A stretch of 64,000 nucleotides of DNA from positions 1-64,000 of the forward strand of contig JAIQCW010000047.1 in assembly GCA_020283715.1 (NCBI GenBank). The letters run 5' to 3'. Each line of letters opens with the position of its first letter. Positions within the stretch are counted from its first letter, which is position 1. The position numbers and the translations under genes were made by a program. A model generated the notes under the pieces. The model saw nothing but the letters and a program-made list of their open reading frames with translations, searched no databases and was not told the DNA's origin. Positions 1-64,000 of this stretch are shown piece by piece. This stretch comes from Cytauxzoon felis. Its lineage: Eukaryota > Apicomplexa > Aconoidasida > Piroplasmida > Theileriidae.

Positions 1-178
1 TCTCCCCTTCCAGCTCCCGTAGATCGCTTCCAGGTTCTCCACTTGATGTTACATCTCATTACCTTCATAACTTCCACGATCTCTGGGAGTGGCTATACTC
101 TTTAGAGATAGGTAAATAGAAGAGCTGACGGCAGGATGAGGAGAGGTGGATAGGACCTCAGGTGGAATGTTGAGTGGA
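1..178 (-). repeat. Modular element cluster (B2, C) in ProRS intron
   Basis: Reverse-orientation modules: B2 (CCAGCTCCCGTAGATCGC) and C with hairpin CTCTTTAGAG, followed by a D palindrome and an A boundary. Far richer in GC than the flanking intron. Confidence 0.85.
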
Positions 179-558
179 AGATAGTGATTGGACTCAGACA
201 AATCAATGTAATGGTGTCGGTAATATTTAAGACTTATTGATGGATAATATATCATTAACTTGATTCCTTTTGTTGATTTTGATATATTTAATTCAATTGA
301 TATATAGGTGTGAAGATCCGGCTACGGAGGAAGAGGTAAAATTGGAGACTCAGAAATTATCACAAAATGTATGTTTACCAATATAAAATATCATTTAATG
401 ATTATACAAATTCAACTTTATAGAATGTTGGTGGTCGTACTGGTGGTATGAAAACTTTATGTATACCTTTAGATCAACCTGATATGCCAGAAGGTACAAA
501 ATGCTTTTGGACCGGCAAACCAGCAAAAAGATGGTCACTTTGGGGAAGAAGTTATTAA
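1..558 (+). CDS. Prolyl-tRNA synthetase, 3' exons (partial)
   Basis: These are the last two exons of a gene that begins before the window: 308-368 and 424-558, stop TAA at 556-558, joined across a 55-nt GT-AG intron. The reading is [20 protein letters not shown], then a glycine-rich stretch, [23 protein letters not shown] and the terminal WGRSY. That tail, with its cysteine/KPAK segment and final GRSY, is the C-terminal zinc-binding-like domain of eukaryotic/archaeal-type ProRS, which charges tRNA-Pro in the cytosol. Positions 1-307 are the 3' part of an upstream intron ending at TATATAG; this intron carries repeat-element modules B2 and C. The catalytic domain lies outside the window, so only the C-terminus is seen. 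Confidence 0.85.
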
Positions 559-689
559 TTAACAACTATAATCATCGCACATTAAAACTAATAATGCTAA
601 TTTAATTTTATGTACACATAATCCATAAATTTAAAATCATATCACATCATACACATAAGAACAGAATGATGAACCATTTTTCATAGATA

Positions 690-845
690 GGCCCTCCACG
701 AGATTACAACCTTATTTTCCACTAGGCATGTAGCCCTCTCTTAATTACCTATCTCTAAAGAGTATAGCCACTCCCGGAGATCGTGGCGAATATAATGTTT
801 GTTCTTCCGGGTTTAATTATTGAAGAATTTTCTTCGGTCCCCTTC
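690..845 (+). repeat. Modular element cluster (D, C, E), intergenic
   Basis: C module in plus sense (CTCTAAAGAG hairpin, CCCGGAGATCGTGG) preceded by a CCAC-type D palindrome; followed by E units (TTCTTCCGGGT). Confidence 0.8.
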
Positions 846-935
846 CTTTTAACTATCCACTTTGTAATCTCATTATAGTAATATCTCATATAAACACTAG
901 AATTGGAAAGAAAGTCGATACCCGAAAGTGATCTC

Positions 936-1115
936 CACCTGAGGTTATATCCACCATCTTATCCACATTCTCTTTGTCTTGCAGACAGCTCTTCCTTTTA
1001 GTTATCCTTCCGCTTCCCTGAGATCAGCTATGGGTGTTATGATGTTAGCTTCTACAGTAGGGTCAAGGTTAAAAAACACCATATAGGTAGGGTTGTGTGG
1101 ATAAAAAACACTATT
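936..1115 (-). repeat. Modular element cluster (A, D, B1, H), intergenic
   Basis: TCCACCTGAGG boundary, GTCTTGCAGAC palindrome, reverse B1 (CCGCTTCCCTGAGATCAGC), then an H-like unit (AAAAAACACTATT). Confidence 0.75.
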
Positions 1116-1417
1116 TCCACCACTTTTTAATCGTCTATTGAAGATATATCAATGAATATAACATATACTAACGTTATAATACAATTGAAGGATGATGTAT
1201 AGTTGTATGAATGTAGTTATGTATTAATATAAATAATTATTATAATATATATACTATATAACTACTAACATGATGTGTAGTATACTACCTATATAGTATA
1301 GTAATAGATTTATATAAATAATTATATTTCATAAAATTATTAAAATATTATAAGAAGATTGTAAATGATTGAGGGAAGGTAATTATTACAATAATTTACA
1401 TTATTATTAGTAATATA

Positions 1418-1560
1418 ACCTCAGGTGGAGACCTCAGGTGGAACCCGTAGCTGATCTCAGGGAAGCGGAGGGGGAAGTAAATAGAGAAGCTGACGGCAGG
1501 ATGACGAAAGGTGGTGATGTAACCTCGGGTGGAGAGCTGTCTGCAGGACGAAGAAGAGGT
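1418..1560 (+). repeat. Modular element cluster (A, B1, D), intergenic
   Basis: Two A boundaries in tandem, B1 in plus sense, CTGACGGCAG palindrome, A, and a GTCTGCAGGAC-type palindrome. Confidence 0.85.
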
Positions 1561-1670
1561 GTAGAGTTTGGACCTATATTGGAGTTGTTTTATAGAGATG
1601 GTATTTATAATAGCTGTTATATCGTATTATATGATTTTTATATGTTCATGTATATAGATTGGTAATTAGA

Positions 1671-2783
1671 TTAGGCATTATTTTTATGTAATAGATTATA
1701 GATGTATTTATTAATGAGTATGAGTAATATTTTGATTAATTTGTTGAATGGGAGGATGATTATGAATAGATTATATATAGAGTTTGTTAAATCGGATAGA
1801 ATAAATGTATAGATGATAATGATATGATGATCATCATCGATGATAGATTTGATAATGGGTAATAATATGATTCGATAATAGAAATATAAATTTGTAATAA
1901 AATTAGGTAATAGAATTAGACATAATTCTGGTAGATGATTAATAATATTAGAGATAATAATAAAAATTGGTTTATTATATAATTCATTTAATAAATCACC
2001 AAATAATAATATATATAAATTTTTAATTTTACTTGTAATTATAGAATTATTATTATTATTAAATTTAATTTTACCAAATGTATAATAATAAATTAAACAT
2101 CTAATATATTCAATTGGTGTTGATAATGTTATATTAGATAAATATATAATAAATGAATGTAATAATGTTATAATAATAATAATATGATAAATTTTTATTA
2201 ATATTATATTAAATAATTTTAATGATAATATATTAAAAATTTTATATATAAAATTTATTAAATATAAATCTATAATATATATATAATTTATTGTATCTAA
2301 TTTTTTATAATGTTGTATTAATAATATTATTAACCAACACCATAATATTATATTATTATTTAATATATTTAATATAAATAATTTTATTATTGTATTAAAT
2401 ATATTACAAATTATTAATATATATAATAATATACCCAATATTATTGGTAATATACTTAAATATATCTCATTTTTTATTATATATATAGATAATATCATTA
2501 TTATTATACTATATATTATTATACAATTATATAATGATAATAATGAATTATAATATATTATCCTATTTATTAACCATATTATTATATATTTTATATATCC
2601 TAATAACCTTAATGGTAAATACCAATCACAATATAACAATAATTTACATATTAATAATGATACATCATCCAATAATATCAATACACGTATCAATAATACA
2701 TATATAACAATCACATTAACAGATAATAATAATATCACATGAACCAATACAAGCAATAACTCATTCTTTATACCAACCACCAT
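1671..2783 (-). CDS. Hydrophobic multi-pass membrane protein, unknown
   Basis: Single open frame of 370 residues starting MVVGIKNELL and ending NKYIYNLLHKNNA. It is dominated by Ile, Leu, Tyr and Asn, with roughly eight to ten hydrophobic stretches able to cross a membrane, separated by short polar loops (for example HYKKLD near residue 160 and SIIDDDHH near residue 315). The extreme Ile/Asn content reflects local AT richness. I do not recognise the family. TAPT1 and PIG-Q types were considered because of length and topology, but no diagnostic motif is visible. A short TA microsatellite lies just upstream at about 2803-2822, and an element cluster follows from 2834. A further small 5' exon cannot be excluded. 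Confidence 0.55.
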   Translation of the reverse strand: MVVGIKNELLLVLVHVILLLSVNVIVIYVLLIRVLILLDDVSLLICKLLLYCDWYLPLRLLGYIKYIIIWLINRIIYYNSLLSLYNCIIIYSIIIMILSIYIIKNEIYLSILPIILGILLYILIICNIFNTIIKLFILNILNNNIILWCWLIILLIQHYKKLDTINYIYIIDLYLINFIYKIFNILSLKLFNIILIKIYHIIIIITLLHSFIIYLSNITLSTPIEYIRCLIYYYTFGKIKFNNNNNSIITSKIKNLYILLFGDLLNELYNKPIFIIISNIINHLPELCLILLPNFITNLYFYYRIILLPIIKSIIDDDHHIIIIYTFILSDLTNSIYNLFIIILPFNKLIKILLILINKYIYNLLHKNNA

Positions 2784-2833
2784 TAATACCTATATCATAA
2801 TCATATATATATATATATATATCAAACAATTCA

Positions 2834-3320
2834 TCTTCCACCCGAGGTCAAATCCACCTTTCCTTCGTCCTGCAGACGGCTTTCTCTATTTACTTCCCCT
2901 TCCAGCTCCCGTAGATCGCTTCCAGGTATTACACTTCCACTCGAGGTTATAAATCCTAATCTCGACGAGATAAGGTTAAAGTGACGGTATTCATGTTTGG
3001 AGGGATATCTCAATTAATATAAATTGAAATGAAGTAAGGATTAGTAAATCCAATAGAATCATCAAATTCCTCTTCAATGAGGTATTAACATTAGAAATTC
3101 ATTCAATATTCATCTTACAATCTTCACGAGTTTCCCCAGAAATTCAGTGTTTGCTTCAAATTTTGGAGTTTAAAATGAAGTTAGTGAAATTAGTGATTGG
3201 ACCTCAAGTGGGACCTGGAAGCGATCTATGGGAGCTGGAAGGGGAAGTAAATAGAAGAGCTCCATGCAATGGAAAAGATGGACCCAGGTGGAACGGCGAG
3301 TGAAGAAGATGAAGTATTAC
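2834..3320. repeat. Modular element cluster with long F unit, intergenic
   Basis: Reverse B2, then the F unit (about 2950-3200) with ATCTCG-ACGAGAT palindrome, then B2 in plus sense, a CCATGCAATGG-type palindrome and A. The F unit is close to identical, inverted, to the one at 5700-5965. Confidence 0.85.
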
Positions 3321-3553
3321 CTTCGGTGGACGACTGTCTTATTATATTCGATTGGGTAAAAACATACTTCATTATTAGTGTTGCGATGTAATATCCAGTG
3401 TCTGACTTTATAGTCGTAGAGTTCTACGAGTTGTGCGATATCATTGAAAGTAACTATGGGTAATTTAAGGTGTATTTTTTTTACAATGAATAGAAATACA
3501 AATAATGTGAGATATGAAAGGAACAAAAGAGTCCTTTTAAGAGATTTAACCAT
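3317..3553 (-). CDS. Small ORF with N-terminal hydrophobic segment, 3' end in element
   Basis: An ATG-initiated frame of 78 residues. Residues 4-25 are a strong hydrophobic stretch (LKRTLLFLSYLTLFVFLFIV) that could be a signal anchor. A polar part follows (IAQLVELYDYKVRHW). The last five residues and the stop come from element DNA, so the original 3' end is either spliced beyond the cluster or has been replaced. No family is recognised. The antisense of this interval has no competing gene. Confidence 0.35.
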   Translation of the reverse strand: MVKSLKRTLLFLSYLTLFVFLFIVKKIHLKLPIVTFNDIAQLVELYDYKVRHWILHRNTNNEVCFYPIEYNKTVVHRR

Positions 3554-4119
3554 TTTATATTATTTGTGCTACATTTTATAAAAGTGATAAAGTATAGAGT
3601 TAGACACAACAATTTAAATGAAATTAGTGGTAGAGATTCTTATTAGAATATTATATTGTTGAATTTATATATAATTATTATTTGATATTAAAAATTAATG
3701 TATATTTGATAGTTGATGTATACGGATATTATCCATGTGTATACCTCCTACTGTATGTACTAGGATTATACACACTTTATATCATCATTCCTGGGTTAAT
3801 CATCCATGTCTACTTTATATTAACGATGTCGTTGCAAGCCATTATCTTAACGACATCTATATGCGCTATAGGTGCGGTTGGCACCGTTGTACAGGAATCA
3901 TCAGATGGAATAACTGAAAATAATAACATCAACGGCAGATAATAGGCCATTAAATTATATTTTTTAGATTTAATTTTATATTGACAATATATATGGAATG
4001 TGTTTTAATTTTGTTTGCAGTGTCTGTGTATATATCTTATACACATTGTAGTCTACTTTGTTTTAATAGTATAAACTTCGTATAGATTTAATGCAGTTAT
4101 GTAAATTATATTTAATAAC
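3554..4119. other. Intergenic stretch upstream of the perforin gene
   Basis: AT-rich spacer. A 38-codon ATG frame at 3826-3942 begins MSLQAIILTTSICAIGAVGT, which looks like a signal peptide, but it stops after a short polar tail and joins no further exon that I can find. No element copy is present here. It probably contains the promoters of the flanking genes. Confidence 0.4.
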
Positions 4120-7100
4120 ATGAGATTTATTACAATCCTCAAGTTTTTATCCGCTTTCATAGCGTTATACCATCGTTTCTCGACCTTTGCCTTGAGGTCC
4201 AATGAAGGCGGATACTCATTAGACCAGTTACTCAACAGTAATCAAGGCCAGATGCATCAAAAAGGTACCTTTGAATGATCAAATCTTACACATTTTACAA
4301 CAGCCATAAAGAAACATTCACTTAATAGTGATAGTTTACTCGATTTATTTGGCAGTTCCGATGATGATGATGAAGAAGGTAAGTCTATACTTCTTGTCTA
4401 CTCGATCAGAAGGAACAATATGACTGAGTTGGTGTCTAACTATGGGTCTTCTCCACCTGAGGTCCAATCTACCTTTCTTCGTCCTGCCGTCAGCCCTTCT
4501 ATTTAGTTGTCCCTCCGCTTCCCTGAGATCAGCTACAGGTAATGTGCTTTACGTCTATTCTTCCGGTAATGAATATTTATTGGGATTATTATCTGAATCT
4601 TGGTGTCTATTATCATTATTATGGTGTTTTTTATCCCCAAATCCCCCACAACCTCACAATTGCCACGATCTCTGGGAGTGGCTCTACTCTTTAGAGATAG
4701 GTAAATAAAAGAGCTGTCTGCATGACGACCTCGGGTGGAGGACTAATGGAAGATGACATTTCATGTAGTGTAGGAGTATACGCTATTCCATGAATTAGAC
4801 AATAACATTTCTATTATAGACGATATATTTTCTTTGGATTCTGATGATGAAGATGAAAATAAAACTCCAGATGCTGCTGGTTAGTTTTTAGTTTTAATAA
4901 TTAAAAAATGACTTGTCACAGGTTCATTGAATGATTTATTGGGTTTGGCTACTAAAGTTATAAAGAAACCACAAGAAACTAAGACTGAAGGTGATTTATT
5001 ACCTATAGATGTTGTTATAATTAATTTTAGATGATGCAGATGAGTTCTTTAAATCAGGACCTAATCCTATAGAAAGTACGGATCAATCAAGACAGGAAAA
5101 TAAATTTAATACTGATGATGATGATATAAAGGATTTAATTGATCCAGATTATGGTAAAGATATTAATCTTGATTTATCTGGTGGTTATAAAGATGATAAT
5201 GTAAATTTACATGGTAGTCTTAATGTAAATAAAGATTATACTGATACATCTACTGAAGATATCAAGAAATATACAAAAGTACTTGATATACCCGATGGAC
5301 GTACACAAAATGATGATCAATCTATAAATTCCGGCTTATCAGCATCATTAAGATATCTTGGATCTGGTTATGATATTGTATTCGGTAATCCATTAGGTGA
5401 TCCTATTGTTATGATGGATCAGGGTTATCGTAATCCTGTAATTAAATTAAATTGGGATATCGAATATTCAAATAAAGATGGTGCCAATCTTAAAGAACCA
5501 TATGGAAGCTGGATCAGACCAGAATATTCATGCCGCCAAGCAGAATCTGTAAGTCCATTCTAATACACATTATAATCATATCCTCTATCCCATTGCATGG
5601 AGATTCTCCACCTGAGGTCCAATCCAACTCTTCTTCCACTCGCCGTGGTGGCTTTCTCTATTTAATTCCCCTCAAACTCCCGTAGATCGTTTTCGGTATT
5701 CTGCCTAATATCACTTCTTCAATTTTACCTTCAAAATCTGAAGGAAATCCTGAATTTCTGGGGAAACTCGTGAAGATTGTAAGATGAATATTGAATGAAT
5801 TTCTAATGTTAATACCTCATTGAAGAGGAATTTGATGATTCTATTGGATTTACTAATCCTTACTTCATTTCAATTTATATTAATTGAGATATCCCTCCAA
5901 ACATGAATACCGTCACTTTAACCTTATCTCGTCGAGATTAGGATTTATAACCTCGAGTGGAACCCGAGAACGATCTATGGGAGTTTGAGGGGGAAGTAAA
6001 TAGAAGAGCTGACGGCAGGAATGTAACTTCACGTGGATCATTAAAAATGTTCTTTTATATTTGTTTGATGATTATATGATATATTACAGATTGATCATAT
6101 AAATAGTGTTGAAGATTTTAAGAAGGAGTTATCGATGGATGCTCAAGCATCGGTTGGTGTACCATTTTTCTTTAGTTTTACTGGTTCGACTGGATATAAG
6201 AATTATGTTCGTTCGACTGCAACGAATAATATTAGGACATATATATTAAAGACATATTGTTTACGTTATGTAGCGGGTATAGTAAATTATGATTTGATGG
6301 AAACTACATCAGAATTTCAGAATGCAGTAAATAAATTACCAAAAATATTTGATACAACAAAATGTACATTAGATGTATTTAAAGCTAATGATAGTGATGA
6401 ATTATGTATTGATACTGTAACACCATGGATGAATTTTATTAAAATGTTTGGTACACATTTTACAACAATTGTACATTTAGGTGGTAAAATAACAAATCAA
6501 GTACAAATTAAGAAATCTGATGTATTAAAAATGCAGAAAAATGGAATTAATATTGATGCTAAAATTAAAGCAACATTATCATTACCATTATTAGATTCTA
6601 TTGAAGGTGGTACAACATTTAATAATGAACAAGATAAATCTTATACTGAAAATAATTTTAAATATGATAAACAAGTTATTGTTATTGGTGGTGAAGAATT
6701 AGTTGATAGTAAAGATATTAATAGTGTATCAACATGGGCTAGAGAATTATATAAAAAACCAATGCCTATTAAAACTAAATTAGAAAGTATTAAATCATTA
6801 CTTACATCACAATCACTCAAAAACTCATTCGATCTAGCACTCAAATTCTATTCTGAAACTTATGGTGTCACACCAGATGAAATCTATACCAAATATGGAA
6901 AAGATTATGGAATCGCCTCACTCGTATGTTTACATCCTATTCGCAATTCCACCTGAGGTTACAACCACTGTTCCACTCGGCGTGGAGCCTCTTCCAATTA
7001 CCTCCCCGTAAACGGTAGAGCCACTCCCAGAGATCGTGGCGAAGGTGGTGGTATAGATGGAATGAAGAGTAGTACTGGACCTCAGGTGGAACCCGTAGCT

Positions 7101-8774
7101 GATCTCAGGGAAGCGGAGGGGGAAGTAAATAGAAGAGCCACCACGGCGAGTGGAAAGATAGACCTCAGATGGACAACCCACTTTTGATGTATTGTATTAT
7201 AATATAATTTTAATATATAGGTTCAAAAAGGTCATCAGGTTGTTTATAGTGGAACTAGATCTGGTAGTGCTGTATGCCCGAATAAGACTGTAGTATTGAT
7301 GGGTTATTCTATGCTTATTCATAAATCTAAAAATAACATATTTGAGAAAGATGAATATGTAATTCATATCGCTCCATGTCCAGTAGGAGATGAAAAATGT
7401 ATCGTCACTAACGATTTGCAAAATACAGAAGCCAGAATCTGGGCCGTTTGTGGTACCGATCCTATACCACTTCTAACCCAAGAAACAGCAACATCCGTAG
7501 GAGCACCCGTATGTCTATACCCTTCATTAATAACAAATGTAACAAAGAAAACTTCTTCACCGGAGGTACATAAACATCTGTTCCACTCGCCTCCACCTTA
7601 GGTCCAATCCACCTTTCGTTGTCTTGCAGACAGCTTCTCTAATTACCTATCTCTAAAGAGTAAAGCCACTCCCAGAGATCGTGGCGTTGTAGTGGTTAGT
7701 GATGTAACCTCAAGTGGAACCTGGAAGCGATCCACGGGAGCTGGAAGGGGAAGTAATTAGAAGAGCTCCATGCAATGGGAAAGAAAGTTGGATTGGACCT
7801 CAGGTGGAACAGCGAGTGGAAATAGATGTGGATTGAATAGATATAGATGAATATTGATTTAATATAATTAACATAAATTTCATTTTAGGCAAAGGCTACA
7901 TGTCCAGCTGGTTTTTCAATAGCATATGGTTTTGCATTATCGGTTCCAAGGGGTAATGTAGCATTAAAGTCGGATGCTTATCCATGCAGAACTGGTACAA
8001 ATTCATGTTCACATGTATCATATGATACAAAAGGTGCTAATGCCGTCTGGATCGCATGTGTTGAAAATGGCGCTCCACAATTATCCGTACGTTTTTATAC
8101 TCCATAAATTACCACCTAATTATCGTCCATTGCATGGAGCTCTTCCATCTGAAGTACAACATTGTATGCCACTAGACGTGGTGTCTCTTCTAATTATCTC
8201 TCCCTTCGCTTCCCCGAGATCAGCTACGGGTTTTCCACTTGAGGTCCAGTCAACACCTTCTCACTGCCACGATCTCTGGGAGTGGCTCTACTCTTTAGAG
8301 ATAGGTAATTGGAAGGGGCTCCACGCCTAGTGGAAGAAGAGTTGGATTGGACATCTATTGAGGGATCATTGAATGAATTTAAATATTATTCTTCAGGATA
8401 TATCGAATCACACTATAAGTACAAGCAATCCGGTATGCTCATCTAGGAGTAAAGAGAATGTATTTGTTGATAATATGTGTCCACATAATTCATTATTAAT
8501 AGCGGGTATGTTATTAATTTCATATATATAATTTTTAATTTCAGGTTGGGATATGTATTTGAGTGATACTAATAATGCCTTGGATAAACGTTATGATACA
8601 TGTTCAAGAGGTGTTAATGGTTGTATTATCGATAAATATTTCCAATCAGATTCAGATTGTAGAGCATATTTTTCATGGGTATCATGTTTGAATGTAAATC
8701 TCGCCGAAATTGCTGAACATCAATTACGTACAGTAAAAAGACATAATGTAAATAATACAGATTTAAAACATTAG
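4120..8774 (+). CDS. Perforin-like protein with MACPF domain
   Basis: Ten exons: 4120-4264, 4304-4378, 4820-4879, 4922-4990, 5031-5548, 6090-6923, 7221-7508, 7889-8086, 8397-8505, 8545-8774. All junctions are GT-AG and keep frame, giving 841 residues. Residues 1-24 (MRFITILKFLSAFIALYHRF and four more) form a signal peptide. An acidic, low-complexity spacer follows (SSDDDDEE, DSDDEDEN). The MACPF domain covers about 220-540: YLGSGYDIVFGNPLGDP at its start, and the signature MFGTHFTTIVHLGGK near residue 408. A cysteine-bearing, beta-rich C-terminal part (about 566-841) matches the apicomplexan PLP tail. Such proteins form membrane pores used in traversal or egress. Introns 1, 3, 4 and 9 are 39-42 nt; introns 2, 5, 6, 7 and 8 are 297-541 nt and each contains repeat elements. 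Family assignment is secure; the stage and role are inferred. Confidence 0.93.
4448..4740 (-). repeat. Modular element cluster (B1, H, C) in perforin-gene intron 2
   Basis: A, D, reverse B1, H-like unit (GGTGTTTTTTATCCCC), reverse C. Antisense to the host gene. Confidence 0.85.
5605..6035. repeat. Modular element cluster with F unit in perforin-gene intron 5
   Basis: Reverse B3, F unit (5700-5965), then B3 in plus sense and CTGACGGCAG. The B3 pair makes the cluster a large inverted repeat around F. Confidence 0.85.
6948..7172 (+). repeat. Modular element cluster (C, B1) in perforin-gene intron 6
   Basis: A, CCAC-type D, C with the CCGTAAACGG hairpin, A, B1, CCACGGCGAGTGG palindrome, A. Sense with the host gene. 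Confidence 0.85.
7585..7820 (+). repeat. Modular element cluster (C, B2) in perforin-gene intron 7
   Basis: A, GTCTTGCAGAC, C with CTCTAAAGAG, A, B2, CCATGCAATGG palindrome, A. A nearly complete canonical element. Confidence 0.85.
8125..8350 (-). repeat. Modular element cluster (B1, C) in perforin-gene intron 8
   Basis: CCATTGCATGG palindrome, reverse B1, reverse C, CCACGCCTAGTGG palindrome. Antisense to the host. Confidence 0.85.
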
Positions 8775-9133
8775 ATTTAAAGATTTAATTTCACTCCTCT
8801 TATTCATTACATTTTAATACACATCAATCACTCTTTTATGTCATCAGCTTCTCCACTGAGGTCGTATCCTTGTCTTGCACTCGCCTCCACCGTAGGTCTT
8901 GCAGACAGCCTCTTCTATTTACTTCCCCCTTCGCTTCCCTGAGATCAGCTACGGGTAGTCCACTTGAGGTTACATCCAACACATCCTTCACCACGATCTC
9001 TGGGAGTGGCTCTACTCTTTAGAGATAGGTAATTAAAAGAGCTGACGGCAGGATAGACCTCGAGTGGAGAGCTCTCTGCAAGAGAATGCGAGGCTGTATA
9101 ACCTTCGGTGGAGGACGAATAGAAGGGTGTGAT
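8775..9133. other. Convergent intergenic spacer with element
   Basis: Spacer between the stop codons of the perforin-like gene (+) and SRP19 (-). Apart from short AT-rich ends it is filled by one element cluster (8852-9125). Confidence 0.6.
8852..9125 (-). repeat. Modular element cluster (B1, C), intergenic
   Basis: Reverse B1, a short G-like stretch (ACATCCAACACATCCTT), reverse C, D and A boundaries. Confidence 0.8.
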
Positions 9134-9972
9134 GTTAGATGATGGATTTCTTATGCATATTTAACGTCTTCTTCTTGTATTTTTCTTTTTGGATGATGTG
9201 CTTGTTGTTGGTTGAGCTTTAGGTTGACGTGATTTTAATTGTCCAATTAGTACCGATAATTCATTAAGTAATTGTTGTTCTATAGAAATTTATTACAATA
9301 GAATTCAATACCTACTTGATTTTATACGAACATTATCCTTATCACGCAATAATACACGTACTCTACCAGGTACCAACCAATCCCGAGGATATCTCTTCTC
9401 CTATAATGTTAATTTAAATACATAATAAATACTGTAACTATCATCACATTGTCAGCTTTTATCTGAGGTCGTCTTGCAGACAGCTTCTCTATTTACTTCC
9501 CCCTTCGCTTCCCTGAGATCAGCTACGGGTTCCACTTGAGGTTACATGATAACTTCACGTTCTTCCGGGTTGATAATTTTCGTTCCTCCGGGTATAATTC
9601 TTGTTCTTAGGGGTTGGACATCCTGTTCTTCCGGGGACAAATACCGAGGATGATCCACGGGAATCCGAAGGGAGGTAAATAGAAGAGGGGTCCACGCCTA
9701 GTGGAAGAAGAGGTGGATTGGACCTCAGGTGGAGAGCCGAAGTCGGGATTAAGAGAGTAGGATTAAACTTCAGGTGATTAACGTACATGTTCGATGACGC
9801 ATGGTATATTGATTTTATCGCAGACCGTTTTGATTTCATCTACGGTTGGTTTTGTGATGGCGATATTGAGTTTTACTCTTCTTCCTTTGGTTTGTGTGAT
9901 ATTTTTATCAAAGTATGTGGGATATAGTATGGTCCAGTTGGATGTATCGACATCATCATTCTGTTGTTCCAT
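9134..9972 (-). CDS. SRP19: Signal recognition particle 19 kDa protein
   Basis: Three exons on the minus strand: 9787-9972, 9316-9400 and 9134-9279, giving 138 residues, close to the usual 140-150. Residues 13-62 hold the SRP19 hallmarks WTILYPTYFDKN, TKGRRVK, KPTVDEIKTVC and PCVIEH. Exon 2 adds EKRYPRDWLVPGRVRVLLRD, the conserved tyrosine-proline-arginine and GRVRV core. The C-terminus is lysine-rich (SSKKKKYKKK), as is typical. The protein binds SRP RNA tetraloops and helps SRP54 assemble for ER targeting. The second intron is 36 nt; the first is 386 nt and contains an element cluster with E units. The perforin-like gene is convergent, 360 nt away. Confidence 0.9.
9455..9772 (-). repeat. 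Modular element cluster (B1, E) in SRP19 intron 1
   Basis: G-to-A variants of A, GTCTTGCAGAC, reverse B1, three E units (GTTCTTCCGGGT, GTTCCTCCGGGT, GTTCTTAGGGGT), then CCACGCCTAGTGG and A. Confidence 0.8.
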
Positions 9973-10044
9973 AATTATTATAAAAGAAGAGAAAATATTT
10001 AAAAAAATTATAAAATTTATATAGTGATTATCAATACATTTTTT

Positions 10045-11414
10045 TTATATTTCTGGAGTCTTTCCTTGTAATTCTTGTGACTCGCATAATAATAATAGTG
10101 CTATACCTATAAATTTATATACTATAAAGTATATAAATTCTAATCATACCTATTAATATACCGATTAAATTTCTTCTTGAATAAGAATTCATCCTATTAA
10201 TTAATTTATAATTCATTAAATATTAGAAAAAAAATATACCACATTGGTGCTACATTAAGCCTAGAATATAAATATTCATTAGCTGCTACTCCTATATAAC
10301 ATAAGGACAAGAAATATAATACAGTCCTTGATGCAACATTAGAATTATCTATAAAATTATTAAATTCTAATATTTATTACATACTAGATGCAAATGCAGC
10401 CGCTAATACACCAGATATTGCTGATATCTGACGATAATGAGGTATCCAACTAAATCTTCTCTATATATATATATATAGTTGATAAACTCTATATACATAC
10501 CTGTACTATACCACAACTCAAATAATGCTGTAACCCAGATTGTAACCCAGACTAAACATAATTAAAATTAAAGAACATCAAACATACCGTATACGCTAAA
10601 TATGTACTCAATAAATGTATATCAAATGTAATTATCGATCTTGAATATTGACTATCAACCTCTATTAATATTAATGTAATCGAAGTCTAATTCCATTTTG
10701 ATCTGACATAATACACTGAGGTCCAATCCTCTCCATCTGAGGTTACAGTCCTAGTCTTCTTTCGTCCTGCCGTCAGCTTCTCTATTTACTTCCCCTTCCA
10801 GCTCCCATAGATCGCTTCCAGGTTCCACTTGAGGTCTCCACTCGAGGTTATATTCACTAATTTCACTTGTTCATTTTTACTCCCAAAATTTGAAGGAAAT
10901 CCTGAATTTCTGGGGAAAATAATGAATATTGTGGAATGAATAATGAATGTATTTCTGATGTCAATACTTCATTGAAAAGGAATTTGATGATTGTATTGAG
11001 TTTACTTAATTCTATTGGAATCTTAGTTGAATTCATTGAGATATCCGAACAAACATGAAATTCGTCACTTTAGTCTTATCTCGACGAGATTAGTGATGTA
11101 ACCTCAAGTGGAATACCCGTAGCTGATCTCTGGGAAGCGGAGGGGGAAGTAAATGAAAAGGCCACCACGGCGAGTGGAAGACCTCAGGTGGAGAGCTGTC
11201 TGCAAGACGAAGAGAGGTTGGAGAGGATAGTTGGATTGGTCGTCGGGTGGAAGAATACTATTTTCAACATACCATCATGATAATTAGCGATTGTAGCGGT
11301 TGTGATGAGAGTTGTGATTGTGGTATATGAGGTGATATTGATTAGGGTTGGTATTTTATAAGATTGCCAATATTTATGATAATGTTGATATAATTGTTTA
11401 ATAAAATTGTTCAT
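10045..11414 (-). CDS. TMEM205-like (DUF4149) small membrane protein
   Basis: Seven exons: 11273-11414, 10588-10661, 10501-10551, 10385-10460, 10240-10366, 10150-10193, 10045-10106; frame is continuous and the protein has 191 residues. The middle reads HLLSTYLAYTSGLQSGLQHY and then RRFSWIPHYRQISAISGVLA, resembling the TMEM205 pattern of a helix, a surface with arginine-phenylalanine, and a second helix. Later hydrophobic stretches (VLYFLSLCYIGVAA, GILIGIALLLL) add two or more membrane passes. Family assignment is tentative; multi-pass topology is clear. Its ATG lies inside the last codons of the upstream seryl-tRNA synthetase, a 17-nt same-strand overlap. Intron 1 is 611 nt and carries modules B2, F and B1; the other introns are short. 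Confidence 0.6.
10715..11255. repeat. Modular element cluster with F unit in TMEM205-like intron 1
   Basis: Reverse B2, a diverged F unit (about 10850-11095), then B1 in plus sense, CCACGGCGAGTGG and A. Confidence 0.85.
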
Positions 11415-13863
11415 TTTCTGTAATGATATTAGTATTTGTATATTTTTGTAATGGTTTAGGTATATGTATTTGGATTTTACCGTTATAATTAATATGATGA
11501 TGATTTTCTAATATAGCAGAGATAGTACGTCCAATAGGTAATGCAGTACCATTAATAGCATGTATAATATGATGATTATTAGTAAAAATATTAAGTTTAT
11601 ATGTTTGATAATCTTTAGTATGACTACAACTAGAAATTTCAATAAATTTATTTAATATTGGAAAATAAACTTCAAAATCTATAGTATTAAATGAATGATG
11701 ATTAATATTAGATTTAGATAATTGTATAATTCTAAATGGTAATTCAAGTGAATATAATAAATATTTTATATGTTCAATCATTAAATAATATGAATTATTA
11801 GATAATTTATCAATATTTAAACATAATAATTCTATTTTATCAAATTGTGATAAACGTATTAAACCTCTAGTATCTAAACCATATTTTTGTATTTCATTAC
11901 GAAAACATTGTGTATAACTTGTTAATAATATTGGTAATTCATTTATATTAAATCTTTTATTATTATTTATTGATAATAATGATACTTCAGATGTAGGTAT
12001 TAAATAACCATTTACACCATTTATTAAATGTCTATTATGTAATTTATATAAATTATTTTCAAATCTAGGTAAATGTCCAGTCTTATATAAATATTTCTTA
12101 TTTATAATTACAGGTAATATAATTTCATTATAACCAAATATTTTTGTATTTATATCCAATAAATAATTTATTAATGCTCTACTTAATAATGATATACAAC
12201 CACCATATACACTATATGATGTACCAACTATATCTGAACCTTTATCAACATATATACCACCCATACGATCCAATATATCAAAATGACTCAAACCAGATGA
12301 TGATACAGGACGTATTATGTCATCTGAAACTATATCATTATACTCTATACTCGATGTTACAACCTTGTCTTCGTCTTGCAGACAGCCTTCTCTATTTATT
12401 TCACCCTCCGCTTCCCTGAGATCAGCTACGGGTCCACTCGAGGTAACATCTACTACACCGTCCTTTCCACTCGCCGTGGTGGCTTCTCTATTTACTTCAC
12501 CCTCAAGTTCACGTAGATCACTTTCGGGTCCACTCGAGGTCTTATACTCAATTTTTTCCTCGTCTTGCAGACAGCCTTCTCTATTTAATTCCCCCTCCGC
12601 TTCCCTGAGATCAGCTACGGGTAATCCACTTCCACTCGAGGTTACAACCTTGTTTTCGTCTTGCAGACAGCTTTCTCTATTTACTTCCCCCTTCGCTTCC
12701 CTGAGATCAGCTACGGGTAATCTACTTCCACTTGAGGTCCAATCACTAACCTCTACAATGCCACGATCTCCGGGAGTGGCTTTACTCTTTAGAGATAGGT
12801 AATTAAAAGAGCTGACGGCAGGACCAACCTCAGTTCTTGAAGATCTGATGTCAGGACTAACTTCAGTTCTTGAAGATCTAATGACAGGATTAACTTCAGT
12901 TGTTGAAGATCTAATGACAGGATTAACTTCAGATGATTTTATAAGAGTATTATTGTTTGTATATATCGGTGTATGGGTATAAAGTATAGTATTTGTATTT
13001 GGTATGATGGGTGAAATGATGTTAGGTAATGAATTGATGATATGATTGATATTATGATTAATAATATTAGATTTAAGATTAATATTTTTTAATTTTAATT
13101 TTAATTTTAATGCAATTTCTTTTAATTTTATAATATTTTTATAATTTTTTTTAAAAATTTTTGCGATTTTATATCGTTTATTTATAATTTTTAATTTAAT
13201 TTGTTTTAATTTAATAGATTTATTATATAATTTTCTTAATTTTAATAAATTATCCCAATGATTTTCATTACGTAATAAGAAATTCTTATGAAATACTTCT
13301 GGTATTATTATTAATGATAATAAATTAAATGATTTTGGTATATAGACATTACATTCTTTTATATATTCTACATGATCATTCTTTAAATGTTTATATAATA
13401 ATTGTTCCTTCTCTAAATCATCTTTATTAAAGTGTTCAATTGACTCTAGATATTGACTTGAATTTACATATGGAAGATGTGATGAAGTATCTTTTTCCGA
13501 AGGATAGTTGTGATTTGAAGATGTAATATATTCTTCCAAAGTATAGTTGTTAGCTGATGAAGAAGTATCTTTTTCCGAAGTATAGTTGTTAGTTGATGAT
13601 GAAGTATTTTTTTCATATGAAGTAGAATGATTTGATGATGTAATATCTTCTTCCGATGAACTAGAATGAGTTGATTCAATATCTTTTTCAGAGGTATAGT
13701 TGTTAGTCAATCTTCTACTATAGTAATTTCCAGATGAAGATATAATCGATTGTATAGGATATCCTAATACCTTTGGGGTAATAAAGGAAGTATAATGAGG
13801 GTTTAAATCAAGTGTAAGACTGTCTAGAATGAAATTCCATAATAAAAAGATATAAAAAAGCAT
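11398..13863 (-). CDS. Seryl-tRNA synthetase, probably apicoplast, with large repeat insertion
   Basis: Single frame of 821 residues, nearly twice the usual 430-500. Residues 1-18 (MLFYIFLLWNFILDSLTL) look like a signal peptide followed by a polar stretch, the bipartite leader of apicoplast proteins. Residues 55-125 are Ser/Thr-rich with imperfect repeats of NNYTSEKDTSS. Residues 200-290 are lysine-rich helices of the tRNA-binding arm, ending SLPNIISPIIPN. The class II catalytic domain begins near 525: TSEVSLLSI, motif 2 FRNEIQKYGLDTRGLIR, and motif 3 INGTALPIGRTISAILEN. Between arm and catalytic core, residues about 300-506 are entirely element sequence: one C module and several B modules read in frame. 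The insertion replaces the linker and spares both domains. Identity is secure; the organelle is inferred from the leader. Confidence 0.9.
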   Translation of the reverse strand: MLFYIFLLWNFILDSLTLDLNPHYTSFITPKVLGYPIQSIISSSGNYYSRRLTNNYTSEKDIESTHSSSSEEDITSSNHSTSYEKNTSSSTNNYTSEKDTSSSANNYTLEEYITSSNHNYPSEKDTSSHLPYVNSSQYLESIEHFNKDDLEKEQLLYKHLKNDHVEYIKECNVYIPKSFNLLSLIIIPEVFHKNFLLRNENHWDNLLKLRKLYNKSIKLKQIKLKIINKRYKIAKIFKKNYKNIIKLKEIALKLKLKLKNINLKSNIINHNINHIINSLPNIISPIIPNTNTILYTHTPIYTNNNTLIKSSEVNPVIRSSTTEVNPVIRSSRTEVSPDIRSSRTEVGPAVSSFNYLSLKSKATPGDRGIVEVSDWTSSGSRLPVADLREAKGEVNRESCLQDENKVVTSSGSGLPVADLREAEGELNREGCLQDEEKIEYKTSSGPESDLRELEGEVNREATTASGKDGVVDVTSSGPVADLREAEGEINREGCLQDEDKVVTSSIEYNDIVSDDIIRPVSSSGLSHFDILDRMGGIYVDKGSDIVGTSYSVYGGCISLLSRALINYLLDINTKIFGYNEIILPVIINKKYLYKTGHLPRFENNLYKLHNRHLINGVNGYLIPTSEVSLLSINNNKRFNINELPILLTSYTQCFRNEIQKYGLDTRGLIRLSQFDKIELLCLNIDKLSNNSYYLMIEHIKYLLYSLELPFRIIQLSKSNINHHSFNTIDFEVYFPILNKFIEISSCSHTKDYQTYKLNIFTNNHHIIHAINGTALPIGRTISAILENHHHINYNGKIQIHIPKPLQKYTNTNIITENEQFY
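12345..12965 (-). repeat. Element array inside SerRS coding sequence
   Basis: Four reverse B modules, several D palindromes and one reverse C, all in frame with the minus-strand SerRS gene; followed by about four degenerate 36-nt units (translated SSRTEVSPDIR-type). About 200 codons. Confidence 0.9.
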
Positions 13864-14075
13864 TTCAATTTTATTAACATTTTCACATTAATTTTTTTAA
13901 AAATTCCTAATTTAATGTCAATTTTTTTAAAAAATTAAAATTTAGCTGTAATTTACTTCCATGTAGTAATATGTTTTTGTTATCCTGTGGTTACTAAATT
14001 AGTTACCCTCTGTGATGTAACTAATAGTAATAATTGTAAAAGATGATAATATATCCATAATACCCATAGAAAATA

Positions 14076-16016
14076 ATGTCAAATAATGAATTGGATATAG
14101 ATTTTCTTCTGAAAAATCCATGGTATATATGGAATGATAAAGATAAATGTAACACATTCCTTAGATGTAATCTACATAAAGCACTTATTCATAACATCAG
14201 ATTGAAATTATTTAGGAAATATATACAAATAGAAATCGATAAAAATCGCTCAAGAAAAAGTGCCGCCATTAAAAGAGCATTCAGAGCAGCCAAACATAAT
14301 ACTAGTCTACTCTCAAATACATTACAACAATTAGATCTACAACAATTATGGAATAAACTAGAGGAAGAAAATACACACGATAACATCAATCAACGACTCA
14401 GTATCATACTCGATAATAACAACTTCAATCTACTCAAAAATTTTAATAACAATGGACATGGAGATTCTCCACCTGAAGTTAATCCTGCCGTCAGCTCTTC
14501 ACCACCTGAGGTTAGTCCTGCCGTCAGCTCTTCCAATTACCTCCCCGTAAACGGTAGAGCCACTCCCGGAGATCGTGGCAGTGATGAAGATAGTGATGAT
14601 TGGACCTCAAGTGGAAGTGAAAGTGAAAGTGAAAGTGAAATACCCGAAAACGATCTCAGGGAGTTTGAGGGGGAACTAAATAGAGAAGGCTCTCTGCAAG
14701 AGGAAGACAAGGTTGTAACCTCAGGTGGGAAAACTGATGATAAATTATCGGATGGTTTTTTTGATATGGATGAGATGGAGAGGTTTGCTGATGAGGAATA
14801 TGTTGATGATGGTATAGATTATTTTAGTTCATTGGGTGATGAATCCGATGATTCTATCGCAGCTGCTGATATGAAATATGATGATTTTTTTAAATCTCCT
14901 GGTGATGTTAATAATAATAATGATGATGAAAATTTCAATTTTAATGGGGATATTAATGAATTAGATGAAGATGAACGTGAGATGGAATTATTATTACAGA
15001 AATATGAAGAAAATATATCAGATGACGATGATGATGAATTAAATGATTATAGGGATGATAAAGATGAAGATTTTATGGGGGATATTAACAATTTATTGGG
15101 CGATAATGTCAAATCATCTGGGGTAGATGCAGATGGATTGGATGAGATTAGTAAAATTGAGCAACAGATATCACAACCTAGACATTGGAGTTTAATGGGT
15201 GAAACTACGGCAAAAAATCGTACGAGAAATAGCTTATTAGATTTAGATTTAGAATTACCACATACTTCAACCACTATATACGATGAAGATACCTTTAATG
15301 AAGGTCGTCCTGCAGACAGCTCTTCTAATTCAATCACCGTAAACGGTAAAGCCACTCCCGGAGATCGTGGCGATGGAAGGACTTCAAGTGAAGATAATGT
15401 ATTACCATTGGAACTGATAATAATACAGAGGATAAAATCAGGCGTGTTTGATAATGTTGAACGGAAATTGGATAATGTAGTGGTTAAGAAAAGTGGGGAT
15501 AAAGATGTCGAGATCGATTTCAATAAAAGTACTAAAGGATTAGGTGATATATATGCTGAACGATATAAACAACAATTCACATCTATCGATAAATTAGATA
15601 AACATAAAGAAGAACTAACTGAGTTGTTCTCTAAATTAATGTATAAATTAGATTGCCTATCCAACTCCAACTTCATGCCCAAACGAATCTCAAATGTAGA
15701 AAATGGTGCTGATATCCCCACAATATCAATAACTGACCCCATAAATATAATAACGACATCGAAATCGGGTAAAAAGTCGGGTGGTGTAATGAATGTTGGT
15801 AGGAGCGCGAAGAAGAGGAAATTTGAGAATAAGATTAAAGGGTTAATAAAAAGTGGTAAAATTACAAAAGATGACGCGCAAAGAATAAAGAAATCCATAC
15901 ATGATAGGAATAAATTAAAAATTAAGAAATTAAAACTTAAAAAAGATACAGGACTCGATCATGAAGTCAAACCCAAAGCTAAAATCAATCTCAATGACCT
16001 CTTGTCCAACCAGTAA
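14076..16016 (+). CDS. MPP10: U3 snoRNP protein Mpp10 with two element insertions
   Basis: Single frame of 646 residues. The central region is strongly acidic (DEDEREMELLLQKYEE, ISDDDDDELNDY), followed by the diagnostic HWSLMGETTAKNRTRNSLL and LELPHTSTT, then IQRIKSGVFDNVERK and GLGDIYAERYKQQF, and a lysine-rich C-terminus (KIKKLKLKK). This is the Mpp10 order: acidic blocks, then the conserved C-terminal half. Mpp10 is part of the U3 small-subunit processome acting in 18S rRNA maturation in the nucleolus. Two element insertions are translated in frame: residues about 127-220 (C and B3 modules) and 408-440 (C only). Both fall in acidic or linker regions, leaving conserved blocks intact. Confidence 0.9.
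   Translation: MSNNELDIDFLLKNPWYIWNDKDKCNTFLRCNLHKALIHNIRLKLFRKYIQIEIDKNRSRKSAAIKRAFRAAKHNTSLLSNTLQQLDLQQLWNKLEEENTHDNINQRLSIILDNNNFNLLKNFNNNGHGDSPPEVNPAVSSSPPEVSPAVSSSNYLPVNGRATPGDRGSDEDSDDWTSSGSESESESEIPENDLREFEGELNREGSLQEEDKVVTSGGKTDDKLSDGFFDMDEMERFADEEYVDDGIDYFSSLGDESDDSIAAADMKYDDFFKSPGDVNNNNDDENFNFNGDINELDEDEREMELLLQKYEENISDDDDDELNDYRDDKDEDFMGDINNLLGDNVKSSGVDADGLDEISKIEQQISQPRHWSLMGETTAKNRTRNSLLDLDLELPHTSTTIYDEDTFNEGRPADSSSNSITVNGKATPGDRGDGRTSSEDNVLPLELIIIQRIKSGVFDNVERKLDNVVVKKSGDKDVEIDFNKSTKGLGDIYAERYKQQFTSIDKLDKHKEELTELFSKLMYKLDCLSNSNFMPKRISNVENGADIPTISITDPINIITTSKSGKKSGGVMNVGRSAKKRKFENKIKGLIKSGKITKDDAQRIKKSIHDRNKLKIKKLKLKKDTGLDHEVKPKAKINLNDLLSNQ
14457..14735 (+). repeat. Element insertion 1 inside Mpp10 coding sequence
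   Basis: Two A-D units, C with CCGTAAACGG hairpin, A, a short GAAAGT tandem, B3, a GTC-type D and A, all read in the Mpp10 frame. Confidence 0.9.
15300..15395 (+). repeat. Element insertion 2 inside Mpp10 coding sequence
   Basis: GTCCTGCAGAC palindrome and a C module with CCGTAAACGG hairpin, then a degenerate A. Same frame and direction as insertion 1. Confidence 0.88.
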
Positions 16017-16374
16017 GAACAAATACACCAATAAACCAATCATCCAATGGTGTTATCTTACAGTCCACTTGCCGTTCCACCTGAGGTTACAGTCCAACTC
16101 TTCTTCCACTAGGCGTGGTGCCTCTTCCATTTACCTATCTCCAAAGAGTAAAACCACTCCCGGAGATCGTGGCAGTTGAGATGGTAGTGATGTAACCTCA
16201 AGTGGAGTACCCGCAGCTGATCTCAGGGAAGCGGAGGGGGAACTAAATAGAAGAGGCGCCACGCCCAGTGGAAAGACCTCGAGTGGAGAGGCCACCACGG
16301 CTAGTGGGATGACGAGAGGTGGATTGAACATCATATATGAACCTTCGGTATGAATCAATTTGATCGTAGGATCT
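16017..16374. other. Convergent intergenic spacer filled by an element
   Basis: Spacer between the Mpp10 stop and the 3' end of the minus-strand gene at 16375. Almost all of it is one element cluster (16070-16345). A 72-codon frame at 15961-16179 is read-through from the end of Mpp10 in another frame and is not supported. Confidence 0.55.
16070..16345 (+). repeat. Modular element cluster (C, B1), intergenic
   Basis: A, CCACTAGGCGTGG, C, A, B1, two CCAC-type palindromes, A. Confidence 0.85.
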
Positions 16375-16950
16375 TTATCCGTCTGTGATAAATGGGCTAT
16401 CTAGCCAGATGAAAAGTAATCGTTGTAGATCGGTGGAATCGAATCTTGCCTGTATGATATCATTGATAGAAACAATAAACTCACGATATTATTGGTCAAT
16501 GTGATCCGTAAAGAGAGATCATTCTTCCATAAATTGAAATAATCTTTTACAGTAAATAAATTATTATACATTAATTCATCATTGACATTTGACGTTAAGT
16601 CTTCTAAGGCTTTTAAATCACTAAGCTGTAATAAATCATCGCTACAGACTCATTTGTATACAATAGACTCACTGCTTCATCCAAATTACCCTTCAGCTTC
16701 TCCAGTATAGTATCCTAAGATGTTATAGTATATGTGATGATGTTAAAACACACTTCATCAGCAGAATCTCCCAAATGTGTACCATTTCTGTAATGAATTT
16801 AATATTTAAATGATTTTTACCCACATACAATTTATTATTTCTCAAATTACAGTAACCCTTAACCATTGTACAGGATAAACTACGACCTAACTCTAATGAA
16901 CGAAACTTCGAATTTATCCTATCCAACTTCTGCAGATTCTTTGCAGACAT
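16375..16950 (-). CDS. Unknown conserved-looking multi-exon protein
   Basis: Likely exons 16821-16950, a very small exon near 16755-16768, 16646-16714, 16485-16625 and 16375-16449. The first reads MSAKNLQKLDRINSKFRSLE; later ones read DTILEKLKGNLDEAVSLLY, SDLKALEDLTSNVNDELMY, FNLWKNDLSLRITLTNN and LQRLLFIWLDSPFITDG before TAA. The protein would have about 130 residues and is helical and amphipathic, as in small subunits of multiprotein complexes, but I do not recognise it. The intron between 16626 and 16645 would be only 20 nt, and the second exon is inferred from frame alone, so the structure is uncertain. The last two exons fit GT-AG and frame well. Confidence 0.5.
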
Positions 16951-17009
16951 TATTGAGTATAATACAATTTACTCAAATATTAATTTATCAGATGGATTAA
17001 TACAACTAC

Positions 17010-17115
17010 TGTTCCCACTCGCCGTGGAGGCTCTCCACCTGAGGTTAGTCTTGCAGACAGCTCTTCTATTTATCTATCTCTAAAGAGTAGAACCACTCCC
17101 AGAGATCGTGGTGGA
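17010..17115 (+). repeat. Short element copy (D, A, C), intergenic
   Basis: CCACTCGCCGTGG, A, GTCTTGCAGAC and a C module; no B module. Confidence 0.8.
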
Positions 17116-17493
17116 TGTAAGGATAGGATATAAGTAGTATGATTGGTATGTAATCCGTGGGATGGACAACGATTCAGTCACTTCTCTCGTTCGGTTCCAG
17201 GGTAATATGACATAGGTTATGATACGAACATCGTTACATTTATATATTTATTGATGCTAAATGTTAAGTATATAATAATTAAAGTTGTTTTTAGCGGTTA
17301 TTTATGAGAGATCTTGTAATGTGTATATAATTTGTACCTGTACCTCGACTTGGTATATTTCTATACACATCTACATATAAATTGCATTATGTTTACGTAA
17401 TAAACATCAATTTACATGTTAAATTAGTCTATGTGTGTTTATTTGCCGTAAATAATAATCTGTGTAATTATTAGATTTCCTAAGTATAGGCGA

Positions 17494-17507
17494 CGCCTTT
17501 AAAGGCG
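17494..17507. promoter_or_regulatory. Perfect 14-nt palindrome upstream of MORN gene
   Basis: The sequence CGCCTTTAAAGGCG is its own reverse complement and is much richer in GC than the surroundings. It lies 284 nt upstream of the MORN gene start. A dimeric transcription-factor site is possible, but this is inference only. Confidence 0.3.
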
Positions 17508-17790
17508 AAAATTTCAAGAGACTATGAGATATGTGAAATATTTCTCGAAATAGATCCAGTTGCGTAGTTAATGTTAAATATTAGCACACTTTAATAAATA
17601 GAATTGATTTTATTAAAAAATTTTGCGAATATATGTTGTATTTATATACTTTTATAATTGCAGTAGTACATTAGTTATCCTGATTGTATCTTAAAAATTT
17701 TCGGACAAAGGATCGTTATTTTCGTGACAGTGTAGCTAATTTAAGTGTAAAACGTACAATATATTCAGTTTTTAATATTTATATTTGAAA

Positions 17791-19660
17791 ATGTCATCCG
17801 TAAGGTCACGTTCTGATGCACATACGTATTGTCAACAAATACCAAATCCAGCAGCAAATTCATATACTGGACAAGTATTGGACGGTCTATTTCATGGTAG
17901 CGGTACATTTTATTACAATGATTATGAGCGTTATGAGGGTGATTTCGTGTTAGGTAAACGTGAAGGATTTGGGAAATTCTTTTATTCTGACGGGTCAATT
18001 TATGAGGGTGAATGGTTGAATGATAAAATCAATGGCAATGGCACAGCATATTTTGCCAGTGGTAATGTATATGAAGGTTAGTATTGTATGTTTGATTATA
18101 CATTAACATCACAGGTAATTGGGAGAATGGTAGAATCAATGGGTTTGGAAGTTTGAAATATTCAAATGGTGATGTATACGAGGGTGAATGGGTAGATGGT
18201 GCTATGCATGGGACTGGAACATATAAATATGCCGAGGGTGATGTATATGTAGGTGAATGGAGATTAGACAAAAGGCATGGTAAAGGTACAGTCACATATG
18301 TAGATAAGACCGGCACTATATCCGAAATGTACGAAGGAGAATGGATCGATAATGTCATCAGTGGTAAAGGAACATACAAATACTCAGATGGCGGTGTATA
18401 TGACGGTATGTTTACGAACAACCACAATAATGAGATTTGTTCATCGAGTGTCACCAGCACCTGAGGTCCAATCAGTATCATCTACTCTTCCACTCAAGGT
18501 CTTCCACTCGCCGTGGCGGCCTTCCTATTTACTTCCCCCTCCGCTTCCCTGAGATCAGCTACGGGTTCCACTTGAGGTCCAATCAGTACATTCAAGGTCT
18601 GTTCTTCCGGGTAGACATACCGAGGATGATCTACGGGAATCCGAGGGGAGGTAAATAAAAGAGCTGACGGCAGGATGAAGAGAGGCGGATCTGTCTTGGT
18701 GAATATATTGATATAATGAATATATAGGTGATTGGTTTAATGGTAAGATGCATGGTACGGGTAAATATACATATCCTAATGGTGATAAATATGAGGGTGA
18801 ATGGGTAGAGGATCATAAAGAAGGGTATGTTTGAATGAAGATATTTTTAAAATATTTATAATAATTTAACTTATTTATATAGGTTTGGTGTATTAGTACG
18901 TTCAAATGGTACAAAATATGAAGGATATTGGCTTAATGATAAAGAACATGGTACAGGTACTCTAGTCTATGCCGAAAATGATCGATATAATGGTGAATGG
19001 AATATGGGTAAAAAAAATGGTACCGGTGAAATCATATATATCAATGGTGATCGATTCAAAGGTAAATTTATAAACACTACCGTAATCTCATCCACTTCAA
19101 CCGCCAACTCTCTTCCTCTCACAGTTCCACCTGAGGTTACATCCTACTCTTCTTCCACTCGCCGTGGAGGCTTCATCTAATTACCTCCCCGTAAACGGTA
19201 TAGCCACTCCCGGAGATCGTGGCGTGAGAGGTTAGTGATAAGACCTCAAGTGGAATACCTGTAAGCGATCTACGGGAGCTGGAAGGGGAAGTAAATAGAA
19301 GAGCTGTCTGCAAGACGAAGAGAGGCGGATATATCTTGATGAATATATTGATATAATGATAATATAGGTACATGGACTGATGATCATGCGAATGGTTATG
19401 GTGTATATGAGTATTCGAATGGTAATCGTTATGAGGGTGAATGGTTGATGGATAAGAGGCATGGTGTTGGTATGTTTTATTGTAAATTAGATGGATCAAC
19501 ATATAATGGTGGTTTTGTTGATGGTAAAAAAGAGGGTTATGGTACACTTGCATTAGGATGTGGTAATGTTATACATGGTATATGGCATAGAGGTACATTA
19601 ACATCAATTGATAATTTTGAAGTCTCACCAAACTCAGCATGGAGTAATCCAGATTTGTAA
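17791..19660 (+). CDS. MORN1: MORN-repeat protein, MORN1-like
   Basis: Five exons: 17791-18076, 18115-18405, 18728-18824, 18883-19061 and 19368-19660, giving 381 residues. After a short leader ([16 protein letters not shown]) nearly the whole protein is MORN repeats of about 23 residues with the pattern YEGEW-x-x-G-x-x-x-G-x-G. I count 14-15, for example [28 protein letters not shown] and [14 protein letters not shown]. Length and repeat number match MORN1 of other apicomplexans (about 360 residues, 14 repeats), a scaffold of the spindle pole region and basal complex during daughter budding. Each intron interrupts the first codon or codons of a MORN unit. Introns 1 and 3 are 38 and 58 nt; introns 2 and 4 are 322 and 306 nt and carry element clusters. 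Confidence 0.85.
18455..18690 (-). repeat. Modular element cluster (B1, E) in MORN-gene intron 2
   Basis: A, CCACTCGCCGTGG, reverse B1, a single E unit, a diverged B-like unit and CTGACGGCAG. Shares a 50-nt run with the cluster in the CLK intron (55430-55480). Confidence 0.8.
19122..19325 (+). repeat. Canonical full-length element in MORN-gene intron 4
   Basis: A, CCACTCGCCGTGG, C with CCGTAAACGG, spacer, A, B2, GTCTGCAAGAC. A useful reference for the order of modules, about 200 nt. Confidence 0.88.
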
Positions 19661-20290
19661 AATTTAATAATATATTAAACTAATATTATATATAATCTAT
19701 ATATCATTATCTATCTTATTAATTCCATAACACCGTCTCATCAATTCAATTATATCCTTACTCCACTCCAGGTCCCATCCACCTTAGGTCTAATCCACAC
19801 CTCTTCCACTAGGTGTTCCACCTGAGGTTACAGCCGTACTCTTTTTTCCACTCGCCGTGGAGCCTCTTCAATTACTTCCCATTCCAGCTCACATAGATCG
19901 CTTCCAGGTTCCACTCGAGGCCTGTTCTTAGGGGTTGATATTCTTTGTTCTTTTGGGTGGATATCGCCACGATCTCCGGGAGTGGCTTTACTCTTTAGAG
20001 ATAGATAAATAGAGAAGGCCACCACGGCGAGTGGAAGACATTGTTCTAACATCAGGTGGAGAAGAGCTGACGGCAGGATGGACCTCAGCATTATACAAGA
20101 CTTAAGATTGACGAATGCAGTGTAACTGACAAATATTATAAATATATTACAGAATTATATGTGACGCTATTTTTTAGCAAGACTTTTAGTTTTATTTATG
20201 TTACATTTTATTATTTTTTGATACCCTCGTTCAATTCTCATTTAAGAAATCTAATCATTACTCTCTTCAAATTTAGTTCCATCACCTATA
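19661..20290. other. Convergent intergenic region with element cluster
   Basis: Spacer between the MORN gene and the 3' end of the minus-strand membrane protein. It contains one long element cluster (19760-20085) with modules B2, E and C, and then about 200 nt of AT-rich sequence with no supported gene. Confidence 0.5.
19760..20085 (-). repeat. Modular element cluster (B2, E, C), intergenic
   Basis: A, CCACTCGCCGTGG, reverse B2, E units, reverse C, CCACGGCGAGTGG, CTGACGGCAG. Confidence 0.83.
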
Positions 20291-23017
20291 CTATGATGCT
20301 TCAGGATAGAAGAACGATTCTGACTCGAATGGCTGTTGTATATGTAAGGGCGGTGTGATTAAAAGAGGGGTCCATGGTGAATGAATATGATATGTATATA
20401 GAGGTTGTGCATATCCACCTACATTTAAGACTGAATCAAAATATCCATCACAAAATAAAGTTATTAATAGACGTAGTGATAACATTAATATTATAGAAAA
20501 TTGAATGATGGTCCCTATATATCCTTCATAACTCTGCAAAGCTACTCCACCAAATGCCGTGGACTCCATCAATTTCTGGCTGGTGTTGAGAGTAACACTA
20601 AATAATCCTACAAGGAAAGGATTGTTCTTTACACCTCTACCTATAAATCCATCAGGCGAACGAATTGTACTAGTTAAAGCACATAAACAGATTATATAAG
20701 GCATAGCAAGTACCCATACACAATTATAAAACCATCTATTGTTGTTCCATTTACCACTTGGACCCATAAAATCGATTTCAATAAGGTCTAAGTCTAGGAT
20801 AGCTAGTCCAAGATTGGGAATCGTGGATATAATTGCAATACATAAATCGATTTCCTTAGCTCTCTCAGGATCAATTAAAGAATATGGGGTACTTATGGGG
20901 TATGCCATACAAATTATACCAAGTGGAAATGTTAGCATTAATATGGGAGACCAGTGATAGAGGTTATCAAAGTAAATTAATTCTTTTAAAGATCCTTGTC
21001 TAATATACTTTGGAAGTACCTCAGCAAGACCCGTGACACTACCATTTGGGTCCCCATTAACTTTATTAGTTTTTTCCCATGGATCACCTCTACGATACCA
21101 TGTATGACTACCAGAGTTAACGCATATTAATAATGGCCTATTTATGATAGGACTGCCCTGGGAATCCTTCTCATAATATACCCATAGTGTCTTATTACTA
21201 GTAATATTTACACCATTAGGTAAACCTTTAAGTCCTAAACCCAAATGTTTAAATTTTACGTCATTAAGTTGATCTGCATGACTATGCTCATATGCCACAT
21301 ATCCTGAAGGTACTTTAGTAGTTACCCTAGCGACAGTAATTTGTTTATTGTTCGTTACATATGAGATAGAAGTATTACTCTCATTCTTAGGAACATAGTC
21401 CAATCTGACATTAATTGATGGCTTGGGATAACCTGTATCATTATTAGTAAGTGCTACTTTAATTTTATCAAGTTTTCCTTTAAGTGCCACTGGATTTGTC
21501 TGTGGTTCTATATCTTTGTAATAATTTGAATCTTCTTTTAACCATGTATAATTAGGATAGGTTCCCGTACGTTTATACCATATATTATCTCCAGGGTTAG
21601 AAGATTTCTGGCCGTTCTTAGATAAACATATCAACAGAGGCTTCTTTATATCAGTTTCGTAATATACGAATACACCTCCACTAGCTTGATGTGTAAATCC
21701 ACCGTTTAAATCCTTAATGTTCGATATTACCTGATTATTTACTGTAATAAGGTTGATTACTTTTTGACTAACATCTCCATCAAAATGATGCCTATAACCT
21801 TTAAAACCACTATTAGTAGATAAACCTTGAATATTTATTTTATGTTCAGTTCCAGTACCTGGGCGTGCTGTGTATTGAGACCCGTTTTCAAGCTTAACTT
21901 CGTATTTAACTTTGACTTCATCAAGCCTAGTTTTAATATCAGAACAGACACTCTCATCATCTGGATCCTTATATTTAAGTACAGAAGTTATATCCGTCCA
22001 CTGATTTCCTCTTTTATAATATTTAGTAGAAGAACCCTTGACACAGACAATTAATGGGAATTCACGCTTTTCATCATCTTTACTACATTTATAATACACA
22101 TAAACCGCTGTAACATTTTCTGTAAAATGTATTCCATTTAATTGAACATCTTTGTGTATAACAGAGCCCAAGTTAAATGGTTTATGTCCGTCACGTTTAT
22201 GATCGAATCTATCATAGTCAGACGGTACTCCAGTACTTCCTTTAGCAACAGTAATTTTCACTGATCCATAATAGCCATTTCCTAAATTTGTGTCAGTTTG
22301 ACTCAAGTCAATTATAACATCTGTACCAATGCATGGACAAAAGGTACCCCTAGAAACGTACCCCTTACTATCATTTTCAATTTCATTGTATTGATCAAGT
22401 ATCCATAATGTACGAGCAACTGCAAGAAATAGCATTGCAAAGGAATAATGTAAGATGACTAAATTATAATCATACTCCCCCCAATGATATAAATTATAGA
22501 AATGTTTATATGTCTTATGTAAAAAGAAGGAAACAAGTGAGGATACAGAGATTCCTGCAGCATATATTATGGAATTGGTATTAACTGCGAAGGCGAAACA
22601 AGAAGAGAAGCCATTAGAGAGTGTCAATAAAATAATACTCAAATATACATATCGAAAGCGTCGACAATCTTCACAAGATATAAACGCTATATAAGATATA
22701 ACAGAACTAATAAGTGTTACCCACATGGAAATACATGAGACTTTCCTTTTGAAGCTCATGTTATGAATACTTTTACTATCGAATGATACATCAATAAATA
22801 CTGTTAAGGCAAAGGCAAGAAAAGCTGAAATCAAATTAGATAAATCCATAGGATAATGGAATTTATATACAAACAATGATGCTGCATATGGAGGTAAATG
22901 GAACCTATTAATCGCATAACTACAACAGGTGGTTGCTATATAATAAGGACATAATGTAACAAATCCATTTAAGAACATACATATTATACCCAACAAACCA
23001 TCCATACTATATTTCAT
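20291..23017 (-). CDS. Multi-pass membrane protein with repeated ectodomain (Tpr-related?)
   Basis: Long frame of up to 908 residues starting MKYSMDGLLGIICMFLNGF. Residues 1-215 contain about six membrane segments. Residues about 225-690 are polar and hold three copies of a module of roughly 150 residues with the motif VYYE, then PLLICLS, then WYKR (for example KPLLICLSKNG with IWYKRT; RPLLICVNSG with TWYRRG). Residues 690-845 contain about five more membrane segments. The six-plus-five arrangement around a large loop is like a transporter fold with an ectodomain placed in the central loop. I think it is one of the Theileria Tpr or FAINT-bearing families, but cannot prove it. The true end may be at a splice donor near 20415, since the last 50 residues of the frame are poor. 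A broken relative lies at 38052-39913. No element is inside the coding region. Confidence 0.65.
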   Translation of the reverse strand: MKYSMDGLLGIICMFLNGFVTLCPYYIATTCCSYAINRFHLPPYAASLFVYKFHYPMDLSNLISAFLAFALTVFIDVSFDSKSIHNMSFKRKVSCISMWVTLISSVISYIAFISCEDCRRFRYVYLSIILLTLSNGFSSCFAFAVNTNSIIYAAGISVSSLVSFFLHKTYKHFYNLYHWGEYDYNLVILHYSFAMLFLAVARTLWILDQYNEIENDSKGYVSRGTFCPCIGTDVIIDLSQTDTNLGNGYYGSVKITVAKGSTGVPSDYDRFDHKRDGHKPFNLGSVIHKDVQLNGIHFTENVTAVYVYYKCSKDDEKREFPLIVCVKGSSTKYYKRGNQWTDITSVLKYKDPDDESVCSDIKTRLDEVKVKYEVKLENGSQYTARPGTGTEHKINIQGLSTNSGFKGYRHHFDGDVSQKVINLITVNNQVISNIKDLNGGFTHQASGGVFVYYETDIKKPLLICLSKNGQKSSNPGDNIWYKRTGTYPNYTWLKEDSNYYKDIEPQTNPVALKGKLDKIKVALTNNDTGYPKPSINVRLDYVPKNESNTSISYVTNNKQITVARVTTKVPSGYVAYEHSHADQLNDVKFKHLGLGLKGLPNGVNITSNKTLWVYYEKDSQGSPIINRPLLICVNSGSHTWYRRGDPWEKTNKVNGDPNGSVTGLAEVLPKYIRQGSLKELIYFDNLYHWSPILMLTFPLGIICMAYPISTPYSLIDPERAKEIDLCIAIISTIPNLGLAILDLDLIEIDFMGPSGKWNNNRWFYNCVWVLAMPYIICLCALTSTIRSPDGFIGRGVKNNPFLVGLFSVTLNTSQKLMESTAFGGVALQSYEGYIGTIIQFSIILMLSLRLLITLFCDGYFDSVLNVGGYAQPLYTYHIHSPWTPLLITPPLHIQQPFESESFFYPEAS

Positions 23018-24956
23018 CCACTTACACCCTCACACAATATCCTATCACAACTCCATCATCCTCATCATATATACATACTAATGGTGCAACATCACATTTA
23101 TATCCCCATAATCTACCTGGTGAATTTTAAATTGAACTATTACATTCTACCAACATTTGATATGGATATACCTGTCATATATTTGAAATTATCATCACGA
23201 ATAGGTTAATAACTCTCATCATTAGATCATTTGATGTACTGAAGATATGTATAACAATAGATCTAGGGCAGTTGAAATCTCCAGCAAGATATTTTTTTAA
23301 AATATAAACCAGCCTCTACAATAATTTACATCTTGTATAAAAAGGGGGTAGTTATCCCATACAATTCATATAACTATACTTCATTCATCAATGATTATTA
23401 TAGAATGAATGAGAATTGAAACTCAGTATGAAACATATAATTATAATTGTTACATTTAATACACATCTGTATTAATTTATAGACATGGATAAAAAACGTA
23501 AAGAAATATGAGCAAGATTAAACAACATCATATAATGATATAATGATGTTTAGAATATAGTACAAGGTATCATGGAACAATAAAAAAATGTAATTTATGA
23601 AACCCTCCAACAAAATCAGGGGTTCCCATAATTCTCCCCATAATTTAAAAATTATAATTTACAATATTGATAGTATGGCCAATGATTATTCAAATAGGCT
23701 ATACAATATTATATTAATAACATCATCTTTAAATACTGCATTACTTATATATTGTAATTAAATCATTACAATGTAGTACAGTAACTATTCATTCCATATG
23801 ATTGTAGATTTAATTAATGAAGTATCTATGATGGTATATAATTAATAAAATCGTTTAATGAGATGAGTGTAAATATTATTGCGATATTGTGAGTAGTAAG
23901 TAATGAGTATGCAGAGATGTACGATACCTCATGTGACATTTGTAGATTATCCAATTCAATTCACTTCATTATACTTTCCATCATCAATAACTAATAGTTG
24001 AGTTGATAACAAACTAAGTAGACATGTTCCTCAATATATCCCTGTATGAAGAGGAGATATTGTTTCATACTAGTGTGAGAGTAAGATCCAAATGACACAT
24101 GCTCGATAGAATAATTAACCATTAGGTAATAGTAAAATGTTATTCCTCATTACATTTGATGATAATAGACCGAATGATTTATTATATGTGTATTTATCCT
24201 TCATTATATGTGAATGGTTACAGGTACATACATAAATGTATAGAAACTTCATTTTCAATAAAATATATGAAACTTCAAATAATAAATTTATAAAATTACT
24301 TGAAATTAAGAATAGTTTAATTTATAAAATCTTATTGGCTACAATTAATTCCATTGGGATGAATTCATATCCACCACCGTCGTCTTACATGACACATCAC
24401 GATTGAATCATTACAAAGCTCTTCAATATTGATAAATTCAATATTTACTCGTCTCATCATATCTCAATTTAACTATGAATAATGGATGGTATAACGTGCT
24501 TATGATTAATGTTGATAAATACTGGAGTCCAATGAGAGTTACATGATGAAACTACATATTTAGATTAACTATAGATTTAATAAACCAAATACAACCTAGT
24601 TATAACAATTCCTGTAGATACCACTTGTCAACCTGAAGTTATCTTGCAGACAGCTCTTCTATTTACTTCCCCTTCCAGCTCCCGTGGATCGCTTCCAGGT
24701 TCCACTCGAGGTTTGTTCTTCCGGGTTAACTTTTTTTGTTCCTCCGGGTAGAATTCCTGTTCTTAGGGGTAGACATATTTACGTTATTCCGGGTGGACAT
24801 CGCCACGATCTCCAGGAGTGGCATTACTCTTTAGAGATAGGTAATTGGAAGAGCTGACGGCAGGACGAAAGAAGATAGTGATTGGACCTCAGGTGATGTA
24901 ATTATGTCATTTAATTTTATATATAATTTGTCAATGATATAAATGAAATGAGAAGA
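23018..24956. other. 1.9-kb intergenic region, unique AT-rich DNA plus one element
   Basis: Upstream of the repeated-ectodomain gene and downstream of the ARID gene, both on the minus strand. From 23018 to about 24620 I see no supported gene and no element copy; this is the longest element-free non-coding stretch of the window. Positions 24628-24895 are an element cluster. Confidence 0.5.
24628..24895 (-). repeat. Modular element cluster (B2, E, C), intergenic
   Basis: GTCTTGCAGAC-type D, reverse B2, three to four E units, reverse C, CTGACGGCAG. Very similar to 51420-51740. Confidence 0.83.
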
Positions 24957-27900
24957 TTATTTGATATGTTGTACTATTGTGAATTGGTAATTAGGTGAGT
25001 GTTGATTATAAGTATCATGTATAATAATTTTATTGATAATTGGCCAAAATAATTTGGCGTATTTATTATTACTAAAGGCACATTTTAAAATTTCATTTAA
25101 ATGTATTTTCATTTCATTTAAACATTCATCAAATATTGTCATTTTAATTAAACATGTAAATATCATTTCAGTTGTACTCATAAATTCTATATTAAAAATA
25201 TCATCCAACTTTTTATCTACATCTATATTATCATCTATCATATCATCAGATCCTATCGAAGATACATTTGTAATTTCCTTGTCTTGTATACAATTATCAC
25301 AATTTGCCTTTACAGTCGCCGTTCCACCTGAGGTTACAACCTTGTTCCCACTAGGCGTGGAGCCTCTTCCTTTTATTTCCCCTTCCAGCTCCCGTAGATC
25401 GCTTCCAGGTATTCCACTTCCACTTGAGGTTGCATCCAACACATCCTTAGCACCATCTTCCATCATTCCCATGATGGATGATCCATCAATACCTTCACCT
25501 TCACCACGATCTCCGGGAGTGGTTCTACCGTTTACGGGGAGGTAATTGGAAGAGCTGTCTGCAAGACGAAGAGAGTCGGATTGGACCTCGTGTGTAGAGC
25601 TGACGGCAGGACGACCTCGGGTGGAGTTAACTTTGGGAATAGTTGGTGGACGACCACGTGTTGAGCGTCTTTTAGATTCAGGTTCTGACCGACTTCGTTT
25701 GGTTGTAATCTTCGATGTAGTGTTGTTTACGAGATGATTTATATTGGCATTGGATGGGTTACAAATATTATTATGTCGTGTTGTTGATAATAAAAAGTTG
25801 ATGGGCAGAAAATTTGCATGGGGATCATTGGAATTTGTTTTGTTTTTACTTTTGGAATTTGAGGGCGGTCTACCTCTAGTACCAGGTTTTCTTTTATATG
25901 TACGTTTATTTTCATTTGTACTTTTTTTGTTTACAGTACGTCTATTAGATTTTTTACCCTTAGCTCTACCTCTGCCTCTTTTAACAACTTCTACATGAGG
26001 GGTATTTATAGTACCATTACATAATATTTCATTCTTGAATCTTTTATCCATCACACCCAAACTCCTTGTTATACGATCTTCCAATTCCCATAAATCTCTA
26101 TCAGATGTTATATCTGATGTCGTCTTGCAGACAGCTTCTCTTTTTAGTTTTCCCTCCGCTTCCCTGAGATCAGCTGCGGGTTCTCCACTTGAGGTCTCCA
26201 CCTGAGGTCCAATCACTAACCTCTCACCGCCACGATCTCCGGGAGTGGCTCTACCCTTTAGGGATAGGTAATTGAAAGAGGCTCCACGCCGAGTGGGATC
26301 AGAGGCTGTAACCTCAAGTGGAGAAGAGCTGACGGCAGGACGAAGAGAGTTGGATTGGACCTCGTGTGCAGAGCCTACGTCAGGATGAAGGGAGGATGAA
26401 GTAACATGAGAACTATCAGTAGGATTTACATCTGTTTGGTAGTAAGTAGATGTCCCATAATTTGATTCCTCTTTTACATCAACAACTGTCCCTACAACAT
26501 CATGTGGTAAATTAATATTATAGTGTTTTTTATCCCCATTAATACCCACATCATTTTGTGAGTTATTAATACCAAAGATGATTTTATAGAAGGATTGTAG
26601 ATAACTAATGGATTGTTTGAGTGTGGGTGTATTATTGACATCGACGACTTCATTGATTTTATGGTAGTTATTATTATTATTATTTTGTAAATCAAATGAG
26701 AATAATGATACTGGATTGATTAATGGGTTATATTCTCTATTGAAATGATCTAGTAATGTATTGTTATAAATAAAATTCTTTTTAAATGGATTATATAAAT
26801 CAGTTGAATCTATAGATAAACATGATGGATAATATTTATCTAATAATATATTTTTATTAACAACAATCCCCACATCATCATATAATAAATAATCCCCATT
26901 TGTTATATTAATCCCCATTTTTATTAAAATTTTACAGATATTATAAATAATTACATTAACAGATTTATTATTATCATAATAATTAATAAATAATAAAATA
27001 ATTTCTAATATTTTTCTTAATAGATTATCATTTATATTAAATTCAGATAATAATATATATAATAACATATAAACATGACGTATTATATTTGTGGGGATAT
27101 TTACCCCTTTATTTATATAACAATTATATATAGACACTAATAAATTATATATTATAGGCTCTAATTTATACCATAATAATAATGATATCAACTTTTGATA
27201 CAAAATATTTATAAATATACATGATATATCCTCAAAATAATAACCCAATGTATCATATATATCAATACATAATATATTCGAACTTAAATCCTTAATCGTC
27301 ATTATACACGTAGATATCATATCAAATTCCATACTTATATCATATTTAGAATCAAAACTATATATACCACAATCAGCCACATGATCCACACATACACTCA
27401 ATAAATGAACAGGTAAAAATAATGAACTGTCATATAAAGGATCATACATATCATCCAATATATCCATCCTCAATCCCACATTGTCATACCCATCCATATC
27501 AACTGATATATTGTCGAGCAATTTTGTATTATGGGGATTATTATCTAAATCATGGGGTATGTTCTTTTTGTGAGGTTTTTTATCACTATATTGCCCCATT
27601 ACCCTATCTTCTCCACTCGAGGTCCTGTCGATTTCCTTCCTACTATCTTCAACTTTCGTCGTCTTGCAGACAGCTCTTCTATTTATTTCCCTCTCAAGTT
27701 CCCGTAGATCACTTTCGGGTATTCCACTCAAGGTTACATCCTCAACACTACCTCCAACATCGCCACGATCTCTGGGAGTGGCTTTACCGTTTACGGATAG
27801 GTAATTGGAAGAGCTGTCTGCAAGACGAAGAGAGTCGGATTGGACCTCAGGTGGAGAGCTGTCTGCAGGACCAACGGTGGAAGCGAGTGGAAGAGGTGAA

Positions 27901-30035
27901 GACAAGGATTGGATCTCGGGTGGAGGAGAGTTGTTGATATTGAAAGTATATGGTGAGTTGTATGATGGATCATATGTAGAGGTAGAATCGATTGAGGTTG
28001 TACGATTGATGGTGTATTTTTTTGATTTTTGACATGTGCATTGTTTATATATGAGTTTATGTATCCTTTTAAGTAATGCGGCTGTAATATTTTGTATAGC
28101 TTTGATGGTATAAATAGTTTCAATAGATGTATTGATACCATTTAATGAATGATTATCATGTTCATCATCATAATAACAATAACAATCATCTTCATCATCA
28201 TTATATAAATGTATAGAATTACATTCTTTAATTGATTTTGTATTTGTTAAATTACCTTGTACACCTTCATATATTGTACGATCTATATCACCTGTTGTTG
28301 GCCCTATAAATGATAAATCATTACAAGTTGAATTACGTAATCTTGCTTTTATACTACCTCTAGTATATATCTTATCCATTAATAATTCATCATTTAAATC
28401 AATACCTTTATTATTTCCATCCCTTTTTATACCACTACTATTTATCAAATCATCCACTATCCTCGATTGCCTAATACTTTTATTCACCCTACCATATAAT
28501 GATCTACATATATAACCATTATCACCATCATCATATACAACATCACCATTATAATAATCACCATACATTACACCTGAAGACTTGATATTACCTGTAGGTA
28601 TTCCACCTGATGTTACATTCCTGCCGTTGCCACTCGCCATGGTGGCCTCTCTATTTAGTTGTCCCTCCGCTTCCCGTAGATCAGCTACGGGTTCCACTCG
28701 AGGTCCGGTACTATTATTCATTCCACTAGCCGTGGTGGCCTTCCTATTTAGTTGTCCCTCCGCTTCCCGTAGATCAGCTTCGGGTTCCACTTGAGGTCCA
28801 TTAACTATATCACGTTCTTCCGGATTAATACTCTTTGTTCCTCCGGGTAGATTTCCTGTTCTTAGGGGTTGAACATCGCCACGATCTCTGGGAGTGGCTT
28901 TACTCTTTAGAGATAGGTAATTGGAAGAGCTGACGGCAGGACTAACCTCAGGTGGAACAGAGGTGGATTGGACTTCATGTGTTGGGTGTATATAATCTTT
29001 GTTAGAGTTGGTATCGTGTGGATTATGTTCGAATTTGGATTTATCATAGTTTGTATGTTTGAGTAGATTATGTTTATTATTTTGATTGAGATCGAGTATG
29101 GGTTTATTATATTGATTGAGATATGTGGTAAGAATTTGGCAGCATGAGTATAATAATTTGAGTATTTTATGATGATTGATATCTAGATGTAATTGTTGTG
29201 TAAGTTCGATAGCAATGATTGAGATATGTTTTTGTATACCATAGATATTGGGTATATTATTAATAGTGAGTGTATTAAGAATAACATTTAGACATGATTC
29301 AACATCTTGACGTAATATTAATAATTTAATAATTTCAAATAATATACATTTACATAATTTTTGTACAGTAATTGTATCAATAGATTTGAAAATATTATCA
29401 TCTAAATGATGTAATTGATGTTGATTAATAATATGATTATATTGAAATTTATTAAGATAAGATGGTAATTCAGCAGAAATTCTTGCTGCATATTCTATTT
29501 TTGATTTAATATTATATGGTAATATATTATTATTTATTGGTAATATATTATTATTAAATATAAATTTAACTTTTGGTGCTATAGTTTTTATATGTTGTTT
29601 AGCCATCCATATTAAATTTTCTTCATTTGATACTGATAAATATCTTGGTGATTTACCAATTATATCTTTTTTATCATTTATAAATGTTTCAGATATTATT
29701 TTTCTTTTTGGTATTCTACCTGATCTTGTTACATGACCATATTTTGATGGATCTGGATATATAAAATTATTAAAACAATCCCAAAAATATTGTGATGCTT
29801 TATGTGCTTCTTCTAATGTTATATATTCATTACTATTTATTACACCTATTTCTATACATATATCACGCCAACATGTCATTATTACTGCTGATGTTAATGC
29901 ACCTCTACTACGTGCTGATTGATAAAATTTATATAAATCAATCGTCTTACCAAATATTAATTTTTTACGTAATAATGATAAACGCTCTGCACCATGAAAA
30001 TCCCTCATACATCTATAGAAATCCGATTCTGTCAT
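24957..30035 (-). CDS. ARID-domain and AT-hook chromatin protein with four element insertions
   Basis: Uninterrupted frame of 1692 residues. Residues 1-100 match an ARID/BRIGHT DNA-binding domain: FYRCMRDFHGAERL, GKTIDLYKFYQSARSRGAL and CWRDICIEIGV. Residues 165-300 and 880-1080 are helical, Ile/Asn-rich regions. A basic part follows, with AT-hook-like motifs near 1350 (KRGRGRAKGKKSNRR), 1388 (GTRGRPPS) and 1450 (STRGRPPT). The C-terminal 90 residues are helical again. ARID plus AT-hooks suggests a nuclear DNA-binding or remodelling-complex subunit; partners are unknown. Element sequence is translated in frame at about residues 350-478, 702-810, 1213-1305 and 1462-1572, always as KATPGDRG and DLREAEG-type peptides. 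One insertion also includes module G, translated [20 protein letters not shown]. The host blocks look intact on both sides of each insertion. Confidence 0.8.
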   Translation of the reverse strand: MTESDFYRCMRDFHGAERLSLLRKKLIFGKTIDLYKFYQSARSRGALTSAVIMTCWRDICIEIGVINSNEYITLEEAHKASQYFWDCFNNFIYPDPSKYGHVTRSGRIPKRKIISETFINDKKDIIGKSPRYLSVSNEENLIWMAKQHIKTIAPKVKFIFNNNILPINNNILPYNIKSKIEYAARISAELPSYLNKFQYNHIINQHQLHHLDDNIFKSIDTITVQKLCKCILFEIIKLLILRQDVESCLNVILNTLTINNIPNIYGIQKHISIIAIELTQQLHLDINHHKILKLLYSCCQILTTYLNQYNKPILDLNQNNKHNLLKHTNYDKSKFEHNPHDTNSNKDYIHPTHEVQSTSVPPEVSPAVSSSNYLSLKSKATPRDRGDVQPLRTGNLPGGTKSINPEERDIVNGPQVEPEADLREAEGQLNRKATTASGMNNSTGPRVEPVADLREAEGQLNREATMASGNGRNVTSGGIPTGNIKSSGVMYGDYYNGDVVYDDGDNGYICRSLYGRVNKSIRQSRIVDDLINSSGIKRDGNNKGIDLNDELLMDKIYTRGSIKARLRNSTCNDLSFIGPTTGDIDRTIYEGVQGNLTNTKSIKECNSIHLYNDDEDDCYCYYDDEHDNHSLNGINTSIETIYTIKAIQNITAALLKRIHKLIYKQCTCQKSKKYTINRTTSIDSTSTYDPSYNSPYTFNINNSPPPEIQSLSSPLPLASTVGPADSSPPEVQSDSLRLADSSSNYLSVNGKATPRDRGDVGGSVEDVTLSGIPESDLRELEREINRRAVCKTTKVEDSRKEIDRTSSGEDRVMGQYSDKKPHKKNIPHDLDNNPHNTKLLDNISVDMDGYDNVGLRMDILDDMYDPLYDSSLFLPVHLLSVCVDHVADCGIYSFDSKYDISMEFDMISTCIMTIKDLSSNILCIDIYDTLGYYFEDISCIFINILYQKLISLLLWYKLEPIIYNLLVSIYNCYINKGVNIPTNIIRHVYMLLYILLSEFNINDNLLRKILEIILLFINYYDNNKSVNVIIYNICKILIKMGINITNGDYLLYDDVGIVVNKNILLDKYYPSCLSIDSTDLYNPFKKNFIYNNTLLDHFNREYNPLINPVSLFSFDLQNNNNNNYHKINEVVDVNNTPTLKQSISYLQSFYKIIFGINNSQNDVGINGDKKHYNINLPHDVVGTVVDVKEESNYGTSTYYQTDVNPTDSSHVTSSSLHPDVGSAHEVQSNSLRPAVSSSPLEVTASDPTRRGASFNYLSLKGRATPGDRGGERLVIGPQVETSSGEPAADLREAEGKLKREAVCKTTSDITSDRDLWELEDRITRSLGVMDKRFKNEILCNGTINTPHVEVVKRGRGRAKGKKSNRRTVNKKSTNENKRTYKRKPGTRGRPPSNSKSKNKTNSNDPHANFLPINFLLSTTRHNNICNPSNANINHLVNNTTSKITTKRSRSEPESKRRSTRGRPPTIPKVNSTRGRPAVSSTHEVQSDSLRLADSSSNYLPVNGRTTPGDRGEGEGIDGSSIMGMMEDGAKDVLDATSSGSGIPGSDLRELEGEIKGRGSTPSGNKVVTSGGTATVKANCDNCIQDKEITNVSSIGSDDMIDDNIDVDKKLDDIFNIEFMSTTEMIFTCLIKMTIFDECLNEMKIHLNEILKCAFSNNKYAKLFWPIINKIIIHDTYNQHSPNYQFTIVQHIK
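25318..25650 (-). repeat. Element insertion inside ARID-gene coding sequence (residues about 1462-1572)
   Basis: A, CCACTAGGCGTGG, B2, G unit, C with CCGTTTACGG, two D palindromes; all in frame with the gene. Confidence 0.9.
26120..26395 (-). repeat. Element insertion inside ARID-gene coding sequence (residues about 1213-1305)
   Basis: GTCTTGCAGAC, B1, A-A, C with the CCCTTTAGGG hairpin variant, CCACGCCGAGTGG, CTGACGGCAG; in frame. Confidence 0.9.
27605..27930 (-). repeat. Element insertion inside ARID-gene coding sequence (residues about 702-810)
   Basis: A, GTCTTGCAGAC, B3-like module, A, C with the CCGTTTACGG hairpin, two GTC-type palindromes; in frame. Confidence 0.9.
28600..28985 (-). 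repeat. Element insertion inside ARID-gene coding sequence (residues about 350-478)
   Basis: Two B1 modules in tandem with CCACTCGCCATGG and CCACTAGCCGTGG palindromes, three E units, C, CTGACGGCAG, A; in frame. Confidence 0.9.
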
Positions 30036-31297
30036 TTTTACATGAAGGATGAAGTGAAGGGACAGAACGAAGTGAAGGACCGAGGAAGAAGACCGGGGAA
30101 GCAGACCGAGGCACGAGGTCTGAAGTACCGAAGTTTACTGAGGTACGAAGGTTTGAAGTCCCAAAGTTTACGAGGTTACAGAGAGCTGAGATTTCTGGAG
30201 GTACGAATGTACAGAGTGTATGGATATCTGATAGAGGTATGAAATATCGAAGTTTACGAGGTTACAGAGAGCTGAGATTTCTGGAGGTACGAATGTACAG
30301 AGGAATGAGATTTCTGGAAGTCTAAAGGTATATGGTACTGAGATTTCTAGAGGTACAAAGATATATGATACCAAAGTTTACAAAGGTACAGACAAAGGAT
30401 AGATACCAATTGATGTGAACTTCAAAATGTCGGATATCCAACTTCCAAGAGGTACAAATATCCACCTTCCTTACTTCCATTCAATAACCTACACATTAAT
30501 CTTATATAACAATTAAAAATAATAAAAGTTCAAATGATACAAACATTCACAATATTTATTTGAAATTGACAATCCACCCTTAACATCCATCCGTATTCAA
30601 TTGATACGGTACCCATTAACATCCAGAATGTTTTATACCTTAATATAATTCAATATAATCCAATCCAAAAAAGTATAATAATTTCAATGTCAACTACGTT
30701 TCAATAAGCAATGATATACCTAAAACATTGCACAACAGTATATTAACTTTATGATAATAACCATCTACAATATACTCACTTACTACAGTTACTATACTCA
30801 CTTCAATACGATTCCATGAGTCGCTACGTTAATTACACTACGTTCTAATGCAATGTGGTAATATAGTCACTTCATTAAAAGTATATATGAATATTTTATT
30901 GAAAAATATGTGATAAATATATTCAATATATACGACAAGGTAATTAAAATAATAAACAGATGAAAAAAAAACTATATGTTAATATCAATGTCTAGCGTTA
31001 ATATTATTCAACACTACAATGTAATACAACAGATTAAATTCAAATTACACATATAATATAATTATTATTAATATACATTTAATTATAACCTAATTCTAAA
31101 TTTAATATCATCATTATTTCCAATATTTATATCATCTCAACTCAATCCTATATAATATATATCTCAGGGGGTTAATACTAATTATAATAAATTTTAAAAT
31201 TATTATATTAATTTATATATATAATCTTATTATAACACTCTATAAAGATGATTAATTTTATTTTCATCCATTTATTCTTAAAATTTTAATACATAAA
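30036..31297. other. Divergent intergenic region with local tandem repeat
   Basis: Lies between the start of the ARID gene (-) and the UAS/UBX gene (+), so it should hold both promoters. Positions 30060-30480 are a purine-rich, degenerate tandem array unlike the element family. From 30480 to 31297 it is unique AT-rich DNA with no supported gene. No element module is present. Confidence 0.5.
30164..30302. repeat. Direct repeat, 53 nt at 86-nt offset
   Basis: The 53-nt segment at 30164-30216, beginning AAGTTTACGAGGTTACAGAG, recurs at 30250-30302. Shorter pieces (GAGATTTCTGGA, GGTACGAA) recur more loosely from about 30100 to 30400, so the two clear copies sit inside a degenerate array upstream of the ARID gene. 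Confidence 0.7.
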
Positions 31298-32746
31298 ATG
31301 TCTTTATATAATCGTCTTGTACAATTCGCATCATACACGATCAACTATATCATTAATGCCATACAACCAATTATCAACTACATACAACAATTTCTAGACT
31401 CTAATAATAAATTTATTACACATTATCAACAACTATATGGCAATTCACACCCAAAATTCTTCATCGGTACATACGAAGAGGTATGTAAATCATGATTCTA
31501 ACCCATTCATACACCCATAGGCCAAAATTGAAGCATTAAACAAAAAGAAATTACTACTAATATATCTACATTCAAATGAAAATGATACATTTTGTAAAGA
31601 TATACTCTCCGATTGTCTAGTCATCGAATTACTCGTACGTTACTACACAATCTAATATAGTGAACTATCCACCCGAGGTCGCCTTGCAGACAGCTCTCCA
31701 CTCGATGTCCAATCCAACTCTCTTGGTCCTGCCGTCAGCTTCTCTAATTACCTATCTCTAAAGAGTATAGCCACTCCCGGAGATCGTGGCAACGTTGAAG
31801 GTAGTGATGAGGATAGGACCTCAGGTGGAATACCTGGAAGCGATCTACGGGAGCTGGAAGGGGAAGTAAATAGAAGAGCTGACGGCAGGAATGTAACCTC
31901 CGGTGGAAGGGCGAGTGGCAACGTCAGGATAGCCTCAAGTGGAGGAAACGAAGATAGATTATATGGTATTACATGGTATCTATCGATATAATAATTCTTG
32001 ATCACTTAATTTTTCTTGATATTTTAATTATTTAGGATTATAATTTCATTTTCTATATGGAGTATTATAGAGGTGCGTCAATGTTGAGGATGATGAATAT
32101 ATTCAATGGTAATCCGCCATGTTTATGTGTATTATCGTATAATTCAATTATGATTAATCGTTTTGATGGTATAATAAATTATAATGAGTTTATATCGCTA
32201 TTATTAAATTCGATAAATTATAATGACGCTGAGGTTACACCTAGATTTCCTTTACGTCGTCATATGTCATCACGTGATAGGATGACATCATTCCGTAGAG
32301 TGATCGATGAACAAGATAAAGAATATAAAGAGGCTGTAGAGATTGATACATTGAGATTAAAGGAATTAAATGACAAGCGTATGAATGATGAGAGAATAAA
32401 AGAAGAGAAATTGAATGATAGGAAATTAATTAATGATAGAAGAATTATGTTATCTAATGAATATAAAATATTAGATCATGGTGATGTTAAGATAAAGGTG
32501 AAATTACCAGATGGTAAAACTATCGAAGGATATTTTAATAAAAATGATACTATAAATGAAATTTATAATTGGGTAGAAGTAATTCAAATAACTAAAGGTA
32601 TAAAGATACCATATAATTTCCATTTAACTATACCATTTCCATTACAAGTATTATCTGATCGTAATCTAACTCTAGAAAAGGCAAATCTTGTGCCTAATGC
32701 TTCTATACTATTAACATCACTCGATGATACATCAGATGATGAGTGA
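31298..32746 (+). CDS. UAS/UBX-domain protein, FAF2/UBXD8-like
   Basis: Three exons: 31298-31480, 31521-31634 and 32036-32746, giving 335 residues. The N-terminal region is hydrophobic to amphipathic (INYIINAIQPIINYIQQFLD), then comes YGNSHPKFFIGTYEEAKIEA, LLLIYLHSNENDTFCKD and NGNPPCLCVLS. This is the thioredoxin-like UAS domain of FAF2-type proteins. A charged coiled-coil stretch follows (RVIDEQDKEYKEAVEIDTLR), and the last 85 residues (VKIKVKLPDGKTIEGYF, FPLQVL, ASILLTS) are a UBX fold, the p97/Cdc48 adaptor. Such proteins recruit Cdc48 at the ER for degradation. Intron 1 is 40 nt; intron 2 is 401 nt with a sense-strand element cluster. Confidence 0.82.
31668..31945 (+). repeat. Modular element cluster (C, B2) in UAS/UBX intron 2
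   Basis: A-type boundaries, two D palindromes, C, A, B2, CTGACGGCAG, A. Sense with the host gene. Confidence 0.85.
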
Positions 32747-33024
32747 TTAATTATAATATCTTTTTATTATTTATTATTTATTTATTATAAAAATTTATTT
32801 CCATTACTTACTGCCTCTACATCTACACATCCCTCATCTTGTTATGTCCACAACATTGATTGTGATTAAAGATTTAAATTAAATCCATAACTTTTTGTAT
32901 ATTATTAATTTATAAATGATAATGATAATTAATTTAAAATCCTCCAGCTGGATGGTACGGATTTACGAGGGTATAATTATACACCTCTGTTAGTGTATAG
33001 TATAGACAAGACCCTAATTTCAAG

Positions 33025-36000
33025 ATGGTACGATTTCATATTGATGGTATAGAGGTATTCTTTCCATACCCAAAAATATACCCAGAACAATTGGCATATA
33101 TGAAGAATTTGAAATCAACACTAGATGCAAATGGACATGCTGTATTAGAAATGCCTACCGGTACAGGTATAATTAAGATAATCTCCATCATAAAATCATA
33201 TATTATAGGTAAAACTGTTGCACTATTCAGTTTCATCGTTAGCTATCAAATAGCAAGACCACAATTAGGTAAACTCATATATTGCACAAGGACCATACCA
33301 GAAATGGAAAAATCATTAAAAGAATTACAACAAGTAATCTCATATCGCAAACAAATGTTATATAATGATAATAATAAACGGAATGGTATTCTTTAATATC
33401 ATAAAATCATATAATTTCAGAATACTTTTTAGCTATCGGATTATGCTCCAGAAGAAACTTTTGTATACACCCAGAAGTTTCCACACTCGCAGATCGACTC
33501 AAAATCGATGAAAAATGTACGTTTAATACATTCCACTCGAGGTCCAATCCAACTCTCTTCGTTCTGCCGTCAGCTCTCCACCTTAGTTTACAACCTCTGA
33601 TCCCACTCGCCGTGGTGGCCTTCTTTATTTACTTCCCCCTCCGCTTCCCTGAGATCAGCTGCGGGTAGTCCACTTGAGGTCTCCACTCGAGGTCCAATCA
33701 CTAATTTCACTTGTTCATTTTCAACCTCAAAATTTGAAGGAAATCCTGAATTTCTGGGGAAACTAATGTAAATATCTCAATGATTACTGGATGAATTATA
33801 AATCTCAATACTTCATTGAAAAGGAATTTGATGTTTATATTTAGTTTACTCATCTTCACTTCATTACAAGTTATATTCATTGAGATATCTTCTCAAACAT
33901 GGATTCCGTCACTTTAGACGTATCTCGACAAAATAAGATTTATAACCTCAAGTGGAACCCGGAAGCGATCTACGGGAGCTGGAGGGATAACTAATTAGAA
34001 GAGCTGACGGCAGGACGAAGATAAGGTTGTAACATAAGGTGTAGATCTGTCTGTGATCTGATATTATTATGGATTACAAATATAATTTATTTATAGGTTG
34101 TGATTTGACATCATTATGGTGTAGATTACAATATGAGGAGATGAGAGATGTTGAGAGGAGTGAGTATACTTTAGAATTGAGTACATCTAAGATTCGTCCA
34201 CCGGGTACATATAATGTATCTGCAGTTGAGGAGATACCAGATATAGAGCATTTTAATTCTTATGGATTATGTGGTTATTATGAAAATTTTGATCGTGCAT
34301 GGCAATCGAATTATTTACCATCTGGTGTATATACTATTGAGAAGTTGAAAGATTTTTGTAATAATTTTATACATCCATTAAATAAAAATTTATTACAAGT
34401 ATGTCCTTATTATGTGGCTAGAAGATCTATAGAAATTGCAAATATTGTAGTATTAAGTTATCAATATATGATAGATCCTAAAGTTTCTGATGTTATTTAT
34501 ACACATTTATATACAAATGAAGTTTATAAAGATGATAATAAAAAAGAAAATAAAAAAAAATTACCAATCGTTGTTGTATTTGATGAAGCACATAATATCG
34601 ATAATGTCTGTATTGAATCTTTAAGTGTTGAATTAAATAATGAAATACTTGATCAAGCCTATACTGAACTCTCTAGACTTGAAGAAAAAATTCATTCATT
34701 AAGAGAGAAAGATGAAAATCGATTAATAGAAGAATATAAAAGATTATTAGAAAATATCAAAGATGAATCTATCGATATTGAAGGTTATATGACACCAATA
34801 CTACCACAACATATTCTCAATAAAGCTGTACCCGGTAATATACGTAAAGCCGAACACTTTATCTCATTCCTCAAAATCGTCATCGGATATCTCAAACAAT
34901 ATATCAAAGTAACCGAAGCCAAATCAGAAGGACCACTCATGTTCAATTATAGGTAATTTGATTTAATACACCCAAATAGATCTTCAATTATCACAACCCG
35001 TATTACACTGCAGTTTGGATAATATACATTTTTGTCCCTGCAGTTAACTCATATATGAAGTCCAATCACCTCTCTTCGTCCTGCAGACAGCTCTCCACCT
35101 GAGGTCGTCTTGCAGACAGCTTCTCTATTTACCTCCCCCTCCGCTTCCCTGAGATCAGCTGCGGGTATTCCACTAGAGGTAATATATACCAATGTTTATC
35201 CAATTGCTTGAGGTTTGCCGATAAGAAAGTGGTAGATGAGTGTAAACTGGATACTAATTACAAATGTCGCCAATCTAAGTATTCAAATGATTCTACTAAT
35301 AATTTGTGCTGTGTTACTAGTGTGAAGAGTAAATATGATGAGATGATTAAAGCGGCTAAGGATTTGAATCAACTTAAAGGCCAAGAAGCGGTAAAGAATG
35401 GTGCAGCGAATTGTAATAGTATTGATGCAACATGTACTTCAACTGAAGATTCAAGTGCTAATTGTACATCAGGTGCAGAATGTAAATGCGAATGTGATGA
35501 TACTAAATGTACTTGTGGAAATACATCCGCTACAACTGAAGGCATCTTTAATAAATTATGCGGCATGATGTGTTGTGATAAAGAAAATGGAGATAGTGGA
35601 TGTTCATGTACTGATGGGAAGTGTGATTCCATAAAATCATTTTGTACTGAGGTGGGGAAATTTATGGAGTTGGTGAAAACTGTTATTAAACAAAATGTAC
35701 AAAATGGAGAATCTACACCTCCAACATGTAAATGTACGGATAATAATTGTGAATACTGTCAAACATGTCGCTTCATTAAACTCGTTGAGGCGTATACGGA
35801 GGAGTTGAAGGGGGAAAATGAGTGTGAGAGCGAGAACGAGAACGGGTGCAAGTGTTGTAACGGCAAATCTGGCACTGATAACTGCCTAAAGGATGGAAAC
35901 ACGTGTGGAATCTCTAATATTATGAAATATTTCTTCTGTTGTAAGAAGTGCAATTGCGTGGGTGTGTCTACAACTAGTGGGAATGGTGATGATGGACATA

Positions 36001-37983
36001 CGGCTGCGTTACAAGACACTGATAAATTATGTAAATGCTTAGTGAGAGTATTTAAACAAGTAGCGGAAAAGTTAGAGATATGTACGAATGATCAGAAATG
36101 TCCTTGTTCTTGTGCTTCCGATTCCGATTCCTGCATTGTCTCTACCCCATAATCGCCCCATTAAGTATAATTGTGATTCTTGACATTATTTCACAATAAC
36201 GTAGCTCATTCAACAACAAATTATGTCCCCTTACCTACAATTATCCATAAAGCATTTATAATGCCATCTTCTAGAATTTTTTTAACCTACTACCGGATTG
36301 ACCCCCATAACCTGTAAGCGATCTATGGGAAGCGGAGGGGGAGATAATTAGAGAAGCTGTCTGCAAGACAACGTGTGGTTGTGACATCAATGCAATGACT
36401 ATGGAAAACTCATATTCATAATATATCCTTCATTTAATCCCCACATGAAAATTTTACCTTTATGGGGTGATTTATAAAATCATATTTCTGCATTTAGATT
36501 TGAGAATGAGACGGGTATACAGGGTGAAGTGTTACATTTTACACATCAACGTTTGAAGTCGTTGCTGTATACGTTGCAAATGTCGCATGTGGGGTCGGTG
36601 ACGTCGTTACAATTGGTATCGGATTTTTGTACATTGGTTGGTACATATACGGTGGGGTTTATAGTAATAGTAGAGCCCTTTCCGAATAATGATATATATG
36701 ATCCTCAGTTGCAATTTTCATGCTTGGATGCATCGATATCAATGAAACAGGTGTTGGATAATTTCCAATCGGTTATATTAACATCTGGTACCATTTCACC
36801 ATTGGATTTGTATCCGAAATTATTAAATTTCAGTCCAGTGTTGATACAATCATTGCCAATGTCATTAGATCGTGACTGTTTGTGCCCCATAATTGTATCC
36901 AAGGGGGCGAATCAGGTCCAAATGTCTACCCGATATGATTTGAGAAGTGATATAACAGTTTTAAGGAATTATGGTAGTCTATTGATAGAATTTTGTAAAC
37001 ATATACCGGATGGTATTGTATGTTTCTTCCCGAGTTATGCATATATGGAATCGATTTTGTCCCATTGGTATGAGTGTGGTATCTTGGCATCGATCATGGA
37101 ACATAAATTGATATTTATGGAGACTAAGGACGTACTTATAACCACATTAGCACTACATAATTACAGAAAAGCATGTGATGTTGGGCGTGGGGCTTTATTT
37201 CTATCAATTTGTAGGGGTAAAGTCGCCGAAGGCATCGATTTCGACCGACACTATGGAAGATGTGTTATTCTTATCGGCATACCATTCCAATACACACTCT
37301 CAAGAGTACTCAAAGCCAGACTCGACTACATCAGGGTACGTTTATTAACGAAATAATAAGTCGTCTCCACCTGAGGTTACATCTACCGTAGGTCATCCTG
37401 CCGTCAGCTCTTCTAATTACTTCCCCCTCCGCTTCCCTGAGATCAGCTACGGGTAGTACACTTGAGGTCCAATAACTATACTTCCGCCACGATCTCTGGG
37501 AGTGGCTTCACTCTTTAGAGATAGGTAATTAGAAGAAGCCTCCACGGCGAGTGGAAAAGAGATGGTTGTAACCTAAGGTGGAGACGACTTAATTGTAAGT
37601 ATATTTGCATGAATGATTTATATATATAGTCGAATTACGGTATATTAGAGAGTGAGTTTATAACGTTTGATGCGATAAGACAGGCTGCTCAATGTGTTGG
37701 TAGGATAATTCGTAATAAGAATGATTTTGGTTTAATGGTATTTGCTGATGCTCGTTATAGTCGATTGGATAAGAGATCGAAATTACCTTTATGGATATTA
37801 AAAAATATGGATCCAGCAAATATTTTTTTAAGTACTGAATCTGCTGTTGCAGTTGCCAAAACATTTTTTAGACAAATGTCACAACCATATACACCAAATA
37901 AATATACACGACTTGATCAAAATACACTCAATGACCAAACTAACATGTGGAATACTGTAAGAAAAATATTACGTTTAAGATAA
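33025..37983 (+). CDS. ERCC2: XPD/Rad3 DNA helicase of TFIIH
   Basis: Six exons: 33025-33166, 33209-33385, 33421-33516, 34097-34952, 36498-37335 and 37630-37983, giving 820 residues. XPD is the 5'-3' helicase of TFIIH in transcription and nucleotide excision repair. Visible motifs: the N-terminal IDGIEVFFPYPKIYPEQ, Walker A MPTGTGKT (split by a 42-nt intron that keeps frame and so hides inside an apparent ORF), the cysteine-bearing Fe-S region (LCSRRNFCIHPEVS, CPYYVARRS), the DEAH box VVFDEAHNIDNVCIESLS, LILTSGTISPLDLYP, KVAEGIDFDRHYGR, ILIGIPFQYT, and QAAQCVGRIIRNKNDFGLM near the C-terminus. Introns 1 and 2 are 42 and 35 nt. Introns 3, 4 and 5 are 580, 1545 and 294 nt and carry elements. Intron 4 also holds a cysteine-rich coding fragment (35107-36152). 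Confidence 0.93.
33530..34055. repeat. Modular element cluster with F unit in XPD intron 3
   Basis: Reverse B1, F unit (about 33710-33955), B2 in plus sense, CTGACGGCAG. Confidence 0.83.
35055..35185 (-). repeat. Element piece (D, A, B1) on the left of the Cys-rich fragment
   Basis: Two GTC-type D palindromes, A, reverse B1. The Cys-rich open frame begins inside this piece. Confidence 0.85.
35107..36152 (+). pseudogene. Cysteine-rich antigen-like coding fragment inside XPD intron 4
   Basis: Open frame from about 35107 to the TAA at 36150-36152, lying wholly within an intron of XPD on the same strand. It has no ATG before 35340 and enters directly from element module B1: the frame reads [20 protein letters not shown] and goes on to ADKKVVDECKLDTNYKCRQ. 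About one residue in eight is Cys, in clusters such as CKCECDDTKCTC, MMCCDKENGDSGCSC and CCKKCNCVG, with helical stretches between (IMKYFF, LCKCLVRVFKQVAEKLEIC). The composition is unlike any neighbour and richer in GC. Piroplasm surface antigens have this flavour, but I cannot assign VESA1 or another family. A second element piece (36305-36375) lies downstream. It could be a dispersed antigen exon, a pseudogene or an alternative exon; the fragment reading is preferred. Confidence 0.5.
36305..36375 (+). repeat. Element piece (B, D) on the right of the Cys-rich fragment
   Basis: Degenerate B module (AGCGATCTATGGGAAGCGG) and GTCTGCAAGAC. It has no A boundary and looks eroded. Confidence 0.7.
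37365..37590 (-). repeat. Modular element cluster (B1, C) in XPD intron 5
   Basis: A, D, reverse B1, A, reverse C, CCACGGCGAGTGG, A. The outer CGTCTCCACCTGAGG and its reverse complement CCTAAGGTGGAGACG near 37571 form an inverted repeat around the whole cluster. Confidence 0.85.
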
Positions 37984-38051
37984 TATCATCACCTAACTAT
38001 AATCATATAATACATACACCTATGATTATCAACTCTCATTCCTTCTTACCG

Positions 38052-39913
38052 TTATATATCTCTCCTTCCACTCGCCGTTCCACCTGAGGTCGTCTTGCAG
38101 ACGGCTTCCTTATTTACTTCCCCCTTCGCTTCCCTGAGATCAGCTGCGGGTGTTAGCTTGGAAGAACGTTGATCAAGAAATATCATATTGAAGGTTGGAA
38201 TATTAAAATTGATTCTGCCAGATTCATTTCCATCTTCTAAAAAAGGTTTATTTTCAGGGCTAGAATTATATATCTCATCATATGGTTGTGGATTCGTGTA
38301 TGTTACTTTACGTTTAAATGCTGCAAGAATAGTACCATTAGAATCATTTTCATTATCTTTTTGAATACTACTGGTGTCTTTTTTAACTGTATTGGTCGCA
38401 TCCTCTTGTATTTGCGCTCCTGCACCTGAAAATCCTATGGATTCTAACCATTCCCTATGTTATGTGTAGTTTGGAATCCCAATGATGCTGCCAACATAAG
38501 TATTGGGAACAAGTCCCAAACATGACTAACCAAATCAGCTTTACCTTTATCATTAGTTTCATATTTAGTAAATAATCTTATGATACCCTTGTTGCCAGCT
38601 TCTATAGTTTGATCAGGATCAGAAGGTTTAGCAGGATCTTTCTTCTTTGTACCATAACCGCGGTTACCTAATGTTCCAAGGAGAATTTGAGTTAAAATTT
38701 ATGGAGTTTATGGGTAAAATCAATAGAAATAAAAAATTATACGAAAGAATTCCAATCAGTTGTAATGTTAAGTTAGTCAGTTCATCTTTAGGTTTAGTAT
38801 TACTTCTATCAGGAGCTCCAGTAATAGTGCGTGTAACTTCTTTCCATTTAGTCGTAACGGCGTAGGGATTGTAGAGCTTATAATCAGGTTCATAGTATTT
38901 ATGTGTATCAGGAGAATTACCACTTCCCATGCCTACGTATATTATAATTGGCCTATCTCCAAAGTAAAAGACATAAACAGCATGGACATTTGTTTCTGTA
39001 ATAGTAGTACCACCACCACCAGGTTTAGTAAGGTTCGTATCTCCCTTTTTAAGTGTGGCGGTACCAATCTTTTTATATTTATTAGCAGCACCCTGTACTT
39101 TGTGTGTATAACATGTATATCCAAACTTGGGTTCATTATTTTTCAGAAATACTTTAACAGTTTCACTAGTACCACTATCAGTATAATCATTCGTCTTATT
39201 GATTTGTATTTCAACGCTAGAAGCATCGGTCTGATCTTTAGCATTTAGAGTATCATTTCCATCAGCTGGGTTAGGATAACCTGTATCATTAGCATTTTCA
39301 AGTGCTTCTTTAATTCCTCGGAGTTTGGTTACAAGAGCAGGGTCAATTGCATTATTGGTTTCAGCCGGTTTTATTTTATCATAACCTGTATCGCCACTGG
39401 TAGCATCTGTCCATGTATTTTTGCCAGCACTATATGTACGTTTATACCATTTATTCTCTCTACCTGCGTTACCATCCTTCGATAAACATATTAACAGAGG
39501 TTTTTCTAGTTCAGGGGTACTTTGTTTATCCAGTGGAAAATATACGTATACACCTCCATTATTTTGAAATGTAAAACGATCAAGATCAGTCTGAGGAATA
39601 TCAGTTATCACATGACCGTGTATCGTAATACGATTTATAGCCAAGGTACCGCTACTAACATAATGTTTATAACCTTTATATTGAGTACCAGAATTTTCTT
39701 CAGGTACTGCTGTAACATTAATTTGACCGTTATTAGGATTTGCTTTGTATCCACTTTGAGAATCACTTTTTTCAAGCTTAACTTCGTATAGAACTTTGAG
39801 ATCCTCAAGTTTAGGTCTAACCATTTTAGCAGTTCCAGCGGGATTACCGAAATCAATAGCAGTTTTATCTTTACTTGGTTCAACTTCATGTTGTGTATCT
39901 TGTATATCTATGC
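38052..39913 (-). pseudogene. Truncated copy of the repeated-ectodomain membrane protein gene
   Basis: Homologous to the gene at 20291-23017. The frame begins in element DNA at about 39913 and reads CGYIGIDIQDTQHEVEPSKD, matching the start of the intact ectodomain (CPCIGTDVIIDLSQ). Two ectodomain modules follow (KPLLICLSKDG with KWYKRT; YVFYFGDRPIIIYVG). The long frame ends at 38664; homology resumes in another frame (GNRGYGTKKKDPAKPSD, HVWDLFPILMLAASLGFQTT), then shifts again (WLESIGFSGAGAQIQ) and runs into an element at 38065-38160, with TAA at 38052. So the N-terminal membrane half is missing, two frame breaks exist, and both ends are element sequence. Unrecognised introns could explain one break, so a live spliced gene is not excluded. 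Confidence 0.6.
38065..38160 (-). repeat. Element piece (A, D, B1) at the 3' end of the broken membrane gene
   Basis: A, GTCTTGCAGAC, B1, in sense with the truncated gene, whose frame runs into it. Confidence 0.85.
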
Positions 39914-39916
39914 CAA

Positions 39917-39998
39917 TGTACCCGCAGCTGATCTCAGGGAAGCGGAGGGGGAACTAATTAAAGGAGCTGACGGCAGGACTAACCTCAGGTGTAGTGTA
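39917..39998 (+). repeat. Element piece (B1, D, A) at the 5' end of the broken membrane gene
   Basis: B1, CTGACGGCAG and A. It lies exactly where homology to the intact gene's ectodomain begins. Confidence 0.85.
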
Positions 39999-40076
39999 TG
40001 GAGTTCGACTTGAATGTAGAGGACAATACTTTAGGTGTATCAACTGTAGTAATAATTAATATAAATTTTTATGAAA

Positions 40077-40379
40077 TTAATTTTTGAGTAATGGATTTGG
40101 TGGTATGTATTGTTTATATTTTGGATGACCGAATGTTTTCATACTTGTAGCGGTTCCTAATTGTAACGATTTGGCTAATTTAGCGGCTCTATATTCCCTA
40201 CCACATAGAGCAGCGATGGTAACAGCACCTATAGCCATTAAAAATGAATTACCAGCTTCACCTTCAAATATTTTATGTGTTAAAAATTCCCATGCCTTCC
40301 CAGTGAGAAATATATTCTCACCTACAGGATCTGATGATTCTAGCCTTTTACTACGTTCAAATTCAATTGATGTTACCAT
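40077..40379 (-). CDS. Small protein of unknown function with one hydrophobic segment
   Basis: A 100-residue frame starting MVTSIEFERSKRLESSDPVG. Residues about 45-60 (NSFLMAIGAVTIAALCG) form one possible membrane helix; the tail is basic and Pro-rich (FGHPKYKQYIPPNPLLKN). It may be mitochondrial, but no family is recognised. Its ATG overlaps the stop of the upstream uS2m-like gene by 7 nt (40373-40379) in a different frame. No element interrupts it. Confidence 0.55.
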   Translation of the reverse strand: MVTSIEFERSKRLESSDPVGENIFLTGKAWEFLTHKIFEGEAGNSFLMAIGAVTIAALCGREYRAAKLAKSLQLGTATSMKTFGHPKYKQYIPPNPLLKN

Positions 40380-40855
40380 TTCTTACCAAGCTCTAAAGTC
40401 AATGCCTCTTTTATAACGTCTTTATTGAATGGTATGATATAATCAAATACGTCTGGTAGATCTATATGATGATACAAATCTTCTATATTACATACAGCAA
40501 CACAGGGTAAATTTATATTATTCAAATATTTACCGTATAATATCGGATCAAAACATAAAATCAAATCATAAAATCTTGTAGCATTAACTAATACATCTGA
40601 TGTAACCTTTAACACATTATCATAATTACCACTCAAAATACCACCAAAATTTATACCACTCTTGTATTTATTACCCAAAACCAATATATTCGCTCCACCA
40701 GATTTTGCAATTTTCAAAAATCTTATAGAACGCCTACAATGTATCAATTGTATATAAGGATCACTCAAACATCTACTCGCTATATATCCACCAATCTTAC
40801 CACCACTGGACATCGGCCGTTTATAAAATCTGAATATAATAATATCGGGCATCAA
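40373..40855 (-). CDS. Mitochondrial ribosomal protein uS2-like
   Basis: A 160-residue frame. The order of features recalls ribosomal protein uS2: YIQLIHCRRSIRFLKIAKSG (helix after the first strand), ANILVLGNKY (strand with the equivalent of the VGTK turn), FGGILSGNYDNV (cf. WLGG-L-TN), FYDLILCFDPI (cf. PD-L-I-VLD), NLPCVAVCNIED (cf. IP-I-IVDTN) and YIIPFNKDVIKEAL (cf. YPIPGNDD). Conservation is weak, as in piroplasm mitoribosomal proteins. It overlaps the next gene by 7 nt. Confidence 0.5.
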   Translation of the reverse strand: MMPDIIIFRFYKRPMSSGGKIGGYIASRCLSDPYIQLIHCRRSIRFLKIAKSGGANILVLGNKYKSGINFGGILSGNYDNVLKVTSDVLVNATRFYDLILCFDPILYGKYLNNINLPCVAVCNIEDLYHHIDLPDVFDYIIPFNKDVIKEALTLELGKKW

Positions 40856-41612
40856 CTATGGAAGGTATCACCAACGGTATAAGACATATGCGCCGTAGCA
40901 TATAAATATCGACACTTTTAAACATGTAATTTATTATATTAATATTAAATATTATACATAAATTTGAATACATAAAGTCAATGTCTTAGTGCCAAGTGAA
41001 TAAGTAACTTAGGTGTTGTCCACTAAAGGTTATGAATTGCCCGTCTTTGTCTTGCAGACAGCTCCTCTATTTATTTCCCCTTCCAGCTCCGGTAGATTGC
41101 TTCCAGGTATTCCACTTGAGGTCCAATCTATTACAACATCCGCCACGATCTCTGGGAGTAGCTTTACTCTTTAGAGATAGGTAAATGGAAGAGCTTACGG
41201 CAGGACTGACCTCAGGTGGAGGCTTCATGCATTACAAATAAAGATAGATTTAAAACCCTCAAGGAACAATCATTATTGGTATACTCGTTTATAACAGATA
41301 GTTTGATCTGTACTTGGTCCCTAACTATATGATGCCAATATACTACTAATTTACGTACACATTAATCGTATACCTTAATAAATGCATATAACACATATTT
41401 AGATTATGAGTGTCTCTGTATAATGGATTTTTACAAATTTCTTCTCACTATTTTCTACAACCTTCCTCTAACTCTCTATGTTCTCACCACAATGGCTAGT
41501 CATATTAATTCATACTTTATTAAATGGAAAATGATGTAGATATCACTGATGATGATGTTTAAAGCTTGAAATATAACATGTAGAACTGTATAATAGTTAA
41601 TGTGTACCTGAG
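40856..41612. other. Divergent intergenic region with one element cluster
   Basis: Between the uS2m-like gene (-) and the coiled-coil gene (+). It contains one antisense element cluster (41018-41225); the rest is unique AT-rich DNA with no supported gene, presumably promoters. Confidence 0.5.
41018..41225 (-). repeat. Modular element cluster (B2, C), intergenic
   Basis: GTCTTGCAGAC, reverse B2, A, reverse C, CTTACGGCAG, A. Confidence 0.83.
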
Positions 41613-43736
41613 ATGAAGCCGTTGACACATGTCTACACTCAGGCACTTATAAAGGAGAGTAAAAATGCTACGATTTTAGCGAGTGCGTATACATTACAAC
41701 AAGCTTTGTATGAAAATTCGAAGATATTTGGGGACTTGTATAAATATGATAATTTTTTGAATGTTTTTAATACGCCTCCAACGACATTGGAGTATATTAC
41801 ATTTATATCATTTTGGAAAGGTATTTTTGTGATTTATATTTTTATTGTAAGATACATTCCAATTTTAGGTATAGATGATGTATTATCTGTAGAAAATGAT
41901 ATATTACCGGAAGATTTGGCGTTAGAATTGACTAAATTATGTTTCGTAAATGACGATTATGTGAATAGTATGAGAATATTTAGGGATGAATTACTTAAGA
42001 ATACATCTTATATTACAAGAAATGAGTTGATAGAGTCGATAAATACAGCCAAGAAGGAGAGTAATTTGGATGATTTTTGGGATAGAGTATTGGATAATAC
42101 AAAGAGTACATTTACGGAAGATGTAATTTCATTGAGTGATATATCGAATATGTTATATAATTTCTTTTATAAAAGATTTAATGATGATAAAAATTTTAAT
42201 TTTGAAATAGATCGAGCATCTACTTGTGCTACATTACGTGAAGGTGAATCGCATTATGTTGATAGAGAGCTAAAACTTAAAGAGGATGATGATGACAATT
42301 CCTATTCATTTAGAGTTTTAGAAGAAGAAGATGATAATAATAAATTTAATTTAGAGTATAAATATCATAAATTATTAATGGAATTAGAACAAGTATTACC
42401 TAAACTATATGGTGATTATTCAGAGACTAAATTGAAGTTGTTGGATTCAAAAGAGAAGTTAAATAAGGCTTTAAAGTTGAATGACAAATTATCAAATGAT
42501 TTTACACAGGAAAAGAATTTATTGAATGATGAAATTAATAAAATCCAAAGAGAGTTCAAGAGTATTCGATCAAAGAATAATGAACTTGTAGAATCATTAG
42601 AGATTAAAAATGTAGAATTATTAGAGGTTAGGCAAGAGTTAAATGAGCTGAGGAATAGATATAATGAATCGGATGTTGGTAAATTATATGATGAATTACA
42701 AATATTTATGGCTAAATGTGATGGTTTACAAAAGGCTAATCAGAATTTAAAATCAATCGTTGATGATTTACAATTGAAATTACAAACTTTATCCATGAGG
42801 AGTAATGAAGATGAATTGAAGAGGAATTATGAAGAGTTAGAATTGAAATTTGTGGGTTTACAAGATGAATTTACTAAATTGAAGATGGAGGATAATCTAT
42901 TGAAGAAGAACAATGAAGAGTATCAATTTGAATTTGATAAGCTTAAGAAAGATTACAATGAGGTTGAAGAGAAGTATGAGAATGTTAATGACGCTTATAA
43001 TAGGCTTTCAGAGAGGCACAATGACCTCAATGAAGAGTATCTTCATCTCTCGGAGAAATATAAAGACATCTTTAAGAAATATGAGGAGATATCATCAAAA
43101 CAACAGTCAGTGATCACAAAATATGAAAATATAACGTCAGATGATGAGTTATTGTTAAAAAAGAGGTTGGAAGAAGTAATGACGGAAAGGGATAGTTTAT
43201 TGGCATCACAAGAAGAATATTTGAAGAATGAGGAAAATTTGAGGGGCAAAATGGACAATCTTATACAAGAGAATATAAAATTAGTATCGAAATTAGAGTT
43301 GATGAATATATCAACATCAAATAATGTTAATGATGATATGCTGAAATTCATTGACGAATATAAAACAATCGGTGAGACTTTATCATGTTATTCCGAATCT
43401 ACTGAAGAAGCATCTGATGTAACGATTATAAAAGATGGTACAATTAAAATAAATCCAGCCTTAGCGGAGACTAGAAGATTAAATACAGTAAATTCCGTCA
43501 AGTTTGGTAAGATTAAAAATAATGATAAAGAGACTCTTGTAATTAGACAACCGAATATTTCAAGATCAGAATCTATTGTGAATACAGATGAATCAAATTT
43601 CGATCAACAGAGTTTACTCGATTTCAATGACTTGGATACAATTTCTGAAACTGATAGCTCTGATGTATTCCAAAATGCATTCACATACATTTCAAACTCA
43701 TTTAACAATAAATCACATTATAACATCACAACTTGA
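41613..43736 (+). CDS. Long coiled-coil protein, unknown
   Basis: Two exons, 41613-41820 and 41869-43736, joined across a 48-nt intron that is a multiple of three and so reads through as an open frame; removing it gives 691 residues (FWKGIDDVLSV at the junction). Residues 1-190 are globular and helical (HVYTQALIKESKNATILASA, ISLSDISNMLYNFFYKRF), possibly with degenerate EF-hand-like helices. Residues about 230-570 are heptad-rich coiled coil (LNDEINKIQREFKSIRSK, RHNDLNEEYLHLSEKYKD). The tail is polar and low complexity. It resembles structural proteins of the cytoskeleton or a spindle/centriolar plaque, but is not identified. No element is present. Confidence 0.65.
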   Translation: MKPLTHVYTQALIKESKNATILASAYTLQQALYENSKIFGDLYKYDNFLNVFNTPPTTLEYITFISFWKGIFVIYIFIVRYIPILGIDDVLSVENDILPEDLALELTKLCFVNDDYVNSMRIFRDELLKNTSYITRNELIESINTAKKESNLDDFWDRVLDNTKSTFTEDVISLSDISNMLYNFFYKRFNDDKNFNFEIDRASTCATLREGESHYVDRELKLKEDDDDNSYSFRVLEEEDDNNKFNLEYKYHKLLMELEQVLPKLYGDYSETKLKLLDSKEKLNKALKLNDKLSNDFTQEKNLLNDEINKIQREFKSIRSKNNELVESLEIKNVELLEVRQELNELRNRYNESDVGKLYDELQIFMAKCDGLQKANQNLKSIVDDLQLKLQTLSMRSNEDELKRNYEELELKFVGLQDEFTKLKMEDNLLKKNNEEYQFEFDKLKKDYNEVEEKYENVNDAYNRLSERHNDLNEEYLHLSEKYKDIFKKYEEISSKQQSVITKYENITSDDELLLKKRLEEVMTERDSLLASQEEYLKNEENLRGKMDNLIQENIKLVSKLELMNISTSNNVNDDMLKFIDEYKTIGETLSCYSESTEEASDVTIIKDGTIKINPALAETRRLNTVNSVKFGKIKNNDKETLVIRQPNISRSESIVNTDESNFDQQSLLDFNDLDTISETDSSDVFQNAFTYISNSFNNKSHYNITT

Positions 43737-44543
43737 TATAATTTCATTCTATTTACATGAAATAATGTAATTTGTATTTATAGTATAGAGGTGACTATTA
43801 TAAATTGATATATAATTACTACATCCATCCTATTATAGTTGGTATGATGTCAATGGATATTAAAGTTTATGCGTTGTAGTAAATATTAATTAAATGATAA
43901 AATACAATTGTAAAATGAAAAGAGTAGAAGAATATAATGATTAAACGTGGAGTTATGGTGAAGAAGCTCATTTACTACTACTAATTTCAAGAGTGCATGC
44001 AAGACAGATGTATCTATACGTCCATCGATGACGTATTTAAAATTTAATCTATTCAGTTACATTGTATATATATATTATTCATCATTTATTGTTTTGATTT
44101 CAGTACTTAAAGCTGTAAAATACTACCTTTTATATCATTGGACAACTAAATGGTAAATGGATTACTCCTCGATTAATCATATAAATAAACGATGATACTT
44201 TATATATTAAGGTAAATTACAGCAATGTTATGGTGGAAGTGTCTGAAAATATAAATTAGGCTCAATAATTGAATAGTGTATACTCGCATGGTAGAGGCTT
44301 GAATAAATTCAATTCAAAAATCAATTCTTAACTGTAAAATAAAATTTTTACATAGAAGATAGTTAAAATAATAAAATTGCAACGGCAAATATCTAATGTG
44401 TTGATGGCATTAGTTGATACATTTTGACTGTCTATTATTGTAAGACATTGACGGCTTAAAATATTGGTATATTGGGTGTAAAATGTATAAAATAATTAAT
44501 TTAAGGTTTTTATAGCAATGTTAGTTGAATGTGTTCGTGAATA
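43737..44543. other. Intergenic region between two plus-strand genes
   Basis: About 800 nt of unique AT-rich DNA without element copies or supported genes; presumably the 3' end of the coiled-coil gene and the promoter of the gamma-tubulin complex gene. Confidence 0.5.
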
Positions 44544-46698
44544 ATGGAATATGATTTGAATGGTGGATTGACATCGGATATAAGTTACGGTATATTTATA
44601 AAAGAGCTCTTAAGATTGATAGAAGTACTCTCTGATATAAATGAGGATGATATATTACATTATAATTTGGATAGACATATGTTGAGGTCGATAAAAGGAC
44701 AATTGAAGACAAAATTAGAGGTGGAACTGGTAAATATATTGGATGGATATATAATTAGACCTGAATATGAATTAGATTGTGATAATATAATTAATGAATT
44801 TGAACTTTATTTATCTAAATTGGATAATAATCGTATTGATTATGTGAAAAATCTATTATATTCTGCTAGTAATAATCTTACTTCATTATACGCTATACTC
44901 AATGTATTGCTACTATTGAAGGATAATGTTGATGTATGTAATGCAAAAACACCAAAATCAAAGGATTTAAATGGTGCAAATAACTTAAATGAAGTATCTT
45001 CATCTCTTGATCATTCATTTCATACACCTCTCATTGATGGATATAAAAGTAACGATGGGATCAGAGCTGGAAATGAATTACCTTCTTCCAATGATCAAAC
45101 TTTACCCTCTTTTAGTGACTTTAACATTTTTTCCTTTAATCACTCTAATCTTCTCCCATCGGATAGAGTGAATGGAATTGTGGGTGAGAGCTTTGGTCAT
45201 TTATCTGATGATATTATATCGGATTTGTTATGTTTTTTGATAGGTCTAGAGACTAGGTATGTTAGATACGATGAAATTACCAAGAGTTTGGTAGTGAACG
45301 CGTGTGGCAATATATCAAATGGTGTATATAAATTAATGAATAGGATAGCTTATGTTGGTTTATTATATAATAAATTGAATAATATAAAATGTTCTAGATG
45401 TACTATAACAGATAGATTGAAGGATTTTGTCTTGAAGTATATAATGGAATATGTGTATATAATTAATGAGAAGAGGAACAGTAAATTAACCCTTAGATCT
45501 TTATATGCATTGATACATCCTTGGTATATTAGATTTAAATTATTGAATTTGATACCTTATGATTCGGATCATATAAAAATATTGAATTGTATATATGATT
45601 TATCATTAAAATGTAATTTAATATTTAATGATATTCTTAATGTGGTGCTTGTAGATTATTTTAGCACCATTATTAAATTTATTACTTATGGTATATTAGA
45701 TGATACATATAATGAATTTTTTATACGACGTGATGTTGATTTTGTTATTGATTATAATAAGGTCTTTAAATTTATACCTGATAATTTAGTTAATTTAATC
45801 CATACTAATGGTAAATATGCCTATTTTATACATGAAATTAAAGGCTGTATTGAAGATAGAAATGATGAAATTGTATACAATAATAAATATGATTTATATT
45901 GGAACCTACAGAATCTCCATGCTTATATCAAAAAATTAGATTATTCTAGAACTCTTGCATCCCTACTTATACATGAATATAATTTCTTCAATCATCTCAA
46001 TAATCTCATCGATTCTAGAAGCGAAGAAAAAAATAGTGGGGCACATGGGGTTATAAATGGGGTAAGTGGGGTAGAAGTTGATGTTGTTAATAGAGTGAAT
46101 AAGGATAATTTATCATTGAGTAATAGATGTTCATTAGATTCATCAAAAAAATTTTTCATCGATATGTTCGATATTGGTGATTGGTTCTAATAAATGGGTA
46201 TATGATTTATTGAGAAGTATGAATAAAAGGTTGGATGAGGCGTTAATATATTTAAATATATCATCATTAGAATATATAATGAGGAATAAATTATATAATG
46301 GTATATTAACATTAATAAAGGATTATAATAAGATAAATATTCATCGTTGTGAGATGATAAATTTTATAAATTGTATAAAGTATAATAATTTTATAAAAAT
46401 ATTAATGAAAAATTTATATACATTAAAAGATAATGAATATATAGAGATGGTAATAAATAATCATAATGAATTTATAAATAATATAAATATAAATAAATTA
46501 AAGAATATAATAGAAATAATAAATGATATTATAAATTATAATAAATTAATATTAAATTTATTTGAAAATGATAATATAAATATAAATATATTAGAATCTT
46601 GTTATAATATCGCATATAAATTTCGATTAAATATTAAATCAATTATAAAACAAGATTATTATATAAATATTTTAATAAATTTTAATAATTTTTATTAA
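44544..46698 (+). CDS. Gamma-tubulin complex component (Spc97/Spc98 family)
   Basis: Exons 44544-46183 and 46218-46698 with a 34-nt intron, giving 707 residues. The family is recognised from the order ISNGVYKLMNRIAYVGLLYN (first helical region), RLKDFVLKYIMEYVYIINEK with LTLRSLYALIHPWYIRFKLL (cf. the LTLR-L-----P motif), and above all IIKFITYGILDDTYNEFFI, matching the family's WI--G-L-DPY-EFFI signature. Exon 2 is rich in Ile/Asn but continues the helical pattern (EALIYLNISSLEYIM). GCP2/GCP3 types build the gamma-tubulin small complex that nucleates spindle microtubules; which paralogue this is cannot be settled. Its stop (46696-46698) overlaps the stop of the convergent beta-MPP gene (46695-46697) within one TTAA. 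Confidence 0.75.
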
Positions 46699-49682
46699 TA
46701 TCTTAACCAATATGTTTTTTGACGTAAATCTATTAATGATGGTATACCATGTATAGGTCCCATTGCTGTTAATGCTACTTCCTATAATTAATTATATATA
46801 TATATATATTTTCAAATATACCGAATCATGTAAATATTTCCATGCAACTCTTTTAATTTCCTCAGAATCTATCTTCTCTAATCTAAATAAAAATTCAGCA
46901 ACCGGCATCCTTCTACCATATACAATAATCTGTCTAGCAACCTCCTCAGCAATAGTAGAAGTAGATTCAGACATTGATAAAAATTGCAACATTAATTGCC
47001 TCTTTGCACGCTCCACCTCCTCATCAGTAATCTAAATATTATATATATTATTAAATATACATCATCTCTTTCATTATAATCTACCATTCGTCGTCTTGCA
47101 GACAGCTCCTCTATTTACTTCCCCCTCAAACTCCCGTAGGTCGTTCTCGGGTTCTCCACTTCCACTTGAGGTTAATTTCTAATCTCGTCGAGATAAGGTT
47201 AAAGTGACGGAATCCATGTTTGAGAAGATAACTCAATGAATATAAATTGGAATGAAGTGAGGATTATTAAACTCAATACAATCATCAAATTCCTGTTGAA
47301 TGAGATATTGACATCTGAATTTCATCAAATAGTCATTGAGTTATTTTAATAAGTTTCACCAGAAATTCAGGATTTCCTTCAATTTTTGGGTTGAAAATAA
47401 AGTTAGTGGAAGACAGTGATTGGACCTCAAGTGGAACCTGGAAGCGATCTACGGGAGCTGGAAGGGGAGGTAAATAGAGAAAGCCTCCACGGCGAGTGGA
47501 ACAGAGGTAGAGAAGACAGTGATTGGACCTCGTGTGAATTTGTAGTGATAAGTGTTTTTGTGTGACAACATACACTATATGAGAGTGATGTGATACCGAA
47601 CATGAGTTCTCCGACGCAATGATCAATGGCGACTTCATCACATTGTGCATAGAATCCGAATAATCCGGTATCTTTATAACATGTATTGAATGCACTAAAC
47701 ATTTCAGCACAACCAACAGTCATACGATTAGCAATGGCATGAATAGTTTTATTACCCGATAATTTCCCTAATGAAATTATTATTTATTAAAATTTAATAA
47801 TAAATACCTGGTACAATTCCTTCCTGATTTTTTTTATATGATCCTATTATAGATTGCATAAGCATAAATGCTATCGAATCCGGTGATGTCCATGGAACAC
47901 CCTCAAATGCTACAGCCAAATGAGCATGAGGACCCATCTCATCATTCCTATTCAATAACTCCGAACCAACAAAATATGGCTTCTCCAACTTCACATCAGT
48001 ACCACTCGGTATCTGTAATTTATACATTAATACCATTCCACTAGAGGTCCAAACATATGTTCCACCTGAGGTCCAATCCTACTCTTCATTCCATCTACAC
48101 CTCCATCATTGCCACGATCTCCGGGAGTGGCTTTACCGTTTACGGGGAGGTAATTGGAAGAGCTGTCTGCAAGACGAATGGAAGAGGTGAAGGTAGTGAC
48201 TGGACCTCAGGTGGCAGAACCTTTGGTATAGGCTTCATTCAAATGTAAAGTATATAGACAAGAAGATAGGTAGATGGAATCAGCGATATGTGGAAAGACA
48301 AAATAGATTAATCATCAAGTATATAGAATATAAACTAACCTTAGAAAAGTGTTTATCGACCATACTGACCAATTTATCATGATCAACATCACCAACTCCA
48401 CAAAATACCTATAAATTATTGTAATTTATCATATCCAAACCATGTTTTCCACTCAAGGTCAGTCCTGCCGTCAGCTCTTATATTTACTTCCCCCTCCGCT
48501 TCCCTGAGATCAGCTGCGGGTATTCCACTCCACTTGAGGTTACATCCAACACATCCTTAGCACCATCTTCCATCATTCCCATGATGGATGATCCATCACA
48601 ACCCTCTTAACTACCTTCACTTGCCACGATCTCTGGGAGTGGCTTTACTCTTTAGAGATAGGTAATTGGAAGAGGCTCCACGCCTAGTGGAAGAGCTGAC
48701 GGTATGACGACCTCAGGTGGAGAGCTGTCTGCAGGATGAAGAGAGTTGGATTGGACCTAGAGTGGATTGTTCTTTAGTGTATACTAACCATTCTATTAGC
48801 GGTATAATTTTTTTTGATGTAATCGATTAGGAATTCTCGTTTCATATTTTTGATATTTTCAACTGGTCCCTGTAGAGTATAGATTTACTTATGTTCTTAT
48901 ACAAACCAAAATTGTGAATCCTAATGAATGATCTCTAAATGCCTAAAGAATGATTAAATTGAGTTATAAAAAACTAACTGTCATATGCAGACGATCGAAT
49001 ATAACTTCATCAGTAGATTTTTCTACTTCTTCCATTTCTCTTAGGATGACATGTTTTTCATTTTCGATATAATCTGGATCAATTACACTATTTTGTAGAA
49101 TATCACTTAATAATTCAATACACCAAGGGATATCTTTATTAAAACAACGTGCATAATAACTATAGTTGATTATATTTAGTTTATTAGAATCAATTTATAT
49201 ACCTCGTTTGTTCTCTTGATGTATAAGCATTAAGATGAGCACCTTTCTGTTCAATTTGTTCTTCTAATTGTAATCTTGTACGTGATTTAGTACCCTATAT
49301 ATAATATAAAATTTAATATAGTCAATATACTTTAAATATCATATGCTCTAAAAAATGGGCAGAACCATTAGTTTCAGGTGTTTCAAATCTACTACCACTA
49401 TCAATCCATACACCAATAGTAGAAGATGCTGATCCAGGTACATTAACAGAAGCAACCCTTAAACCATTAGATAATGTAGTAATATCTAAATTAATTAAAT
49501 ATAAATTTATCTAATAAATATATAAAAAAAAACATACCACATGGTGGTTGATTTAATATATACGATGGTAATTTAGATTTCTTTATAATATTAGTAGCTA
49601 ATGCTGTAACAATGTTACGTTTATTAATTACATTTAGAAATCTATTATATCTATATAGACCTGATCTAAATATACTCTCCAT
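46695..49682 (-). CDS. Mitochondrial processing peptidase beta subunit
   Basis: Eleven exons: 49538-49682, 49331-49485, 49203-49294, 48979-49159, 48907-48942, 48789-48869, 48340-48408, 47808-48012, 47574-47767, 46822-47031 and 46695-46781, giving 484 residues. The N-terminus ([20 protein letters not shown]) is a basic mitochondrial presequence. Catalytic features are present: [19 protein letters not shown], then the inverted zinc motif HFLEH in [15 protein letters not shown], the second-half glycine loop region, and [12 protein letters not shown]. Complete HFLEH plus the downstream acidic helix ([16 protein letters not shown]) identify the catalytic beta subunit, which removes presequences in the matrix. 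Introns 6, 7 and 9 are 380, 327 and 542 nt, each with element clusters; the other seven are 33-52 nt. Confidence 0.93.
47085..47540. repeat. Modular element cluster with F unit in beta-MPP intron 9
   Basis: GTCTTGCAGAC, reverse B3, F unit (47180-47420), B2 in plus sense, CCACGGCGAGTGG. Confidence 0.83.
48030..48220 (-). repeat. Modular element cluster (C) in beta-MPP intron 7
   Basis: A boundaries, reverse C with CCGTTTACGG hairpin, GTCTGCAAGAC, A; no B module. In sense with the host gene. Confidence 0.83.
48445..48770 (-). repeat. Modular element cluster (B1, G, C) in beta-MPP intron 6
   Basis: A, D, reverse B1, G unit (48541-48597), reverse C, CCACGCCTAGTGG, A, D. Confidence 0.85.
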
Positions 49683-49871
49683 TATATTACTAAATATACT
49701 ATAAGAATCTAAATTTTTTTTTAATTACCATTCCTCAACCTCTAGTATACCCTGATGGTCAATCCTCATAACACCCACACTAGACACATATAATAATATA
49801 AACTTTATATTTTATCAAATTATCGCATATATTTATAGAAATGTATAAATTTTATATTTGTTAATTTAATA

Positions 49872-50872
49872 ATGAGTGATTTAAACGCTCTAAATAAATT
49901 CAAATCATCCGTCGATGACACTCTTACTAAAATTGATGATTCATTAGACCAATTATTATCTCTACTAGAAGATTTAATAGATAAATTACATGTCAACTCA
50001 ATTAAAAACGAATTAAGTGGTATTATATTTCATATCATCATGTCTTTAAATCACAGGACTCGATTATAGTAAATTCTTTGCTACACTTTCTTTTATACTC
50101 TGTTCTATTCGACACGGTATGTATAAGTCTACTATATAAATAGCAATCATCTCCCCTGTCTTTCCTTTACATATATCAAGTTCGTTACCTTCCTGATGAT
50201 AGCTCTCCACCTGAGGTTATAACCAGTGTTCCACTAGCCGTGGTGGCTCTCTTATTTACCTTACCCTCCGCTTCCCTGAGATCAGCTACGGGTTCACCTG
50301 AGGTTGTCCTGCCGTCAGCTCTCCTAATTACATCCCCGTAAACGGTATAGCCACTCCCGGAGATCGTGGCGAAGATGAAGGTGGAATGAAGTGTAGTACA
50401 GGACTTCAAGTGGAACCTGGAAGCGATCTACGGGAGCTGGAAGGGGAAGTAATTGGGAGAGCTGTCTGCAGGACGAAGAAAAGTAGAGAAGACAATGATT
50501 GGACCTCGAGTGGACTAGACAAACATTACTCGTTAGACTTCTTAGTGTTCGTTAATATTTTTATAGACTTGTTAATATATCTTCTTTATTATTTATAATT
50601 TTTTTATAGTGCAATTGAGATTACAGGGTACTAATCCGAAGTTACATCCGATATCGAATGAATTGGTAAGGTGATATATTTATGATTAATGAAATGTTTT
50701 TATAGAGTCGTATAAAGAAATTTATGCAGCAGATAAATGATTTGCAATTAAAATGTAAGTTTAAAGATATAATTATTTGATCTATAATGATTAATTATAT
50801 ATAGCTAAGCGTATAAAGGTAAATAAGTTAGCTGTAAAGCGTATAATACATCATAATATAACACATAAATAA
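49872..50872 (+). CDS. C1D: C1D/Rrp47-like exosome cofactor
   Basis: Five exons: 49872-50016, 50057-50116, 50610-50665, 50706-50754 and 50805-50872, giving 125 residues. The N-terminal helix ALNKFKSSVDDTLTKIDDSL and the core LDYSKFFATLSFILCSI, VQLRLQGTNPKLHPISNEL, SRIKKFMQQINDLQLK follow the Sas10/C1D pattern [40 protein letters not shown]. The tail is basic. C1D/Rrp47 binds Rrp6 and directs the nuclear exosome in rRNA and snoRNA trimming. Intron 2 is 493 nt with an element cluster; the others are about 40-50 nt. The next ORF starts only 5 nt after its stop. Confidence 0.83.
50200..50515. repeat. Modular element cluster (B1 reversed, C and B2 forward) in C1D intron 2
   Basis: A, CCACTAGCCGTGG, reverse B1, A, D, forward C with CCGTAAACGG, A, forward B2, D, A. 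It shows that modules can be joined in opposite directions. Confidence 0.85.
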
Positions 50873-50877
50873 TTTTA

Positions 50878-51096
50878 ATGTATTTAAAAATGTTAATTAT
50901 ATTAAATTCATTATTATATTTTATATTATGTTTAGATGATGTTATTAATATACATGATGTTGTGCCAAGGCATAATCTATCAATTAATAATCTTCCACCA
51001 AGGACACGTATAATTATTACTAGTGATGAATTTAAAGGTATACCAATTGATGGTAATATTAATATACCAAATGATAAATCAACAAATAAGAAATGA
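50878..51096 (+). CDS. Small ORF with signal-peptide-like N-terminus
   Basis: A 72-residue frame, MYLKMLIILNSLLYFILCLD then a polar tail (VVPRHNLSINNLPPRTRIII). The first 19 residues look like a signal peptide or a single membrane anchor. It begins 5 nt after the C1D stop, and its TGA overlaps the next ATG as ATGA. Apicoplast targeting with the mature domain encoded by the next ORF through an unseen splice is one possibility. Confidence 0.4.
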   Translation: MYLKMLIILNSLLYFILCLDDVINIHDVVPRHNLSINNLPPRTRIIITSDEFKGIPIDGNINIPNDKSTNKK

Positions 51097-51347
51097 TTAT
51101 TAATAAAATTAAATACACATTTTCATTTATTAATAATAATATTATCATTTCAAATCCATTCAATCTTATATTTCATAAATATATCAATACTTGTAATATA
51201 TTATTTAGTCTAAGAGATGATATTAGAAGAGAACAATTAAATCTAATCATAGGCAAAATTGGTTTACGAAAAAAAGATGCCGGAATCTACTGGAATCAAT
51301 ACAAAACCAAAAGAATCAAAATCAAAAAAAGAAAACGAGTCATCTAA
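51093..51347 (+). CDS. Small basic ORF, possibly an organellar ribosomal protein
   Basis: An 84-residue frame starting MIINKIKYTFSFINNNIII with a basic C-terminus (DAGIYWNQYKTKRIKIKKRK). The basic, lysine-rich end suggests an RNA-binding or ribosomal protein, but I do not recognise it. It overlaps the preceding ORF by 4 nt. Confidence 0.35.
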   Translation: MIINKIKYTFSFINNNIIISNPFNLIFHKYINTCNILFSLRDDIRREQLNLIIGKIGLRKKDAGIYWNQYKTKRIKIKKRKRVI

Positions 51348-51783
51348 TCACTCATCCTCATAACATATTAATCTCCTAATGAACTATAAATAACCATTAT
51401 CTAACTTTTATATTTTTCATACTCCACCTGAGGTCCAATCTACACCTCTTCTTCCACTAGGCGTGGCGCCTCTTATAATTAGTTCCCCCTCCGCTTCCCT
51501 GAGATCAGCTACGGGTATTCCACTTGAGGTCTGTTCTTCCGGGTTAACTTTTTTTGTTCCTCCGGGTAGAATTCCTGTTCTTAGGGGTTAATATATTTAC
51601 GTTGTTCCGGGTGGACATCGCCACGATCTCCGGGAGTGGCATTACTCTTTAGAGATAGATAAATAGAAGAGACCTCCACGGCGAGTGGAAAGACTTCAGG
51701 TGGAAATGCTGACGGCAGGACGAAGAGAGTTGGATTGGATTTCAGTTATAGATATATATATTTGTGGTGTATATAGGTTATAA
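51348..51783. other. Convergent intergenic spacer with element cluster
   Basis: Between the small plus-strand ORF and the 3' end of the unknown minus-strand gene. Element modules B1, E and C fill 51420-51740. Confidence 0.5.
51420..51740 (-). repeat. Modular element cluster (B1, E, C), intergenic
   Basis: A, CCACTAGGCGTGG, reverse B1, four E units, reverse C, CCACGGCGAGTGG, A, D. Confidence 0.83.
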
Positions 51784-53844
51784 TTAATTATTATTTGGTC
51801 CGGTAATCCATGCGATGATTAAGAAGATTTTGGAATTGCCATTAATAATTTCATATTCTATACAATTTCTATAGGATAAATTTATTAATTTAATATAATT
51901 TATCATCATACTTTAATATAATCATTTGATTTGATTTGATTTTATATTCTTTAATATCAGAATTTTCTATAGTTAAATTTATAATTACATCATCCGATTG
52001 TATAAAATTTGTATAAATTAATGTATACATTATACCATTTATACTATAAATTTATAATTTATTTATATATTAATATATTACCTCTTATCACTATGCCTCT
52101 TTATATGTGATTTATTAGGCTCCATATATACCACATATACTGATGATATCACCTATTTAATAATATAAACAAAATTAATACTATCCACTCGTCTCCACCT
52201 GAGGTCTTTCCACTCGCCGTGGAGGCCTCTTCTATTTACCTCCCCCCCCCCGCTTCCCTGAGATCAGCTACGGGTTCCACTTGAGGTCCAGTACTAACTC
52301 TACATTCCATTCCACTAGGCGTGGAGCCTCTTTTATTTAATTGTCCCTCCGCTTCCCTGAGATCAGCTGCGGGTTCCACTTGAGGTCCAGTACTAACTCT
52401 ACATTCCATTCCACTAGGCGTGGAGCCTCTTTTATTTAATTGTCCCTCCGCTTCCCTGAGATCAGCTACGAGTTCCACTCGAGGTCCAGTACTACACTTC
52501 ATTACACTTGATGTTACATCCAACACATCCTTAGCACCATCTTCCATCATTCCCATGATGGATGATCCATCACTACCTTCCCACCGCCACGATCTCCGGG
52601 AGTGGCTCTACTCTTTAGAGATAGGTAATTAAAAGAGCTGACGGCAGGACGAAGGTAAGGAGGATGAAGAATGTTAGATTGTAACCTCAAGTGGGGTATT
52701 ATGGTGTTTTTTATCTGAATCATGGGGTATTATAAAATTATAGTGTTTTTTACCCCTACATTTCCCCACAATATTAAATAATCCCCACAATTGCCACGAT
52801 CTCTGGGAGTGGCATCACCCTTTAGGGATAACTAAATAGAAGAGGCCTCCACGGCGAGTGAAAAGAAAGGTGGATTGGACTTCAGGTGGTTATCCTCCAT
52901 TTACGGTATTAAAATAAGCATACTTGTAATAATAGTTTGCATTTATGTACGAGTTCGTATGGTATGGTTTTGATTAGTTCGAGTATAAATTTGGTATTCT
53001 ATAATAATAATTGTATATTATTATATAAATATATAACCTTATGGTATTTATCATTTAAATGTGTTGAATTTAACCATAAATTAAAACAATTATGATAAAT
53101 TGATATATCATCATTCTATTATATATATATATATATTATTATCATTATATATCTATTACCTTAATAAATATACCATTATATTCCATCAATTCCAACTCCT
53201 TATATGGTAATAAACCCTACAATTAATAAAAAAATTTTACCCCACAAAACAAACATTGATAGAGGAAAATTCATCGATGATAACATAATGATGATCGATT
53301 AATGATTTGATATTTAAATTATTTAAATTATTATAATATTTACCAATAGCGAATAGATAACCATCATTAGATAATTTTTTAAAATTTGATTGAATTTTAT
53401 TATAAAAATATTTCATTAAATTTTTATTAAATGATTTTTTCCATGAAGATAATAATAAATAATTTTCAAATTCATTATTTAAAGTTAATCCATCTATATA
53501 AAATAAATCATTAAATAAATAAAAATAATAATTACCTTTAAGACCTTTATTTATAATATTATTTAATGATTTATAAGATAATTCAATAGATTCTTGTAAT
53601 ATTATAATTAAATCATCATTACCCCATATATCATTTATATATTGACGTATATCATCATTAGTATTATCACAATAAATTAAATGTTCTGTACCACTATCAG
53701 ATCTATATATATATAATATCATTATAAATTAATATAATTATACCTCAATTGCCTTTCAAGTAATATCCTATCATTCTCATCAAATGTTCTCTTAGCAAAT
53801 AACCTAAACTCATTCACCTCCTCATCAGACCATACAATAGACAT
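51784..53844 (-). CDS. Unknown protein, eight exons
   Basis: Exons 53744-53844, 53246-53702, 53160-53216, 53038-53115, 52924-52998, 52082-52152, 51912-52043 and 51784-51868 join in frame to 351 residues. It starts MSIVWSDEEVNEFRLFAKRT; other stretches are RSDSGTEHLIYCDNTNDDIR, IWGNDDLIIILQESIELSYK, GLLPYKELELMEYNGIFIK, VYVVYMEPNKSHIKRHSDKR and the end IAWITGPNNN. The mix of strands and helices suggests a folded globular protein, perhaps a conserved complex subunit. I do not recognise the family. Intron 5 (52153-52923, 771 nt) carries the densest element cluster in the window, including a 99-nt tandem duplication. The other introns are 36-44 nt. Confidence 0.55.
52190..52890 (-). repeat. Long element array (three B1, G, two C, H) in intron 5 of the unknown gene
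   Basis: A, CCACTCGCCGTGG, B1 with a C10 run, a 99-nt unit repeated in tandem (52275-52373 and 52374-52472), G unit, C, H unit, and a second C with the CCCTTTAGGG hairpin. Confidence 0.87.
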
Positions 53845-54600
53845 AATACTAAATATAATAATCAGTAAATTATACAATTTAATTATCATCCATTATACTA
53901 ATACAACATCTCTTCCACTCCACCTGAGGTTACATCCACCGTAAGTCCAAACTCTGATCCCACTCGCCGTTCCACCCGAGGCCAATCCTGCCGTCAGCTC
54001 TTCCAATTACCTATCTCTAAAGAGTAAAGCCACTCCCAGAGATCGTGGCAATGTTGTAGATAGTAATTGGACCTCAGGTGGAGACCTCAAGTGGACTACC
54101 CGCAGCTGATCTCAGGGAAGCGGAGGGATAGCTAAATAGAAGAGGCCACCACGGCGAGTGGAAGACGAAGAGAGTTGAATTGGACCTCAGGTGGAACTGC
54201 GAGTGGAGAAGAGTTGGATTGTACATCAAATGGAAGCTGACATTGGGATCTTTGATATAGAGGTCATATGAATTACAAGATAAATGGTTATAAGATCACT
54301 AATGAAAATGATTGATCGATATAGTGACCATTTTGAAAATGAAATGATTGTATGATGGACGTAGATGTATATATGGTCTGATGAAGGAATAAAACAAACC
54401 TGAAGATATGAATAGATATGAGAATATATTGTAGATATAATAACAATTTAAATATATATTGAGTAATAAAATGTGTTTAGATTTATATGATATGGTAGTA
54501 TTTATATTATTCCCACATGATTGTACAAGTTAGATAATATTTAATATAACATGTATTGTATTTAATTATTAATGATGATGGTATATTAAACATTAAAAAA
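53845..54600. other. Divergent intergenic region with one element cluster
   Basis: Element cluster at 53912-54235 (C and B1 in plus sense), followed by about 360 nt of AT-rich DNA leading to the kinase gene. No gene seen. Confidence 0.5.
53912..54235 (+). repeat. Modular element cluster (C, B1), intergenic
   Basis: A, D palindromes, C, tandem A-A, B1, CCACGGCGAGTGG, A. Confidence 0.83.
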
Positions 54601-56457
54601 ATGGGTCGTTATAGTAGTAGTCCTAGACGTTATCATCATCGCCATCGTAGTCCTAGTCGTCATCGTCATCATAAATATCGCAGTGATAGTAGAAGACGTA
54701 GTTATAGACGTCATAGGCATTCTAAAAATAGATATAATCGTGATAGATCATCAACTTATAATTATCATAAGAGATATTCAAGGCATAGAAGACGTAGTTA
54801 TAGTAGAGATAGATATCATAGGAGTAGATCAAGATATAGTAGGCATCATCATCATCGTCATCATAGTTATAAAAGACGTTCATCTGATGAAATTGTTCAT
54901 TTTAAATGGGAAAAAGGACAGAAGGTTGGTGATTATACTATTATCAATAAAATATGTGATGGTACATTTGGGCGTGTATTATACTGCGAAAAGGATGGAC
55001 AAAATTATGCCCTAAAAGTAATACGTGATGTTGAAAGATATACAAATTCCGCAAAAATTGAAATTGATATCCTACTAGATATCAAAGATACTGATGTAGA
55101 TAATCAAAGCCGCTGCGTCATATTACATGATCATTTCTTACATAAAAATAAACACATGTGTCTTGCATTCGAACCATTAGGCCTCTCATTATATGAATTC
55201 CTTGATAAAAATGACTTTAAAGGATTCTTTATCGCAGATATACAACATATCGCCCATCAATCACTCAAAGCATTAGCATTCCTTAAACAAAAAAATATCA
55301 TTCATACCGATATCAAACCCGAAAATATACTCCTAACATGCAAAGAAGATGAATTCATTGAAGTACCATTTCCTAGATCACAGGTATTATCATATCATAT
55401 CATCCAACACTCCTTTCCACTCGACATTCCACCTGAGGTCCAATCAGTATCATCTACTCTTCCACTCAAGGTCTTCCACTCGCCGTGGTGGCCTTTTCTA
55501 TTTACTTCCCCCTCCGCTTCCCTGAGATCAGCTACGGGTTCCACTTGAGGTCCAATCCATACCTTCTTCACCGCCACGATCTCCGGGAGTGGCTCTACTC
55601 TTTAGAGATAGGTAATTAGAGAGGCACCACGCCTAGTGGAAGACAAACTTGTAACTTCGAGCGGAGAGCTGACGGCAGGACGACCTCAGGTGGAAGTGGA
55701 AATTAGTTTGTATAATTCATTTGTATTTATATATGATATAATGAATATATATATATATAATATAGACTGGTATGATGACAAAGAGGCCTGCATTATCGGA
55801 TGTAAAATTGGTTGATTTTGGTAGTGCTATATATGATGATGATTATCATAGTTCGATTATTAATACTAGACAATATAGATCACCAGAGGTTATATTAGGT
55901 ATATATAATGAATTAATTATTATTATTTTATAGATATTGGTTATTCATATAATAGTGATTTATGGTCATTAGGTTGTACATTAGTTGAATTATATACTGG
56001 TCATTTATTATTTAAGACACATTCTAATTTAGAACATTTGGCTATGATTGTAAGTTATAATTATGAAATAATTAATTTAAATATTAGGAACGTGTTATTG
56101 GTAAGATTCCAAAATCAATGTTGGAAGCTGCAAGGAAAACAGATGGTAGACATTATATTCATCCATCAGAGACTAGGCTTGATTGGTTAGTTGATATTAT
56201 TATTAATATAAATTTATAGGCCTGATGGTGCTAAATCTAAATCATCTATATTAAAGATTGATGAAACAAAATATATAATGGTATATAAATATATATATAT
56301 ATATATATAATATATAATTTAGGATTTAATTAAACCTGAACATCGTATATTTGCTGAATTTATTAGATATATATTGAATCCTGATTCATCATTAAGACCT
56401 ACACCAGAAGAAGCTATGGAACATGAATTTTTTATGTTAAAGCTTCCAGAGAATTAA
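54601..56457 (+). CDS. CLK/LAMMER-type protein kinase with RS-like N-terminus
   Basis: Six exons: 54601-55383, 55766-55898, 55934-56049, 56088-56185, 56220-56280 and 56323-56457, giving 441 residues. ATG 54601 was chosen because upstream codons of the frame lack an ATG. Residues 1-100 are Arg/Ser/His-rich (RRSYSRDRYHRSRSRYSRHH), like splicing factors. The kinase domain has the glycine loop CDGTFGRV, the lysine in YALKVIRDV, the catalytic loop HTDIKPENILL (Thr in place of the usual Arg, normal for CLK/SRPK), DFGSA, RQYRSPEVIL, DLWSLGCTLVELYTG and HSNLEHLAMI, the counterpart of the EHLAMMERILG block. CLKs phosphorylate SR proteins and control splicing. Intron 1 (382 nt) carries an element cluster. 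The stop (56455-56457) overlaps the stop of convergent mS29. Confidence 0.92.
55405..55705 (-). repeat. Modular element cluster (B1, C) in CLK intron 1
   Basis: A, CCACTCGCCGTGG, reverse B1, A, reverse C, CCACGCCTAGTGG, CTGACGGCAG, A. Antisense to host. Confidence 0.85.
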
Positions 56458-58630
56458 TATAATTTAGTTAATAATCTTCTAGATTCGAATCCATTACCAC
56501 CTATGATTGAATATATAATATTTAAAATTTATTATTATAAACCTGTTAACATATAATAATAATTTGTTTTATCTGATGGGAAATTAAATAATACTTGAGT
56601 AGATTGTAAATTATATATATAATTAGCATATTCTTTCATTGTAAAATTACGTATAGTTTTAATTTCATTTGGTCTAATAATAATTATATTATATAATAAA
56701 ATCTACTTACAATATTCCTAAATATTCAGGTTTATAATTTCTTCTATTATTATAACGCCAACTTGTAGATAATAATTTCAAACCTAAAATTTTATATAAA
56801 ATAACGTTTAATATTAAAAAAATTTTCTTCTTTATACCTCGTTTATATTGATCACCATCAAATTTATAAAATAATCTTGGCATACATAATTGATATGATG
56901 GTATCCAACCACCATATTTTGTACCTTCATATTTAATAGATAAATATTCAGATACAGGAAAACATTCATTATATTCATCTATTATTATTATATATATAAT
57001 ATTAAATACATACCAACTATTATTAATAATGGATATTTTGTTTGATGTTTAAGTTGATTAAATATCTCATATATAGCTTGAGTAGCAAATGTTTCATTCT
57101 CTATACCATAATTAGCTATATCTAATAATGTTAATGGTGATTCTAATCTATTACTATATAAATGAATAAATCAATATAAAATTGAATATTTTTTTTATAC
57201 CTTAAAATCGGTATCTTAAATTCTTTCCTATAAGAATCCCATAATTTCAAACTTTCATTTAAACATTCAATTTCCTATTATAATAAATAAATATTAAAAA
57301 ATTTTCTTATAATTTACAGTAATCTTATCATTATGTTCCTCTTTAAATATCTCAAGTTCTTCAGATACAACTTTCTTAATTAATAAATCAAACATTCGTT
57401 TATTATAATTTATATAATTACCATCCAATGCAACTTTACCATATAATGATTTTATCACAGGAATATTTAATAATTCATTCTTATTACTCAAAATTAATCT
57501 CTCTAAAAAAATTTCTTGCAAATTCTACCTAAAATCATCTCATCATATTATATTATCAATTCATTACCTGTATATATACACCAGAATTCGAACGCTTTAT
57601 AGTACCAATCTCTTTTGCATATTTAGATGGACTCGGCTCCAATATCACCATCCAACCATTTTTACGAGCCCATAATGCCACATGATTTAATACATAACTC
57701 TATATATTTTATTAACATATATATATATATATATATATATATACTGTTTCCCTCCAGAGAGCTCTTCTCCAGCTGGGGTTACAACCAGTGTTCCACTCGC
57801 CATGGAGGCCTCTCCACCTGAGGTCCGTCCTGCCGTCAGCTCTTCTAATTACCTATCTCTAAAGAGTATAGCCACTCCCGGAGATCGTGGCGGTGAGAAG
57901 TTAGTGGTTGGACATCAAGTGGAACCCGAAGCTGATCTCAGGGAAGCGAAGGGACAACTAAATAGAAGAGGCACCACGCCTAGTGGAAGAGTAGATGATA
58001 GTGATTGGACCTCAGTTGTAATGTCAAGTGGAAAAGAGAGTAAGATTGACATCGAGTGTAGTTAGTGAAAGATGTATAAATTTGACATACCTTTCCGGAA
58101 CCTCTTTTACCATCGAGTAAGATACCTCTTGATTTTATTTTGAATGGATTAGTTTGGTATTGTTTTAATTGCGATATGATTTCCATGGTAGCTTTTCTAT
58201 TAATGATACCTAATGGTTGACCATCTGGTAATAATGCGATATCTCTAATCATATCCCCTAGATTTATAAATGTGTAGAAACATAAAGACATACCACAAAG
58301 TCCTTCAGATAAGGTTGAGAATAACTCATTTACATCGTACGGTATGATAGATGCTATATTGTATATATTACAATCATCTAGATTAGTATACAAGTTCTCC
58401 AAATCTAATACATATGAATTAGGGTCTGACAAATGTTCTGGTAATAAACCCTTTTTAACGCCATAATCTCTATATGAACTTTCAGACAATTTATAAGCTG
58501 TTTTTAATAATGTATTTGATGATTTAAATTTATCTACAGTCTCTACATTTTTGTCTACACCTCTCCTTCTACGCCCTAATTGTTTGGATCTTATAGATGG
58601 CAAAGTGAAACTAATTAAATTTCTAGACAT
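56454..58630 (-). CDS. Mitochondrial ribosomal protein mS29 (DAP3-like GTPase)
   Basis: Ten exons: 58294-58630, 58091-58257, 57568-57699, 57318-57524, 57201-57274, 57014-57153, 56838-56978, 56711-56783, 56543-56673 and 56454-56500, giving 482 residues. After a basic N-terminus, exons 2-3 encode KSRGILLDGKRGSGKSYVLN, a P-loop like that of DAP3 (YGxxGxGKS), then HVALWARKNGWMVILEPSPS, the DAP3 pattern of a Trp-rich segment and a hydrophobic strand. Later parts (QAIYEIFNQLKHQTKYPLLI, IVDEYNECFPVSEY) contain the Walker B-like strand, and TSWRYNNRRNYKPEYLG lies near the end. mS29 sits in the head of the mitochondrial small subunit. The 36-nt intron 1 is a multiple of three. Intron 2 (391 nt) holds an element cluster plus a TA microsatellite. 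Confidence 0.85.
57750..58060 (+). repeat. Modular element cluster (C, B1) in mS29 intron 2
   Basis: CCACTCGCCATGG, A, D, C, B1, CCACGCCTAGTGG, A. Antisense to host. A TA microsatellite precedes it (about 57717-57742). Confidence 0.83.
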
Positions 58631-58644
58631 TTAAATTTATAAAA

Positions 58645-59367
58645 TTATATATTAAATTTACTTAAAAATGATTTATAAACATCTAGACATTCATCTATTG
58701 GCACAACATGCCCATATTTATGATAATGAATTATAGGATCTTGGAAGGCTTTAGATAATGCTATAGATCGATCTATAGAGACTCTTACATCTTCTTTACT
58801 TAAAAAATGTAATGAAGGTGTAGATATTAATGGTTTTACTTCTAGACGTTCACATATTGATACACATGGAATTGTTGGACCAGAGAAGAGTATACAAAAC
58901 TTGGGATTCCATCCGCTAGAATTATCAACTTGTAGTCTTTTTAATAATAATGTTGTTAATAATGCACCTTGACTATAACCGAATATACCATCAGCATTAA
59001 TACGTTTGCATTCACTAATTACATAATCCAATGACACATCTACACCTATAGCTTCAACATTTCTTAAATTAGATGAACAGTATCCATATCTATCTGTATA
59101 AAACCACGTTCTACCATATGAATCCAACTTTTGATTCTTTGAATAATACTCGTTCATTAATCTTTCCTCTATTACGCGTATTTCTTCATCTGATTTATTT
59201 TCACATTCCTTCTCATGAAATGCTGGCCTATGAAGTAATAAATATGGAGCATTAACGTATGTTAAATTAACGTAATCACTCAAGGCCTGTCTGAATTTTA
59301 ACGTCCTTTGCATAAACAATTCATCACTCTGTCCAAGGCCATGGATAAATACTACACGTAACGACAT
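58645..59367 (-). CDS. FSH1-family serine hydrolase
   Basis: Single-exon, 240 residues. It starts MSLRVVFIHGLGQSDELFMQ, a strand plus the HGLGQS oxyanion loop typical of FSH1/OVCA2 hydrolases. The nucleophile elbow is GIFGYSQGALLTTLL, with catalytic Ser in GYSQG. KFCILFSGPTIP follows, and a catalytic His lies in YHKYGHVVP near residue 220. The family has an alpha/beta-hydrolase fold and acts on small esters; the substrate is unknown. Its stop is 14 nt before the mS29 start on the same strand. No introns and no elements. Confidence 0.88.
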   Translation of the reverse strand: MSLRVVFIHGLGQSDELFMQRTLKFRQALSDYVNLTYVNAPYLLLHRPAFHEKECENKSDEEIRVIEERLMNEYYSKNQKLDSYGRTWFYTDRYGYCSSNLRNVEAIGVDVSLDYVISECKRINADGIFGYSQGALLTTLLLKRLQVDNSSGWNPKFCILFSGPTIPCVSICERLEVKPLISTPSLHFLSKEDVRVSIDRSIALSKAFQDPIIHYHKYGHVVPIDECLDVYKSFLSKFNI

Positions 59368-59586
59368 TTGAATGAAACAAAGTTTAAGGATTTAATTTCA
59401 CTCTAATTTATACCCCGATTTCCTCCAAGGTTGTACAATTATTAGGTGCAGTAGGCATTATATAAATTATAAATAGTTTTTATACAGTTGATTTTCTGGA
59501 AAATTTCAACGATTCTGACAACATATAAATAAATTAGTTGAAAATTTTATTATATTATACGAGATTATTCAAAATTTATATTCCTC

Positions 59587-62500
59587 TTAATTTATACCCA
59601 ATTCCGATCGCATCTGAAATTATAAAAGAAAATTCCTTGCATAACTATACCTTTAATATTTGAATTTTACCAGATTTTATTCTCTTCTTTCCCCTAGCTC
59701 TCTTATACTCTTCCTCCTCATTCTCTGATCCCTCACTCAATTCAATCTCTGTGTCTCTTGCTATTCTCTCCATCCATCCATCTACCCTTTTCCTCTTTAA
59801 CATCTGATGAAGTTGTGAAGTCGGTAATTTAATTCTCTAGAGAGAAATTTCCATCGAGGGAGAATTTTCAACCAAGGAGGAATTTTCCACAGAAGAAGAA
59901 TTTTCCATAGAGGAAGAAATTTCCATAGAGGGAGAATATTCCATAGAGGAAGAAATTTCCGTCCTCTATAATAAAACAATCATACCTTATATTCTTCTTG
60001 TTCGATATTATTAGCAAAGTTGATTAGAGTCTTATACTCTATAATATAAATAAAATTAAAACTTCAACAAACGTTGATATTTTTTGTTTGGAATACAATC
60101 GAGTATAACTTCAACATTTGAAATGTTTATATTAATTCCCGAGAATAATTCTTTCCATTCATTCATCTCACTACAAGAGCATATACAAATAGATTCTCCT
60201 AAATGGATATATAAATTATTATGAGTATATATAAAAAAAACCTTCAGTATAAAATCTAGCGGTTCTACCAGATCTATGAATAAATATTGTAGAATTTCTA
60301 GGTGGATTAAAATGTATAATACAATTAACATCAGGTAAATCTATTCCTCTAGATGCAACATCAGTAGAAATAATAATAGATTTCTTATACTTTATAAAAC
60401 TATATATTATATTTCATAATAATCAAATAACATACTCCTCTATACGCTTCAATCGCTGCTTCTGCTTAAGATTAGAATGAAAACCAGTTATATAATCAAC
60501 TATACTCTCCTTACTCATTGTCACAGATTCAGATTTCAACATCGATCTCTCATGCTTATCCTTCCATAATATCAACCTATAAATATAATAATAATAATAA
60601 ATATCTCAATTTCAGTGCCATTCCACCTGAGGTTACAACCACCTCTCTTTCCACTAGGCGTGGAGCCTCTTCTATTTACCTATCTCTAAAGAGTAAAGCC
60701 ACTCCCAGAGATCGTGGCGAGGTTGAGGTTCATTTAATATTGTGGGGAAATATAGGGGTAAAAAACACTATAATTTTATAATACCCCATGATTCAGATAA
60801 AAAACACCACAATACCCCATTTGAGGTCCAATCTAATTCTTCTTCCATTTCCACCTGAGGTCCATCTTTTCCATTGCATGGTGACCTTCCAATTACTTCC
60901 CCCTCCGCTTCCCTGAGATCAGCTGCGGGTAGTCCACCTGAGGTTACATCCAACACATCCTTAGCACCATCTTCCATCATTCCCATGATGGATGATCCAT
61001 CACAACCTTCACCACGATCTCTGGGAGTGGCTGTACTCTTTAGAGATAACTAAATAGAAGAGCTGACGGCAGGATGGACCTCAGGTGGGATCTTATGGTG
61101 TTGGTTTTTGATGATATTATTTATCGAGTGTATTTGTGTATAACTAACGAGAGTAATGATTCGAGTCTATAAACGTAGGTGATTGTATTGACGAAGATGA
61201 TACAGTGTGTATTATTTGAATTTGATAGATGATAGATTAGAAATGCGATTAATTTTAATTCCTAATGATTATATAATATATTATAGAATTAATAATTACT
61301 TTATCATTATCGAATGCTTTAATTATTTTAAATGTTAATGTTTTAGGTATTGTAATAAAATTATTATTATTATTAAGATTATTGAATGGTATTGATATAT
61401 TTTTATCATTTGTTGATATACAAACTAATGGATTATTAAGTTTCATTAATTTAAATAATGATTTCAATTGATTTTTAACCTAAAATTATAATAAAATAAA
61501 ATTAAATAAAAATTATTACATTAATTATAGTAGCAGAACATATAAAATATTGTGTATCAGATATTATTAATTTTTTTATTATATAATTTAATTCTTTATA
61601 TGATTTATTTTCTATAAATTTATCAGCTTCATCTAATATTAAATATTTTAATTTAAATTTTATATTTATATTATTATTATTATTAATTATTATATCCCAT
61701 AATCTACCTGGTGTACATATAATTATATTTGGATTTTTTTTAATAATTTTTCTTGTTTTTGTATAGATATACCACCTATTATATTAATAACATTAATATC
61801 TATACCATATATAATATTATTAAATACATTTTTTACTTGTATTGCTAATTCTCTTGTTGGTAATATTATTAATGATTCTATTATATTATTATTTTTATTA
61901 TTATATAATGATATCACTATTGGTAATACAAATGATAATGTTTTACCTGAACCCTAAATAAAAAATTTATTTTTTCTTCCTTCATTCAATTATTAAACAT
62001 ACAGTTTCAGCACATGCAATTATATTCTTATTATGAATTAATACATGTTCAAGTGTTAATGATTGTATATTAGTAGGATGAAACATTCCATTCATATAAA
62101 GATTCCTTAATATTATATAAGGTATCTGATATTCATCCCCAAGTAACTTTTTCCATGAAGAAGTAGATGATATAACAATAGATGGTGATGGTTCAGAATC
62201 CAAACATATACTTTTTTTATGTAAATCATCATGAAATACATTATCTAAATCAGTATGAGATACACTTCCAATTGAGGTTATAACCATGTTTTCGTCCTGC
62301 AGACAGCCTTCCACCCGAGGTCCAGTCCTGCCGTCAGCTTCTCTATTTACTTCCCCCTTCGCTTCCCTGAGATCAGCTACGGGTAATCCACTTCCACTCG
62401 AGGTACAATCACTACCTCCACATTTTAGTACAACCTTCTCTTCGTCTTGCAGACAGCTTCCTTTATTTACTTCCCCTTCCAGCTCCCGTAGATCGCTTCC

Positions 62501-62944
62501 AGGTTCCACTTGAGGTCCAGTACTAACTCTACTTGGATCACTACCTTCAACATCGCCACGATCTCCGGGAGTGGCATTACCGTTTACGGGGAGGTAATTA
62601 AAAGAGCTGACGGCAGGACCTCGAGTGGGACGCCTAGTGGAAGACGAGTTGGATTGGACCTCAAGTGGAGAAGAGTTCTCTTCAGGAGTACCTACGGTGG
62701 AGGTAACCTCGGGTGGAACATCGAGTGTGTCTAAATCACTTCTAATGGGTGTTTTATTTTCTTCTACTTTTTCTTCAGCTTCTTCTAGATTGATATTGTT
62801 TGGATTATCCTTTATCAATTCATACGAGTTGGGGTCAAGGACATCTATAGACATTAATCCTTCACCGACGAGATCGAGAGGAAATTCTACACTTTTCCAC
62901 TTAAGACGTGGCTTAGTAGTAGTAGAAGATTTTTTACCCGCCAT
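59587..62944 (-). CDS. DEAD-box RNA helicase, Mak5/DDX24-like, with insertion and a frameshift
   Basis: Ten exons: 62003-62944, 61520-61953, 61300-61479, 61149-61261, 60436-60576, 60242-60399, 60073-60198, 59986-60038, 59651-59836 and 59587-59613, about 786 residues if one base is allowed for. Motifs: Q-region FHPTNIQSLTL, I AETGSGKTLSF (across intron 1), Ia LPTRELAIQV, GG, Ib CTPGRLWDI, II LDEADKFIE, III CSAT, V STDVASRGIDLPDVN and VI FIHRSGRTARF. The C-terminus KLPTSQLHQMLKRKRVDGWM recalls Mak5, a 60S-assembly helicase. Residues about 73-223 are in-frame element sequence, before the helicase core. In exon 2 an A8 run (minus strand, about 61735-61742) breaks the frame by one base between motifs Ia and Ib; an indel error or slippage is likely. 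The exon 7/8 boundary (intron 60039-60072) is less certain. Confidence 0.82.
59837..59985 (-). repeat. Minisatellite in intron 8 of the Mak5-like gene
   Basis: About six imperfect units of 18-24 nt; on the minus strand, variants of TCTTCCTCTATGGAAATT. The array could be read as repeated SMEISS-type peptides, but it ends in CTCTAG just before AGAATTAAATTACC, where the conserved C-terminal reading resumes, so I place it in an intron of 149 nt. Confidence 0.6.
60620..61090. repeat. Composite element array in Mak5-like intron 4
   Basis: Forward C, H unit (60738-60825), A, CCATTGCATGG, reverse B1, G unit (60948-61002), reverse C, D, A. Confidence 0.85.
62275..62725 (-). repeat. Element insertion inside Mak5-like coding sequence (residues about 73-223)
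   Basis: Two D palindromes, B1, D, B2, A, C with the CCGTTTACGG hairpin, D and A units, all in frame with the gene. Confidence 0.9.
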
Positions 62945-63048
62945 TAATTAATGCGATAAAAATATAAAATGATTATAAAAACAATTAATATTCCCCATTC
63001 AAGATTAATCAATATATCTACAAACAGAATTTATATAGTCATACAAAT

Positions 63049-64000
63049 ATGGCTGTTATTATTTTAGATGATAAAAGAGTATTATCCGTTGATGATTTAT
63101 GTCTGTTTGGGATTTTTAAACGCCAAATTACCTTAAAATCTGAAATTTTAAATGGACTCGAATTGAATAATGATATAAAAATTCAAGAATTATTAAATTT
63201 ATGTAAATTAACAAATGAAAATAATATTACAAGAGATTATATAATCCATAGGATGGTATATTTACTCCTTATACAGCAGGCATTGCGGTGGAAGCCTATA
63301 CCAACATCATTGATATTAAGATTAGCTAATAATTTATACATGGGATATACATCATACAAAATCCCATCAGTAAATCACAACCATCTAACAAATTTTGAGA
63401 TTGATGGAATCTTAAAACACGTATCGCTAAAAGATGTAAATTCATCAGAAGATGTTATAATAAATGAACTTGGTATAACTAAACAACAATTGTCAATATT
63501 GAATAATAATAATATCGAGCTATATACTAACTTAGCATTGTTAACGTCTGTCTTAAAATGTTTAATTAATGTATCTGACTGTACATTTGGTCTTACTTTT
63601 GAAGTTTTGTCTACAAATACTAAATGCCTATCGATATCAGAATTGCAAAAGCTACCATTCATATCACAATCACTTAGGAATTTATTATGGTTGACCGAAG
63701 ATAGTAAATTAGTTCCAAAAGAGGTATTTTTAATATCCATTATATGACATTCACATTTTCAGGGTGGCGATGAAGAATTTACATCTCTGATTCCACTATA
63801 TTTAACATCTTCTGCAGATTTGCGTCAATTATTATCGTCGTTGTCAAAAATTATATCGGATATCATAACAAATATATGCACTTCAACATCACCTGATGCC
63901 ATTACGTTTATTGATAAGGTGTTAATGTCTTCAATATCTACTCATGTAAACACACTAGGTGAATGTTTAAAACGTAATATTGATGTTTATATTAAATTGC
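63049..64000 (+). CDS. Unknown helical protein, 5' part
   Basis: Exon 1 is 63049-63723 and exon 2 starts at 63763 and runs past the window end (GGDEEFTSLIPLYLTSSADL). It starts MAVIILDDKRVLSVDDLCLF. The visible 300 residues are helical and leucine-rich with no transmembrane segment (HRMVYLLLIQQALRWKPIPT, LNNNNIELYTNLALLTSVLK), as in alpha-solenoid or complex-subunit proteins. I do not recognise the family. It is divergent from the Mak5-like gene with only 104 nt between starts, suggesting a shared promoter. The intron is 39 nt; no element. Confidence 0.6.

Follow-up and report, generated by a model that had tools for sequence, protein, structure and literature searches.

Rickettsia palindromic elements (RPEs), of which further kinds are described from Wolbachia and Methanocaldococcus, are found as in-frame insertions in assorted genes, typically in segments of the protein that are unstructured (PMC2996958). 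PARCELs are coding sequences with dyad symmetry that are mobile within genomes, some of them eukaryotic, and they consist of amphipathic units of 25 residues, arranged in tandem, in genes whose function is unknown (PMC2996958). Palindromic sequence inside protein genes is also described in Nematomorpha, where the genes are mitochondrial and the inverted repeats long and perfect (PMC6649704). Among alveolates, the introner elements of Amoebophrya are short repeats with inverted motifs that are spreading in genes (PMC7789003). For Theileria, a close relative of the parasite considered here, transposable elements had not been found according to a statement of 2008 (PMC2612703).

We describe here an interspersed repeat of the cat-parasitic piroplasm Cytauxzoon felis, copies of which were noticed in a window of 64,000 nucleotides (the whole stretch of DNA that was analysed, positions 1 to 64,000 of contig JAIQCW010000047.1). 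Translated in-frame repeats are known in some bacteria; in the nuclear DNA of a parasite like this one, a eukaryote to which an apicoplast is attributed, they look new, and no published description of the element was found in the open-licence literature that we searched. The initial annotation of the window had likened the behaviour of the repeat to that of RPEs. What stands of this likeness is the in-frame insertion into unrelated genes, here in a nuclear genome (21 of 21 coding clusters in our sample); a strong hairpin was not shown, as in single-strand folding just one of 11 element copies beats 95% of its own shuffles, a stability that is not exceptional, although the small H1 stem covaries. 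RPEs occur outside genes as well, and this likeness too extends to C. felis, where neither flank is coding in 101 of 152 clusters. The C. felis element is unlike RPEs in belonging to an apicomplexan nuclear genome, in its swappable small modules, in its abundance (about 13% of the sample) and in its unexceptional fold. Since the two were likened by behaviour and a stable stem-loop was not shown, we do not claim membership among RPEs. PARCELs differ as well, the C. felis element being made of interspersed and unlike C and B modules that are mostly noncoding, as judged from the arrangement of its modules. As for introners, those of Amoebophrya are introns, whereas two C. felis copies stay in the cDNA of the antigen gene cf76 (PMC7789003, PMC3748084). 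On the evidence presented below, the repeat is probably an RPE-like modular interspersed element that is filtered by selection after insertion.

Composition, abundance and mobility of the element

The assembly examined has 181 contigs and 8.62 Mb, and is not identical to the published C. felis assembly, for which 361 contigs and 9.1 Mb are given. For detailed counting we used a non-random sample of 264 kb, made of the window and of twenty 10-kb stretches from contigs C1-C4, C8 and C28. The exact core of the C module, CCACGATCTCYGGGAGTGG, has 2,489 copies in the genome, 1,278 forward and 1,211 reverse, against 0 copies of a control string. In the sample a C and/or B module is present in 171 of 217 repeat clusters, and these 171 span 34,240 bp, that is 13.0% or about one-eighth of the sequence, a figure that leaves out the 46 clusters without C or B and three modules lying outside clusters. 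Altogether the sample holds 113 C modules (46 on the plus and 67 on the minus strand) and 176 B modules (73 plus, 103 minus).

Read by eye in its sense direction, the element starts with P (CCACCTGAGGT), T (one of several small hairpin-like tails), CTCTTCTAATTACC, H1 and the C core, after which come a linker, P', B, AAATAGAAGAG, T' and P'. The subfamilies of C are named by their peptides, the LPVNG, LSLKS and LSLKG types, and the peptide encoded, approximately ..NYL(PVNG/SLKS).., is hydrophilic. The most frequent form of a cluster (82 of 171) has C and then B in the same direction. In a second form, B-core-B, a core of about 230 bp lies between two inverted B modules; a genome search with this core gave 1,896 candidates, of which 40 were scored, and the 39 copies other than the query were 80-90% identical. 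An element of this form, with P and T modules outside the inverted B pair, lies at 2840..3290 of the window (no strand assigned), and its core is 97% identical to that of an inverted copy at 5717-5962, which suggests recent movement. The stem of H1 is paired in 335 of 344 cells, and 51 of the cells are double changes, as against a shuffled mean of 16.6; none of 1,000 shuffles reaches 51, and slid controls fail. This covariation counts few events many times over, and H2 was uninformative.

Like MITEs, the element is short and multicopy, and its B-core-B form has inverted ends, seen by eye as a mirrored B-T-P at 14 of 14 loci, with some imperfect P modules and unlike sequence beyond. MITEs differ from it in that neither a target-site duplication nor a MULE transposase was detected in C. 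felis, so the inverted ends fit a MITE and the absent duplication does not. The search for duplications covered 94 elements and lengths of 2 to 8 nt, and true pairs of ends resembled swapped pairs; the ends were set at the outermost P, an assumption of the test, and the true ends could lie elsewhere. A second test for duplications had a similar outcome. When flanks were joined and searched for as empty sites, five matches, to the flanks of two clusters, spanned the junction; four of these had 71-75% identity, the fifth was a tandem self-match, and none was a clean empty site. MULE was the only transposase domain searched for and none was found in the genome, which has one reverse transcriptase locus that may be telomerase.

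Another small repeat, whose units resemble GTTCTTCCGGG and encode, for example, the peptide INPEER, is present at 9540-9660 and recurs next to elements. An ORF with a MACPF domain (6072-6956) has an element cluster on each side, at about 5926-6027 and 6961-7165. Two ORFs of a repeated protein family, with PLLICL-type motifs recognised by eye, were noted at 20291-23029 and 38664-39953, the second of which starts inside an antisense B module. An XPD-like helicase gene (Pfam DEAD_2, HBB, Helicase_C_2) has an apparent intron, by eye, at 34951-36497, and inside it, at 35103-36152, there is a Cys-rich, variant-antigen-like ORF of 349 aa with element modules on either side.

Copies in the window and in the antigen gene cf76

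The initial annotation had reported eight insertions in four genes of the window. All eight were found again, all sense within open ORFs, and seven of them also pass a coding test in which only the flanks are scored. In the ORF of a class II tRNA synthetase, called SerRS by the initial annotation (Pfam gives the class II core alone), a cluster of four B and one C modules occupies 12368..12825 on the minus strand; both flanks are coding, and the cluster is open, sense and keeps the frame. The same ORF has, upstream of C, four 33-nt tandem units resembling a degenerate T-P module (12807-12938). Mpp10 carries two copies on the plus strand, one of C and B at 14482..14728 and one of C only at 15305..15375, each sense and in frame by the flank test, and both fall in length-variable stretches of an alignment of nine piroplasm orthologues. 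Four insertions share an ARID-like ORF of 1,725 aa, whose ARID match of 23.4 bits is slightly below the Pfam cut-off of 24.1. Three of these, at 25316..25626, 26119..26364 and 28612..28977 (C and two B), all on the minus strand, are supported by the flank test and by the open ORF; the fourth, at 27610..27871 on the same strand, is the exception to the flank test, as it lies in the open ORF with one flank passing and the other below threshold. The eighth insertion (62291..62718, minus strand; flank test and open ORF) is in the N-terminal exon of a DEAD-box gene, Mak5-like in the initial annotation, of which the helicase motifs were recognised by eye in the following ORFs and the N-terminal exon has no Pfam match.

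Copies in apparent introns, all delimited by eye, were used for comparison. The copy in the exon of the DEAD-box gene is sense, and the two copies of a single apparent intron of that gene are opposite in direction, antisense at 60639..60830 (plus strand) and sense at 60869..61077 (minus strand). A MORN-like gene on the plus strand, itself identified by eye, has an antisense copy at 18470..18690 (minus strand) and, in another apparent intron, a sense copy at 19130..19325 (plus strand).

A search of about 5.8 billion proteins with the element-bearing part of the SerRS ORF gave a single match among 5,415 candidates, the C. felis surface antigen cf76, and a search with the corresponding part of the ARID-like ORF gave none; both were confined to proteins whose length is 0.55-1.75 times that of the query. 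In the assembly cf76 lies at C114:6540-8708 (93-95% identity, in two pieces), and its 723 aa agree with the published length of the protein in the sequenced isolate (PMC3748084). It carries two element copies, in both of which C is read in phase 1 and B in phase 0. According to the published account, a single-exon ORF of 2,172 bp was cloned and sequenced after amplification from cDNA, the RNA having been treated with DNase, and two of the published primers map within copy 1 (PMC3748084). An isolate with a cf76 of 706 aa differs from the 723-aa form by in-frame gains and losses around copy 1. Recombinant cf76, a vaccine candidate antigen, is recognised by sera of survivors, and copy 2 lies in the C-terminal fragment, the most seroreactive region (PMC3748084). 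The one repeat mentioned in what that article says of cf76 is a tandem repeat of 30 bp (PMC3748084). The element peptide itself is found in many long ORFs.

Orientation and reading frame of coding copies

Counting insertions within ORFs is biased, because any ORF that received stops with an insertion would be broken. We therefore scored the 90-nt flanks of each cluster for coding potential and ignored the insert. The coding model was built from 58 long ORFs of the 264-kb sample, with elements masked in host ORFs; its best frame was wrong for 1.8% of coding windows, and scores exceeded 0 in 20.6% and 5 in 7.1% of noncoding windows. After removal of five clusters at stretch ends, 152 of 157 merged clusters could be scored. 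Both flanks are coding on the same strand in 21, and all 21 are sense, keep the frame and have no stop, C being read in phase 1 and B in phase 0. One flank is coding in 28 clusters, the flanks are coding on opposite strands in two, and where neither is coding 47 clusters point to the minus strand, 40 to the plus strand and 14 are mixed, which bears out the earlier statement that outside coding sequence the modules point both ways.

To see how this result depends on the settings, flank length and threshold were varied in 12 combinations, over which the number of sense, same-frame coding clusters ranged from 9 to 24. With 120-nt flanks the single exception at each threshold was one mixed/shifted cluster. 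With 90-nt flanks the exceptions were one mixed/shifted, one antisense/shifted and one antisense/same-frame cluster at threshold 0, one mixed/shifted at 1.5, and zero at 3 and 5. With 60-nt flanks they were three sense/shifted, four antisense/shifted and two mixed at threshold 0, three sense/shifted and one antisense/shifted at 1.5, one of each of these two kinds at 3, and none at 5.

That coding copies would always be in one direction and one frame, as first proposed, is thus true of C and B (21 of 21 clusters) and fails for the small P and T modules. Exact P modules of the 21 coding clusters occur sense in phase 0 (21) and phase 2 (10), and antisense in phase 0 (9) and phase 1 (2); T modules occur in both directions and several phases, by exact counts since T3 and T4 otherwise overlap. 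The rule thus applies to the long modules, those in which the other sense frames are closed. Among noncoding copies the coding sense frame is open in 57 of 65 C (69-nt slice) and 97 of 113 B (61-nt slice), the other sense frames in 2 and 12 of the C and in 1 and 3 of the B copies. The spacing from C to B modulo 3 is the same in 18 of 18 coding elements and is distributed 25/17/12 in noncoding ones (n=54). These counts uphold the earlier claim of one open sense frame for each module, with the frames of C and B agreeing, as far as the sense direction goes; antisense frames are partly open, the B frame a1 in 69 of 113 noncoding copies and two frames of LPVNG-type C each stop-free in most of the 150 best-matching copies.

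Genome-wide, we searched with translated queries from single window copies in six frames and counted matches in frames of at least 250 aa, among the best 150 copies by similarity out of 465 to 2,915 candidates per query. LPVNG-type C was found sense in such frames in 92 of the best 150, LSLKS-type C in 32 and B in 29; antisense, each of the two open frames of LPVNG-type C gave 1 of the best 150 and B gave 2. The count of orientation and frame that the initial annotation had proposed therefore comes, besides the 21 of 21 sense clusters of the sample, to four antisense cases in a total of 450 C or B copies scored, all at ORF ends and, by eye, adjoining likely splice sites. For the sense cases of this count, calibration was provided by the 264-kb sample, in which 109 C and 169 B modules were set against ORFs of at least 250 aa. 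There, C was sense in 23 interior positions and one edge position and antisense in one edge and one interior position, the latter probably in an ORF opposite Mpp10; B was sense in 32 cases, all interior, and antisense in four, all at edges. Two antisense copies were looked at by eye: one (L025, G000:C146:18300-20300) lies at the 3' end of an RNA-binding-protein-like ORF and the other (L027, G000:C33:44300-45500) at the 3' end of a MORN-like ORF, both near a likely donor site.

Probable selection after insertion, and other readings

That only one frame is open does not suffice as the full reason for these observations, since the bias in orientation exceeds what stop codons predict. For this prediction we used 114 whole clusters, noncoding or with one flank coding and of a single orientation (mixed ones left out): in 36 of them the sense frame used for coding is open, the remaining two sense frames are open in 1 and 2 respectively, and open antisense frames add up to 31. 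Stops alone predict a sense to antisense ratio of 39:31 (56% sense), or of 13:5 (72%) for clusters with both C and B, and the observed ratios are 21:0 (P = 5e-6) and 18:0 (P = 0.003). Acceptor-like polypyrimidine-AG strings are present antisense in 115 of 135 clusters and sense in 32 (mixed-orientation clusters left out), and donor-like strings show no difference between directions (82 and 81 of the 135). The open antisense frames of B are more hydrophobic (hydropathy +0.19 to +0.32) than sense B (-0.85). In C the sense frame (-0.73) is less hydrophilic than the antisense frame that is most often open (-1.18), so that hydropathy fails to explain the orientation of C.

In the reading that we favour, a partly palindromic modular repeat would have spread through the nuclear genome, in spacers, introns and exons and in both orientations, with movement that may be recent. 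The copies surviving in exons would be those that keep the frame and have C and B in the stop-free, hydrophilic sense frame, and each would become an additional segment of the protein in a tolerant linker. The rule of orientation and frame would then arise through selection after insertion, antisense copies being lost also for reasons other than stops, possibly their acceptor-like splice signals and, for B, a hydrophobic peptide. The use of P and T both ways and in several phases within coding sequence is what such a filter would allow, and the position of the Mpp10 inserts, where orthologues vary, also speaks for this reading.

The density of elements in coding sequence is 0.263 (0.157-0.418) of that in noncoding sequence. 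Random insertion would give 0.056 if one-sixth of placements and one-third of lengths survive, 0.0175 if present-day openness is added, and 0.167 if all donor lengths are divisible by three. Coding copies are thus more frequent than plain filtering would permit. The excess implies coding-competent donors, or longer persistence in coding sequence, or movement from coding to coding sequence. It could mean that coding copies descend mainly from coding copies, through gene conversion, recombination or copying coupled to the transcript strand, orientation and frame being inherited and not filtered. With this agrees the over-representation of LPVNG-type C in coding sequence, that is a distinct mix of subfamilies both in the long frames given above (92/150 against 32/150 for LSLKS, from best-scoring and hence non-random lists) and in the sample (LPVNG and LSLKG versus LSLKS, p = 2e-4). 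Of the three copies nearest to each coding copy, 37% are themselves coding, compared with 15% in permutations within subfamilies (P = 0.04), but under free permutation the signal has P = 0.11. Moreover, the same subfamilies are found outside coding sequence too, longer persistence would also raise the density, and P and T take both directions and several frames in coding copies. We consider descent of this kind unlikely. Its fullest version, a mobile lineage of the LPVNG type that is adapted to coding sequence, has evolved long modules with one harmless soluble frame in one direction, spreads or persists preferentially in exons and brings a shared, possibly immunogenic peptide, is likewise unlikely and is put forward tentatively; if true, it would seed that peptide into hundreds of nuclear-encoded proteins. 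By extrapolation there would be about 5,000 clusters genome-wide, and about 690 coding ones if 21 per 264 kb is typical.

Much less probable is a functional role of the peptide, as a domain or tag (a binding or decoy epitope, say) that has spread through its usefulness. The presence of the peptide in many long ORFs and of copy 2 in the most seroreactive fragment of cf76 would suit such a role (PMC3748084), but neither flank is coding in 101 of 152 clusters, a tRNA synthetase, Mpp10 and a DEAD-box protein are among the hosts in the window, and a codon-position signal is absent. Within subfamilies, the codon-position divergence of coding and noncoding copies does not differ (p = 0.63), and there is thus no sign of selection on the peptide. 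An apparent selection on the peptide of C (0.142/0.078/0.170 in coding against 0.099/0.105/0.090 in noncoding copies) was due to the mixing of subfamilies and was gone within them at the same p = 0.63.

The initial annotation had itself raised splicing as an objection, which is answered for cf76, and not for the four genes of the window, by the uninterrupted cDNA ORF with both copies (PMC3748084). That the copies are introns or introner-like elements removed by splicing is hardly credible, since, although invasive introns bearing hairpins are known in the alveolate Amoebophrya (PMC7789003) and the element has donor-like and acceptor-like strings, the cf76 clone reads through both copies (PMC3748084) and introns need neither openness nor a single frame, yet 21 of 21 coding clusters are open, preserve the frame and use one frame.

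With filtering after insertion as the preferred explanation, an interspersed repeat amounting to about 13% of a piroplasm sample is part of housekeeping ORFs and of a vaccine candidate. Since the seroreactive fragment of cf76 shares its peptide with many ORFs, antibodies against it may lack specificity for cf76. The C. felis element offers a eukaryotic test case for the evolution of proteins through the insertion of palindromic repeats.
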